A stretch of 64,000 nucleotides of DNA, from contig NW_014577185.1 of assembly GCF_000485595.1 (NCBI RefSeq), forward strand, positions 124,771 to 188,770. The letters are read 5' to 3'. The position numbers and the translations under genes are program-made. Positions 1-64,000 of this stretch are shown piece after piece. This DNA is from Priapulus caudatus. Lineage: Eukaryota; Priapulida; Priapulimorpha; Priapulimorphida; Priapulidae. Position 1 is the stretch's first letter. The number at the start of each line of letters is the position of its first letter. The notes beneath the pieces are model-generated. The model saw only the letters and a program-made list of their open reading frames with translations, was not told the DNA's origin and did no database searches.

Positions 1-1
1 C

Positions 2-196
2 AACAGTACTCGTGGCCATAGCCTCAAATTGTTCACTCCGCGTGCACGACTAGAGTTAAGGAAACATTTTTTCAGTTTAAGAGTAATAAATCACTGGAAT
101 AACCTGTCAGAAGAAGCAGTACAAGCTAAATCAATTAACTCGTTCAAAAGCCATGTGGATGAATATGTAAAGATGGGGGTTTATACAAGAGAGTAG
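2..196 (+). mobile_element. 3' end of a non-LTR retrotransposon ORF (reverse transcriptase C-terminus)
   Basis: Frame 2 is open from the window edge to a TAG at 194-196 (64 codons). The peptide reads NSTRGHSLKLFTPRARLELR, then a KHFFSLRVINHWNNL block and an NSFKSHVDEY block. This is the usual tail of LINE-type reverse transcriptases, in which a TRGHS-K-L...R...R-FFS-RV-N-WN-LP pattern is followed by a short basic tail. The start lies outside the window. The seen peptide is uninterrupted, so the insertion may be young or the element intact to the left. The clade cannot be assigned from the tail. Confidence 0.72.
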
Positions 197-2893
197 TCTT
201 CCTACCCTTCGATCCACTCCAAACCTATAGGTGAGGGGAAGAATCAGGTAAATCAGGTATCCTTCTTTTAACCCAATATATAAGATTTGTTCGATATCTG
301 TTGATATAATCGAATAAATAGCCAGATATCTCTAGGTACTAGAACCGCGAGTCGCGAAAGTTTGTAACCACCGGCGATCGGTTTGTTGCGACTATTTTGA
401 TCAACATATCAGAACAAATCGAACATTTTTATACCTAATACATATAGCTACTTATAGTACTACCCTCCTTCTAACACGATATATGAGTTTTGCTCGATTT
501 CTGTTGATATAATCAAATAAATAGCCAGATATCTCTAGTCTAGGTGTTGTACTTCCATTTAGGTGGTAACTTCAGGTTCTCGTAGAATGTAGCAGCGTAG
601 TTTCGTGAGCAAATAGTAGAGATGTTTCGACCGATGCATCTGATGCAATGATTGCAGATTCCAAATGAGACAGCGCGCGTCACAGGTTAGATGGCAGATA
701 ACTCTGTCTTTGTTATTAGTCAGTCGAACATATACATATATACATACTGCAGCACCCTAGGTAACCATGCCCAGGCTCCGCGCCTCGTCTCGATCTCTCT
801 CCGGCTCTCTACATAGTAAATGTGTGTCTGACTAATGTGTCTTTCTATGCCGTCACTATATCAGTCTATATTAGTCTCTTCCACGTCCCATATATCTACT
901 CATTCAAAGGCTTATCGGGCACTTCCACAATCCGGTCTATTGTCCAGCTGCTTATTCTAGTGATAACACATTGTCTCTCAACGTGCGCGTGGGGCACATT
1001 GGGGTTATGTTATTACAATAATATCGAGGAGATAAACTCAAGGAGCGCTGGTCACCCAAGTTGGGGCATGTATACACAGGCACTTGGAACGTCTCAATAA
1101 AAAAAAAGAAGGTAAATAAACACGAAATGTATTTACTACCAAAGTCTTAATGTTTCTCTACTCTCTTTCGCCTATTATTGCCGATAACTTGCTGCAAATG
1201 CCTTTCAAATGCTCATCTGCAACACACAAGTACACCGCACGCACGCCACTGTGCACAAACAACAAGAATAAAAGAGAACAAATCAAACATATTTATACCT
1301 AATCTTGACAGATATATATAGTACTAGATGAATACTACAGTAAATGCAAGGTTTCGCTGGATTAATTATTTTAAATTATAAATTTGTAAGTGAGTTGTAA
1401 CTTGTAATGCACTTCCAAACTGACTGGGCGTTAATGGGCAGCTAGTACGCTGCATCTCCACTGCACCGGCGCGTGTCCAGTGCTCAGGCACCAATTTTTT
1501 ACCATGCAACTGAAATGAGGAATATAGCCTTGCCGCTGTGGAAAGCAGAAATTAAGCCTAGAAATCGTACAGATTCTGAAAATGGTTGGAGACCCTGCTA
1601 TTCACAAACCAAGTAGAGTTGATAACCAGAGTGTTACATTTTCTACGTACAAAAACAAGAACACTTTAAATTAAAAACGATGATCGGCTGTAGCCCAAGA
1701 GGCCTTGTTACTTCAGTAGACCGTCAGATTATTGAGAGGTCTGAGCTGTGTAGTAAAATCTTCTGTATCAAATCTTCTTTGCGACCTCTTGATGACGCTC
1801 CTCTTTCATAAAGTTATACTTTTAGAGAGTGTACGGTAAGTTTGTCATATATGTCGCCATAGTGTATCCCACGCACGCGGATAATCATGCACCACTACAG
1901 AGGTGCTGCCCTACAGCGGCGACTTGTTCTAACTGCTAGCGGCTAACCCCATTGCAATTCTTTGTGTAAATTATGCATTATTTAAAATCTTGCTTACGAG
2001 AGGGTTTTGCTACTAGAGGAAATTTGCTAGGGTTTTTTGCTCTCGTAACATTATGATGTTTCTGTCAACGGTGTACGAGTCTAACTTAATGTTAAGACTA
2101 ATTTTGTTTTTGACAACAGGCCACAGAGTATTAGCTATGATTAAGAAAGTGGGAGTCTCTAATCCCCTTAACAATTGTCTCTTAGCAATGTAGCCAGCAA
2201 AGGCCATTAGCCTGCTAGAGGTTTCCAGAGCCATGCTCCCCTAGAAAATTGGTACACATATGGTGGAGTTTGGTACATTCTAAAATGTTATAAGTACTAA
2301 GTAGTAAAAATAATGTTACATTTTGACAAAGTTTTGGTACATTTGGAGACCTTATTAATATTACCTTCTTGATAATATTCAGCATTTTGTCATGGCATGG
2401 CTTAGGCTGTACCAATGCATATCGCCACTTATTCACGAATGGGTTAATTTTTCGTAAAATAATTTATCAGCTACTAGATAGAATTACCCAGATATTAACC
2501 GTACAGTGGCCATGCAAATGTACCAATTATTGGACTGCGCAGCTTGAGGTAGGTTGCTACATCTTGGTCCTGCTTGATTGGAGAAATGTTTCCCAGGTCT
2601 GTCCTGGATTGCACTACTCTGTAAATTGCCTGGCCCAGTAACGATAAAATGATAACCCATATTTTTGCTCTTGAAAAACATGTTGCTATACCAGTTGGTC
2701 TTCTGAAAGTTGTTCCTTTATCCTTTTCCTGCATAATTTTTTTTATCTGCCATACCACTATAGGTTATACAACATGCCAGATTGTAATTGTCAACTAGTT
2801 TTTACGTATTGAGAACACGAAATCCACGATTAATTGGTCTGAGATGATTTGCTGAAGTTGTAATTGATATTACTCACAATTGTTTTGTTTTAG
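197..2893. other. Region upstream of the first visible STT3B exon: repeats, no gene recognised
   Basis: No exon encoding the STT3 N-terminus (first membrane span and the EFDPW motif) was found here. A block of about 70 bases starting near 263 recurs near 475; both copies contain ATAAATAGCCAGATATCTCT. A third stretch, TTTATACCTAAT near 1293, resembles 428-439. The segment 1079-1250 (CTTGGAACGTCTCAAT and following) recurs near 53000, so it is a dispersed repeat. Bases 2240-2350 contain repeated TTGGTACAT units similar to the MITE interior near 25050. Open frames at 822-1100 and 2369-2641 have no recognisable protein features. Confidence 0.5.
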
Positions 2894-5800
2894 GTTTAAC
2901 TACAGAGCTACTCATCATATGGTCACAAATGGCTTCTATAATTTCTTGAACTGGTTCGACGAACGGGCATGGTACCCATTGGGAAGGATAGTTGGTGGTA
3001 CTGTAAGTACACACATGCAAAGTGTTTAGGTTCTAGTTGCATTTAACAGAAGGCTTATGACTCTGTTCAACTTTGTAGTGTGCTTTCGTATATCCAAATT
3101 AAGAACTGGAAGCTAACTAGCTGGCTTGAACCAAACTGTGTATGTGCATGTATTTGTATTCATTGATATTCATGTGTGCCCACAGAGTAGAGAAAATCAA
3201 CCATAGTCTGAGGATTTCATGGAAGAGTTCAGTGTGCATTGGCTTGCTATATGCTTGAATTCATTTAATGCATATCTGTTCCTGTTTGAATATGTGCAGG
3301 TGTACCCAGGATTGATGGTGACATCTGGTGGGATTCACTGGTTACTTCACACATTAAACATACCCGTTCACATACGAGATGTATGTGTCTTTTTAGCACC
3401 TCTGTTTAGGTATGTATGACAAGTTCTATACATAAAAATGTTAAGCTAAAATGTATAGTAAATTTCTTACACACACACACAAAGAACCAGTGTTCATGGT
3501 TTACATTCGGAGCCATAAATTATAAGGAATTTTGTGTATAGATTCGTAACGTATTTTTAGCAAAAGCAAATGGTAGCAAGTCACTTTTAGTCATGTGTTT
3601 AATAAATTTTCTTCCCATGTCTGACTAAATGTTATACATTGCAGTGGTTTAACAGCAATTGCCACATACCTGTTTACCAAAGAACTGTGGAATGGAGGTG
3701 CAGGATTATTAGCAGCGTGTTTTATAGCTATTGGTAAGTTTGTTTTTGAAAAAAAAAAAATCAAAAAACTAAATGATTTGTTCTTTAGCCAAAATTAGTA
3801 ACAAGTGTGGTGCTCATAGTTTGACACACACACTCAGTTAGGATGTGTCGATTTTCATAAACTCGGAAATATCCGTGGATGGAGATCATAACTCTAGCAT
3901 GTCTGAATAAGGCAAGGCTAGAATTTGGATGTAATTATACAGACACAGAAATAACATAAATATCTATAATAGGAAACCTTTTACACTTAGGGCAAGAGTT
4001 TGTAACAGTTGAATGTCTGATACATAAGATTTCACATCATTTTGCAAATTACACATGCATCAATTGCTAGCCGTCCTGCTAGATTAATGATATAGACAAC
4101 TGTAGCCTATGGCACACGAGCTTTTAAGTAACACAGTGGGTCCTTTTTATGGCTTACTTTGGCTGATAGGGTCTATGTCCCCCAGGGTACTGCCGGAACG
4201 TACCCTGGTACTATCTAATATGGCGGACCGTACCTCGCCTACTCCACTAACGAGTCTAGGGAGTCGCCTACTCCTTAACCCTATTACCTAACCATATCAA
4301 ATAGTTACCAGGGTACGTTCCAGCAGTACCTTGGGGGACATGACCCTATGAGCCTTACTTTGTCAAGCGACATTTAATTATATGTTATTCAAATCCAAAA
4401 CAAGTTTATCTTTAGATTTTTTAAGTGATTTCATATATTATTAAAGTTATTAAATTCATGCACAGGCTTGTCTTGTATAATGTTAAAAGTGTAAAAATAT
4501 CTGTATAGCACATATTATTCCAGTAGTTAAAATTCCATCAGTGCATGTATCGATTTGTCATAATTTATTGAAAAGTTACCAATTTGAGTGCTGTGTTTCA
4601 GTTCCTGGCTATATCAGTAGGTCAGTGGCAGGTTCATATGACAATGAAGGCATTGCCATCTTCGCTCTTATGTTCACCTACTATTTATGGGTAAATATTT
4701 CTCCATATCTTAATATTGAATACTGATACCTATCTTGATTGAAGTTGAAGAGCTTGCTGTGGTGTATAAGTTCTATAATTATAATTTACACCCTAAAATT
4801 AAATTACATTTAAAAATCCATTGCTATTAATGCCGTAGGTTTGCTGCATATCTATCTGTATCTATTAAATTCTAATGCATACGTATACAAGTTACTAGAG
4901 GTAAATTCCCCTGTCATATCAGTTGAACAATACAGATAAAGTGTGGTAATAAATTGTCTTCGTGTAGTTAAGGACTTTTATACCTAATTGTACAAATATC
5001 TTATTTCAGTTGAAATCTGTGAAAACCGGCTCTGTATTCTGGTCCGTGTGTACGTCGCTGTCTTATTTCTACATGGTAAGTTTAAAGTATCTGTTGTTAT
5101 CGTTCGAGAAAACCTAGCAAGTTATTACGATGAGTGGATTGTAAATCTGTCACAGAAGGTCTTGCTTGTGTGACAGTCTTGAGTGTGTTAGGAAAAGTGT
5201 ATGCTCATGTGTCTGTGGATGCAGTGCTTGGATTTACGTCTGTTTAAGTGCGTGTGCGTCTGTGCGAGCGTGCATGAGTGTGAGTGCTTTCTGTGCATGT
5301 CTGTTGGGCTAATAAATCTTGGTTGCAACTGTGTGTACCTTTGGTAGGTCTCAGCATGGGGTGGCTATGTCTTCATCATCAACCTGATCCCTCTACATGT
5401 GTTCGTGCTACTACTCATGGGAAGATTCTCCCAACGTGTGTACGTCGGTGAGTAATGCATCTGCTCAAAAACGCAACATTTGTGTAGAGGGCAGAAAACT
5501 TTACATGTGGTGGCCCAGTGTAATTTGCCTTCATAGCCAATGGTGCCTGGTTACACTTACCATCAACAGAGCTATCCCGGTAATTATGCTTTCGTAATAT
5601 TCATTATGTATTTTTATTAATTATGGCATATCAGTCCTATTTTCACAATAACATTCCTCAGAATTAATTTTCTTTGATTTTGCCTTTAGTTGAATATGCG
5701 GAATATGTTCCATATCAGTAGCATTGTTAGCATAGAATATAATACTCACATCACTGTATTGTCATAGACACAAGTGTCACATTCCATACATCTTCTCATT

Positions 5801-7325
5801 TAAAAAAAAATTGCGTAAATTAACATTAGAAGATGATGGTACGAGTTTGTTGAACACAGCACAGCAACACAATCTTCAACATCTCTTTAAGAGATCAAGC
5901 ATAAAGCATTCATCGATTCTACCATGCATGTTTTCTGTTTGCAGCGTACTCTGTATTCTACCATGCATGTTTTCTGTTTGCAGCGTACTCTGTATTCTAC
6001 ATCGTCGGCCTGATCCTGTCTATGCAGATTCCATTTGTAGGCTTTCAGCCAATCAGGACCAGCGAACACATGGCGGCAGCAGGTGTGTATGCAGGCCTTG
6101 TCTCATATGTAACTGTGACGCAGATTCGTAGATGGAGCAATGTTCAAGTTATTTTTACTATCAGATTTCTGGGCAATGTTTTTCAATTATTTGTCGTGGC
6201 AGTCGTTTACAGTTGAAAATTTTGATGCCGGTATCCTACATGCAGGCATCGTTGCAGTGTAAAAACATCTTGAAATGTTATCGATAACCCAGGAATGCAC
6301 ACTGTTTGTATGCAGTGTGGTCTACAAAGATTAATCGTGGCACTGATCACCACTTTCGACCGAGATGATGATGCTGTGGTTGTGTGTTTCAGGTGTGTTT
6401 GCGCTGATCAATGCCTACGGTGCTGTTCAGTACATCCAGACGTTCCTTTCTAAGAAGGAGTTCAAGACGTTCTTCTTTGTTGCCATCGTGTCATCAGCTG
6501 GATTGGTGTTTGTGTCCGTGGTTGGACTAACCTACTTAGGTAAGCCAATAAACATGTTTGTCAGGACAGTAAAAACAGGATGTGAGACGATTGTGAAACT
6601 AGTATCAAGTTTTATTGGTTGAGGAAATCTATTTTGGTCTATGGAAAACATTACATTTTGGGTGTTTTCATCTGTGCACAAACATTGCTTGATAATTATC
6701 ACTGCTGTTGTTTTGCATTCACGTTTCTCACTCTCTCACTTTGCTAACGTTTATTATGTATGCACCCATGCTTCCACACTGATGCAAAAATATGTTCAGT
6801 AGGACCACGATCATATGCACAGAACTTTATACACATGTTTGTGGTAGGACACTCATATATGCTGTCAAGAGCACAGTACTATGTCTGCTGCCTCTCTCGG
6901 CAGGCTATATTGCGCCGTGGAGCGGGAGGTTCTACTCGCTCTGGGACACCGGCTATGCGAAGATCCACATTCCAATCATTGCGTCAGTATCAGAACATCA
7001 GCCGACACCGTGGTTCTCGTTCTTCTTCGATCTACACCTGCTCATCTGCACGTTCCCCGCTGGATTGTGGTTCTGCATCAAGAACGTCACTGACGAGAGA
7101 GTGTTCAGTAAGTGTCGTTTTGCCATCCCGGGTTTCTTTCGACCCTTCAGTCCACTGTCGATATATGTGCAGCAGCCTGTGGCCATAGCTTGGTGGACTG
7201 AAGTGGTAACCTTTCAACGTTCTGACTAGTTAACTTGAAAATGAATTTTCTGCCCGCAGGACCCACCCCTCAGGACCCACCCTTCTTTGTGAGGGACTAA
7301 TTAGTCCTGCGTCAACAAATAAACA

Positions 7326-7385
<60 letters not shown>

Positions 7386-10300
7386 CCCCGTTTACCGTAT
7401 AATTACGGTAGCCAAAAACTTGAGCATTTTTGTATGGGGGGAATTTCCCTGCTATGTTGCCATCTGTTCATGTTATTCAGAATTTCTTTGGACTTTTCAG
7501 GTTTTCATTGCTGACGTATGTATGTAACTTCATCATAAGTGAGACAGGAATTCTGTCTTGAACCAAATCCTGTAGTGCTGCTAGTAGTTCAAACCCTATC
7601 ATCCGGCATTTCTTAGTTCTGCTTCTTTCTTGCAGTTGCTCTGTATGCAGTCAGCGCCACCTACTTTGCGGGTGTGATGGTTCGCCTCATGCTTACGCTG
7701 ACACCCTGTGTCTGTGTGCTGTCCGCGGTCGCCTTCAATGTGACCTTCGAAAAATATCTCAAGGTCGAGGAAGATGAGACAAAGAAGGTGGAGGAGGATG
7801 AGGATGCCGAGGACAGTGATGAACCGGAGAAGAATGACAAGAAGAAGTCTCTCTACGATAAGGTTTGTATGCCTCTTTTGTTTCCTTACTGTGATTTTTT
7901 TTAAATTGTCGATGACTGGTATCACTATGAGAGACTGATCATAACTGTAAAAAAAAGCTGTGATAAGTATCTTAAAACCACAAATAATGTCTAAAATATC
8001 CCCCAAAATTGTATTCATGATGTGAATTTACTACTACAAAATGTAAAGCAGTGTACGAATTTGTTGATAAATGGTTTCGCACAAATATTTCTACAACATA
8101 AGAAAAGAAGTATTAGGGCTGCTGTGTATGTATCATGTTTCTTCTGGAATCCTTCCAGGCGGGCAAGATCAAGAAGTTTAAGCAAGAAGTGCCAAAGGAG
8201 TCTGAGGATCTAGGCCTGAATATTCGCAGTCTGGTGATGGTGTGCCTGATGATGATGCTGATGATGTTTGCCGTACACTGCACGTGGGTGACGAGTAATG
8301 CCTACTCCAGTCCCAGCATCGTGCTTGCCTCCTACGCACAGGATGGGTAGGTGACCCATGTCTGCATCCAATCTGCTCGGCGTGAAGCGCACTAAACCGT
8401 CACGCAAGTTGCGCTCGTCTGTCGTAAGAAAGAGTCGGAGCACTTCAGACAGAAGTCAAATAGAGGAAATAGGCTTCTTAATGTGGGTGACCAGGGTTAG
8501 CTGCGTGGAGCTGTTGCAGTCAGTGCAGAGGAGGTCGAAAGTCAACTAATAATTTAGTGGCATTTTAGATTTGTTATGAAGATTTCAGCAGAAAGATTTC
8601 GGTAGATTAGCGGTTATCAAATTTTAATAAGGGCATAGACGAGTTGGTTGAAGTTTATTAGGGCCTTTTGAAACTTTTGGCAGCTCTCAGAATATTTGCC
8701 AACGATGTGAGCATTAAGTGGAGTGCATTGTGGAAATTTCAGGAAATGACTTGGGAAATTTAACGACTAGGTGAGTGTAGATGTGAAGGAAAATCCATAG
8801 TAAAGCTACGTGAATAGATGCACATTTCACTGCGCATTGCTGGTGGTCAGTGGCTTTGACTTTTCACGTTTCAGATCACGCAACATCATAGATGACTTTC
8901 GAGAGGCTTACTACTGGTTACGACAGAACACGGCAGATGATGCGACGGTGATGTCGTGGTGGGACTACGGGTACCAGATAGCAGGAATGGCTAACAGAAC
9001 CACACTCGTAGATAACAATACGTGGAACAACAGTCACATAGCACTGGTGAGCAGTGTGCCTGGGTTTCCGTTCAGACATTTATGATACCTAGCAATTAAA
9101 GGAATAATAGGTCCATTGATTATGCAATGTTGACGAATGCTAGAGTAACTGGCACCTTGTGTAGTTAATAAGTACATTACCTTATAGCCAAACGCGTATT
9201 AGTTTGTCCAATATCACTGGTGGTTACATTACAAACAAAACTTGAAATTGGTTGTTGATATGTATCAACGTATCAGTTACGTGCCGTAAATGTCATCCAG
9301 GAGTCAAGCGATGACGTAAACATTTGTGCGGCCCGTATGTTTTGGACGCCAGATGAAACGGAGGTGTCAGCGGTGTAACCACGGCCACGGACTAAACATG
9401 GAAATAGAGTAAAACACACATACTAATCACGGACGCACGTGGACAGCCCTGACAAAAAGTTCCTTATCACGAGCGTCCATGTTTTATGAAATCACTGATG
9501 GTAGCATTGCGTAGGGCCGAGCATGCGTGCGAAAATGTCCGGTGCGCTATAAATCTGTATCACACCCGCTTCGCCGGCAGCGGTTTGAAACTGTAATTTT
9601 TGGACTGCGGATTTCAATTAGACATTTCTTAGTAACCAGCAGTGATATTGGACAAACTAATACGCGTTTGGCTATAAGGTAATGCACTTATTAACTACAC
9701 AAGGTGCCAGTTACTCTAGCATTCGTCAACATTGCATAATCAATGGCCATATTATTCCTTTAACTACACAAGGTGCCAGTTACTCTAGCATTCGTCAACA
9801 TTGCATAATCAATGGACCTATTATTCCTTTAATTGACGACAACACTCAATCATTCAGCACTGTTTTTTTGATAAAGTTAGGTTTTGTTTATGCAACATGC
9901 TAGCTTTGGTGTGAAAATTGAGAATAAATAAAACCTGCATATAAAAGGTTTGTTGTGGGTGACACTTGCATACAGGCCAATTGATGATGTTGGTTAATGA
10001 AGTTGTGATTTTAAATTGTGTTTGTAATGTTGCATGACTCTTTTTTGTTCATAAGACGTTTATTGGATCATAGTGACATCATTGGTGCATGTTGTCATGT
10101 TCACACGCTTTCTTAGTGTTCCAATAACTAAGTACTGGCTAGAAATATCTAACTGTGATTATAGCTATGGTGATTTTCCATCTACTTCAGGTGGGAAAAG
10201 CGATGTCATCGAACGAGACGGCTGCATACTCGATCATGCAATCTTTGGGAGTCGATTATGTTCTTGTCATATTCGGAGGCGTGATTGGCTTCAGCGGTGA

Positions 10301-12431
10301 TGACATCAACAAGTTCCTGTGGATGGTGCGCATTGCAGAGGGAGAACACCCAGCGGAGATTAAGGTACAGTTTAGTGCTGGGAATGTTCTTGTCTTCTTC
10401 ATACTGTCGAAAAATTGTGTGAAGGTGGACCGATTAAGTGGCATAGCTGAATGGAATGTTGCCCTGACAACAAGGTATTTCGGTGTATCTCGATGGTAAA
10501 CTGTGTACGACTACGAGTTTATTGTCTTGTGTGGTTTGTGATGCAATGACAGTGATTGTGAAACTATGACAGACTGAGTAGATGTTGAGTATTGCATAGG
10601 TTTCTACCATTGTAGTCAAATATGGCATCGTGGCGCCATCTATTGGAGGGTATAATATACAAGCATGCATTGTGTGTAGTTTAATATTAGTGTGATGAGC
10701 TGTAACAATGAAATATGTGAATAAACATATTCAAAGTCACTAATTTATTTAAAATATACAATTGTGAAATTGTGAAATGTCTTGTGTGTTTTATTTGGCT
10801 AATTTATCACACTTGGTTGTAACTGGCAGGAAAGTGACTATTTCACACAGCAAGGGGAGTTCCGCGTTGATGCCGCCGCCTCACCCATCTTCATGAAGAG
10901 CCTTATGTACAAGATGTGCTACTACCGCTTTGGCGAACTACAGGTGACACACGTGAACAAGTCGCTCAAATGATTCACTGTCTTCCTATCTAAATGATTT
11001 GGTGTAATTTTCAGTTAAAAAAAAATTATTTTTCCAGTATCGTGATCGGAAATGCGCCAGACGTTTGTGTTTGCTGTGATAGGACTGACCTTTATCAAGT
11101 TTTTAGGCCTACTGAAGCTATTCATATCAACAGCACATTCTTAGCTATCTTTCTATTGGCATGAAATTCCAAACGTACCGTCTTACCATTCCAACTTTAC
11201 CATCATTTCATGTCCTCTGCTATGTGCGTTGGTACTAATACATTCTTTGCTCGATTACCTAGAAGCAGTTTACTACTACCATATCTTTTTGACACTACAT
11301 CTATTAAGAGTACCTGTGGTGACTTGTTCTCCGATTGATGGTGTGTGATTGTTTTCCTTACATTACACTATTTCCGTTGGGTCGATGTAATGTTTCTCAA
11401 TGAATGGAAATTTCCTGCACATGTAATGATTTCTGTAATCGGCAGTTGGACTACCGCTCGCCAGCCGGCTATGATCGTACGCGCAACGTGGAGATCGGCG
11501 ATAAGAACGTAAAGTTGTCTGTCCTTGAAGAGGCGTACACGACACAGCACTGGCTCGTTAGAATATACAAGGTACGGTTATGGTGCAGTTAGAGTCTCGA
11601 TTATCTGACCCGAACGGGACCTGCAGGTGGACGGATGCCGGGAAAATGGCGGGTTGTGTGGAAATGTATGGTGGTGATAAAACGTATTGCAGATTGATAG
11701 GTGGTCCCCAGGTCCCCTTGAGTGATCACCTCTATAGAATGAAGACCTATTCATAAATGACAATTTTGGGGTTTCTTAAATGACCTTTGTACCTTGACTG
11801 TACTATAGGTTCCTTTGGTTCCTTATAATGAAATAGTGTATATCTCAATGCAGGTAAACGTACAAGATATTGTCCTTTGCGTGAGTGCTATTCAGGTTAC
11901 GCTATTCTGATTTTAGGTGAAAGACCTGAATAATAAAGTGAAAGTAACCGAGCCACACATTGTTAGCAAGAAAAGAAAGTCAAGATACATTTCCAAGAAG
12001 GTATAGTAGTTGGCTGTGTTAGAATTTTTGAAATTGAAATGTTTTGCCATATAACCAATTTCTCCTCAACACTATTTAGTATGCTGAGGAAATGTTAAGA
12101 AACCAGCTATAGAAATGAGTTTAAATGTGTTTCTACAGTGTAGGCAAGGCCATAGTAAGTATACCTTGACATTTACGTAATAATTCAACATGCTGTAAGG
12201 GAATATTCCAGTGTTACAAGTTTTAGCAAAAATTAAAATCAAGAACGTTAACATAGTTGCATTGAAGGTGTACAAGCCTAGCAGCATTAAGTCGTTCTGT
12301 TGCGAGTTGCTTTCCTGTCAAACGTTCCACTTTTGCAGACAAAGAAGATACGGAAGGGATCAATTAAGAACAAGCCGACAATCATAAAGGGCAGGCATCC
12401 AAGCAAGACGAGGAGCAAGAGCAGAGTCTAG
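2894..12431 (+). CDS. STT3B: Dolichyl-diphosphooligosaccharide-protein glycosyltransferase subunit STT3B (17 exons, N-terminus missing)
   Basis: Catalytic subunit of ER oligosaccharyltransferase. It transfers the dolichol-linked glycan to Asn in N-X-S/T sequons. The exons, all with GT-AG introns and matching phases, are 2894-3002, 3300-3409, 3645-3733, 4602-4690, 5010-5075, 5348-5447, 5984-6082, 6393-6539, 6904-7107, 7636-7862, 8159-8346, 8875-9046, 10191-10364, 10830-10943, 11446-11571, 11917-12000 and 12339-12431 (TAG). They encode 729 residues beginning just after the Trp of EFDPW. Roughly 100 N-terminal residues are missing against animal STT3B. Visible motifs are the D-x-E motif (D116, E118), SVSEHQP (297-303), WWDYG (504-508) and sequons around 523-529. 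An acidic loop near 390-408 and a basic tail with ISKKTKK...IKNK favour STT3B over STT3A. It is a multi-pass ER membrane protein and converges on OS9. I am very sure of the family. Confidence 0.96.
4161..4354. mobile_element. 194-bp MITE with long inverted ends and a 7-bp target duplication
   Basis: The ends GGCTGATAGGGTC and GACCCTATGAGCC are inverted, and the similarity continues for about 48 bases (ATGTCCCCCAGGGTAC, GAACGTACCCTGGTA). TTACTTT occurs directly on both sides (4154-4160, 4355-4361). It sits in an STT3B intron. A 67-bp relative lies at 34371-34437. There is no coding capacity. Confidence 0.85.
4602..4690 (+). CDS. STT3B: STT3B exon with the second acidic D-x-E catalytic motif
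   Basis: The exon encodes [20 protein letters not shown] and the following membrane span. D116 and E118 of the visible fragment match the luminal acidic motif of STT3 enzymes, which helps bind the divalent metal and the lipid-linked oligosaccharide. The acceptor TTTCAG and the donor GTAAAT give phase 1 in and phase 0 out. Confidence 0.93.
5916..6000 (+). repeat. STT3B: 39-bp tandem duplication spanning an STT3B 3' splice site
   Basis: A 39-base unit occurs twice without mismatch (5916-5954, 5955-5993) and then restarts for 7 bases. Each unit contains TGTTTGCAG followed by CGTACTCTGT, so the intron has two identical acceptors. The exon starts at 5945 or 5984. Because 39 is 13 codons and contains no stop, the proximal site would add 13 residues ([13 protein letters not shown]) to the protein. 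The downstream acceptor gives the conserved [14 protein letters not shown] and is the expected product. Confidence 0.93.
6904..7107 (+). CDS. STT3B: STT3B exon with the SVSEHQP loop
   Basis: The largest strongly conserved exon encodes [19 protein letters not shown] followed by [20 protein letters not shown] lies in the external loop that engages both substrates during catalysis. The Glu of this motif is the essential acidic residue described for STT3/PglB/AglB enzymes. The exon ends in phase 1 before the span ending [13 protein letters not shown]. Confidence 0.95.
7328..7384 (+). repeat. (GAT)n microsatellite in an STT3B intron
   Basis: About 19 uninterrupted GAT/ATG triplets lie between the exons ending 7107 and starting 7636. 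The short imperfect repeat CAGGACCCACCC lies just before it (7257-7283). It gives rise to a spurious poly-Met reading frame. Confidence 0.95.
7636..7862 (+). CDS. STT3B: STT3B exon with the acidic STT3B-type insert
   Basis: After the membrane span [20 protein letters not shown], the exon encodes a Glu/Asp/Lys-rich stretch (residues about 386-409, [20 protein letters not shown]) that ends in SLYDK. The next exon continues AGK. Vertebrate STT3B has a comparable acidic, disordered cytosolic loop ahead of YDKAGK that STT3A lacks, which is a main reason for the B assignment. The donor AAG/GTTTGT is weaker than its neighbours. Confidence 0.93.
8875..9046 (+). CDS. STT3B: STT3B exon with the WWDYG catalytic motif
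   Basis: The exon encodes [17 protein letters not shown], then [18 protein letters not shown] and [17 protein letters not shown] (504-508) recognises the +2 Ser/Thr of the acceptor sequon. The two overlapping sequons in NNTWNNS correspond to the conserved glycosylation sites of STT3 itself. Confidence 0.96.
9093..9835. mobile_element. Foldback element with about 135-bp inverted arms in an STT3B intron
   Basis: The left arm 9093-9227 reappears inverted at 9632-9835 with very few mismatches. The outer ends read CAATTAAAGG and CCTTTAATTG. A TTAA near each end would fit a piggyBac/Kolobok-type TTAA target, but because TTAA is palindromic this cannot be separated from arm sequence. The right arm contains a 69-bp tandem duplication (9691-9759 and 9760-9828) that is absent from the left arm. 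The 400-bp centre has no recognisable gene. Confidence 0.88.
12339..12431 (+). CDS. STT3B: STT3B terminal coding exon
   Basis: Thirty codons and a TAG follow the acceptor TTTTGCAG. The product is strongly basic ([12 protein letters not shown], then [14 protein letters not shown]), matching the Lys/Arg-rich C-terminus typical of STT3B. Confidence 0.93.
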   Translation, partial: TKKIRKGSIKNKPTIIKGRHPSKTRSKSRV

Positions 12432-15400
12432 CTGCACAGACTCGCCATGTTTACACAGAGTACGATAAGATTTTTCCCAATTTTCACATTATCTGATTGC
12501 ATTGCGTGTCGTCGACTGTGTCATCATCGTGCGTGACTGCGTCTTGTGTGTGGTTTTTTTTTGATACACGAATCACTTGTTGCAACGTTCTGGAAGAAAA
12601 TAGTGGAAATCTATGGGAACGAATAGGGTTTTTAATGTTCAATTTGAGCCTCATGTAAACATGGTAACTTTTAGTGGTCTCACTTGGAATTTATTATATC
12701 CACCAATTAGATGGGTAGATCTGTTCCTGGTTATACTAACATCCTCTCTAATACTGTCAGTTCCGGACCTGGACGAGGAAGAATTGTGGCTGGTGCTGCT
12801 TACTATATGTTTCAACTTGTGATAGCTTGAAATGTTTGTCTCCACCGTGACAGAGCAACCTACTGATCATGCTCGCCTGCAAGTAGTCGCGCTACAAATC
12901 TGGCAACAGTCGTCAATTGTTTACAACGTCCACGTCTAATCAGATATGTAAAACGTTGACGAGTGCGATAGCACATGCACATCATTGGCTGCTTCTGTAC
13001 ATGTGTGGAAGGGATTTGAAGGCGTCAAGGCAGTCGATTGTTTATTTCCATTTTTTTGAGACAATCTGTTGCAGTGAGATAGACTTGGCAATATTCTCTG
13101 CGAGGCAGCTAGTGCTGGAAAACGCTGGGTATACACCCTAGATAGATATTCGTCCACTGGATGTCCAGATTGGTACATCTATCCTATTTTACTATATAGT
13201 TAATAGGACTAACTCACTGACGTGTTGAGTTCGTGACACCGGTATGGGAGCATCTCGTATTCCAGAACAATTTTAGGCATTAAATGTGACAACTAGAAAT
13301 TCTTGGAGGTGAGCGTCAATTGTAAATTGTATTGTAAATTCAGAGATGCTATAAAATCATCATGAATCGAAATTTAAATGTTGTATTCTTGACGTGCTGT
13401 TGTGTTTGTGTATAATAACATTTAATCTGGCTTCTACCTAGTGGAGTCTCTGTGATGTTTATAGTCTGGCATAGATGTTTTCAGTCGTTTTCTAAACAAA
13501 ATGCAGACAATCAGCAATATGTCATGGTCAAATGCCTTCGTGCTCTCTCCTATAACCACTTTTGCTAGAATATTTCCTAGTTACCTCACAGGTTTGTTTC
13601 TACCATGTTCTGATGCCACAGTGTCTTTGTTACCACGTTGCTGATTAATTAAGATTTAAATTGATTAAACAATATTCCGTTTGTAATTATACATTTTATT
13701 ATTAGTCCAGATTTGCAAATTTCTGAAGATATTGTTCCGAGTACTCTAATAAAGTGGCCGCATTTGAGGCCAAAAGCTATTTAATAACATTTTAATAAGA
13801 CAGTATTGTGGCTATATGATAACAGGTAATTAAGACAGTTGCAGACAGAATGTTTTGCAAATTACTGCCCGAGTATGTCTTGGTTGCAGTATCTTGTAAT
13901 CTGTAACGTTCTGGCATGCTGTTGTGATGCTCTCTGACAGCATTACTGGAACCTTGATAATCCTGTGCAATGGTTTACGGTTGGAAAAAATTAACGTGTT
14001 GTGTCTGACAATGCAGTCATATACATATAAAATAAAAGACATAAAAGAACAAGGGAAATTCTTTAATAAATATTTTTATTGGGCTCTTTATAATAGAAAA
14101 TATTTTTATATAACTTGGAAGTAACAGAATAACGATTTGTAAAAAATGTGACAGTCACGATTATTAATGACCGTAGTTGAATAGGCCCCTTCTACCTAGT
14201 GCATCTGGAAACGAAATTACCACTTGCACATGCATGCATCACAGTGCATGCATTGATGAAGCTTATACAGCTAAAAACGAGTAACTTACTAGAATCAACC
14301 AATCCCGATGGGGGCTGAAAGGCCTGTTAATGTTGCTGTGCACGCATGCCTGAACCCAAGCAGTGGGATTTCAACCAGACATTTTTCAAATTCTTTAACT
14401 AGGTCATACGGCCAGGAACATCGCTTTTTTGGTGAACAGTGAGTCAACACGATAGAACGGTGATCAAACAAACCAACACAACTAACGCCATAACAGTTTA
14501 CAAAGCATACAGAAAGATAGCCACACGTGCCTGCATGTACACACGGGTAAATGTCCCAATGCGAAAGCGCACATTTAGCCACTTATATTATGACTAATTG
14601 AAAGACGGTACATTGACGCATCTTAAATTATACAACCCAACCAACTATATATAAACATGCCCACGAGGAGCTGAGAGTATCCAAAAACTCGTACAGCACA
14701 TAACACCATGCTCTATATCCTTGCTGATCATATCACATTAAATAAAAAATGGTGACCACAATAATGGATTACATCATGAACACATATCTATACAATAGTA
14801 GTATACACACATATATGTTCATGATTAAATTTACAAAATATACAACAAATGTACTGCAGTAGAATGTCATGCAAAACCGACAAAGGTATGAGACAGCATG
14901 ATACTTTATGTTTAGGAGAACTAATGACCAGGGATATTCTTTGGTGCCAAATGGTCATACACATGTCCTTCCAGTTTAGTTCATCAAATCTACTAATATT
15001 ATATGTGCAGGAGCAATTTAGCATACATTTGGAGTCATTTTTATTGTAGTGTGCAAACTGTAGGCATATGTTCCAAATTGTAACACAATACAATAATATA
15101 TCGTAAACATCTAAATGAAAATGATATGAATAGCAAGCCAATTATAATCACAATACTGTCTCAAACACAACAAAACCTGATACCACAAGCAAGGACATGA
15201 CAGCCACATATCTCATACCACTCTTTATCTGTTTATACTATTTACAATACCTCTTGAATATATTTAGTCTAACAACTCGATCACACAGCACGCAATTCAC
15301 AGTTTAAATGGAAAGGTAACAGATATGGTTTGCCATCCTCCAAACTTATACGATCTGTAATTCGTTTAGCTGCCCATGCAGAGAGAGCACCTGCACCGTC

Positions 15401-15655
15401 ATCAGTTACAAGAGCATGCAAAAACGTGAAACCACTGCACGGTAAGTAATTGCTAATTTTTCCAGCACTAATTCTTTGACTACTGACCACAGTAAAGAAC
15501 AATCTGAAACAAATTTTTTTTGCAATTCGGCTTCATTAAACAACAACTAAAAGTTCCTAAAAGAAATATGAATTCGTTTTGGTGCAACGTCAGCTAAAAC
15601 TGGCTGGTTTTTCACCAGATTGTTTACCACGTGTGTATTATATTTTTGTTGTTGC
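12432..15655. other. Convergent 3' region between STT3B and OS9
   Basis: It contains both presumed 3' UTRs, with AT-rich sequence rich in poly(A)-type hexamers. A TTTATT (minus AATAAA) at 15040-15045 is a possible OS9 poly(A) signal. On the minus strand an open frame ending near 15281 is preceded by an acceptor-like TTTGTTTCAG at about 15508. It has no recognisable product and may be an alternative terminal exon or chance. No other gene is seen. Confidence 0.5.
13748..13753 (+). terminator. Candidate STT3B polyadenylation signal
   Basis: AATAAA lies 1.3 kb after the STT3B stop and is followed by T-rich sequence. It is the first canonical hexamer I saw downstream of the stop. The assignment rests on position only. 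Confidence 0.3.
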
Positions 15656-15841
15656 TCACAAATCCTCGTCTTCATCCTCCATTCGTATGAAAGCAGAAAC
15701 GATCGATTGCTGGTCAGCGTCACTTGTGTCGTGTTTTGTTTCGGTTTTTTGTGCAGCAACAGACGCTTGCCAGACATAGTTATAATTCTTCTCCAGTACA
15801 TTGTGTCGCTCCTTTTCCTGTATCATATCTTTATTTGCTCC
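15656..15841 (-). CDS. OS9: OS9 terminal coding exon
   Basis: An acceptor (CTCTTTCAG) is followed by 61 codons and TGA: GANKDMIQEKERHNVLEKNY, then NYVW and an acidic end MEDEDEDL. The ERHNVLEKNYNYVW segment resembles the KELESNYRRVW of vertebrate OS-9. This supports splicing from the GTAGGC donor next to 16070 rather than reading through to a TAG at 16055. Confidence 0.85.
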   Translation of the reverse strand, partial: GANKDMIQEKERHNVLEKNYNYVWQASVAAQKTETKHDTSDADQQSIVSAFIRMEDEDEDL

Positions 15842-18800
15842 CTGAAAGAGTATAGCCGCTCAGATCGCAAGAAGGAATGAGATACTTGATAAGCTATCAA
15901 CAAAATACAGGTGGTAAACTCATGTGCAATCAAATCTGCTGGTATTGCATATCAACTTAGAGCAATGAAACAAGTTGACTATCACAACTTGAACCATATG
16001 TGCAAACTTCCACATAAGAAGTTAAGCAACTGAGGCACGTCAAATATCTCATAGCTACAATGCGCCTACCAATACACTAGCGATGAGGTTTTTGAACTGA
16101 AGTGTCTCTTCGTCGGAGAGCATGTGGACGTTGTCAGTGACATCGAAGCCTGTCGTCACGATTCTAACTTGAATCTTCTGACCTGATCAAACGAGAGTGA
16201 CTGTTGTGAATTACTTTACAGACATGTGCAAAACAATCACAGAATGAAGTAATGCAAAATCCATTGCAATACATCGTGTGACAGTATCTGGGGAAGTAAT
16301 ACAAAATCTAACGTGAAGCAATTAGTGTGAAAAAGGGATAAACCGATACAAAATTCATGTATAAACAATTAGCAGTAACAACTAATAAAGAGATGTGACC
16401 CATAAAAATGATAGTTGCTAGCTGCCATTGGTTCACGATTTCTACCCTTCACTCACCGCTGGCATCCAGACCGGCTTTTTCCAGCTGCTCTTTAATAGCA
16501 CCCTCTAGCTTTTTCAACTGCTCACTGCGTGCGTTCTGCTTATGCATGTGTTCCTGAAGAGTCTGCTTGATGCGGCTGACACGCATCCGAATGCTGTTCC
16601 GCTGTTTGTACTGATCGACTTTCTCACGCAGTGCACCTGCAATGAAAAGAGGGTGCTGTATGTACGCGGAAACAATTCTGACCTGAACACCGATTAGACA
16701 AATAAGCATTGGGGCTCTACTTGGTGATGACCCCACAGTGCAATGTCGTTAAAGGGATACATGACCCTAGATTCCTTGCATATTATCAGTTAAAATAGGT
16801 TTAGATTATGCTACATTGATTAAAATCTTTAAAATTTCATTGGTCAATATTCATTGGAAATATTTTTAAAGATTGTTTTAAAACTAACAGCTGTATCGTT
16901 GCTTACAACGACAGCAGTGCTACTACTAGCCCATCTGCTTTAATTCAGAGTTGCACATCGCATCTTTCTGGCTGCAGGCTACAGACCAAGGCTGTTTTTT
17001 ATTTATTAATTTAACAGGAGAAGGATTGCAATATTTTATAATCATTTTATAAACATAGATTCAGTTATAACATGGACTAATTTGTCTTAAAATAAAAATC
17101 GTTCGGTTAAATAGCAGTTATGTATAAATATAATTGCACTTTTATGATTAGCCCTCGGTCTGTAACCCACAAAATAAATCGGCAAAAGCGTAACTTTGTC
17201 AGGGTGCATGGCAGTACAATCACGGGGTGTCAGTGGCCGAAAATAACGATTTCGAAATTCACTGTTGTTATATAACAAATGTGAATGCATGATCATATAA
17301 ATTTGTAGGGATATACTATTATTTACACACTTACTATCAGAATATACCCTAAAACTCTAGGGTGTAGTATCCCTTTAAGCGAACGCTCCCTAAATAGCTT
17401 GCCAGTTTGATTTTACCAAGGCAATGGAATTGCTAGCGAAAATGCAGAATGTCTGCAAGTGGTCCACAGAATTAGCCCCATTGACACTGGGCAATGTCAC
17501 CAGCTTAAGAGGTTAGATACAGCTCTATCTGCATTAACCATAAACCAGGGAATATGCATGAGTGGAAAAAGAGAAATTTCGGGAGGCCGGTGGCAGTTGT
17601 CCAGGTAGGAGAGAGAATTCAGGAGGGGGCTGGGAGTGGTCGACAAGTGGTAGGGCGTCTGATCCGACTCTGCATGTGTACATGCCTGTATGAATGTAGT
17701 GTGCCCAGAACTAGTGTGGCAAAAAAGAACCAATATTCTACAACAATATTACTAATGTCTGAATGGCTTCACTATGGTGGATTTGAGAGAAAGACATACG
17801 TGATACATAATGTTCCCTATCGTTTGGCTGCACCTCAGACCCACTCGGTGATTTCTCTCCATCGATTTCTTCATCTATTTCTCTCTCAATATCTGCAACA
17901 TATAAATAAGAGATTAAATGCCAATAATACATAAGGATCGCTTTCCCATTTCTCCAGCAACTGTATATGCAATTGGTAAATATTTCTGAATATATTTGGA
18001 TGCGTTTTTTGCTAATAATAAAGGCAGCGATCGGCACTTCAGCCCCGATTTCTTACATATTACTCGATGTCAGCTTTGCTGCATATTCTAGTGTTCACAT
18101 TAGGAATAACTAGTGCCGCGGAGCGACAGCGCTCATCTAACGTCTACTGCGGTGACTCTGTGGTGGAGTGGTGGGATTCTAGTAAACCCTGTTAGTACCA
18201 AATGTGTTCACATACGCGCCGAAACAGTGGAAGGCACAGGGGTGGTATCAGGAACCTTCTCAAAGGAATGTTCATTGGGATCGTTATGAAAGTTGCCACG
18301 AGATGGCGCGTACGTTTAAGTGTCTCAAGATTAAAGATGGAAGCTCCCATCGTACGTAGTAGCAACAACTATTTGCAAGACAGAATAGGTAAGCACTCAT
18401 CCATTTACCTACGCAAGCCTACAGGCTGAAATAGAGAGCTGCCACCTGTAACTAATTAATGCAGGCAAAAACTACACAGTACTATCACCACCACATGCAC
18501 TGGCAGTGGCATAAGTTACATGTAACACACTGACAGTACAGAATGCCATAGAAATTATACGATTTAAGGAGCATAAACCTTCTTCAACCAAATTTAGCAT
18601 TTGAAATTTCACTGTGACATTGTAGCCTCATACATCCAGGCATGTATAGATTCTACTAGCAAACCCGGCAGTCAAATTCTTTCTAACAGTAAACAAATCC
18701 ATGTTTAACCCTCCTCTTGAGGGTCAAAAGGTTATTTGACACTTACTCTTCGCATGTCAGCAGAAAGTACAATTCATGGTCCTTTCAATAAAGCCATAAA

Positions 18801-20768
18801 AATGCTAGGTCACCGCTGAAACAAAAAAGATTTTCAATCACTCCATCAGACCATGTCCCAGAAAATGTCTAAAATCTGCCCTGTGCCCCATTGACCTTTG
18901 ACCTGTGACCTCCAATTTCGGCACAGTGATGGCTTTTCCTACCATGATGCTATACACAAACTATCACGAGCCTAGGTCGAGCCGTTTAATTTCCTCCCTA
19001 TACCTTAAGTTAAGGAGGGAATGTTCCCCCTTCTTTTACACCTCTTGACCTTTGACCTTTAACCCCCAGCTTCGACGTCCCAACTCGTTTTCGGATTACC
19101 CCCCCACGTCCCGAATATCGTGACCGTACGTCGAGCGGTTAAGATTTATGCCCAACTGTTGACGCACGGACGCGGACGGCCGGACGGACGAACGGACGGA
19201 CGGACGCACGGACGCACGGACGCACGGACAATCATGCGATTCTACAAGCTGCATCTGACTACGTCAGATGAGCTAATAACACATCGAGTAACTCCAGTTT
19301 AGTATATAATTCAGGTTGTCAACCTAGAAACACGATAATTCACTATTACTTTTGAAACTAGTTAATTATCGAATAACATTGACCCTTACTATTCGCAGGG
19401 TCCCTCTTCATATTTAGTGCCTCATAAACATCTCCATTTTCTTCTTTTTCATCTTTGTCCTTCTTCATCAATATGTCCTTTCGCACTTCTGCTGTAGAGG
19501 TTGGCATCTGTGTCAAGTCAGATAGAGGCTCAGTCTGTTGGTCATCTTCCATCTTGTTTTCTGGTGCCCCATCCTGCAATGCATCTTCTCCCTGCTACAC
19601 ATGATGACCAAGATTAGCCGATTTTGAAAACAAACCCCGAAGCAAATAGGAAGAGTGAAAACGCAAGGGTGGGACAAAAGATAGTTAGTGTCAAATGCCA
19701 TGTGGGATGGTCCTGCATAGGTACCCCACATGCATAACTGCTTCCTGGATTCATACAGATGCTGGGAAGAGTTTTCTACAGTTACATATACATAGAGACA
19801 CACCTCTATACCTACTGACAGCTAAACACTTCTTGCATTAAAGAGACAGACTGGCTGAGTGTCACAGGGGTAAACAATGTATTCGTTCTGTCAGATGAGC
19901 TAAAATATCATTTTCTTTCTCACAGTGTGAAATGATAAGTAGTAGCAACAAGATGCACGAACTTGATCTAGCTCTTCATCGTTGCTCTCTATATTTTCCT
20001 CCAGGTTATCAAGTTGTCTCAGAAGCTTGTTCAGAGCATTGGCAAGTTTAGTAAGTGCCACGTCATTCTCAGCATCTCCATCCAGCGTCTCTTCATCTGA
20101 TGTATCAGCCCATTCTTCTGACTGAAATACAAAAAGGAGAAACAAACTAAACGTGTAAACACGTTTCAACCAGGCAAGGGTTCACTCCATTCTCCTTTTG
20201 TCATACAAGAGGGAAATTGCTAGAGTGCTGAAGGTGTAACTTACAACTGAAGTTTTACTCCTCTTGCATTTGTATATAAAACATAATATAATATAGCAAC
20301 CATTCTTACTTCCTGGTACATTCTCTACCTTTCGCAGTCTAGGAACACTTTTAATATTAAATTTATTATTATTGAATCTAATGTTGTTTTTGCAAGAAAC
20401 ATTCAAAATCATAGCAAACAGCATTTGGTACAGATCTTATAATGTACTACCTGCTCAGCATCATCATCATCATCATCATCATCTTGTTCCTGGGATGTAG
20501 ATGTCAGCACAGTCTCCAGCTGCTGTCTGACCTCACTGACCTTCTGTGCACTAAGGTCATCTCCCAATACTGTATTCAATTCTAGAAATATTTTGCACCT
20601 TTATGAGTTTTTAGAATGAAATTATAGTACAATAAGCAATTGAACTTTGCGTGGTCAATTTAGTCTCATTGACAATTACCTGTTTTACATAGCATGATAT
20701 GAAGGCCTGGGAAATAATATATCAAGAGCTAACATTACCCAAGTATTATTAGCTCTTGAATATATTAT

Positions 20769-20845
<77 letters not shown>

Positions 20846-23800
20846 CATACGTGTGTGCGTGTGTGTGCGAATGTGCCTGTGCATGTGCGTATTATGCATA
20901 TGTGAGACACAAGGCATTTACTTGCATGTATTTGTCATGCTTATTGGTAGAAACATTATTATAACTAACTGTCTTATGCACACCTTCAAAATCCATAATA
21001 CACACAATATATTCATTAATGACACAAAATTGATTTCCTTCAATAACTTCTTGCAGCAGAAGGCACCAAACACACAAAAAACGTGATATATTAGAGCTTG
21101 TACAAATTATACAGCTCGGATAGTTTCTTCAGGATTAGGCAGACTTTACCTTTCTCATATTCTTCCATGAGTTCTTTCTCGAGCTGTTCAGTCAATTTCT
21201 CCTCATAGTCATCATATTCTTCATCACTGATGCAAAATCACAATCTTAATTTCAAGAGTTACATACACTAAATAAATATCCAAAATTAGTACATCTTCCA
21301 AAACTCTCTGATCTGGCAACTACCATCATCTGGCAATAACAATGAAGAATGTTAGGATAGTACCTGCTTTTAATAAATTGTTCACATGCCTATTTTTATG
21401 TGTTGCCTAAAAGGTTTACAATTATACTAATACAGCAAAATTTAACCTCATAATAATCTTGAGTTATACTTAAGTAAGATTTGGTTAGGTTAGGTAGAGT
21501 TCCTAGGCATGACCTTTAATAAACCATATTTTCTGTAATCTAACATGAGTCATCTACGGAGGGTGCTGGGCTGGAGAAGTAAACTCTAGTATCAAGCAGT
21601 ATTCCCTCATTGATCAATATTAAAACTACCATCGATGCTATAAATTATACTGTCCATCAAACAGCATTATGTGAACGCAAGTACCTTTCTGATTCTTCCA
21701 GTAATTTAAGTGTTTCGTCTTGAAAGCTCTTATAATGTTTGATGACCATTTGGCTTTGAGCTTCTTTTGCAACTTCCTTCATGTACCTGTCCAACTCTTC
21801 CTCTGAGTTTATAACTTTCATCTGAACAGACACACCATCTGCTTCTTCGTCCTCCTCCTCTACCCTCTCTGCCCCCACTGCATCCTGCTCACTGCTCTGC
21901 TCAACCTTATTCTCACCATCCTCTTGTCTCCCATCACTCTCCCTCACGAGGTTATCTCCACTTATCACAGCGTCTGATTTAGCTTCTGGAGAACAAAGAC
22001 AACTTCTTAGTGACATTAACATCTCACATCACCCAAAAATGTTTAAAAAAATACAAAATTAATTTGTACATAGTGTCAGCTCTTGCAATGCTAGTTACAC
22101 CTGATGCTGCCATTGTATTTACAAAATTAAGCAAAATGTTCCATATGTGTGGGTAGCACAAATGAAAGCTGTCAAACTGATAACTAGGCAACAAATAACA
22201 TAAGTTATTTGTTGCCTAGTTATCGGTTGATTATTGGATATCCAAATACAGTCTCACAACAGCACATCTAAGATTTTGCCTCTGTTACCTGCACTTTCAG
22301 TCTTTGTACCCTTCAAATGTGCCAAAACCTCTGCCTTCTTAGCTGCCAGTTCCTCTTTTACACGCTCAGCTTCTGCCAATGAAACAAACATCTCATATCC
22401 CAACAATAGGTTCACCAAATGAATCTGTATTTTCAGAGAACTATATAAAACCTTATTTATTTTCATGGTAATTGTGTTTCTTCTGCCGTATTATAATGAT
22501 CATTGATTATTGATTCATTGTAATTATTATAGGATACTCTCAAGGTTTTAGGCAAAATTTTACCGATTTTTAATTTTCGACTTTATTTGGTGGCTAACAC
22601 TATGTGCCACCTCTGTATATGCTCATTTCTCCATATAACGGTACATGTGAACTTTTAGAGCATTTTGATTGCCCGCGTACACGTGTAGTGAGCAGCAGCT
22701 GATGTCACTGATGACGTCAGAGACATGATACAACCAGAATTTTCATGATATTCACTAAGCCAGTATGATTCAGCATCAACCCTCCTACAGCTATCATCTG
22801 CCAGTGATAGTTGAAATTGCCGCGCGACCGAAAATAGCCCCGTTTCACTTGTTACACGCCTTGCATTTAGGCGCGTGTTTGTTGACACATAGCTTAGTAA
22901 TGGCATGCAGTACACATCGTATGCGCGTTTTGCATGAAAGTGTGATGGTAACCTCGTAATTTCTCACAATTTCTCAAAGTGCATGGAACATATTACCAAT
23001 TTAGTGGTGTCAGTTAGTCATGGATATGTCGCAGTAAGTACTAACAGTAGATATTTCCCACACGTTCACCCATTTTGCACACAGGCGGTCAATCATTGTA
23101 AAAAATAGAAAAACGCTGATTTCTCCGTTTCGATTTCTGACATAGTAGCCGATGTATAAATGGATATTTCTCTGTGATTACAACTTGGATTAATTAAATT
23201 TTACACTCGTTTTAATGGTAACATATTGCTGTAAAAAAGTGCGTCAGGGATTGTTATTAAGTGCCGTATTTTATTAGTTATGCCTCTTTATTCGCTAAAA
23301 TTTTCAATTCTAACACACAACTTGATTTTTAAGCAATTTTTCTCGGTAAATATAAAACTTAAAAAAAAAATCCTGACGCACTATTTTGGTCCATATTGTG
23401 CTTAACATGTGGCAAAAATATTTTGTATCCTCACTCTTTCTGGTAGTTGAGAAATATCCAAAATACCATTTTTACATAAAAATTCAAATTATTAGGTTTG
23501 AGCATAGAGATATATCTCCTCTATAAATAAAACAAGTGATTGATTCAATTTCGATTAATTCGCCAATAAACGTTTAATCTTCATTAGAGCAATACCCGTG
23601 CAAAAAGGTGGAGAGTATGCTTAATAGAATATTGGTCATTGACCATTGATCATTGATTAATGACTATATTGATGAATAAAATAATACGTCCTACACATAA
23701 TAAATTGACATTAGAGAAACATGTCACATACCTTCTTCTACTTTCAGATAGCGATCATACTGTTGCTGTGACAATGCAGGGCTACAGACAATCGGGTGGG

Positions 23801-25815
23801 ATTTCAGCTTTTGAGGTCGCTTTAGGTACGGGTGGTGGCATATGCGCATCGTATGCACCGTCACAATGTATGAGCAGGTCTGTGGTTCCTCAATGCGCGC
23901 TATGTAGTCTCCCTTGCCTTCCTCACACATAAACTGAGATATGGCAAAACATAATTATTAATGTAAATAGATAAATTATAAGGTGAAAAACCAATGATTA
24001 TTAGAGACTAATATAATGTCTAATTATTGGCTTATTACCAGCTAACATATTACTAAATTATTAGCCAGTAGGGAAAGTACATGTCTATTTATGTACAGAA
24101 GTATCAAACCAAATCAAATTAAGGTAGGGTGAGCATCCATTATCTTAAATAACATAAATTAATATTTACAATATTTACTTTTTACTACATCACAGGTAAC
24201 AAACATAAAAAATTTATTAGCAGAATACAATTGCATATAGCACATTATGTACTCTTTCTATACACACAATTTATTTACAATAAACCTAGATATATAAGGA
24301 TGACTAAATAGAAATACCAAAATTGGCCTTTATAGACAGGTATATGTTCTGTAGATGTGGTTTCACTGTATAACTGCCACTCAGGGAAAATGCCAAGTTT
24401 CCTTTATAAAAATGTGTCCGTTCTATAAAGGTGACCTTTCACACGTTTGACGGTACACCTCTTTGTGGTAATGTCATTATCTTGCATTGAAACAAAATCT
24501 CTGCAATAACAGTGCACATCACGTAGAACTCACTCTGACTTCAGTCTTTCTTTCCTTTTCTGTCAGATCACACTTGGTTCCATTAACATAATGCTGACTG
24601 TGATATCTAGACAGCTGATTCTCATTCTTAGCTGATTGCTGTAAGGTACAGACAAACATATGCAATCACTTAGTGGGACAGTTATATTTTATTATCATCT
24701 CTAACTGTTCGATACTCTTGACACATTATAACCTTATAAAGTCACGTTTGCCAAATAGGATCTATTTTACTAACCTTTTTCTCTCCATTCTCAATCCAGT
24801 CATACTCTGATTCATAGATTCCTAGTACAATTTCATCTCCTGATCTTTTTTTGCCTTGAAAAATAGAAAATTAGAAAATGACGATTATGTACATCAGTGT
24901 TTCCCCTGGCCAAAAAGGTCTGTGAGGTGGTAATTTTTTTTCGTGTGTTTGCGAATTTCAAGGTCCTAGCAAAGCGAGCACTGCAAGTGCTTGCCCAGCT
25001 AGGGGGGGTCTGAGGGCATGCCCACCAGAAAATGTTTGAAAAAATGGTGTAATTTGGTGCATTCTAAGCTATTTTGGTGCATTATAAGCACTGTTCTATG
25101 GAAGAACAGTGATTTTCGTCCGCAAGGCGGTCTTTTGGACAAATTTCTGTGTGGCGGCTGAGAATTTGAGCGAGGTAGCCCGCCTCATGCAAATGTAGGG
25201 GAAACACTGTACATCATTGATCATTCAGGTAGACTACGTCAATTACATTAATGTCCACTTGGAATATTTAGCATAAAAATGAATTCTTCAACACTTCTCA
25301 AATTAGCATATGATTTTGCCTTAGCTCGCAACATAAATTCCTATTATGTTAAAATGCTCACCTTCTAAATGATACTGGGTTATGTACTTCCCATAACAAA
25401 ATTCATATATCCACCAGCCTGCCTCCTAAAAAAGATTTTGTACATATTGCACGAGCAAGTACAATACTTATATTAAAACTGCACAGTCAACAAGGTATAA
25501 AGCCATGAGTTTTAATAAAAACTTTTGCCACAAATTATAAATACACATTACATCAGGACTGATTACATGCATTTGCACACAAATGCATGCACACGCAATG
25601 CTTGTATGTACATAAAATGTATTTCATAAAAAATGTAATACCTTTATTAAACAAGGTGCATCAGAAAGTGGTTTTAGAAGCTCTGAAATGCCTATCTCTG
25701 TGGCAACCTTCTCATCCTCCTTTTCTTTTTCGATACTAACTTGTGTATCAGGGAGGGCACATTGATACTGTTGCCCATGCTTTGAAGAAATCAACACAGT
25801 ACCATCTGCATTTTC
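15656..25815 (-). CDS. OS9: Protein OS-9-like ERAD lectin (15 exons seen, N-terminus missing)
   Basis: ER-luminal lectin that recognises terminal alpha-1,6-mannose on trimmed N-glycans of misfolded proteins and hands them to the SEL1L-HRD1 complex. The exons on the minus strand, in coding order, are 25815-25642, 25425-25362, 24854-24775, 24638-24534, 23933-23732, 22372-22289, 21985-21685, 21226-21150, 20581-20451, 20121-19963, 19591-19390, 17892-17800, 16636-16457, 16182-16070 and 15841-15656 (TGA). All phases agree and give 716 residues. One MRH domain (about 50-190) keeps the WW pair (62-63) and the four mannose contacts, at Q75, R141, E157 and Y163. A long Glu/Asp-rich region (about 230-530) follows, then a basic helical segment and a conserved end with ERHNVLEKNYNYVW. 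A single MRH domain separates it from ERLEC1. The signal peptide exon was not found. The donor at 19961-19962 (GTTCGT) is weak. Confidence 0.93.
16749..17378. mobile_element. 630-bp element with TTAAAGGGATAC inverted ends in an OS9 intron
   Basis: TTAAAGGGATAC at 16749-16760 is inverted as GTATCCCTTTAA at 17367-17378. The CCCTAG/CTAGGG next to the ends is also inverted. TTAA at both borders suggests a TTAA-targeting (piggyBac/Kolobok-type) non-autonomous element. There is no coding capacity. Confidence 0.78.
18683..19276 (-). repeat. Dispersed 590-bp repeat with GACCTTTGACC motifs and an (ACGG)n tract (copy 1)
   Basis: It is found inverted at 54459-55078, sharing the ends, the GGTCAAAAGGTTAT block, the CCGTACGTCGAGCGGTTAAG block, and the tract of GGACGCAC/GGACGGAC units, which varies between copies. 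TGACCTTTGACCT (18892-18904) and TTGACCTTTGACCTTT (19044-19059) are DR1-like nuclear receptor sites. It lies inside an OS9 intron. The AGCTCATCTGAC head resembles the elements at 51858 and 56188. Confidence 0.85.
20451..20581 (-). CDS. OS9: OS9 exon with an in-frame (GAT)8 Asp tract
   Basis: The exon encodes ELNTVLGDDLSAQKVSEVRQ, then TSTSQEQ, eight Asp residues (396-403) and AEQ. The Asp run is encoded by a pure GAT microsatellite, so its length may vary between individuals. It lies in the acidic, probably disordered region after the lectin domain. Confidence 0.9.
20723..20758. mobile_element. Ultra-short palindromic element (copy a, 36 bp)
   Basis: The ends are CAAGAGCTAA and TTAGCTCTTG, and the interior pairs only partly. 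AATATAT flanks it on both sides as an exact 7-bp direct repeat (20716-20722, 20759-20765). It lies in an OS9 intron. It is a family member, judged by the CARGRG end and the ATAA core of its right arm. Confidence 0.75.
20769..20848. repeat. (CA)n microsatellite in an OS9 intron
   Basis: About 80 bases of CA with occasional CG steps, starting ten bases after a short palindromic element. It is followed by GT-rich sequence (20850-20890) that could fold back on it. Confidence 0.9.
22173..22230. repeat. Near-perfect 58-bp palindrome in an OS9 intron
   Basis: The inner arms GATAACTAGGCAACAAATAA and TTATTTGTTGCCTAGTTATC are exact complements around a short centre. The pairing extends outward through TCAA/TTGA with small mismatches. 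No target duplication was seen and the ends differ from the CARGRG family, so it is listed separately. Confidence 0.85.
23732..25815 (-). CDS. OS9: OS9 exons 1-5 (as seen) encoding the MRH lectin domain
   Basis: These five exons encode the pre-domain GISELLKPLSDAPCLIK, then GWWIYEFCYGKYITQYH, GDEIVLGIYESEYDW, RYHSQHYVNGTKCDL, and FMCEEGKGDYIARIEEPQ followed by TCSYIVTVHT. The order and cysteine spacing are those of the mannose-6-phosphate receptor homology fold. The Gln, Arg, Glu and Tyr that contact mannose are all present, so glycan binding should be intact. The preceding exon should join in phase 0 before ENADGTVLISSK. Confidence 0.93.
24896..25208. mobile_element. hAT-like MITE (313 bp) in an OS9 intron
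   Basis: The inverted ends are AGTGTTTCCCCT and AGGGGAAACACT. The longest direct flanking repeat is GTACATC (24889-24895, 25209-25215). The CAGTGTTTCCC-type end is common in hAT elements. Their usual duplication is 8 bp, so the family call is tentative. An internal hairpin CACTGTTC/GAACAGTG lies near 25090. Confidence 0.8.
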
Positions 25816-28189
25816 CTGGAAACACAAAAACACCTGTTTAAGAACAAAGGCTATCCATAAGAAGATCAATTAAGTCTGATAAATATATATATCATTATAA
25901 AATATAATCTGTAACTAAATACATAACACACAAAATTCAATATTCATGCACAAAACATTTCCAAGTAATAAATACAAATTAAATGAGAATTAATCTATTC
26001 AACGCTATCAGGAGTGTATCAATATTGATACACTCCTGACGCTATGCATGCACGTGTATACCTTGTGCAATACATGCATTTATATTATGACACACAATGA
26101 ATTTCATTAGTGTGTGATACAACACCTATAGATTGACTCCCTATATGAGATATACATAATGGCAAATACAAAACGTTCACAATCTAGGTAGGAACCAGTT
26201 TGGATACTGACTACTGCTACTACCAGGTAATATGCATATATTAGATCTATTATTTATATGATTAAGTTACAACTTACAGCTTTACAGTTATAACTTAATG
26301 GCTTTTGTTTGCATTAAAATAAAAATCATGGAGTAGGCAGGCTTTCTACGCTGTTCTCTTGGCATCAACAACTAATGTACATGCATTTGAGGAAGTTCAC
26401 ATTTATCAGCAGTGTTTGCCACTGAGCAGAAAAAGCTGTAGGCCTGCAGGGCCTATAGCTTCTAAAAGCTGCAGGCCCGCCAGCAAAGCTGTAGGCCCGC
26501 CAATTTTGGAGCAAATTACAGTAATAAAACAGCATATCATGTTCTTCCTTATGTTTATTAGTCATTATCAATGTCCATAATCATAATCCCTCTGTTTTTC
26601 CTTCCTCTCGTCGGATGACTGTTTATGCTTCGTTGCTGGGGGCTCACAATTAAGGAAACGCCACATCGTTGTTATATGTAGCTCCTTGGTAACTACGACT
26701 TTCCACTTTGACAGCAGAGAGACAGACTGGTAGTCTGGTACACATCGGGGACTTCTATGGGGGTCTGGGGGCCAGAACATTTTTTTAAATTATAAGCTCT
26801 GAGATGCAATCTAGAGCCATTTCATGGTACTCCAATAGCTTACAACTAGCAACACTTTTTGGTGGAAAAAGAAAAAATTATGTAAAATTTACCTACTGTA
26901 AAATTTTGATGGGCACTGGAGAATTCCGTCAGTGTTGAGTGTGTCCAAAGTAAATGTATTTTGTAGACATACAAGCTCTTACGTAAGGAAGCTTTTATTT
27001 AGCTACACCCTGTATAAATGTATATAGTTTTTCCAAACGTTAAAAACAATATGACACGGTTAAACCTGAGTGGTGCGACGAGGCTGTACTGCTGTTTGCA
27101 TGACTAGTAAGTAATACGACGTGCTTTGCAGCTACAGTGACTTAATTATGACATGTGTGTTAAAACATGAGACAATTATTATTATTTACTGTATAATTCA
27201 ACATGATATATTATCTAAATCTTCTTAATATTATTTTAAAACAGTATACTGATCGTTTGTAATAACTACCAGTGATACTTTATTGTTTACATCCAAACGT
27301 GAAATGCGCGGGGATGTGAGAATTACTCCACAACCTAGCGCACGTGAACAGTGAGCGTGCTGCACGACCCGTGCACGTAAATAAACCCTGGCCAACACAA
27401 TGTAGGGTTCACTACCACTGGCCAAAAGTAAGCTCCACCCACTTATCGATTTTTGGTATGCCAACGCTGCTACTGGATGCAGGAACCTGTGCTAACCTGT
27501 GCGTCCGAACATCCCACGCACGTTTCTTGAATGCCAACTAAAGTTGATTGCAGTGGGCGAACACATTGTATACATGTATGTCACGGTTTATCACGGATTA
27601 GTTTTCAAATAAATACCCCAGGAAGTTAATATGCATGAACAGATTTCTACAGGTAACAGTTTCTCAGTGTTTCGAATTTTCGGTGATCAAATAGCTGTAG
27701 GATCAGCGGGCCTGTTGTATCAAGAAGCTGTAGGCCCGGCATCGAAACTGTCGGCGGCGGGCCGACGGGCCGACGGGCCGACGTGAATTTCGAACACTGT
27801 TTATCAGTTAGCTTCAAAAACAAGGTCCAACTCCCACAATGAGAAATTCACTGAACTTGAAGTATTTATTGAATTTATTTGAACATATGATATAGTATTA
27901 GTAGTATTACTAATACTATAAGTATAATAATGTTCGTTCTTGTACAGTTAAACTTACCATTATTGTCAGTAATCACTGACTTGGGGACTGAATCTAACTG
28001 CGACTAAGCCCTAGCTTTAGACTAACAAGTAGTAAAGTACACCCTGGTCTTAGACTGCTTACTAGCCTAGGCAGCAGGCTACTGCCACTGGCGCAGATGG
28101 GGTCGTTGTCGTATCAGGTACTACAGATATGTACCCGAGGTAGTTTTAGGTTGTTTAGTATTATGTTTATATTTTTAAATGAGATATGT
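25816..28189. other. Region 5' of the first visible OS9 exon; repeats, no exon recognised
   Basis: The OS9 signal-peptide exon should lie to the right of 25815 on the minus strand, but no segment encoding it was identified. Two degenerate relatives rich in GCTGTAGGCCCGCC lie at 26430-26510 and 27690-27800. The second ends in a GGGCCGACGGGCCGAC tandem. Reading frames at 26568-26780 and 27231-27464 show no protein signature. Confidence 0.45.
26009..26038. mobile_element. Ultra-short perfect palindrome (copy c, 30 bp)
   Basis: CAGGAGTGTATCAAT is followed immediately by its exact reverse complement with no spacer. ACGCTAT is repeated on both sides (26002-26008, 26039-26045). Confidence 0.85.
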
Positions 28190-28244
28190 TTAGGGTTAGG
28201 GTTAGGGTTAGGGTTAGGGTTAGGGTTAGTGTTAGGGTTAGGGT
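28190..28244 (+). repeat. Interstitial telomeric repeat (TTAGGG)n
   Basis: About nine TTAGGG units, one of them TTAGTG, lie 75 bases before the foldback element. TTAGGG is the ancestral animal telomere unit. It is embedded in ordinary sequence, so this is not a chromosome end. Confidence 0.95.
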
Positions 28245-28320
28245 ACACTTCTGTAGTACAAGTCTGGTACACTTTGTGTATACATATATGTACCTAAGGT
28301 ACATATCTGTAGTACTAGTA

Positions 28321-29883
28321 GTAGTAGGCGGTGCAAATCCACTTTAGGCACCTTAGGTATCACGAAGTGATGCACAGATTTCTGTGTATCATCAACTGAT
28401 GCACAGATTTCTGTGTATCATCAACTGATGCACAGACTTTCCGTATATCAAGGAATGATGCAAAAACCCTAACCCTAGACCGAATAATTCTGTCCCATAT
28501 AACCTGTTTTATATTTTGGTGAGGGTTATATTGGGACAGAACGGGGTTCATTGAAATTTCGTGAGATCGCATGCAAAATGCATGCGCTGCTAATGCGGCC
28601 CGTACGCCGCTATTGGCGCGAAAAAAACCCTGCCGTTCCCTTCTACATGGCTTTACCTTGCTACTGATATGTGTATACATTCACTGGAATCGTTATTTAC
28701 TTCTTAAAAGATTGTTTTTCAGAAACCCCGCTTCATTAACTTTAGTAAATTACGTTGGCCATTTACAAACAATCAGACCAATCACGGTAGCAAGTAAAAG
28801 CACGTAGAAGGGAACGGCCCGGCGGGCTCATATGTCTTTTTTTCGCGGCGCGCATTTAGCAGCGCAATGCATTTGCTAAGATACAATAATGTAACCCAAA
28901 GAAACGCCAAGAGGATAGCGTTACAAAGCCTCCCTATGCCTTTTGTGGGAGGCGACATGCCCGCAAGCTGAATCACTCGGGCGCCGCGTTTGCTGCGGTG
29001 GCGTTTCAGAGACAGAAACTTCCAAACTGCGCGTTGTATCTAAGACACGAATGCTTTCTGCCGCCGATTCGGAGACGTTACTATGTATCGCAATACTCTG
29101 TATTATAACTAATATTAACCTGTTAACAAAAATTCGAAGTGACAGAGCGCGGCGAATATCCTGAGCGCCATTCTGTTGACCCTGTGACGTATGTCAATTT
29201 CCCAAATGCGCATAGGGTGATTGCGCAAGCCCAAGCGCTGCGCCTCCGAGTTGGTCGGTGAAGCCGCTTTCAAACCGAAGCTACGTCACAGCTGCACAAG
29301 AAATGGCGGCTCAGGAAATTCCGCGCTCGTCACTTTCGAATTTTGGTAACAGGTATATTAGGTTTAATACAGAGTATTTGCGCGCATACATAGTAAGTTC
29401 CCGAATCGGGAGCAAAGTATCGTCGTGTAGAATAAACCCAGTTTGACAGTTCTAGTCTCTGCAAAACGCACCAGCAAACCGGCCGCGAGCTGATTCACTT
29501 CGGGCATTCCTTGCCGCAGAAAACTGACTAGCCGAGACTTTGTAACCGCTATTCTCTGGGTTTGCGCGGTACATTCATTGTATCTAGGCTATTTTTGCAT
29601 GCGATCTCACGGAATTCAATGAACCCGTTCTGTCCCTATATATAACCCTAACCAAAATTATAAAAAAGGTTATATGGACATAATTATTCGGTCTACCCTA
29701 ACCCTAAGTCATAAAGTATAACCTTACTTAGTCTAGGTATCACGAAGTGTGTTAGGGTTAGGGGTTTTGCATCATTCCTTGATATACGGAAAGTCTGTGC
29801 ATCAGTTGATGATACACAGAAATCTGTGCATCACTTCGTGATAACTAAGGTGCCTAAAGTGGATTTGCGCCGTAGTGGGCTAC
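28321..29883. mobile_element. 1.56-kb foldback element, copy 1
   Basis: The outer 250-300 bases at each side are inverted copies: GCAAATCCACTTTAGGCACC at the left and GGTGCCTAAAGTGGATTTGC at the right. TGATGCACAGATTTCTGTG is present in both. The interior also folds (29065-29190 against 29267-29400), and a nested inverted pair lies near 28600-28860. Subterminal CCCTAACCCTA and TTAGGGTTAG blocks resemble telomere units. Open frames inside have no recognisable transposase, so it is non-autonomous. Confidence 0.82.
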
Positions 29884-30635
29884 AGACATGATATCACGGC
29901 TAGACAACGACCCCTTGACTTTGGCGAAAGTAAAGCCTACGAGTCGAGTACGAGTACGACCCTACCGCACGTAATCACATTACCTGAGATAGCAGGACGG
30001 GACTGTTTAGTATATCTAAGGAGTACTGAACTGATCGAAGCTCCTCAAAATCTAACAACGCCCGTACATCGCTAAAGCACATAAATATATACAAAAGTAA
30101 GCAAATACATATTTTCATGACAGCCATGCCTAAACAAGAGCCGTGGCATTGTGGGTAGTGCTAACAACTGAAGCCAATCACACGAACTTGTGGCGAAAAA
30201 TTAATATTGATGCTACTATTGATGCTACTATATGCATGATTGATGTATGTGTAACGTGCCTGCGTGCTTTTAAATATTATGCAAAATATAAAGGATCCTG
30301 GAGGTGTTGAGGGAGGGCAGATAGTGAGGCAGGGGAGGCGAGGTGGGAGGAGAGGGGAGGGAGGCGCGGAGAAGACAATCCCTGTACCAACCTCATATAA
30401 TAATATTATTATATATATTATATAATAATGTATAATATATAATAGTATTTAATATTATAAATATATAAATAATATTATATATTATATATATATATGCGTG
30501 CGTACGTACGTACGTACGATATGTATGTAAGATGGTATGATATGTAATGTATGTATGTATGTATGTATGTACCTTATGTAATGTACTGTATGTATTGTAT
30601 GTATTACCGTATGTATGTATGTACTGAGTATGTTG
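29884..30635. other. Unassigned spacer with G-rich, AT-rich and (GTAT)n tracts
   Basis: No gene is seen. Bases 30300-30370 are purine-rich with repeated GGGAGG runs. Bases 30397-30495 are almost pure A/T. (TACG)n and (GTAT)n microsatellite runs up to the assembly gap. Confidence 0.6.
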
Positions 30636-30660
30636 NNNNNNNNNNNNNNNNNNNNNNNNN
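30636..30660. other. Assembly gap (25 N)
   Basis: Twenty-five Ns, the same length as the other gap, so probably a fixed-size placeholder. It is bordered by (GTAT)n on the left and a second foldback copy on the right. Confidence 0.99.
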
Positions 30661-31966
30661 AGCGCAGTCCTATACAATAGCCCCTGGTTCTCGCTTGTAT
30701 CTGTGGCCCGCTGCAGCGACGGCCTTGATAGACTCGCTGTCAGATTCGGTCCGGATGTTTCGTAAAATGCAACAACGTAATTTACCTATAAGTTAAATGA
30801 AGCGCCGGTTTCTGAAAAAAACAATCTTTTAGATCAAGTACAATAACGGATTTCCAGTGAATGTATACACATATCATAGCCCAAGCGTAAAAGCAGTAGA
30901 AGCGGAATGGCGGGCTCATACTGTCTTTTTTTCGCCGGCGCGCATTAGCAGCGCATGCATTTGCTAAGATACAATCAATGTAACCAAACCAAACGCCAAG
31001 CAGGATAGCGTTACAAAAGCCTCCTATGCCTTTTGTGCGGAGGACATGCCCGAAGTGAATCACTCGGGCGCCGGTTTGCTGCGGTGCGTTTCAGAGCACC
31101 AGAAACTTCCAAACTGCGCGGTTGTATATCTAAACAGCGAACTGGCTTTCTCCGCGATTCGGAGACAGTTACTATGTATGCGCAATACTCTGGTATTATA
31201 ACTAATATTAACCTGTTACAAAAATTCGAAGCTGACGAGCGCGGCGAATATCCTGAGCGGCGCATTTCTGTTGACAGCTGGTGACGTATGCAATTTCCGC
31301 AAATGCGCATAGGGGATTGGCAGCCAAGCCTGCGCCTCCGATTGGTCGGTGAACCGCTTTCAAACCGAAGTAACCGTCACAGGTCACAGAAATTGGCGGC
31401 TCAGGAATTCGCCGCTCGTCCTTCGAATTTTCGGTACAGGTTATATTGGTTTAATACAGAGTATTTTGGCCCGCGATACATAGTAAGTTCCGAATCGGGA
31501 GAAAGTTCGTTTGTAGAATAAACCCAGTTTGACAGTTCAGTAGTCTCTGCAAACGCACGCAGCCCAAACCGAGCCGCGAGTGATTCACTTCGGGCATTCC
31601 TCCGCCAGAAAACTGATACGCCCGCAGACTTTGTAACCGCTATTCCTCTGGGTTTGGGTATCATTATTGTATCTAGGCTATTTTGCATGCGATCTCACGG
31701 AATTCAATGAACCCGTTCTGTCCCTATATAAACCCTAACCAAAATATAAAAAAAGGTTATAGGACATAATTATCGGTCTACCCTAACCCTAAGTCATAAA
31801 GTTAAACCTTACTTAGTCTAGGTATCCGACGAAGTGTGTTAGGGTTAGGGTTTTGCATCATTTTTGATATACGGAAAGTCTGTGCATCATGATGATACAC
31901 AGAAATCTGTGCATCACTTCGTGATAACTAAGGTGCCTAAAGTGGATTTGCGCCGTAGTGGGCTAC
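30661..31966. mobile_element. Foldback element, copy 2 (left part lost at the gap)
   Basis: From about 30880 to 31966 it follows 28810-29883 almost base for base but with frequent one-base insertions and deletions. The part at 30770-30890 matches 28640-28760 in inverse orientation. The right terminus GGATTTGCGCCGTAGTGGGC is identical. The indel pattern looks like uncorrected long-read error rather than old divergence. Confidence 0.8.
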
Positions 31967-31981
31967 CTTGATACGCACTAT

Positions 31982-32437
31982 GTACCGGTATGACTATGTA
32001 TGTATGTATGTACCGGTATGTATGTATGTATGTATGTATGTATGTATGTATGTATGTACCGGTATGTATGTATGTATATGTACCGGTATGTATGTATGTA
32101 TGTACCGGTATGTATGTATGTATGTATATGTACCGGGTACCGGTATGTATGTATGTACCGCAGTATCGGTATGTATGTATGTATGTACCGGTATGTATGT
32201 ATGTAGTTATGTACCGGTATGTATGTATGTATGTACCGGTATATGTATGTTCCGGTATGTATGTATGTATGTACCGGTATGTATATGTATGTATATGTAT
32301 GTACTGGTATGTATGTATGTACCGGTATGACTATGTATGTATGTATGTACCGGTGTGTATGTATGTATGTATGTATGTACCGGTATGTATGTATGTACCG
32401 GTATGTATGTATGTACCGGTATGTATGTATGTATGAG
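31982..32437. repeat. (GTAT)n satellite with regular ACCGGT palindromes
   Basis: Runs of TATG of 8-36 bases are separated by the self-complementary TACCGGTA, about 18 times. All long reading frames here (Met-Tyr-Val-Cys repeats) are products of the repeat. Confidence 0.95.
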
Positions 32438-33302
32438 AACGCAGTCTGAGGTTCAAAATTAACGCATGTGGCATGATGTGCTTATTAGATTCATGCGGTT
32501 GCAAGTCTGCCAAATTTTCTTTGGACATTAGCTGAAAAAATACGGTAATTCCGCGAGGCCGTGCTCTGGAACGAACTAGTTAGTATAGTCGAATTTTCAG
32601 GGAGTCACACGGACTCCTGCATATTTCAAATCAGCTAGGAGTCCGACAGTCAATCAGGGAGTATTTGACTCCGAACTCCCGTTAATTTCGCACCCTGTGT
32701 ATGTGTGCGTATGTGCGTGCGTGTGCGTGTGCGTGTGCATTCAATGCCAGATTCATGACCTACTGCTTAAATCCTCTATTTCACAAAATAAACCTAATTC
32801 TACCGCCAAAAATGACTGAGGATGACATCATGATTTATATCCTGCACAGAACGCCCCTCTACCGGCGACAAATATGAAAGAGTTAATCTGCGATGGGTAG
32901 GGCGAGTACCCCTGCAGTTGTAAAATAGACCCTTCCACGCGAGACAGTCTGCGTTCGACGCTGCATGGCAGACACTGTGCAGTCTTGCAAGTATTTACGT
33001 TTAATTTCGCCGCATAGTCCCTGTAATATACCGTCGTAGGAGTCACGATGGGACTATGCAGGCGGTGGAATTGTTACTTGACCATCTGAGATTGCGACAA
33101 AATACAGTGCATGTTTAGAAGACTGAAATTCTGAATCGCAGACAAGGCGGAGCTTGTGAGAAAAGTAAAAAAACGGAGGCAGCCATGTTGAAATTGGGTT
33201 GAGATGTCTCGTTCACCGACACCGCATATCGACTTATTTTCAACAGCTGCAATGTAAGTGGATGAGTAGTAAAGACGCATCAGGAGTTCAACAAAAGTAT
33301 TG
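32438..33302. other. Region before the putative signal-peptide exon
   Basis: It holds no recognised gene. Bases 32600-32690 contain several GGAGTC/GACTCC units and a GTGCGTGTGC tract. The minus frames at 32828-33046 and 33074-33418 are not convincing. The 3' part may be a promoter and 5' UTR if the exon at 33303 is real. Confidence 0.35.
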
Positions 33303-33351
33303 ATGATGTGGCTGATCAAGGTTCTTCTTATTTGCTCCATACTTGGCTTAG
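33303..33351 (+). CDS. Putative first coding exon: signal peptide of an unidentified protein
   Basis: ATG-ATG is followed by WLIKVLLICSILGLG, a compact hydrophobic signal sequence with one Lys, and a strong donor G/GTAAGT. The phase (one base left over) matches the acceptor of the exon at 57486. Joining them gives ...ILGLGAAGKQDEV, a plausible signal-peptidase site. The intron would be 24 kb, far longer than others here. Evidence is signal character, donor and phase only; an unseen exon could lie between. Confidence 0.42.
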
Positions 33352-34370
33352 GTAAGTCTGAAATGTATTGCAAAAAATTACGTAAATTATGTGTCTGGCG
33401 CTGGTTTGGTCTAACCAAACTGCGCTGTAGGGGTGGTCAGTTAGATTCATTATCGCTTAGTGCTATGTATGCGTCGTGCGATAAACGAATCGAATCTTTT
33501 TATAGATGTTGTAGAATGAAGTGAAATAGAGTGATACAATATAACACGAGTGAATATTTGACTTATGAGAGTCAATTGCCAAAAATTATTTTATTTTAAA
33601 ATTTAATATTTTAAATTTCAATGTTTATAACTTTTAAAACTCGTCAGAATTTATACTGAAAGCTTTAGCACACATTATACAGTACATAACCAAACAGACA
33701 AACAGACACAATGACACAAACACGCATGTGCACACACAAACCTGAGCACACCCTCCCAAACACGTACATGTACGCGCCTGTGCCTGTGTGTGTATGTTCG
33801 TAGACATGTATGTGTCTGCGTGATTATGTGCATGTACGGTAATGGGTTTTATCGAAGATATATTACAAGTAGAGATTTCTGACGTTACCGGTACTATTGG
33901 CAATAACAGTAATACCAGCTCTAGTACTATTACTATTAAGTGGATACATTTAGGTTAAATTCATATATAATTATGGTTTCCTATCTATATGAGATCCCTT
34001 TGTAAGTGGCCCATGCATTCGCTACTTCGGTCAGGGACACAAGAGACAATATATAGTCAGGTTAATGATTTGACAGTGTCTGTATCTTCGTTGGTACATG
34101 TACTTGTTTAACATGAGCTGTAGCTGAACATTATATTTGGCAGGTGATGTGCACATGCAGCAGTGCTGGAACTAGTATTGTTGCCTGGCACCAGATATAA
34201 AAATATCACCTTCAAAAATCTGTAAACATGGTGTGCACTGTAGAGCATTGGGTGTGTGTGTAATGTGTATAGTGAAATACATATTAAAATCTCTACCCCC
34301 ACACACTATTACCATGAACATATATGTCTAGCATGAATACTCATGTGTTCATGCTACTACCAGTACTAGC

Positions 34371-34437
34371 GCTCATAGGGTCTATGTCCCCCAGGGTACC
34401 TTCCGGCAGTACCCCGGGGGACATAGATTCTCTCAGC
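34371..34437. mobile_element. 67-bp relative of the 4161-4354 MITE
   Basis: GCTCATAGGGTCTATGTCCC and CCCAGGGTAC match the left end at 4165-4190. The right arm is GTACCCCGGGGGACATAGA. AGTACTAGC is repeated on both sides (34362-34370, 34438-34446), which is compatible with a 7-9-bp target duplication. Confidence 0.75.
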
Positions 34438-37400
34438 AGTACTAGCTAATGTGGTGAAGGCTATATTAACTATAGCTGCCCACACACAAGCATGCACGCA
34501 GTCGAACAAAGATAACATACAGGCAAATCTAATACAATGCAACATCAAATAAATTTACTATATTTTTCTACTAATCCTCCTGACTAATATGTTTTGTATG
34601 TTAGATATAAAATGGGTGATACTGGCTGGGAGTTGAGAATTTTTGACAGATTCTTGATTTCTTGATTACACCGAATTTGTGCACTTAATTTTTCTATGAA
34701 TTTTAAAGAAGAATACTGCTTCTAGGTTCATATCCTATCACCAATAAAAATTATCACGTTTTATTTGTCGCTTGTTAATCATTAGTTAAAAATAACTGTG
34801 AAATGAGTATAGAAGTGCTATTTAGAATGACCAAATGAAATGGTTTTGCACTCAGCTATTGGCATCATGGTTGATGTTGGATGTAATTTTAGGATCACAT
34901 TCTGGACATGCAGTGCGATGAACACATTGATTGGAAAATAGTACAGGTGGTGTGGTCATTTCTAGTGTTCATACTGTACAAGAGAGTTCTGCATCCCGAG
35001 CTTCTCTCCTCACATGCATGCACTGATTCAGGCATAGACCTGATTGATGTGACCTGCCGGCTAGTCACAAAGGCCAGCTGAGTTTGGCTAGTTTCACATT
35101 TTTATGCACATGGAAAATAGAGCTTTGCACATTATGCAGTCATGGGTGGAGCTTATACTGGCTTTTCTTCTGTATGGCCTTTGTTAACTAACTTATGTGA
35201 TTCCTAATCAAGATTTGGGTGGGAGTTTCTCTTTCACTGTAAAGAAGCTTGTGTATTTTGGAGCAATAATATAGGTATCTAGGACAAGAGAGAGCCAGCA
35301 GAAAGTAAGGTGGGGGTAATACGATAATATTGACAGGAGAGATAGGAGTGCACCAAAAAATATCACTACTAGTACTAGTTTTGTGTATGTATGTGTGTGA
35401 GACGGTGCGCACATATATATATGTGAGGGTGCATGAATGTGTGTCTATTTTTCATTTCGATTACAATACTTATCTGTGAAATTCTAAGGTATGTTTATTT
35501 ATCTACCACTACAAACACACTGACATGTATGAAAACAAGTAGAATCAGCTGATGAGATTCCAGTTCTACATGTATGTCGACTTATCAAGCCAGCATCCTG
35601 CTACTCACATAGATGTGTTCACAGTCGGCTATACCGCATACATAGTATACGTTCAACATGTACATCATTTGGTCGATATATATATTGCGATTTGGCCTTG
35701 ACTGGCTATAATTAGAGTCCTTGACAGTGACATACGTGTACCTGCATTGTATGTCACCGCGTATGGAGCAGTACATACATGTATCATGTATGTGTCAGAT
35801 TGCACGAGTGAATAGTATGAGTGACTATTGGGGGCAACTCGACTTTTTACAGTGCTATTGAAATTGTCACATGAACAGGACATATTGTAAATTGTATCAG
35901 AAGTGGATAAAAACACACCAAAAATTGTTTTTATTCGCGCTTGTTTGTATAGATATATAGTTGTAGGCTTGTAGCCCTGCTAGCTGATATTGACGATCAG
36001 TGATCACTATTACAGTTGTATTGAAAAATGAAGAAATTAAGTTGAGAAATATAGATATGTGTATGTGTGGGTTCGTGCTTGCCAACACGTAAGTGTTGGT
36101 GTTTACAACTTAAAAAATGAATGACCTCCGATCGGTTTTACTACTACATTGAAATCGATGAGCTATAAAGTCAAAACATAAATTGGTTTAGTGCTGTTCG
36201 TATTTTGCATTGCATTTTAGCAATTGGAAGATAAATTTGACTAACTTACTAAATAAACAGTGGAAGCAAGTGAAATAAGTCGCAGTAAAATAGCAAAATG
36301 AAGAAGCTATTGATAGTTGGTAGTAATGACAGCAATTTTTATTATGTCCACACTCACTGGTATTGATTTATCGACGCCAGCCATCCACTATCATCATATA
36401 TATTGTCGTTATTGATATAGTTCGATGTATTGTTTGCACTCCCTAGGGATTGCGATCTCTACTCCTCGTTATACACGTTTCAACCCATGTCTTGTTTTGG
36501 GACCAAAATAATTAAATTTATAATTATGGTAGTTGCAGGTCTACATTGCCAAGAGAAATAAATGTAGAAACTAGAATGTGCTTTTCTTTGGTATATTTGT
36601 CTGTTCATACATCTGTTCAGGTTTCCTGTCTGTTATTCCTACTCACTCACTCTGCCTCTCCCTCTCTCCCTCTGTCGCTCCCCCTCGCTCTCTCTCTCCC
36701 CCTCTCTAGCTCCTACTTTCTCTCACCCCCTCTCTCGTTCTCCCTGTCTCACGCGCGTTTTCGTTATAGCTCCATCCTCCCCCTCGTTTCTGGATGTGCT
36801 ACTGTGGTTGAGGGAATTTTTCGTGTACTTAAAATCATAGTTGTCTGTCACCATTATTCGCACTTACACGTGCACGTACGTAGTTTTTCATCGCCGCCGT
36901 TATCATATCCCTAGCTGTTTACATTTGCGGGTGGGGTGGTTTTTTACGCTTAAATTTGCGCCGTACTGCCTATTACGCTCTGCTACAGTCGGGACAGGCT
37001 ACAGTACAAAGGCATAATTATTATTCAGACAGTCTCTTCTATCCGACTGGGACGGTTCAATGGGTTCAACACCATCACACTGAGCCAACAGCAACATTCG
37101 AATGCTTTGATATAATTTTATAAAAGTGGAACAGGTTTGCGTGCGTGCAGAGCCGGTTAATGTTATTCAAGCGTGCTGGGCCCTGCGCAGATTGTTGTCT
37201 GACTGACTTGTTTCATAACCGGGTGTCTAGTTTTTGCCCAGCACCTATTATGCAGTAAAGGTAGCACAATGAATAGTAGACCGATTATTCTGAAAGCGCG
37301 TATAAATAATCTTTAGTGCGTAGGTACTTCCACGGCAGTATCATACTCTAGCTGGTCTCATGCGTGCCATGTGTAATCTCTCTGTTATGACAGGTTAGGT

Positions 37401-38993
37401 TTTGGTTGGTAGGCTCTGATTTCAGTAGGGGCTGGTCTGGGAGAGGGTTTGGTGTCTGCCTGGGGAATGCACACCTCGGTGGGGGTTATTAAAATTGCCA
37501 GGATAGAGTTAACTGTAATGGACGGAGGAACGGGCTGCTGCACCTATATTGATTCAAAGGGGTTCACTCTCGGAATAAAAGAGTGATAAAAGACAAATGT
37601 AAACTGGGTATGTTTACTCTGTCTGCACCTACTGTGAGACTCCTGGGGAGATTCGGTTAGGTGCGTACATTCTGTGTGATATCTGCTGACATACACAGCG
37701 TCTTGTCTATGAAATTGCCCACGCAGGGTTAGTAAGCATGCCGTGTGTGATTCGGAGTCGGGACACATTCAGGATACAAATTAATGTGAAAGTATTGGTT
37801 ATATAACGCGACAGACATGTTTGGTTAAAAAACTAGACGTGAATCGACGTGAATCAACATTGACAACCATAGCCTAGGAAACCGGGTCAATTTGTGGCCT
37901 GAAATTCGACCCGAATTCATATAACTTCGTAATTCTATCCAAATGCACCGTAGGCTGCGCTTGTAGGTGGTGCTGTAAATGTAGTCAGCGAGGAAAGATG
38001 TTACGTAACGGACACGATTTATTATTTAGTCACAGTAATGACTCTAATGTAGGGATAAGGTGGTTAATCTTGAACGTGTAGAGAAATAAACGCTGCATCA
38101 ATGGCAGTTGGGGTGATGTCCAAGCAATACCCTCAACTTGCCAACATGTTCAAGCGAATAAGCGTATAAAGTGTTCCGAACGAGGAAGATCAGTGCTCCA
38201 ATGCAGACCAGTCCATTCGCACTGGGCCCATTGCTTGCTGAAAAGAAAACTGCTGGAAGGCCCTTGGGGCAAGAATCTATAAGCAGTGATGACCTAGTTC
38301 CATGTTTTATTACACAGTATTACATGTACCCCTGCAACAACGAGCGAGAAGCACTCCATGTTTATGAAGTCTCGGATGGAGTTGTGAGAGAAACGGCGAC
38401 TTCGAGGCCGGGTGCGGATAGGCAGAAGCTAAGGCATTAGTTACACCTGGTATCGAGAGGGTAGCCCGTTGGAAAACCTGCAGCTCAACTCAGCAGTGCT
38501 GTTAACGAAACCTGTGTCACGAATAAAGGACGAGTGTTGATTTCTGTTTAGCAGGTGCTGATTTGGGTCAGGATAGGTATAATCTACCTTGCACATATCA
38601 TATATGTAAATATAAACGTTGATATCTCTATATTTTGTATACATGTTTGCTGCAGCTAAGCCGTACACGTGGTTTTTTATTACCTAGCAAGTAAACGAAC
38701 CGTTTCTATCATTTTATTGCTAACCGTCTGCAGTCTGTGCTGGAAACCCTCAGGAAATGCTAGAATAAATATATGGCCCATAGAAATTAAATGGAAATAA
38801 TACATTTTAATACCTGTCAGATTCATTCAAAATATATGGCTGCTTGTGCTCATGCATTTCAACAAAACCATCGTCTTTGTTGCTTAAATTTAGTTTCATG
38901 TCGTTGTGCAATGTTTGCAAATGAACGCATTTAACCACGATATAAGCGGTGAGTTTTCCCACCGGATTTATTAATGATATTAAATTTGATTAT

Positions 38994-39070
38994 GAAGAAG
39001 AAGAAGAAGAAGAAGAAGAAGAAGAAGAAGAAGAATAAGAAGAAGAAGAAAAGAAGAAGATGATGATGAT
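38994..39070. repeat. (GAA)n microsatellite running into (GAT)n
   Basis: About 20 GAA triplets with a few interruptions, then ATGATGATGATG. It produces a spurious poly-Phe frame on the minus strand. Confidence 0.93.
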
Positions 39071-42000
39071 GACGCAAAAACGTAGTTCTGCATGCGCGTG
39101 TGTACTTGCAAAGCAGGCGGCTAATTAACTCACGTGCGAATTTATTTTTCTTGGATCGAATTTGAATTGACGGTAGTCGTGTGTGTAGTAGGCGTACGGT
39201 ACTACCTGTATGAGTGGTAAGCGAGTTGGCAGCGGTACTCACGAGAGCACACACACTTCGTAAAAAGCTGAGCGCCGTAGCGCGCTAAACGAGGTCAGCA
39301 TCGCGCGCACTGCTAAAAGCCGAATAATTTTAAAACTTGCCTTATTGTGAGCAGAAAATATTTTAGAGCGCATTCATCGAGCCTCTCTCTCTTTCTCGTG
39401 TGCACAGCCTGTAATGTGAATAAAAATTGGCTCCCTATTGTGAGTGGGGGTGGGGGGCAGCTTACCGTGTTGGTACGTCTGCGCTGTGTGCCGACCGTAC
39501 AGCATTTGAAGTTTAAGGGCGAAAAATCTATGAACCTTAAAATTTTCGTGTAAACCGCTTTGTGTATAGCATGCCGCCCAGAATTTGCGCTACACGGGCA
39601 GAAATTGACGAGTCCATTGGTGGGGGGGGGGCATTTCGCAGTTTTCGTTGGACGCAGTTTCACTTTAGCTGGTGTACCTCGCTTTGAGCTTTCATCTTCA
39701 GGAGGTGGAAACGAAGAGTGTAGATTATTCTGTGGTGTTGCATGGAGTATTAAATTCCGGACGGTTTAGATGCCATGTCAACCTCTAAAAATAGATATCT
39801 CGATAGCTAATCCACGAATCTCCATGCTCATATTTATATGAAATTTCCGTGATTATAAGCTGGGAGTGGGAAAGTACTGCTGACTATTGTAATGCTGCGG
39901 TCACATAACTCCAATTGTTTAAGAGAAAGGATATTATGGAAAATTAGTAAAGCAGTTTTTTTGTTTGCTGTAAAATCTTAACCAGTTTATGAACTACGTA
40001 TTTAAATTAAGGTGTCGTTTTCCTTCCTCATTTTGCTACTGTGTCAGCTGAGTTTGAATTTAAATTTAAATACATATAAAGGTCTACAGGTGGAAGCATA
40101 ACTTTAGGGTTCTGCTTGCAGCACTTCGACTGAATAAAGACTTTCACTGCGACCGTGTCGCTCTGTGTCGCCGACGTGCTCTAGGATGGCGTGTCGACGA
40201 TTCCGACAGTGGACGGGGACAGTCTACAAACCAGTCTGTGGCATTGGTGGGCCCTAACTCTTTGGGAATATGAATAGCGGCTTTGTTAGCAGAGCTGGAT
40301 TTGTCAGCAGCTGGTTTTGATTTTTTCATTAAATTCGCGCTTGAAAGGCAAACAGCCCAGGGGGCACGTTCTGGCTCGCTGAGACAGCGATAGACTGGAT
40401 AGACTGTCGCTCGGGGGCCATTGTCTGCGCCATGGCAGCTGGTGCAGGGAAACAGGAGGTGGCGCTAGTCTGCGCGCGCCTGCACCCCGCCGACCCTGTA
40501 GCTCCCGTACAGTAGCAGCAGTCTGTTATCTGGGCCACCAGGTTTAGTTTCTGTGGAGGCTGTGCAGGCAACCCCTTTCCTACAAACCTTGTAGCTGTCC
40601 CTGCGAGCCATAAACACGACCGAGTGCACAATCCCGCAAAGCTGCACTTGTTCACACTGAAGATCAGTCGGTCGTATATATTACTCGGCACTTATCTTGA
40701 GGAGGCAGCATATGATCCTAATTAATTAAATTTAAAAAAATGAAAAATTTGTTCTCATACTAATCGTGACAGGCGTTAAATAATGTTTTTATTATAAACA
40801 ATACATTTTTAATTCGTTCCGTGTGTAACGTGATTTTTAACGAGTATTGTTTTACGAGACGTAGTCAGTCGCGTTGCCAGTAATAAAATCCACTATATAC
40901 AGCTGTTAGAATTCTTCGGACGTCGTCGTACATGCGTAGTTACCCCGTGGAATGTGCCGCACGTGTGTAGAGATGGAGTCTACGACGCCTCGCTATGCCG
41001 GGGGCTTGCTTCTGTGTCATGCCACATCATGTCCGCGACTTCAGCTTATAGTTGCTCCTCGTAAATGTTACGTATACCGATCACGTTAACGATATGGAGA
41101 CGCATTCGTGAAAATTAACCTATACGTGGCTTTCTCTGTGTCTCGGTACAGGTACACAGTGTCGTGTGTGTCTACCTACATTCGACATTGGACGTATTTA
41201 AAATAATTAGCAGAGACGGTTCTCTCCCTGTGTAGTAGTAGCTTTCATTAGATTCTGTAAAAAGTCGTCACCATTCGCTATTTTATTGGTAGGTTTGGAT
41301 GTGTCGTCGGGCGCATTTTGTTACAGCACACCATTGCTGATTTTCTGCGCTGGGCTTTTTTAAAATCTATTAGTTTTACTGTTCCAAAGGTTGTGTGATT
41401 TTACTACTTCGCCGTCTGCCTGCAGCCAGCTGTAGGGCCTGCATCAGCGATGCGATCCGCGCTTTACTGGAATACAGCAACCTACTATTATGTCCATGCC
41501 TTCACAGTGACCCTCGCTGGGCCTAAGCTCTCCCTGATCTAATTTATAGCTAGGAAATGCCGTATTCGGGCACGAACGCGCTTCGGCCCAACCAGCAGAG
41601 CGCTTCGAGTCGTTTATGTGCGCTTTTTACGACGTTACGGTCGGTAATAGTTGAATTCGTTGCGTATTGGGTATTGTCGATAGTTGCTGGCCCCCTGGTG
41701 GGTGGAATCGAGAAGTGCATCTGTATACACAACATATACGTGTGTCTGTTTTCGAGTTTTGACATTCGTGGTTCTTCAGCCTGGCATTGAGCATCGGACT
41801 AGTGCAACCCTTCAAGCCTCTGTCGTGTCCGAGAGCACACACACGTACACGCACGCACATCCACCCATCCACGCGCGCACGCACGCGCACGGGAACACCC
41901 CCACACCCGTGTCGGAGGCAACCGAAGCAGCGGTCTTGCGTCTTTAGTGGTTAAAAGGATAGCATCCTCAGAAGAAAGGAAAACAAGGACACTTAATATA

Positions 42001-42366
42001 GTGAATGTTGACGTTTAGCTACAGCCGCATCTGCCCATGGCGGAACGTGTGTGGCTCGCTGGGGTGGGGGTGGGGGGTGGCAGGCACTATTGAAGAACCC
42101 CGTACTGCCACTGGGAAAAGGTTCTTGTTCAATTGCTTTTTACCGATCAATACTTTTTCCAGGTTGTAGGCGTGTCCAAGAAACACGGCCTCAGTATCGT
42201 ACTGGCAGTGAGGGAGACTGGAATACGGGTGGCCACCGCAACTAGCGACGCCTGTAGGAATTAAATGTTTTGTCACCTGTTTTACTATAGAGCAGATTTG
42301 ACACTTTGTAATATGCAATGGCTACATCGAGTGTGACAAACAGCTTCTCACAGTGAGCCCAATGTA

Positions 42367-42375
42367 TGTGTGTGT

Positions 42376-42430
<55 letters not shown>

Positions 42431-42466
42431 TGCGCGCGTGCGTGCGTGCGCGCGTGCGTGTGTGGA
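42367..42466. repeat. (GT)n microsatellite grading into (GC/GT)n
   Basis: About 60 bases of pure GT, then alternating GCGCGTGCGT. This is alternating purine-pyrimidine sequence with Z-DNA potential. Confidence 0.93.
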
Positions 42467-43379
42467 TATATGTTGTTTATAATATGTAATACTAATATAC
42501 TAATAAGTATGACCTATCTGATATATGATATATATCAGTCCAACACGACTCCTGGCGTTGCACAGCCAGTCGGGCGAAACAGTGCTTATTTTACGGATTT
42601 TACGACACACACAGCATTGCCTGCTGTTCAGTAACCACCGCATGTCTGTCTTGTTAAGAGACTGAATTTTTCTGCCTTGGAATATTGACTTGTCTGACAG
42701 ACAGCCATGATTATTTTTCGCATTAGGTGCGTACAGTGAGACTGCGCTGCGTGTACTGGCGCGAGCCTAGGCTGATATGCTCCCCTGCTGCGGTCCTAGC
42801 GTTCATCGACGTACGTAATTCAGCCATATTAAAAATGACAAAAGCCTGCGCATTTTGGCACTGATTTCTGGCAGTCTAATAATTATCGACGTCTGTGTCT
42901 TGATGCTGTGATACCTGCCAGGTTTCCTCCTGTGCAGGAAAAATCCCGAATAGGGGGAGAAATTTAACGATATCATTAAAAGCGATACATGTGCCAGAGA
43001 CGAAATTTGTAGTCGGAACGATGGATACAATACACTAACTAACTACGTCGATTTGCCCAATGCGCGAGTATATTATTACGAACCCGTAACTTGGCAAAAG
43101 GCCTCTGTACGAGGTTTCTGTGCTGGATACAGGAATAGCCAGGTGGCGTACTCGGCAATAATAGCTAGACTCCCTAGATAAGTAAACAGTTAAGCATCGA
43201 AAATAACTAGCCGATATTCGTCTAAGCAAAGTGACCAATATTTCGACTACCATTCGGTCTACTTTCCCATTCCTCGCGATGCGAAAAATGAATGTATATA
43301 TATTATATATATATATGGAAAATGTATTGCAAGGAACGGCCGCGACTTCTGTTCGGTTAAAATTTCATCACGCGTAATG

Positions 43380-43864
43380 TCGGGTACGGTAAGGTAGCCC
43401 TGGTGATATAACCATGCTCTCAGCAGAGCTATGTCTTCGTTCGTAACCGACGTAATGGCATCGGCGGCGCCAAGCTCCCGAATCCCCGCCGCGTCGTCTA
43501 CGCGATGGCTGGGGAGACATCCGCCTACAGCTCGCAGCGCCACCTGCACGCACATTCGCCGTAGGTGGAGCCCCCGAAGGTGACCTCTCATCCATGACCG
43601 GGAGCTTGGGAACCAAATGGCCCAGAGTGGTGGTCTACGGAGCGGAGCAGAGTTACGGCAGTGACGCCGGCGGCAGTAGCAGCAGCGGCGGCGGCACGGG
43701 GGGGGGGAGTGGTGATGTGTAAGCGCGCAGTAACTCCTTCGCTCGCTGAATATCGAGTTGCGCAGTTTTTTTCGAGCGGGCGTTGGTTTGCGCACTGTAT
43801 GGCGCGCCTGTGTATCTAGGGTCCAATCACGAGATGAATAAATTGCGTGTGCCTGACATGGCAT
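43380..43864 (-). other. GC-rich open frame, unidentified
   Basis: The minus strand is open for 201 codons to 43259, and the first 160 lie in CpG-rich DNA. The best-looking part reads IRELGAADAITSVTNEDIAL, then LRAWLYHQGYLTVPDITRDE, balanced in composition and helix-like. No family is recognised. An overlapping frame (43368-43616) is Arg/Ser-rich and probably a shadow. It could be a first exon, a retro-fragment or chance. Confidence 0.22.
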
Positions 43865-44350
43865 CTATTTATATTTTGGCGCTGCGCAGTAGGGGCATGC
43901 TTTTGATACTACGCCCGTGTTCCCTTCACCTGGCCAGAAACTGGCGGGATCGGTAATGACTGACCTGCAATTTAAGTCGTTGATATTTGACGTCGGCAGT
44001 GTGGAAGGGGGAATTCGGATTATGCGCAGTATGTTCTTGAAACGTGGCCCGTTCGTGGTATATAGTTCAGCAATAAAGGATCCATGGCAGTCGTATGCGC
44101 GTGTGCGCGTTGGTGTAGAGTTTAAGTATTTCCCAGCTTCCTCGGTATATTGTGGAATGTGGATACAGTTAATGTAGACATGTTGTTGAATTGCCTGCCA
44201 CCTATTATTATAGAAGTGTGCGCTGAAACTCTTTACTGTTAAGTTTACAGACAGAAATTAATGTTTAGACATCGTGTGATCCCATTCCAAACGGCATCCT
44301 TGATAGACCCACAACACATAGATCCACATTAGGTCATAATAAAAATATTG

Positions 44351-44652
44351 TTTGTTTGCCCTCACCCGGCCGATCCGCCAAAAAGGGGCCGGCTCAAAAA
44401 ATTTCGTTGATCTTTCCCATTTTTTTTTTTTTACAAATTGTATCACTGTATGTTATTTAAATCTGTAGGCAATACATCATAATTATGTACCAAGCAAAAC
44501 AAACATTCAACATAAAAGGTATCTCCACACAAGCACACCCGAGCACGTAGACACCATGCTGAATTTGTAAAAAGACACCCCTCTAAAAAAAGAAAAAAAA
44601 GCCTACCTACCTACCCAAATTTTTCAGCCTGGGTCGGGTGAGGGCAAACAAA
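44351..44652. mobile_element. 302-bp MITE with TTTGTTTGCCCTCACCC ends
   Basis: TTTGTTTGCCCTCACCC at 44351-44367 is inverted exactly at 44636-44652. The next bases (GGCC/GACC) are also nearly paired. There is no coding capacity and no clear target duplication. Confidence 0.83.
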
Positions 44653-44759
44653 GATGTTTTTAATTGTGGCCTTACCATGCGGCTATGACTCTATTAGTAA
44701 CGTGTTGTAACTAATTTATAAAATTAACGTTAATCTCTTAACCTTTAGGTGGGTTTGTC

Positions 44760-44802
44760 AGCAGGCAGGCAGGCAGGCGCTAGGCAGGCAGGCAGGCAGG
44801 CA
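44760..44802. repeat. (CAGG)n microsatellite
   Basis: About nine CAGG units with one interruption (CGCT). Confidence 0.9.
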
Positions 44803-46601
44803 CAGAAATAGGCAGAAACTTGACTAGCCAGCCAAGAATCGATTGAGAAGTCAAGTATTAATTGTTGTCGAGTACTAATCAACTGCGCTTAGCCAGTCAT
44901 GCTGTGCACTACTGGTAATGTTAATGTAGAAAAACATGGCATGAAATGCGCGTAAAAAGTAATTTGTTTAATATTGGCATATTCTCAATCGGCTTTGCGC
45001 CTAAGAGCCACTTCGGTACACGTTTTCTATTGGTTGGAAGTAACCCCATCAATAAAAAAACTTGCAAAAAACGACCGTACATCTGAATGAGAACCAGGTC
45101 AAAGGGGTTGTCATAGTTTGCTATCAGATCAACATTATAATAAATATAAACTAATATGCTACCACCGGCTGCTGCCAAAATAGCCTTTATGTGTGGAAAG
45201 TGGAGGACGGTATTATGGGGAATCACGTGTGCTATGTAAAGCGCGCAGGTTTGTGTTTGGGGGCCTTAGAAATACTTCTCAATCAGTGTTAAAGAGTTGG
45301 CGTTCAGGTGTAAATGGATCAGGTTATTCTGCGCGCCGGGCTACCTCTTCAATGGCCTGCTGTCACGTATTCAGGTCACCCGGGTCAAGGCTGGCAGGCT
45401 AAGGAAACTTGCTGCCCTGTCAACTAGATGCTGAATATTATTTTGATCAGCCCGATTAACCCTTTCGGAGCCAGCGGGATCGTACCACTCGGGTGTTGCC
45501 GGGGTGGGCGGTGTTGTATGGCCGTAAGCAACTGAACGCGTTTCACGGCAATCATAAAGTAGCGTAAAACTGTGGGTATAGGAAAAGGGGAATCATCAGA
45601 ATTGTGCAATTTTGCCCGAGCCATGCTTAATATGTGGCGGGGACCATTGTCGCGCTCCCTACATGTGCGTGATTATTCGGAACGAGTACTAAGTGTACAC
45701 GTAATACAGGTCTGGTCTGCGAAAACTCTTTGTAGCTCATGTTAGGTTATAGCCGAGGAAATGGAGATATATTGGGTTGGCTGTCTAACATATCGACGGA
45801 AGGGCGAATCCCGCACGCGAGATGGTTTAGGGCGAGCGATGGTAATAAGAGGTGAAATTAAACGAGCCAGTTCCCCCGACGTCAATCGTTTCATTTAGCG
45901 AACCGACGGATTTCAAATCGAGCTGATTGTGATATAATAACAGACCGAGCTGTTCTTCGGTACGTCACGTGTAACGCGTGCGTAAAACCGTATCCCAGTA
46001 TTACGAAAACCTAGCCAACGCGATGGCCAGCTAGGGGTCTGAGGAGCCGATATATGAAGCAATAGCAACAACACGTAACTGGGACCGACCTACACAGTAG
46101 CTAGCTCCAAGAAACGGTATTGCTAGGGTTAGAATAGCAATAGAATTGTAGCGATAGAATAGTATAGAATAGTATAGAATAGAATAGCGATAGAATTGTA
46201 TAGACAATCCGTCGCACAGCCTGGTCGGGCTACACAGTAGCCAGCGTACATATCGTAGGAAGGAGCTTCTTTTCAGCGAAAATCTGTTCTGCTGCAAAAC
46301 AAAGGGTTTATCCGCGCCGTTCTTCTAATGTTTTTTTAAAATAGCTCTACAACTGGGATCCTACCTTTATAGAAACGCTATGCAGACTATGCGTGCGTGG
46401 TAGCGGTTAAACACACTGATCGTCTGACGTGACGGCTCAGTTTGTGATCAAGTGCTATAATATTGTGGTTGTGTCACTTGTGTGCGCAATTCTGAATTAG
46501 AATACACAATAAGAATAATACTTGCTATACATATGTAACCGTGTGTCATTCAACTGTAGACTTTCTATCGTTTAATTGACTCATATTTGAATTAACATCT
46601 C

Positions 46602-46602
<1 letters not shown>

Positions 46603-46653
<51 letters not shown>
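46603..46653. repeat. (TGCG)n microsatellite
   Basis: About twelve pure TGCG units grading into TGTG. Confidence 0.93.
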
Positions 46654-48129
46654 TGTGTGTTTGTGTCTGTCTATGTATTTATTTTAAGTCTTGTAATTAT
46701 GTCAGAGATGCCTAAAATGCGATGAAATCTTTTCACAGCGTAAAATCGAATGCTAAATTGCTGAGCGAATAGCATAACGAATGTGCTGCCTTGCACGAGA
46801 CTGGCAGGCTTATTGATTTTCCCCGATGTTTTGCAAGAGATAAATGTGATGTCTCTCTCTGTTAAGTGATCCGAAGACTGGTCCTGTAAAATCTATAATA
46901 TAATGATTTTTCTAGGACTGATGGGTAAAGTTTCCTCGAGCAAAACTAGACGTTGTTATTGATACGTCTAAATAAGCTCTTTAATAACTGACGTTACTTA
47001 CCTTGTAATTGATAAACGTGAAGATAATAAGATTTAAGAATTAACGGGACCATAAACTATAAAAACACCCCCCTCGAGTCAGCATTAGCCCCGAGAGCTA
47101 TTCGATCCTGTTGGATCACATTAGCAGCAGCCGTGTCTATGCGCACTCTGCAAGTGTTCGAGGTGGGCACGCGTTATTAATGTCAAAGGCTCGTATCGGT
47201 GAGGCATTTGCCTTCTGTGTGCGTGATTATCTCCGGCACATTTGCTCGCATCAGCCCCACTGAATCACGAAGCCAAGTCTGCTTGCGCGGCAGATGATTT
47301 TCGTAAGTGCGCGTAGACGCTTGCATTCAGGCTGCGACCGGGCGCTTTTCAGCGAGGCCGGCCTCACGGACGACGGATTGCGTCAAAATTCACTAGGCAT
47401 TAGCTCGACACTCTTGGAAAGCGTGTGGCTAGAAATGTGCATTCATTGTTGTGAAAGCCACGCGGTAAATATCAACATGCATGCAGCAGGCAGGAGGAAC
47501 CGCGCGTGGGCGACTCGCCACAAGAGTTCCGGCGCTCGCGTGTGACTTTGCCGTTACATTGTGGGCGGATGAAATGAGCGTGGGTGGGTACGCAGTGTTG
47601 GTTGGGGGTGGGGAGTGGGTGGGGATAATTTATACTTCACCCCACAAGACATTCGTCAAGTCACTGGGGCATAGCTGGCGCCATCAGTGATGACAGAACC
47701 ACAGCCCTGATATTTTAATGCGCTCTGACCTAGATTCATCACTACAATTTTTTTAAGCGATGCAGTCCACATAGTTGTCATGGCAACTGCATACGTAGTT
47801 GAGCGTGCGTAAGATACTACCGGCTGTGCGGCAACAAGCAAGAAACGTTTGCACACCCAGTCCAGTCCACGAGTAGGATGAGAACTTGCATGAAAGCTAA
47901 CCGATAAAAAGAAGTCCCTATGGGCTGCTAGTATATCTCTCGCTGCTCAGAAATTTGGTAAAGATGTGCGTGTTTGGTCACAAAGAGTTGCGGTGTCAAA
48001 AATATTTCAAATAGTTCCTATGCATCCTGTTTTTTGTAGGATCAATATGGATCAATCTTTTGTCTTTGTTTATTCACATCACTACGGGTGGTGGAGTTTG
48101 TCAGATCATGATTAATCCTAAATCAGATC

Positions 48130-48151
48130 AAGGTTCTTTATACGCTCTTGA
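48130..48151. mobile_element. Ultra-short element, mostly one arm only (copy h, 22 bp)
   Basis: On the minus strand it reads CAAGAGCGTATAAAGAA followed by CCTTG. The first 17 bases equal the left arm of copy d1 at 57243. ATCAGAT flanks it exactly on both sides (48123-48129, 48152-48158). This appears to be a copy that lost most of its second arm. Confidence 0.72.
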
Positions 48152-48334
48152 TCAGATCCATATCTATAGATCATCCTCCATCAGATTTTCCTAATTAGTA
48201 CTTTAATATGGTGGACAATTAATAGCATGTTGTTTTGAGTTAAAAAATAGCACATTATTTGTATATGCTGTCTACTTCTTTGGTTCTTCCTTGCTCGCAC
48301 CAGCTTGTTTTAGCTCTTTGACTGTGTTTTTCTC

Positions 48335-48385
48335 CCACCTCTCTCTCTCTTCTTCTCTCTCTCTCTCCTCTCTCTCTCTCTCTTT

Positions 48386-48423
<38 letters not shown>

Positions 48424-48580
48424 TCTCTCTTCTCTCTCTCTCTCTCTCTCTCTCTGTCTCCTCAATTCCCCATCTCTGCTCATCGTTCTCTCTCCTCCTC
48501 ATCTCGCCTCTCTCTCTCCTCTCTTCTCTTTCTCTCTCTCTTCTTTTCTTTCTCTTCTCTCTCTCGTCGGCTCCGTCCCC
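48335..48580. repeat. (CT)n polypyrimidine tract
   Basis: Some 250 bases of CT-rich sequence with few purines. It accounts for the Ser/Leu-rich plus frame and the Arg/Glu-rich minus frame. Confidence 0.93.
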
Positions 48581-49774
48581 CGTCCTTTCTCGCCGCTTCA
48601 TTCTCTCTCACTCTCTTCTCTTATCGCTTCTACGGGCACACTCTACCTATTTATCTATCTATTGCTGTCTTATCCTCACTCCTCATTTCACCTCCTCTCC
48701 CTATTTCCGTCCCCTCATTCCTTTTCATCTCTCTCTTTCCTCTTTTTTCCTGTTCTCTTCTCTCTCTAGTCTTTCTTATGTCTTTCCGCGCTTCTTCTTC
48801 TTTTTGGTCTCATTTCCGTTTTCTCTCTGTTGTGTGATGTAAGGTCACTTTATGTTACTTAAAGCTCCTTTTGAAGTGACGTGAAAAATTAGTAAATATA
48901 TCAAATTAACTATTTTTGTTAATCTACTTAAGATATTTACCCAGGTTGTAATGGGTTTTGTGTATGAGAAAAAAGCCATTTTTTGGAGAATTTGCATCAA
49001 TGTGAGGAAGTGTGTGACCTTAGAGCAGATCTCGCTTGTTACTCCCCTGTTGCCAGAGTGTTAACAATACAATTGGCGCGCTAATGTGAACCCCGATTCA
49101 GGTCGTCATCAGATAGGTTTATAGTTTGGTACACGTACGGGGACATGGCAGTCATTCATCCAGTATTGGATGAGATGAAAATGAAGTAGCACTAGACATG
49201 AGTTCACTTTGAATGTATTGAAGATGTAAATTCGTCTGTATATTTATGCCGTATGTTTTGATGAGCCAGTGCATCTGCAGCAAAACCTCGACTATATCAG
49301 CTTATTCGTAATATACTTTCGTGGCATCCCCGCAGAGCCCGACGCCGCAGCGAGGTCATTTCATCACGATATTTTGATAGATATTGATATCAACAAGAGA
49401 AGCATATACGTACAGAAGGAATATATTAATTTATAAGACTATCATTAAGTAATAATATTAAAGAAGATAGTTTAATATTACCTTTTTTATACGATTTCAG
49501 GTAATAGCTAGTTTTCATCTTCAACCAGTATTTATGTGCTCAATCGATTGCGACAGTCTAAATAAGTATCAATTAACTTCTTGGTTTGGTATTAATAAAA
49601 GGCGAATCTCTGGCTCCATAAGGCCAATAAATTGATATATCTCAGGATTGCTTGATTCTACAACAGACGTCCCAAGTGTCCCGGTCTCACCGGGATCTTC
49701 CCGGTACGACATGCTGGTCCCGGTGCCCCGGTATGAGTCTAGAAAGTCCCGATCGTAACATTTTTCAGTTATAT

Positions 49775-50688
49775 CAGGGTTCGAAATTAACGCTCGCACA
49801 CTCGCAAAATGCGAGTGGATTTCCGAAATTGCGAGTAGAAAATATAAGCACTTGCATTTTATTGCGAGTGACATATAATCTGTTGTCATGGCTATCAAAA
49901 TCCAACATCCCATATCCAGGCATTTTAAAAGTAACAAGTTGTCAACTAGTGATGTCACGATCATCGATTGAACAGTGGCTCGAACCAAGCGCTTGGTTAT
50001 CAAAATCCATAATCGATTTCATCGAAGAGAAAAAAAAATCGAAATAAATGTAAAACTTGAACAAGAAAACTTGGAAAACTGATGAGAATCAGAGATATCA
50101 TTGCTATTTTAGTTCGGGAATCACCCGACATTCGCCGCAGTTACTTCCTGTTGAGGGGCTAAAGCCTAGGACACACTAGGGATTTTATACGCTGGCTAAA
50201 CAAGCACATACATGCACACACATACATGCACACGACGTTACACACACGCAGGCATTAAACACCCCGAGTAACCGATTGTAACCGATCATCGGTTACTTGG
50301 GTCAAACCGATGATCGATTACGATATTACAATCGATTGACAACACTATTGTCAACATAAGTCCTAACGGAACTAGACCAACTAATTTCTGCAAAATTATA
50401 AACACGTACTGTCTACAAACTGAGTAAGGATTATAAACCTCGCGCGATCGGCCGCTATCGAGAGTATTCTATCTTCACGCTTTGCAGCCTGGTTTAATAA
50501 AGTCATCTCAACATTATATAACATTTATAAAGTAACTAAGAAGATAACATTTTTAATTAAAGTGTTAGCATATTATACACTAAAAAAATAATTATAATAA
50601 AAATGTGAGTGTTTCGGATTTTGAGAGTTGAAATTTGACCCATTCGCAAAAAATTGCGAGTGGTTTCAAAAGTTAAATTCTACCCCTG
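49775..50688. mobile_element. 914-bp element with CAGGG-type inverted ends
   Basis: The left end CAGGGTTCGAAATTAAC is matched in inverse by GTTAAATTCTACCCCTG. Both ends are followed inwards by repeats of TCGCA/TGCGAGT. A second element (49947-50347) is inserted inside. No transposase frame is seen. Confidence 0.7.
49947..50347. mobile_element. 401-bp hAT-type MITE nested in the 49775 element
   Basis: TAGTGATGTCA at the left is matched by TGACAACACTA at the right. Subterminal ATCGATT motifs are repeated and GTAACCGAT units lie within. TTGTCAAC is an exact 8-bp direct repeat at both borders (49939-49946, 50348-50355), the duplication length expected for hAT. Confidence 0.88.
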
Positions 50689-50783
50689 TATATTTTAAAA
50701 TTTACATCAGTAAATTACTAAATTTGCCGTGGTTGTTGATGTACTTTGATTCCAGCGAACAATAAAAGGCCACAAATGTCAAA

Positions 50784-50808
50784 NNNNNNNNNNNNNNNNN
50801 NNNNNNNN
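50784..50808. other. Assembly gap (25 N)
   Basis: The 94 bases before the gap recur at 53678-53771 and the 1.45 kb after it recurs at 55040-56610, so both flanks exist again in the same order downstream. Confidence 0.99.
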
Positions 50809-52255
50809 GAGGGTTCAACATGGATTTGTTGACTGTTAACAAAGGATTGAACTGCTTTTGCTATTATTAGAGCCCATACCTGTGTGGATGTGAGGCTTCA
50901 TTTGCAGTTCAATTGCAAAGACAAAAGTTTGTTGAACAAGGTTTACACTTGTTCATTTATTTATTTAATCATATTATTTTCTAAAGCAGTCTGCATATTA
51001 ATAGCACCCTGAATGCTAGCGTGGCTACCGGCATCCGAAATGTAGGCAAAAACCCGGGGCAATCCTTTACTGATGCATGGGGGTGAACTGGCACTTTTCT
51101 AATAAACATGCACACCTGCAATGCAGATGTGTTTAATTTATTACTCACAGCTGATCCAAATTGTCACCTGCCTGAATGTACTTGGATTTTAGCCTGTACA
51201 TTTCAGCAACTCAATGGAATTAGGTTATCTTTACTTTCTTGACTGATCACCAATGCACGAAGGTCGATACCATGTTTGATTATTGATTACACTTGCACGC
51301 GCCATCTCGCGGCAACTATGGGCCTAGTGATATATTATGACACGAATATATATAAGACAGTCGAGCAGGTATGAAGTAGGATACATTGTTAGGGTTTAGT
51401 TTTAGTGTTAATACCTATGCTACACAGTTTTGATGATGACGTAGCCGGTTTAGCGATAGAACAGGCTTTCAACCTTTTGCAGAAACGAAAGCCAGTACAG
51501 TAGAGCAGCAGATGAGCCCTGTCGCTGTTGCGGCACTAGTTCAATTAGAGAATGATCGTTTTAACGTGTACATTTTACACTCGGTGTGCCGGTTGCTACT
51601 AATTTTAATGCTGGGGTTGTTGGTGTGTTTATATACGAATCGGCCATGCTCGGATATTTAGTTACTCTAGTTCGAAGTTGGGCGGCCGAATGTTATTGTA
51701 GTGGTTTAATTAGAACGCCGGTCGCTACTGTGTACTGTCTGGAGTTTGACATGTGTCCGATCTCAGACAGATACCCACGTTGCCGGCTCCTTTGAGGTTT
51801 GATGTTATCGCTTTTTTCGGTATCAGTTATCGAAAATCCTTGTTATTCTAGGTAGGTTTTTAGCTCACCTTGACATCGTCAAGCTGAGCTATTGCCATGG
51901 GTCGTCGTCCGTCGTACGTCCGTCTGTCCGTCAACATTTGGTTTCGGTCAATGATAACTCAGGAACCGTTTGACCCACATGTTTGAAATTGGGTATAGTT
52001 GTTACTGCTATGCTCCCGGAATATGGAACGTCCTATTTTGGAGCACGCCAGTCGACGTACTTTCGAGCCACGGCAATTTTTTGGCCGGGGAATTGGGAAT
52101 GGGAATTGTCATTAGTCAGTTCAGGTTCAACGGATTTTGCTCATTTTTGGTATGTGAGTGAAGAAGGGCTAGGGGTTTTGATTTAAAAAAAAATTATGCT
52201 AATTAGGTAGGGTTTGGCAATTATATAGCATATATATATAGACACGCAGATATAC
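50809..52255. repeat. First copy of a 1.45-kb duplicated block
   Basis: It aligns with 55040-56610 throughout, differing mainly by single-base indels. It includes the TTTTTAGCTCACCTTGACAT repeat head at 51858. No coding sequence is recognised. Confidence 0.88.
51858..52200 (+). repeat. Dispersed repeat beginning TTTTTAGCTCACCT
   Basis: The head forms a small hairpin (GCTCACCTTGAC, GTCAAGCTGAGC) and is followed by CGTCCGTCTGTCCGTCAACA, GTTTGACCCACATG and a long tail ending in poly-A. Such AGCTCACCT...CGTCCGTC repeats are common in marine invertebrate genomes. A second copy starts at 56188. Confidence 0.7.
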
Positions 52256-53287
52256 GTTAGCGCGGGTGTGGGGAGCAGTCGCTCGGTCCACAGCTGACGC
52301 GGCACGACGGCACATTTCGCTTCACTGACTGCTAATAGCGCGTCGCACGTTGCGGTCAGATGACCCTCTCCTACTCCTCATCATCTTCTCTTCCCATTCC
52401 CACCCGCCTCTGCCTTCTCGTCTCACTCTTCTAATGCGGATCTCCGGCTCCGACCCTCGCATCCTTGATAAAAATCTGTATTAATAGAGAGAAACAGCAG
52501 CCGGATCGATGAGGGTTGTCACGCTATCAAGGCGTCCTCTAGGCGCCCTGCGTAACGGCCATGCCCGTTGGTAGACGGCCGCCGCGAGTCGCTGTGAATC
52601 GAATCGTGGTAACCGCAATTGCGGCCTCGGTCACAGAGGTAGGTTTGGTGTCCGACTAGCCCACTGGTACGTCAATACCGTGTCTAATTAGCTAATTGCT
52701 TAAAAAAGGGTCGCAATGATAAGTGGGTATCATTAAACATATGTAAGGACGCGGCCAGTGTCCAGCACATAATTATCTGCGTCTGTGCGCGTGCGTGCAC
52801 GGGGGAAACAAAACCACTTGACAGGGCAGCAGGAGATTTGGAAGACAACTTCACAAATATCTTAGGTCTAATCTGCGTGTAGGTTGGTAATAATTGTGGG
52901 TGTATACGTGGGCGCGTCGCCTCTGCATGCTCAGTGACTGGCCACAGACGCGGCGACGATCGTGATGTCTAGAGTTTATTGGTCAGTGCGTGCACAAGCA
53001 CTTGGAACGTCTCAATATAAAATGCTTCCGGTCAAATGCTCATCTGCAACACACAAGTACACCGCACGCTAGCTGCTGCACACTGACACATAAATATATA
53101 GTGTGTGTGCATACACTATAGATGTGTACACATACACATGTGTACTGCATAAACTGTGTGTGCATACAGCCATACACTATCTGTATATATAAAGTTGTTC
53201 AGCCGAATTTGTGTGTTCGCGCATAACTAGAGAACTCCGCAGCCTAGAGGAAAACTAAATATATTTTCAGAATCAGCACGTCTGGGA

Positions 53288-53583
53288 GGTGGTTCTGGCT
53301 GAAAAAAATTTAAATGCGATGATAAATTTTGAAATTAACGGTGAATACGGCAGTACATACTAAATAGTCCAAAAGTAAAGAAACAAAGCCTTTCCCGAGG
53401 TGGGATTCGAACCCAGAATCAATGGTTTAGGAGTCTGATGCTTTATCCATTCGGCTACTGGGCTGTTATGGTTATACACCATGGATTCACACGTACGTAA
53501 TGTATAATGTTAATCTGTACGCCATCTATTGATGAATAGAATTTTTTTGAAATTTTGAAAATTGAAATTCAGCCAGAACCACC
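53288..53583. mobile_element. 296-bp inverted-repeat element enclosing a tRNA-like sequence
   Basis: GGTGGTTCTGGCTGAA at 53288-53303 is exactly inverted at 53568-53583. AT-rich shoulders (AAATTT) also pair. The tRNA-like segment lies in its middle. Confidence 0.78.
53393..53464 (-). tRNA. tRNA-Arg(CCT)-like sequence, probably a pseudogene or SINE-type relic
   Basis: On the minus strand the D arm (TAGCCGAATGGATAAAGC), the anticodon loop CTCCTAA and the T arm GGGTTCGAATCCC have the right spacing and resemble animal tRNA-Arg(CCT). The acceptor stem (AGCCCAG against CTCGGGA) and anticodon stem (TCAGA against ACCAT) pair badly, so a functional cloverleaf is doubtful. The A-box and B-box are good. 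Confidence 0.5.
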
Positions 53584-54458
53584 GATTTTTAAATTTTTGT
53601 TGAGACGTTCCAACTTCCAAGGGCCGGTGAGTGCGTGCGTGCTTGTGTACGCGTGCGTACATGCGTACGTGCACGATATATTTTAAAATTTACATCAGTA
53701 AATTACTAAATTTGCCGTGGTTGTTGATGTACTTTGATTCCAGCGAACAATAAAAGGCCACAAATGTCAAACACTTGTTTTCACAATAAATGTGCATTTT
53801 ACATGTAAACTCTATAAAAAAAATGGTGGTGCGCCGAGACAAACAGATGCCGCAGCCCGCCGCAACCTTTTTCCTGTTTTTTCGCACCGCGAAAAAAACG
53901 GCGATGGATCATTATCTCCCTTTCTTGGATTTTCCCAACAAGGGACTTCTGCTACAAACCGTTTTCATATTTTATCGACCGTTCTGAAACTTCTGATACT
54001 TACCGGTAGTCCGGTACTCCTTGCATAACATCACGTGTGTCTATAGTAAGGCTAACATGTCATAGAACAGTCGCACATAATTGTGTTCACCAACTTGTGC
54101 ACCAATCTGCATTTCAAATTATATTTATTTACATAACTATTCAACAAAACTAACGCGTGATGTTTGCTTCTGCGAGATTGACCAGAACCTTGTTTCGACA
54201 CTAGGTTAATTTCCGTTGTATACATTTCGAGATAGGTACCAATCTATAAATATTTTCGTCACGTAACTACATGCACTTTTTCGTGAAAGTCCTTGAAGAT
54301 TGTCGCGAATATCAAGATAGCAGGCGCACGTTTGCTGTTCATTTATTGTTTTATAGCCTATAACAGCAGAAACTCGTAATAATTTTTATGCTGAACTAAT
54401 CAGTAATATGCACGATGACTCGATGAGAGGTGTAAATTTGTCTAAATTGATTAATTTT

Positions 54459-55078
54459 TAGCTCATCTGACATAGTCAGATGCAGCTTGTAGAATCACAT
54501 GATTGTTCGTGCGTGCGTCCGTGCGTGCGTCCGTGCGTGCGTCAACAGTTGCATGGGCACAAATCTTAACCGCTCGACGTACGGTCACGATATTCGGGAC
54601 GTGGGGGGGTAATCCGAATACGAGTTGGGATGTCGAAGCTGGGGGGCAAAGATCAAAGGTCAAGGAGGTGTAAAAGAAGGGGGAAACATTCCGGCTCCTT
54701 AACTTAAGTATACGGAGGAAATTGCAGAATTGCGGCCACAAAATCTAGAAGGTACGACCTAAGGCTTGTGATAGTCGCGTGTATAGGCATCATGCGTAGG
54801 AAAATCATCACGGCGTGCGAAATTGGCAGCTAACAGGTCAACAGGTAAAATGGCGGCTCACAGCGCAGTAATTTTAGACATCGTTTCTGAGGACATGGTC
54901 TGACCGGAGCGATTGAAATCAACTGTTTTTGTTTCAGCGGTGACCTACCATCTTTTATGGGCTTTATTGAAAGGACCATAGAAAGTGCCTTTTCCACTGA
55001 CGTGCGAGGTAAGTGTCTGATAACCTTTTGACCCTGAAAGGAGGGTTCTAACATGGACATTTGTTGGACTGTTTACAC
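54459..55078 (+). repeat. Dispersed GACCTTTGACC-type repeat (copy 2, inverted relative to 18683-19276)
   Basis: It starts TTAGCTCATCTGAC, then a CGTGCGTCCGTGCG tract, CGCTCGACGTACGGTCACGA, AAAGATCAAAGGTCAAGGAGG and GATAACCTTTTGACCCTGAA. It matches copy 1 along nearly all its length with moderate divergence. Confidence 0.85.
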
Positions 55079-56610
55079 AGGATTGAAACTTGCTTTTGCT
55101 ATTTATTAGAGCCCATACCTGCTGTGGATGTGAGGCTTCATTTGCAGTTCAATGCAAAGACAAAGTTTGTTGACAAGCAGGTTTACACTTGCTTCATTTA
55201 TTTATTTAAATCATATTATTTTCTAAAGCAGTCTGCCATATTAATACACCCTGAATGCTAGGCGTGGCTACCGGCCATCCGAAATGTAGGGCAAAAAACC
55301 CGGCGGCAATCCTTTAACTGATGCCATGGGGGTGAACTGGCAACTTTTCTAATAAAAACATGCCACACTGCAATTCAGATGTGTTTTAATTATATTACTC
55401 ACAGCTGATTCCAAATTGTACACCGCCTGAATATATACTTGGCATTTTTAGCCTGCTACATTTTCAGCGCAACTCAATGAATTTAGGTTATCTTTACTTT
55501 CTGGACTAGATCAACCAATGCAACGAAGGTCGATACCATGTTTGATTATTGATTGACACTTGCACGCCGCCATCTCGCCGGCCAAACTAATGGGCCTAGT
55601 GATTATATTATGACACGAATCATATATAGCACAGTCGAGCAGGTATGCCAAGTTTTTATTTTTTGTTGGATGCATTGTTAGCGGTTAGTTTAGTGTTAAT
55701 ACCTATGCCTAACACAGTTTCTGATTGATGACCGTAGGCCGGTTTCAGGCGATATGAACAGGCTTTCAACGCTTTTGCAGAAACGAAAAACCACTAACAG
55801 TGAGCAGCGTATGAGCCCTGTCGGCTGTTGGCGGCACTAGTTCATTAAGAGAATGATGTTTTAACGTGTACATTTTACACTGCGACTAACGTGTGGCGGT
55901 TGCCTACTAATTTTAATGGCTGGCCGGTTGTGGTGTGGTTCGTGTGTTATATTACGAATCGGCCATGCTCGCATATTTAGTTACTGCTAGTTCGAAGTTG
56001 GGCGCCGAATTGTTATTGTAGTAGCGTTGTAATTAAACGCGCGGTCGCACTGTGTACTGTTCTGAGTTTGACATCTGCGGCCGATCGTCAGACAGATGAC
56101 CCCACGTTGCCGCGCTCCCTTTGATGTTTGATGTTATCGCTTTTTTCGGTATCAGTTATCGAAAATCCGGCTGGTTATTCTAGGTAGGTTTTTAGCTCAC
56201 CTTTGACATCGTCAGCTGAGGACTATTGCCATGGGTCGTCGTCCAGTCGTACGTCCGTCTGTCGTCAACATTTGGTTTCGGTCAATGGATGAACTACAGG
56301 AACGCGTTTGACCCACATGTTTGAAATTGGGTATAGTTGCTTAGCTGCTATTGCTCCCGCGAATATGTGGAAACGTCCTATTTTGGAGCACGGCCAGTCG
56401 ACGTACTTTCGAGCCACAGGCAATTTTATTGGGCCGGGGAATTGGGAATGGGAATTGTCATTAGTCAGTTCAGGTTCAACCGGATTTTGCTCATTTTGGT
56501 AGTGAGTGAAGAAGAAGGCTACGGGGTTTTGCATCTTAAAAAAAAAATTATTGCTAATTAGGTACGGGTTTGGCAATTATATAGGCTATATATATATAGA
56601 CACGCAGATA
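55040..56610. repeat. Second copy of the duplicated block
   Basis: It matches 50809-52255 but is about 8 percent longer through scattered single-base insertions, a pattern typical of uncorrected long reads. It contains another TTTTTAGCTCACCT repeat from 56188. Confidence 0.88.
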
Positions 56611-56893
56611 TATAAAAGTCATGTGGTGGTCACACTCGTCTGGTTCGTTTTAGCAAGATTTCATTGACAATATCTTTGAATGCACAAATTCCTAGCTATG
56701 AACATATTATGATTTATACTATTATTATTATATTATTATATATATATGATATTAAAGCATTTATGCTAAGAAACATCAAAGCGGGTATAGCGCCATCTAC
56801 CGTCACAAATAGTGATTCATTTTGGTTTATAAATTATTTATAATTTATAATATTATTTATTATTTTCACATAAAAAATTACACGTATAATTAT

Positions 56894-56932
56894 CAAGAGT
56901 ACATAATGGGAGTTCTCCCATATATACTCTTC
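56894..56932. mobile_element. Ultra-short palindromic element (copy g, degenerate, 39 bp)
   Basis: CAAGAGTACATAATGGGAG is followed by TT and CTCCCATATATACTCTTC, which pairs with a few mismatches. The flanks (ATAATTAT and ATTTCTAT) are only weakly alike. Its arm fits the family consensus CARGRGnnnATAA. Confidence 0.55.
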
Positions 56933-57242
56933 ATTTCTATAATGTACGTTGATGGTTGCTCAATTAAAACTGACTTCTTCTCACTCACTCATTTGTGTCC
57001 TTTTTGGTGGTGAGCTAAAGTGTCATTGACACTTTCATTTTGCACCTGTAATCAGTTGTGTAGCTGCAAGTTATTCGTAAGCGGTTGGGTTTTGTGACTG
57101 CTGTGCATGTTGAACCTGTGAACCATCAGCTGTGTATACGTCAGGGGAGGTCAACCATATATGCACGCTCGCATACATAAAAGTGTTTTTTAACCCGATT
57201 GCCAGATTTTCACACCAAAAGATGTGTAACCTCACATGATAT

Positions 57243-57280
57243 CAAGAGCGTATAAAGAAGGGCTTCTTTATACTCTCTTG
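57243..57280. mobile_element. Ultra-short palindromic element (copy d1, 38 bp)
   Basis: CAAGAGCGTATAAAGAAG, two bases, then CTTCTTTATACTCTCTTG: one mismatch in 18 pairs. ATGATAT flanks both sides exactly (57236-57242, 57281-57287). The next family member begins directly after the right flank. Confidence 0.85.
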
Positions 57281-57287
57281 ATGATAT

Positions 57288-57326
57288 CAGGAGTTAATAA
57301 AGACAATTTGTCTTTATTAACTCCTG
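57288..57326. mobile_element. Ultra-short palindromic element (copy d2, 39 bp)
   Basis: CAGGAGTTAATAAAGACAA, one base, then its exact reverse complement. The left flank ATGATAT and right flank GTGATAT differ by one base. It shares its left flank with copy d1. Confidence 0.85.
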
Positions 57327-57485
57327 GTGATATGTGCGAGCCTCACATTTGAACAGCGATATCCCATCACCGACCGCGTCGTCGTGTTCACTGAAATTCC
57401 ATGCCCGTTGTCAACTCCGAAATCCGCACTCAAATCCGAACTGGAAATAAAAAAGACGAGTTAAAAGTGTTGGTGTTTGTTGCAG

Positions 57486-57653
57486 GGGCGGCCGGGAAAC
57501 AGGACGAAGTGTACACATTCTGCGCCTACTGGGACGAGAACCCGGATGTGCTGAACACGAATGGCGTCGATGATTCCATCGATGATTCCGGAGAAGCCAT
57601 GGCAACCTTGGAGGAGGGCCTTGCTCTCAAAGAGGCTGACAACTTCGGTGAAG
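57486..57653 (+). CDS. Internal exon of an unidentified, possibly secreted protein
   Basis: A good acceptor (GTTTGTTGCAG) and donor (G/GTGAGC) enclose an open phase-1 exon of 168 bases. The peptide begins AAGKQDEVYTFCAYWDENPD, continues VLNTNGVDDSIDDSGEAM and ends LALKEADNFGE. The CAYWDE motif faintly recalls the first Cys of GPS/GAIN domains, but the rest does not fit, so no family is assigned. Phase fits the signal exon at 33303. No further exon was recognised to its right in this window. Confidence 0.6.
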
Positions 57654-58304
57654 GTGAGCGGAGCACGGTGTCTCTCCTACAGCCAACGCCCGTTTGTGCA
57701 ACTGTGCATACTAGCGTTATTGCCCCTCTCCCTTCCCTTATCATTTAGATGCATATTTTGCTTAGCAAAGTCCCATTAAACAGTTAATCGTGCATTTAAA
57801 AGAAATGATACTTTGACGATATCTTTCGTAAAATAGTGATAGTAAAACAGTATCTTTGTATTAAAAAAACTTGTGAGAGCATAATTTATTGGTAACGTGA
57901 TTGATTAGTAGCTAGGTTCATCTTGTGCACACAAAAACATATATATCGTATATATCGTATATATCGTATGTTTCACGACATATAACTGCATCAATTATTG
58001 TTGTTTTAGTATATTATGTAATAATTGTTTGTTATATTAGCCATCTACTGTGAAAATATGCTGATTCGACAGTGGCCACAAAAATTCTAGCGATGATTAA
58101 TTTATTGCAAGATGGTGTACATACATGGTGTTCAGATGTTGCAACTGTGTAAATCAAATGTTCAGCAGAAACTTAGTAGAACAGTAGTAGCTGTTAGTCT
58201 ATAATTCAGTTACTGCATGTTTTCTCCTTCGTGCTCAGTGTTCTGTAGCATAAATAAGAACGTTGATTAGCATGAAACCATTTTTGATACGACAGTGTGT
58301 GTGA

Positions 58305-58524
58305 TACTGTATATAAGCTGTATATTTCGCAGTGGTTTAATTTTCGCGAATTTCGCGAACGCGTCCCCGACCGCGAAAATAACAACACGCGAATCATTCA
58401 TACCGATTTAAAAAAAGCGAATAATACATAATTCACCGACCGCGAAATTAACCATTCGCGAAATTGTCTGTCAAGTCTGAATTCGCGAAAATATCTGTAC
58501 GCGAAAAATACGGCTTATACAGTA
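58305..58524. mobile_element. 220-bp MITE with repeated TTCGCGAA motifs
   Basis: TACTGTATATAAGCTGTA at the left pairs with TACGGCTTATACAGTA at the right. The interior repeats TTCGCGAA and CCGCGAAA in both orientations, so the whole unit can fold. There is no coding capacity. Confidence 0.75.
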
Positions 58525-58616
58525 ATACTATACATGCCACATACCATCGCTGGGGATTGTCCACCCCCACGTGACTAGATAGCGAATAACGATATGCATC
58601 CGTCGATTCATTCTAT

Positions 58617-58662
58617 CAGGGGTTAATAATGACATTATTACATATGACATTATTAACCCCTG
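58617..58662. mobile_element. Ultra-short palindromic element (copy e, 46 bp)
   Basis: CAGGGGTTAATAATG and CATTATTAACCCCTG are exact complements around a 16-base centre. ATTCTAT flanks both sides exactly (58610-58616, 58663-58669). Confidence 0.85.
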
Positions 58663-60400
58663 ATTCTATCAAGGAAGACGTCGCGTTCTTATTCCAGTTG
58701 TAGTTACGTTGAATTTCGTGACATGGACAGGAAATTTGCCAAGGGGTATTCATAGCGTGTCTTTATGTGTGCACAATAGCCAGCGCAAGTTACCACACAC
58801 GTACCGCGGTTGGATGTCAGTGCAGGGAACGTAGGGCCACAAGGCCCACAACCCTCGCAAATATCACAACTCGGCAATAGCTAGCCTTCCTGCTGTTTAT
58901 GCCAGGATTTTGTAACCTATTGCCGCGGGTGTTTGATGTATTAATTATGGGATTTCGCCACAGTGTAGATTCGCGAGTTAAATGGTACCCGACGGACGAA
59001 TAGTGGATTAAGGGTGGGTGTCTCAACAAGCAAAGTGAGACAGGGAAATCCAGTCGAAAATGCGGAATAAAGAAACGACAGCGAGAGAGAAGGGGAGAGA
59101 ACGAGAGACGAGAGAGGGGGAAGGGAGTGTGGTAGTTAACGATAGGAGCGAGAAAAGAGAGGAAGAGACAGATACAGACAGAGACAGAGATAGATATAGA
59201 TACATACAAACAGGCAGACAGTCACGCACGCACCCGCACGCACATACAAGCAGACAGGCACGCACGAACACACGCACCCGCACGCACAGACAGACAGACA
59301 GGCACAGGGAGGGGTGCGGGAACAGTACCTAAATGTAATTGTTTAAAATTGACGATTCACGTGACTAGCCTTGTCCACAAGTCAGTCGTCATGCTACGTG
59401 TATGCTGTATAATAGGGCAGTTTCACAAACGATTTCACTCGTGCCTGGAAACAAGTAGGCATGCTGGAAACTGCCTCTGAAAGAGTGCATTTTAAAGCCG
59501 AGCTCGGTATTAAGTTTACCGAAATAAAATGTTCAAGGGCTTTTTTACTAACTCAAACAGACATAAAATGCGCCTACTCAACAAACCGGTATTTCTGCAG
59601 TCTAGCAGCTTACTCGTGACGTGTTCCGCATACACCTGCAGTACTGTGGAATATTCGAGGCAAATCTGGGTTCTGGCAAATGCAATCAGTTCCCTATAAT
59701 GTCGCACGGTTGGCCGGTAAATCGGTAAATTGGCGAGACAGGTGAAAAAACACACCTTCGATATAAGCTGTAAATTTGCGTTTCCCTAAAATGCGTTCGC
59801 GCCAAAAAGAGTGCGGCGTCAGTCTGCAGGTTATCATCGAAGTGATAGATGTGGTTTAGGAGGTGCCGCCTGCATGAAATAAACAGTACTGCCGTGTCGG
59901 TCGCACTAGTGGCAAAGGGGTGCAGCCCGATCGGGTGTGGCATGCGGCCTTGAAGGGTTATAAGCTCGTAGGTTCCAGTTCCCATTTTACTGATACGGAT
60001 TGGAGTCAGTATAAACGGGGGTGTGCAGGCGGTGAGCATATCACTGTCTCGGTAGTGCATGGTGGTCGTTATTTTTGTTCGTGGTGGTCATGTAATGATG
60101 TTGTCCAGTGTGGGTGCTTATAGTTTGTCACTGATTTGTCGTCTCGTCATGGTTATCAAATAAGGGTGGCTGTAGTTACCAGTGAGTGGTGGCCATGGTT
60201 ACCATAATTTGTAGTCATGGTTACCAGCATCCGTGTCATAATGGCGGTCACAATGTGATGCTGGTGGTCGTGGTTACCAAAGGGTTGTGTCATGTTTGCT
60301 AGCATAATATGTAGTCATGGATACCCGTATCTGTGGGCGTGGGTTACTATAGCATCTATGGTCGTGATGGTTTGCAGTTACCGGTGCTGGTGGCTATATA

Positions 60401-60800
60401 GTACCAATAGCTGGTGGTCATGCTTACTAGTGGCTGGTGGTCACGGTTACTAGTGGCTGGTGTTCATGCGTTATAGGGGCTGCGTGGGTCAGGGTTATAC
60501 GTGCGCTGTGGGCAGGGTTACTAGTGGCTGGTGGGGCATCGGTTACTAGTAGTGGCTGGTGCGTCATGCTTACTAGTGGCGGTGGTCCGTTACTAGTGGT
60601 TGGTGGTCATTGGTTACTATGGCTGGTGGGCATGGCTTACTAGTGGCTGGTGGTCATGGTTACTAGTGGCTGGTGGTCATGGTTACTAGTGGCTGGTGGT
60701 CATGCTTACTAGTGGCTGGTGGTCATGGTTACTAGTGGCTGGTGGTCATGCTTACTAGTGGCTGGTGGTCATGGTTACTAGTGGCTGGTGACTATTGTTA
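60401..60800 (+). repeat. 23-bp minisatellite (TTACTAGTGGCTGGTGGTCATGG)-type
   Basis: Tandem units built on TTACTAGTGGCTGGTGGTCA (the first 20 of 23 bases) are nearly identical from 60630 to 60790. They become degenerate leftwards, with traces (GTGGTCATGGTTACCA) back to about 60050. Confidence 0.93.
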
Positions 60801-61038
60801 CCGCTGGATAGTGGTGGTTGTGTCAGCCATGTATACTGCTGGACGTCGTTCACAGTCATTACTATCAAAAGTTCGAACCTAAAAGCTTCAAAAGTAAGCA
60901 CAGCAGTGGTGTCATGCAGTTTATGTAAGACGCAGGTGAATATTAATCCACTCGGCTGATGAGTATGTAGCTTATATCGCTGGTAGACGTAGCGTGCAGT
61001 TGACTATTTAAAAAATGGGTTCCAGATGCTAGCCGTTG

Positions 61039-61269
61039 TCAGCTAGATGACGAGATACTGGCAGATGTTCCTGCAAACTGTAGCTTTATAGCTTCATTTT
61101 GGAGTTCGGGGAAAAAATGTTTACATGCCTCTACAGCCGTCTGCCTGTATTGCTGGTCGGTATGGCATGCCAGCCCATACCCTACATTGGCGCGGCTGTA
61201 CAGTAATCTCCCCTTCACCCACAGAGAGCGCGCGCGATCAGGGTGAAATTTATTTCGTAGTGGCTTCAC
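61039..61269 (-). other. Small open frame, unidentified
   Basis: Seventy-six codons from a GTG, ending TGA. The peptide contains VKGRLLYSRANVGYGLACHT, QQYRQTAVEACKHFFPELQN and EAIKLQFAG. Composition is balanced and protein-like, but there is no ATG start, no clear acceptor and no family match, so it could be an exon, a gene relic or chance. Confidence 0.22.
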
Positions 61270-61567
61270 CCGATGATATTAAACAGTGCAGTGTCGTAAA
61301 AAAAAGTTCAGGTACATGCTATGCTCGTTCAGGATTAGGTATACAGGCAACGTGAAACGTTCGGAACATATGTGCAGAACGTGCGTGAGTGCAGAATGTG
61401 TGTACTTACGGATATGTGTGGGTGCAGAACGTGCGAGGGCACAGCAGGTGAGTCGGTACAGAACGTGCCAGGGTACAGTACATTGGTGAGTACATAACGT
61501 TCGAAGGCACAGTACGTGCTTGGGTACCGTACTTGCGTACATGTATCAGCAGCAGTACACGTGTTAG

Positions 61568-61607
61568 CAAGAGTAGATAATAACACATGTGTTATTATCT
61601 ACTCTTG
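61568..61607. mobile_element. Ultra-short perfect palindrome (copy f, 40 bp)
   Basis: CAAGAGTAGATAATAACACA is followed directly by its exact reverse complement. The flanks GTGTTAG and GTGTTGG match in 6 of 7 positions. Confidence 0.85.
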
Positions 61608-62186
61608 GTGTTGGGGAAAGAAACAAAAGCGTGTTTGAAGCTATTAGATTTTGGCCTCGAGAGAGTTCAATGAAATTACGTCGGACAAGACTGTTATACC
61701 GTATATAGCGGCTTGTATGACGCTCCGTTAATTATATTAGACACACCTCAAATTTAAGAGGTAATAGAATCAGAAGACATAGTAGGCTCACCATAAATAA
61801 GACGGCACGCTTATTTTTTCCATGTTTTACTTTTTCATATATTTCATGAGTAATCAATAGTATATAATGTGGACTATTCTTATGAGGTGTATAATATGGT
61901 GTAGCAGAAAATCCAAGGTGTAATAATGTTCGCTAAACGTCGTTGCGCATCCAATAGGCCGCGAAATACTGTAGTATTGATTACTTATTACTTACACGTT
62001 ACATTATTTCATTCAATTCACATGAAAATCGTGTACTAATAATTACTTCCGTTTTAGGACTGTTTAGTGTTAGGTACTGTGTGTGATAATAGCCAACGCC
62101 TATGGTTGGCCATCGTACTCAGAAATAATTATTTTTACCGCGGTAAGTACCAGCGAATTAGTAATTCTTCGTAGATATAAAACAAT

Positions 62187-62368
62187 GAGAGAGGAGAGTC
62201 ATCAGGAGAAGGGAGAGGGAGGGGAGAGAGAGTGAAATTGACAGAGAGAGAGAAAGAGAGAGAGAGAGAGCGAGAGAGAAAGAAAGAACGAAAGAGCGAG
62301 AAAAAATAGGAGAGAGGGGAAGACAGAAGCGAGAGAGAGGCGTAGAGATACAGAAAGAGAGAGAGAGC

Positions 62369-62413
<45 letters not shown>

Positions 62414-62460
62414 GAGAGCGGAGAGCATCGGATAGAAGAAGGGAGAAAGGGTAAGGGGAG
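62187..62460. repeat. (GA)n polypurine tract
   Basis: About 270 bases of GA-rich sequence, with an uninterrupted AG run of 36 bases near 62370-62405. It explains the Ser/Leu-rich minus frame. Confidence 0.93.
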
Positions 62461-63367
62461 ACACTAACTCTATAGCGTACTAAACAATTTATGAATAAAC
62501 CACGTGAGTATAGTACATTTAACTTAAGTACATCTAATTTTCTAGTAAACGATAAAACGATAGCTTCATTTTTCTAACCAGATTAAGCAAACTCGCGTAT
62601 CTTCTTTGTCTTTGCAAATAGTATCCTATCACACCGAATCATGCACCTGTAATTAAGAAGAGAGATTCCTCGTACGACAAAGATGTTCTGACGCTGTTTC
62701 ACATCAAAATCGCGTGGGTGACTTGTGGAGAGGTGACGCGGTTGACCTACTTACAGATCAATCAGAGTTGTGTGCACGTGTTCGCACGCGTGCGTGCGTG
62801 CGTTCATGCCTACGTACCTGCCTACGTTGCGCTACTGCCTGCGCATGCGTATGACTGGGGGAGATGGCAGGCGGAAGTAGGTAAATGAGCCTGGAACATT
62901 ATGGACTCTTTGGACACTCGTAGCCCAAAATGTTCACCGCGTTCTCCCGGCGGACAGCTGGGCTGTGTGGATGTGTGTGTGTGTGTGATGTGTGTGGCTT
63001 GTGTGTGTGTGTGCGTTGCGTGCGTTGCGTGCGTGCGTGCGTCGTGCGTGCGTGCGTCGCGTGCTGCAGCGAAGGATGGATGAGAAGGAAGAGGGGGAGG
63101 AAGAGGAGTGCGAATTATACGAACCGAGAGCGACGCAAGTGATTGCGTTAGTGTGCGCAGATAAGGTCTACTGTCTCTCCCTGACCTCTGTTTGGACCTG
63201 GCTCGTTTAGGCTAGTTCTGACTTAATATATTATATAGATATATATAATATATATAGTATTATATATAATGATATAATTATATATATAGGGTTGGTTAGG
63301 GTTAGCAGAGATTAGGTAACGAGGCCAGGTCAAACAGAGGTCATGGGGACATAGACCCTACGCAGCG
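62461..63367. other. Unassigned region with GT/GC and AT tracts
   Basis: It holds a GTGTGT/GCGTGC tract (62970-63060), an acidic frame just after it (MDEKEEGEEEECELYEPRAT) that lacks support as an exon, an AT-rich palindromic tract (63226-63290) and a short TTAGGGTTAG at 63297. CTCTGTTTGACCTGG near 63185 is inverted near 63330, suggesting one more small foldback. Confidence 0.4.
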
Positions 63368-63806
63368 TTAAAGGCCTCTGTCTACTACTAGCAAACTTTA
63401 GTTTGCAAAACTCGAGCAAACTCCGAGTTCGAAGGCAACTCGAGCAAAACTCGGAGCAAACTCCAGCAAACTCGAGCAAAATCGCTCGAGTTCACTTGGT
63501 ACTCATGATGGATTCAGCATGTTCAATTGTCCAATGTTTTGTCTATCTGCAGGATCACATGACTACAAACTGTCATTTTGATTGGCCTGAGTTACTCGCA
63601 AACCTCAGCAAATCTCGAGCAAACTAGTTTGCCAAGAATGTTGCAGCGGCCTAACCTTCTGCAGAAGCTATCTGCAAACTAGGTTGCCGAAGTGTTTTAA
63701 ACTGGTCTACACTGGCAACTTTGGAAAACTTTGATGGCAAACTCGGGTTTGCTCGAGTTTGCTCGGAGTTTGCAAACCTAAAGTTTGCTATGTAGACAGG
63801 GCTTTA
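63368..63806. mobile_element. 439-bp foldback element built of GAGCAAACTC units
   Basis: TTAAAGGCCTCTGTCTAC at the left pairs with GTAGACAGGGCTTTA at the right. Both arms continue AGCAAACTTTA/TAAAGTTTGCT. Interior arms repeat AACTCGAGCAAACTC in opposite orientations. No gene is seen. Confidence 0.82.
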
Positions 63807-64000
63807 GTGTGTGTGTGTCGTGTGTGTGTGTGATGTGTGGTGTGTGTGTGTGTGGCGCGTGCGTGTCTGCAGTGACGTGCGTGCATGCGCTGTCGTGCCG
63901 TCGTGCGTGCGCGTGCGTGGTGCGGCGCCGTGCGTGGCCAGTGTGTGTGGATGGTGGGGGGTTGTGGGTGTGGGCGGGGGGGGGGGGGTGATGGCCCGTG
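63807..64000. repeat. GT/GC-rich low-complexity tract at the window end
   Basis: Imperfect GTGTGT and GTGCGTGC runs end in a poly-G block (63975-63988). There is no gene. Confidence 0.85.

Follow-up and report, generated by a model that had tools for sequence, protein, structure and literature searches.

Architecture and inventory of the copies

The DNA analysed here, referred to as the window, is a 64,000-nucleotide stretch of nuclear DNA from the priapulid worm Priapulus caudatus. Nine short copies of one family of insertions lie in it, and the layout per copy is best described as a target duplication, an inverted repeat of about 17 nt, a unique centre, a second inverted repeat of about 17 nt and a target duplication:

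Copy 1, 20723..20758, unstranded: 36 bp, 17-nt arm, CA and 17-nt arm; exact 7-bp repeats AATATAT at 20716-20722 and 20759-20765.
Copy 2, 26009..26038, unstranded: 30 bp, perfect palindrome; exact 7-bp repeats ACGCTAT at 26002-26008 and 26039-26045.
Copy 3, 35898..35943, unstranded: 46 bp (17 + 12 + 17), found with an arm profile; repeats ATTGTAT/TTTGTAT (6/7) at 35891-35897 and 35944-35950.
Copy 4, 48129..48150, unstranded: 22 bp, one-armed, CAAG, G and 17-nt arm; exact 7-bp repeats ATCAGAT at 48122-48128 and 48151-48157.
Copy 5, 56894..56932, unstranded: about 39 bp and decayed, with C replacing the final G and a 1-bp indel in the right arm; TAATTAT on the left side, no recognisable repeat on the right.
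Copy 6, 57243..57280, unstranded: 38 bp (17 + GGGC + 17); exact 7-bp repeats ATGATAT at 57236-57242 and 57281-57287.
Copy 7, 57288..57326, unstranded: 39 bp (17 + AATTT + 17); right repeat GTGATAT (6/7) at 57327-57333.
Copy 8, 58617..58662, unstranded: 46 bp (17 + 12 + 17); exact 7-bp repeats ATTCTAT at 58610-58616 and 58663-58669.
Copy 9, 61568..61607, unstranded: 40 bp, perfect palindrome (17 + ACATGT + 17); repeats GTGTTAG/GTGTTGG (6/7) at 61561-61567 and 61608-61614.

Copies 6 and 7 stand in tandem, with the 7-mer at 57281-57287 common to both. Copy 1 is intronic in a minus-strand gene, flanked by exon pieces that appear OS-9-like when read by eye; three exon pieces scanned against Pfam had no match. 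Over the nine copies, the flanking repeats are exact in five, match at 6/7 in three and are unrecognisable in one (56894). The repeats of 48129 can alternatively be read as 8 bp, ATCAGATC. Leaving out 48129 and 56894, seven copies are two-armed, with lengths of 30, 36, 38, 39, 40, 46 and 46 bp, i.e., 34 bp minus 4 to plus 12.

A preliminary description of this DNA had listed eight palindromes with CARGRG and CYCYTG ends, and its observations are partly confirmed and largely right. Both the ends and the palindromy hold for six of the eight (20723, 26009, 57243, 57288, 58617 and 61568), but 48129, placed there at 48130, starts with CAAGGT and has one arm complete and about four bases of the second, and 56894 ends with CTCTTC and has decayed; the copy at 35898 had been overlooked. 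Its count of five exact 7-bp repeats (20723, 26009, 57243, 58617, 48129) and two matching at 6/7 (57288, 61568) is correct, and its view that direct repeats of fixed length mark insertion by a transposase-type enzyme at these sites stands.

Controls against chance and symmetry of the arms

When CARGRG and CYCYTG ends, a length of 20-60 and pairing at 75% or more of the outer 15 positions are required, six palindromes are present in the window, and all six carry a 7-bp repeat, exact in four and matching at 6/7 in two. In 100 order-1 and 100 order-3 Markov simulations neither such a palindrome nor one with the repeat was found. In an open-ended scan, the ends were left unspecified, outer arms had to match at 9/10 or better and a low-complexity filter was applied; its filters exclude five copies, and four of the nine are visible to it. 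At a repeat length of 7 (at least 6/7), the scan returned five matches, namely 26009, 57243, 57288, 61568 and one outside the family at 28398, within a 29-bp tandem array. There were no matches at exact length 6, three at length 5 and one at length 9, those at lengths 5 and 9 being family copies in shifted register except for the same array match. Twelve simulations scanned in this way gave two length-7 matches altogether.

Palindromes arising by chance, or common inverted repeats whose flanks happen to agree, might be suspected, as the window holds further palindromes that lack flanking repeats, e.g., 22179-22224 and 34381-34427. The six observed cases against none in 200 simulations contradict this explanation, which we reject as having a negligible probability. 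A degenerate form of the pattern was matched outside this genome, in searches that may leave out records of the window's own genome, in five GTDB contigs and in two viral contigs of identical sequence; the six distinct matches share at most 3/7 flank bases and are taken as chance because flanking repeats are absent; these counts, too, speak against coincidental flanks in the window. The copies are no known RNA by Rfam at gathering scores, and ARAGORN (bacterial code) gave no tRNA.

Across the first 15 positions of the seven two-armed copies, the two arms of the same element match at 97 of 105 positions, whereas re-pairing the arms among the copies gives 74 on average, and among 5,040 permutations the value of 97 is reached by the true pairing alone. 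The claim that stems vary between copies while each remains self-complementary is thereby borne out. Perfect outer arms of at least 15 are found in four copies. Pairing within copies (seven of nine examined) is kept to position 18, with 5-7 of 6-7 copies paired at each position, and falls to 3/5, 1/3 and 0/2 beyond it. The part of either inverted repeat that is kept measures about 17 nt, although 16-19 nt fits about equally and is inseparable from this value because pairing extends slightly past 17.

The outer 17 nt or so is the most that the copies have in common, and the centre never is. The 17-nt arm of 48129 recurs unchanged as the left arm of 57243, and the two copies part at position 18 and have different centres. 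No two of the nine centres are alike, each being unique to its copy as expected of microhomology or filler; the common internal sequence expected of a micro-hairpin or MITE is missing. In 58617, one of eight copies tested, a 12-nt direct repeat, ATGACATTATTA, runs across arm and centre and resembles templated insertions of Pol theta end joining. MITEs likewise have inverted repeats, target duplications and no coding capacity. However, MITE copies have internal sequence in common, whereas the present copies have none and are far shorter.

Excision and end joining as a probable source of the copies

We consider it probable that the palindromes are excision footprints left by a DNA transposon that was P-superfamily-like, duplicated 7 bp of its target and had TIRs starting CARGRGYNNATAAWR. 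A parental transposon would insert with duplication of 7 bp, and a P-type transposase would later excise it by a long staggered cut, one strand being cleaved about 17 nt within the element, so that each flank keeps a 3' tail that corresponds to the first 17 nt or so of the repeat. The tails would then be united by end joining, whether through short microhomology, bluntly or with filler; as they are the two matching ends of one element, the resulting scar would be a palindrome of roughly 2 x 17 nt whose centre is unique. Copy 2 (26009) is consistent with two 17-nt tails overlapping by ATAT, and the one-armed 48129 would fit end joining with one trimmed tail. Symmetry would arise for free, because both arms derive from the matching TIRs of one parental transposon; we propose that arms differ between scars and match within one because several subfamilies were active.

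This is in agreement with P excision in the fly, where the transposase leaves 17-nt 3' tails that are fused via microhomology or filler. The products in Table 1 of PMC2895639 consist of target duplication, CATGATGAAATAACATA-type tail, microhomology or insert, reverse tail and target duplication, with up to 17 nt per repeat, and include templated inserts and one-armed products. Of the 66 isolates that we counted in the table, 33 have duplications separated by 30-44 bp, and 32 reach 28 bp or more and have perfect outer arms of at least 10 bp. Fly products in which both long arms are kept measure 30-44 bp, against 30-46 bp for the seven two-armed copies here. The preliminary description knew of no family that fits and does not bring up excision; these footprints, a described product, fit closely as tabulated. 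Among the literature matches listed, no title or abstract opening concerned short palindromic elements with 7-bp duplications or P-type footprints in Priapulus. The fly products differ in their 8-bp duplication and repeat sequence and are experimental, whereas those in Priapulus have 7 bp and are natural, with nine scars in a 64-kb window picked for them and no parent found there. That the table in PMC2895639 comes from Rad51-deficient flies, with end joining as the sole route, counts against the footprint reading.

With strict ends, no pair from 61 bp to 20 kb is present in the 64-kb window. Profile-end pairs with repeats of at least 6/7 number 1, 13 and 46 at 61-500, 501-5000 and 5001-25000 bp, near the shifted-control values of 1.1, 10.4 and 37.7, which are means only; the single pair at 61-500 bp is the 57243/57288 tandem. 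An autonomous element or bigger MITE carrying these ends was accordingly rejected for the window, and no parental or internally deleted element was seen in it beside the nine copies. Cleavage would set the retained length, and therefore no length continuum is predicted, as observed. The lack of a parent within 64 kb nevertheless speaks against footprints, because gap repair should often restore elements.

The nine short copies without longer relatives in 64 kb, the five exact 7-bp repeats, the perfect outer arms of at least 15 in four copies and the abutting pair 57243/57288 would also suit a mobile micro-element, i.e., a 30-46 bp palindrome moved by a transposase acting in trans, possibly in the form of an extruded hairpin whose base holds the two ends, its symmetry being selected or restored by template switching. 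Such an element is unlikely, as there is no common centre, 57243 and 48129 diverge directly after an identical 17-nt arm, and the centres vary in a manner resembling repair junctions, one of them containing a repeat that looks templated; furthermore, the excision reaction described in PMC2895639 yields the same product, as its Table 1 illustrates. The earlier interpretation is thus partly supported: insertion is retained, and the hairpin as mobile unit, with selected or rebuilt symmetry, is disfavoured since the two TIRs of one parent already match. The copies have the look of excision scars more than of a novel mobile hairpin.

Target duplication, candidate superfamily and implications

The duplication of 7 bp falls within the 7 or 8 bp of the P superfamily. 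In the site counts of PMC3276498, the modal duplication is 7 for 1360, a P superfamily member (274/279 sites), and 8 for the P element, and the hAT element hobo duplicates 8 bp (1,196/1,198 sites); the P superfamily element Galileo is given 7 bp in PMC4168063. The 8-bp duplication expected of hAT is not seen, with no matches at length 8 (at least 7/8) in the open-ended scan, which sees four of nine copies, and only 48129 readable as 8 bp.

The target motif is ATNNTAT on one strand, and the target strand direction is identical at every informative site. The outer bases are symmetric (A at position 1 in 7/9, T at position 7 in 8/9), but the motif is one-sided, with T at position 5 in 8/9 and A at position 3 in 1/9; this counts against P footprints, because fly TIR and LTR elements have palindromic target motifs according to PMC3276498. 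Galileo and 1360, which have the 7-bp duplication in common with the present copies, have the palindromic motifs GTANTAC and GTTNAAC, and the repeats reported for Galileo, 0.5-1.2 kb, are far longer than the arms here. Zebrafish Pdre2, another P superfamily member, starts with CA as do the present copies and is excised by the THAP9 transposase (PMC10983969), but has 13-bp repeats and an 8-bp duplication as opposed to arms of about 17 nt and 7 bp. A Pdre2-type scar cannot be a 17-nt palindrome, since its inverted repeats are only 13 bp, and THAP9 excision in zebrafish is described in the same source as giving larger flanking deletions than the fly enzyme; clean 17-nt scars of P-like elements are therefore documented for flies only, which weighs against the footprint reading.

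Scored against the arm profile, fly P reaches 1.9 and Pdre2 -10.6 (13 columns), and the hAT elements Tol2, Ac and hobo reach 4.9, 1.1 and -7.9. Judged by these scores, the end sequence does not appear to single out P over hAT and may partly point elsewhere. The hAT ends of Tol2 and Ac have a CAGRG-like start, as in the present copies; we know of no hAT excision that retains about 17 nt of each end.

The copies might alternatively derive from a non-P TIR transposon, hAT-like or unclassified and with a 7-bp duplication, as extreme internal-deletion derivatives or excision scars produced through aborted gap repair or another staggered cut. The ends are closer to Tol2 than to fly P, and aborted gap repair yields TIR-junction-TIR products with intact repeats and unique centres. 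It predicts broad lengths, however, whereas all nine copies have lengths of 22-46 bp and longer pairs stay close to the shifted-control means; these lengths, the 8-bp duplication of hobo and the lack of known hAT scars with about 17 nt per end make this origin rather improbable.

If the copies are P-type excision scars, the Priapulus genome is a natural archive of excision and end-joining events from a phylum distant from the usual laboratory animals, in which one scar equals one double-strand-break repair junction, and microhomology use and templated insertion become measurable. The long staggered cut of the fly P transposase would then be suggested for P-like elements with a 7-bp duplication in another phylum, and annotators would be warned that short palindromes with flanking repeats may be scars, not mobile elements.

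The question is also raised why scars outnumber parents here. Nine P-like excisions at a gene-bearing locus, none seen left and a single target strand direction could be read as directed or programmed excision by P-type chemistry with near-complete clearance, taking place either evolutionarily in the germ line or somatically in every individual, which we regard as very unlikely. Such excision would parallel the internal eliminated sequences of ciliates, with P-type chemistry at work in a priapulid instead.

Structure and reality of the palindromes

Nine short palindromic copies, eight of them with recognisable 7-bp flanking repeats and one (48129) one-armed, are named here by their start in the window; they are built from outer arms of about 17 nt around a variable centre.

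Composition of the nine copies
20723: 17 nt, CA, 17 nt
26009: 30 bp, fitting two 17-nt tails with an ATAT overlap
35898: 17 nt, twelve-base centre, 17 nt
48129: CAAG, G, full 17-nt arm
56894: about 39 bp, right arm damaged
57243: 17 nt, GGGC, 17 nt
57288: 17 nt, AATTT, 17 nt
58617: 17 nt, twelve-base centre, 17 nt
61568: 17 nt, ACATGT, 17 nt

The preliminary description listed eight palindromes of the form CARGRG...CYCYTG, six of which satisfy that definition; the element placed at 48130 in fact begins at 48129, has a single full arm within its 22 bp and is bordered by exact ATCAGAT repeats, and the right end of 56894 is decayed. An arm-profile search of the window added a ninth copy (35898-35943, 46 bp, repeats ATTGTAT/TTTGTAT). 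Palindromes with these ends were absent from simulated windows (100 order-1 and 100 order-3 Markov), whereas the real window has six, each with repeats matching at 6 of 7 positions or better. In a free-end scan, whose filters exclude five of the nine copies, matches peak at flanking-repeat length 7, with five (at least 6/7), four of them from the family and the other, 28398, inside a 29-bp tandem array; twelve simulations gave two matches in total at this length. Exact length 6 and length 8 (at least 7/8) gave none, and lengths 5 and 9 gave three and one, all of them shifted views of family copies except for 28398 again.

As had been described, the arms are symmetric within copies. Across the seven two-armed copies (all but 48129 and 56894), the first 15 positions match within the copy at 97/105, versus a mean of 74 with re-paired arms, and among 5,040 pairings the true one alone attains 97/105. 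Pairing holds in 5-7 of 6-7 copies up to position 18, then falls to 3/5, 1/3 and 0/2 at positions 19-21. In the arm consensus of these seven copies, CARGRGYNNATAAWR, no variation occurs at positions 1, 2, 6 and 10, and hardly any at 4, 11 and 13. Copies 57243 and 48129 have CAAGAGCGTATAAAGAA in common, exactly 17 nt, and diverge immediately after it. All centres are distinct; in 58617 a 12-nt direct repeat runs across arm and centre, and no internal direct repeat of at least 6 nt occurs in the other seven copies tested.

Excision scars as the probable source

We know of no transposase product other than the 17-nt tail that leaves so much of an element behind. Cutting by Drosophila P transposase is reported to leave such a 3' tail on each donor end (PMC2895639; PMC5466332; PMC10983969). 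Germ-line end-joining products from Rad51-deficient flies (PMC2895639, Table 1) have a target duplication at either side and, between the two, up to 17 nt of each inverted repeat joined through microhomology or an insert. We counted 33 of the 66 isolates listed there as holding 30-44 bp between the duplications; a length of 28 bp or more combined with perfect outer arms of at least 10 bp is seen in 32 of the 66. The other 33 measure 25-27 bp (n = 5), 20 bp (n = 1), 16-17 bp (n = 4) or only 5-8 bp (n = 20), or reach past the duplication (n = 3). The seven two-armed Priapulus copies span 30-46 bp, compared with 30-44 bp for the long-arm fly products; scars of 5-8 bp would go unrecognised in the window.

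We consider it probable, if well short of certain, that the copies are excision scars made by the P-type footprint mechanism, in which two inverted-repeat tails are end-joined. Both arms of each scar would come from one parental transposon with already matching ends, and parents from distinct subfamilies would make arms differ from scar to scar; this would account for the feature that puzzled the preliminary description, stems that are unlike among copies but self-complementary in every one. In the same view, the two-copy array at 57236-57333 represents two insertions at one 7-mer, and tandem P insertions reportedly occur in flies (singed-weak). The palindromes are a real feature, and scars are the more likely reading than the new mobile hairpin proposed originally, in which the palindrome itself moves and which we regard as unlikely. 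The excision chemistry of the proposed scars is already known; new, so far as the open-access literature search shows, are the host phylum, a 7-bp P-like family, natural clustering and the missing parents.

The target motif, however, counts against scars. On the + strand at 20716-61614, the nine left 7-mers read ATNNTAT or NNNNTAT-like in one direction over 41 kb (T5 8/9, A6 9/9, T7 8/9, A3 1/9; 57243 and 57288 share a site). This motif is one-sided, whereas palindromic motifs are described for the TIR and LTR elements of flies (PMC3276498), and a symmetric transposase with unoriented insertions should give both directions.

The putative parental transposon

The 7-bp duplication resembles those reported for the P-superfamily elements 1360 (274/279 natural insertions; PMC3276498) and Galileo (PMC4168063; PMC2775673), in contrast to the 8 bp of the hAT element hobo (1,196/1,198; PMC3276498). 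Scars or internal-deletion derivatives of a non-P TIR transposon, for example hAT-like, are an alternative to which we give little credence. P-superfamily inverted repeats, Galileo excepted, are given as 30-50 bp (PMC3688188), which exceeds the ~17 nt kept in the copies, as scars require. Zebrafish Pdre2 departs from this expectation with repeats of only 13 bp, and excision in S2 cells by zebrafish THAP9, a P-like transposase from a phylum other than that of flies, removed more flanking DNA than excision by the fly enzyme, while human-cell assays gave many rearrangements (PMC10983969), so that scars outside flies need not be clean. The Pdre2 repeat length and score and the THAP9 products weigh against the excision-scar reading.

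Arm-profile scores were 1.9 for the fly P end (595 of 125,848 window 15-mers as high) and -10.6 over 13 columns for Pdre2; the other ends compared scored 4.9 (Tol2; 156/125,848), 1.1 (Ac; 804/125,848), -7.9 (hobo) and -16.3 (piggyBac). Judged by these scores, end sequence does not decide the superfamily, and "P-type footprint" therefore names a mechanism only.

The 64-kb window contains no parental element, and a strict-end search found nothing in it between 61 bp and 20 kb. Profile-end pairs whose 7-bp repeats match at 6 or more positions numbered 1, 13 and 46 at 61-500, 501-5000 and 5001-25000 bp, versus shifted-control means, given without spread, of 1.1, 10.4 and 37.7; the single pair in the shortest range is the 57243/57288 tandem. 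Sister-templated repair, reportedly favoured at first in flies (PMC2895639), would be expected to regenerate the elements, at least in part, which makes nine scars to zero elements lopsided. An ordinary explanation is that selection purges whole insertions near genes; directed excision is the bold one. Nine per 64 kb is no genome-wide density, since the window was chosen for its copies.

Genomic setting and other repeats

An STT3B-like oligosaccharyltransferase is encoded on the + strand at 2.8-11.5 kb; its exons, joined by eye, match database protein P0001 at a rounded 100% identity, with at least two residues differing on inspection. Exons on the - strand at about 16-26 kb, also read by eye, encode an OS-9-like protein, best matching 'protein OS-9-like isoform X2 [Priapulus caudatus]' (89% over 83% of the rough join). 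From these gene matches, the window is nuclear DNA of Priapulus caudatus (phylum Priapulida). Two gaps are marked (25 N each; 30636-30660 and 50784-50808), so a repeat could be concealed by no more than these two.

An exact 95-nt repeat occupies 50689-50783 and 53677-53771; its first copy stops where the gap at 50784 starts, which suggests an assembly break at the repeat. Diverged repeats lie at 50964-52152 and 55206-56501 (spacing 4.2-4.35 kb), and duplicated segments at 29593-29883 and 31681-31966, ~2.09 kb apart, share an identical 77-nt stretch. A ~1.22-kb segment (28476-29695) has perfect 14-bp inverted ends, TAGACCGAATAATT, with CCCTAACCC flanking it on both sides, and lies near a short TTAGGG array (28190-28244). 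A repeat containing GTCTATGTCCCCCAGGGTAC has related copies at 4155-4208 and 34364-34417 (78%) and a more distant third at 28086-28139 (61%); the copy at 34364 sits within a hairpin (34381-34427) without flanking duplication. Another hairpin, 22179-22224, in the OS-9-like gene region, has perfect 21-bp arms (GATAACTAGGCAACAAATAAC) without a flanking direct repeat. A 49-bp palindrome at 14775-14823, CATGAACA...TGTTCATG, flanked by ATTACAT/ATTAAAT (6/7), may be the scar of a different P-like family, because its ends begin CATGA, as in the fly P element.
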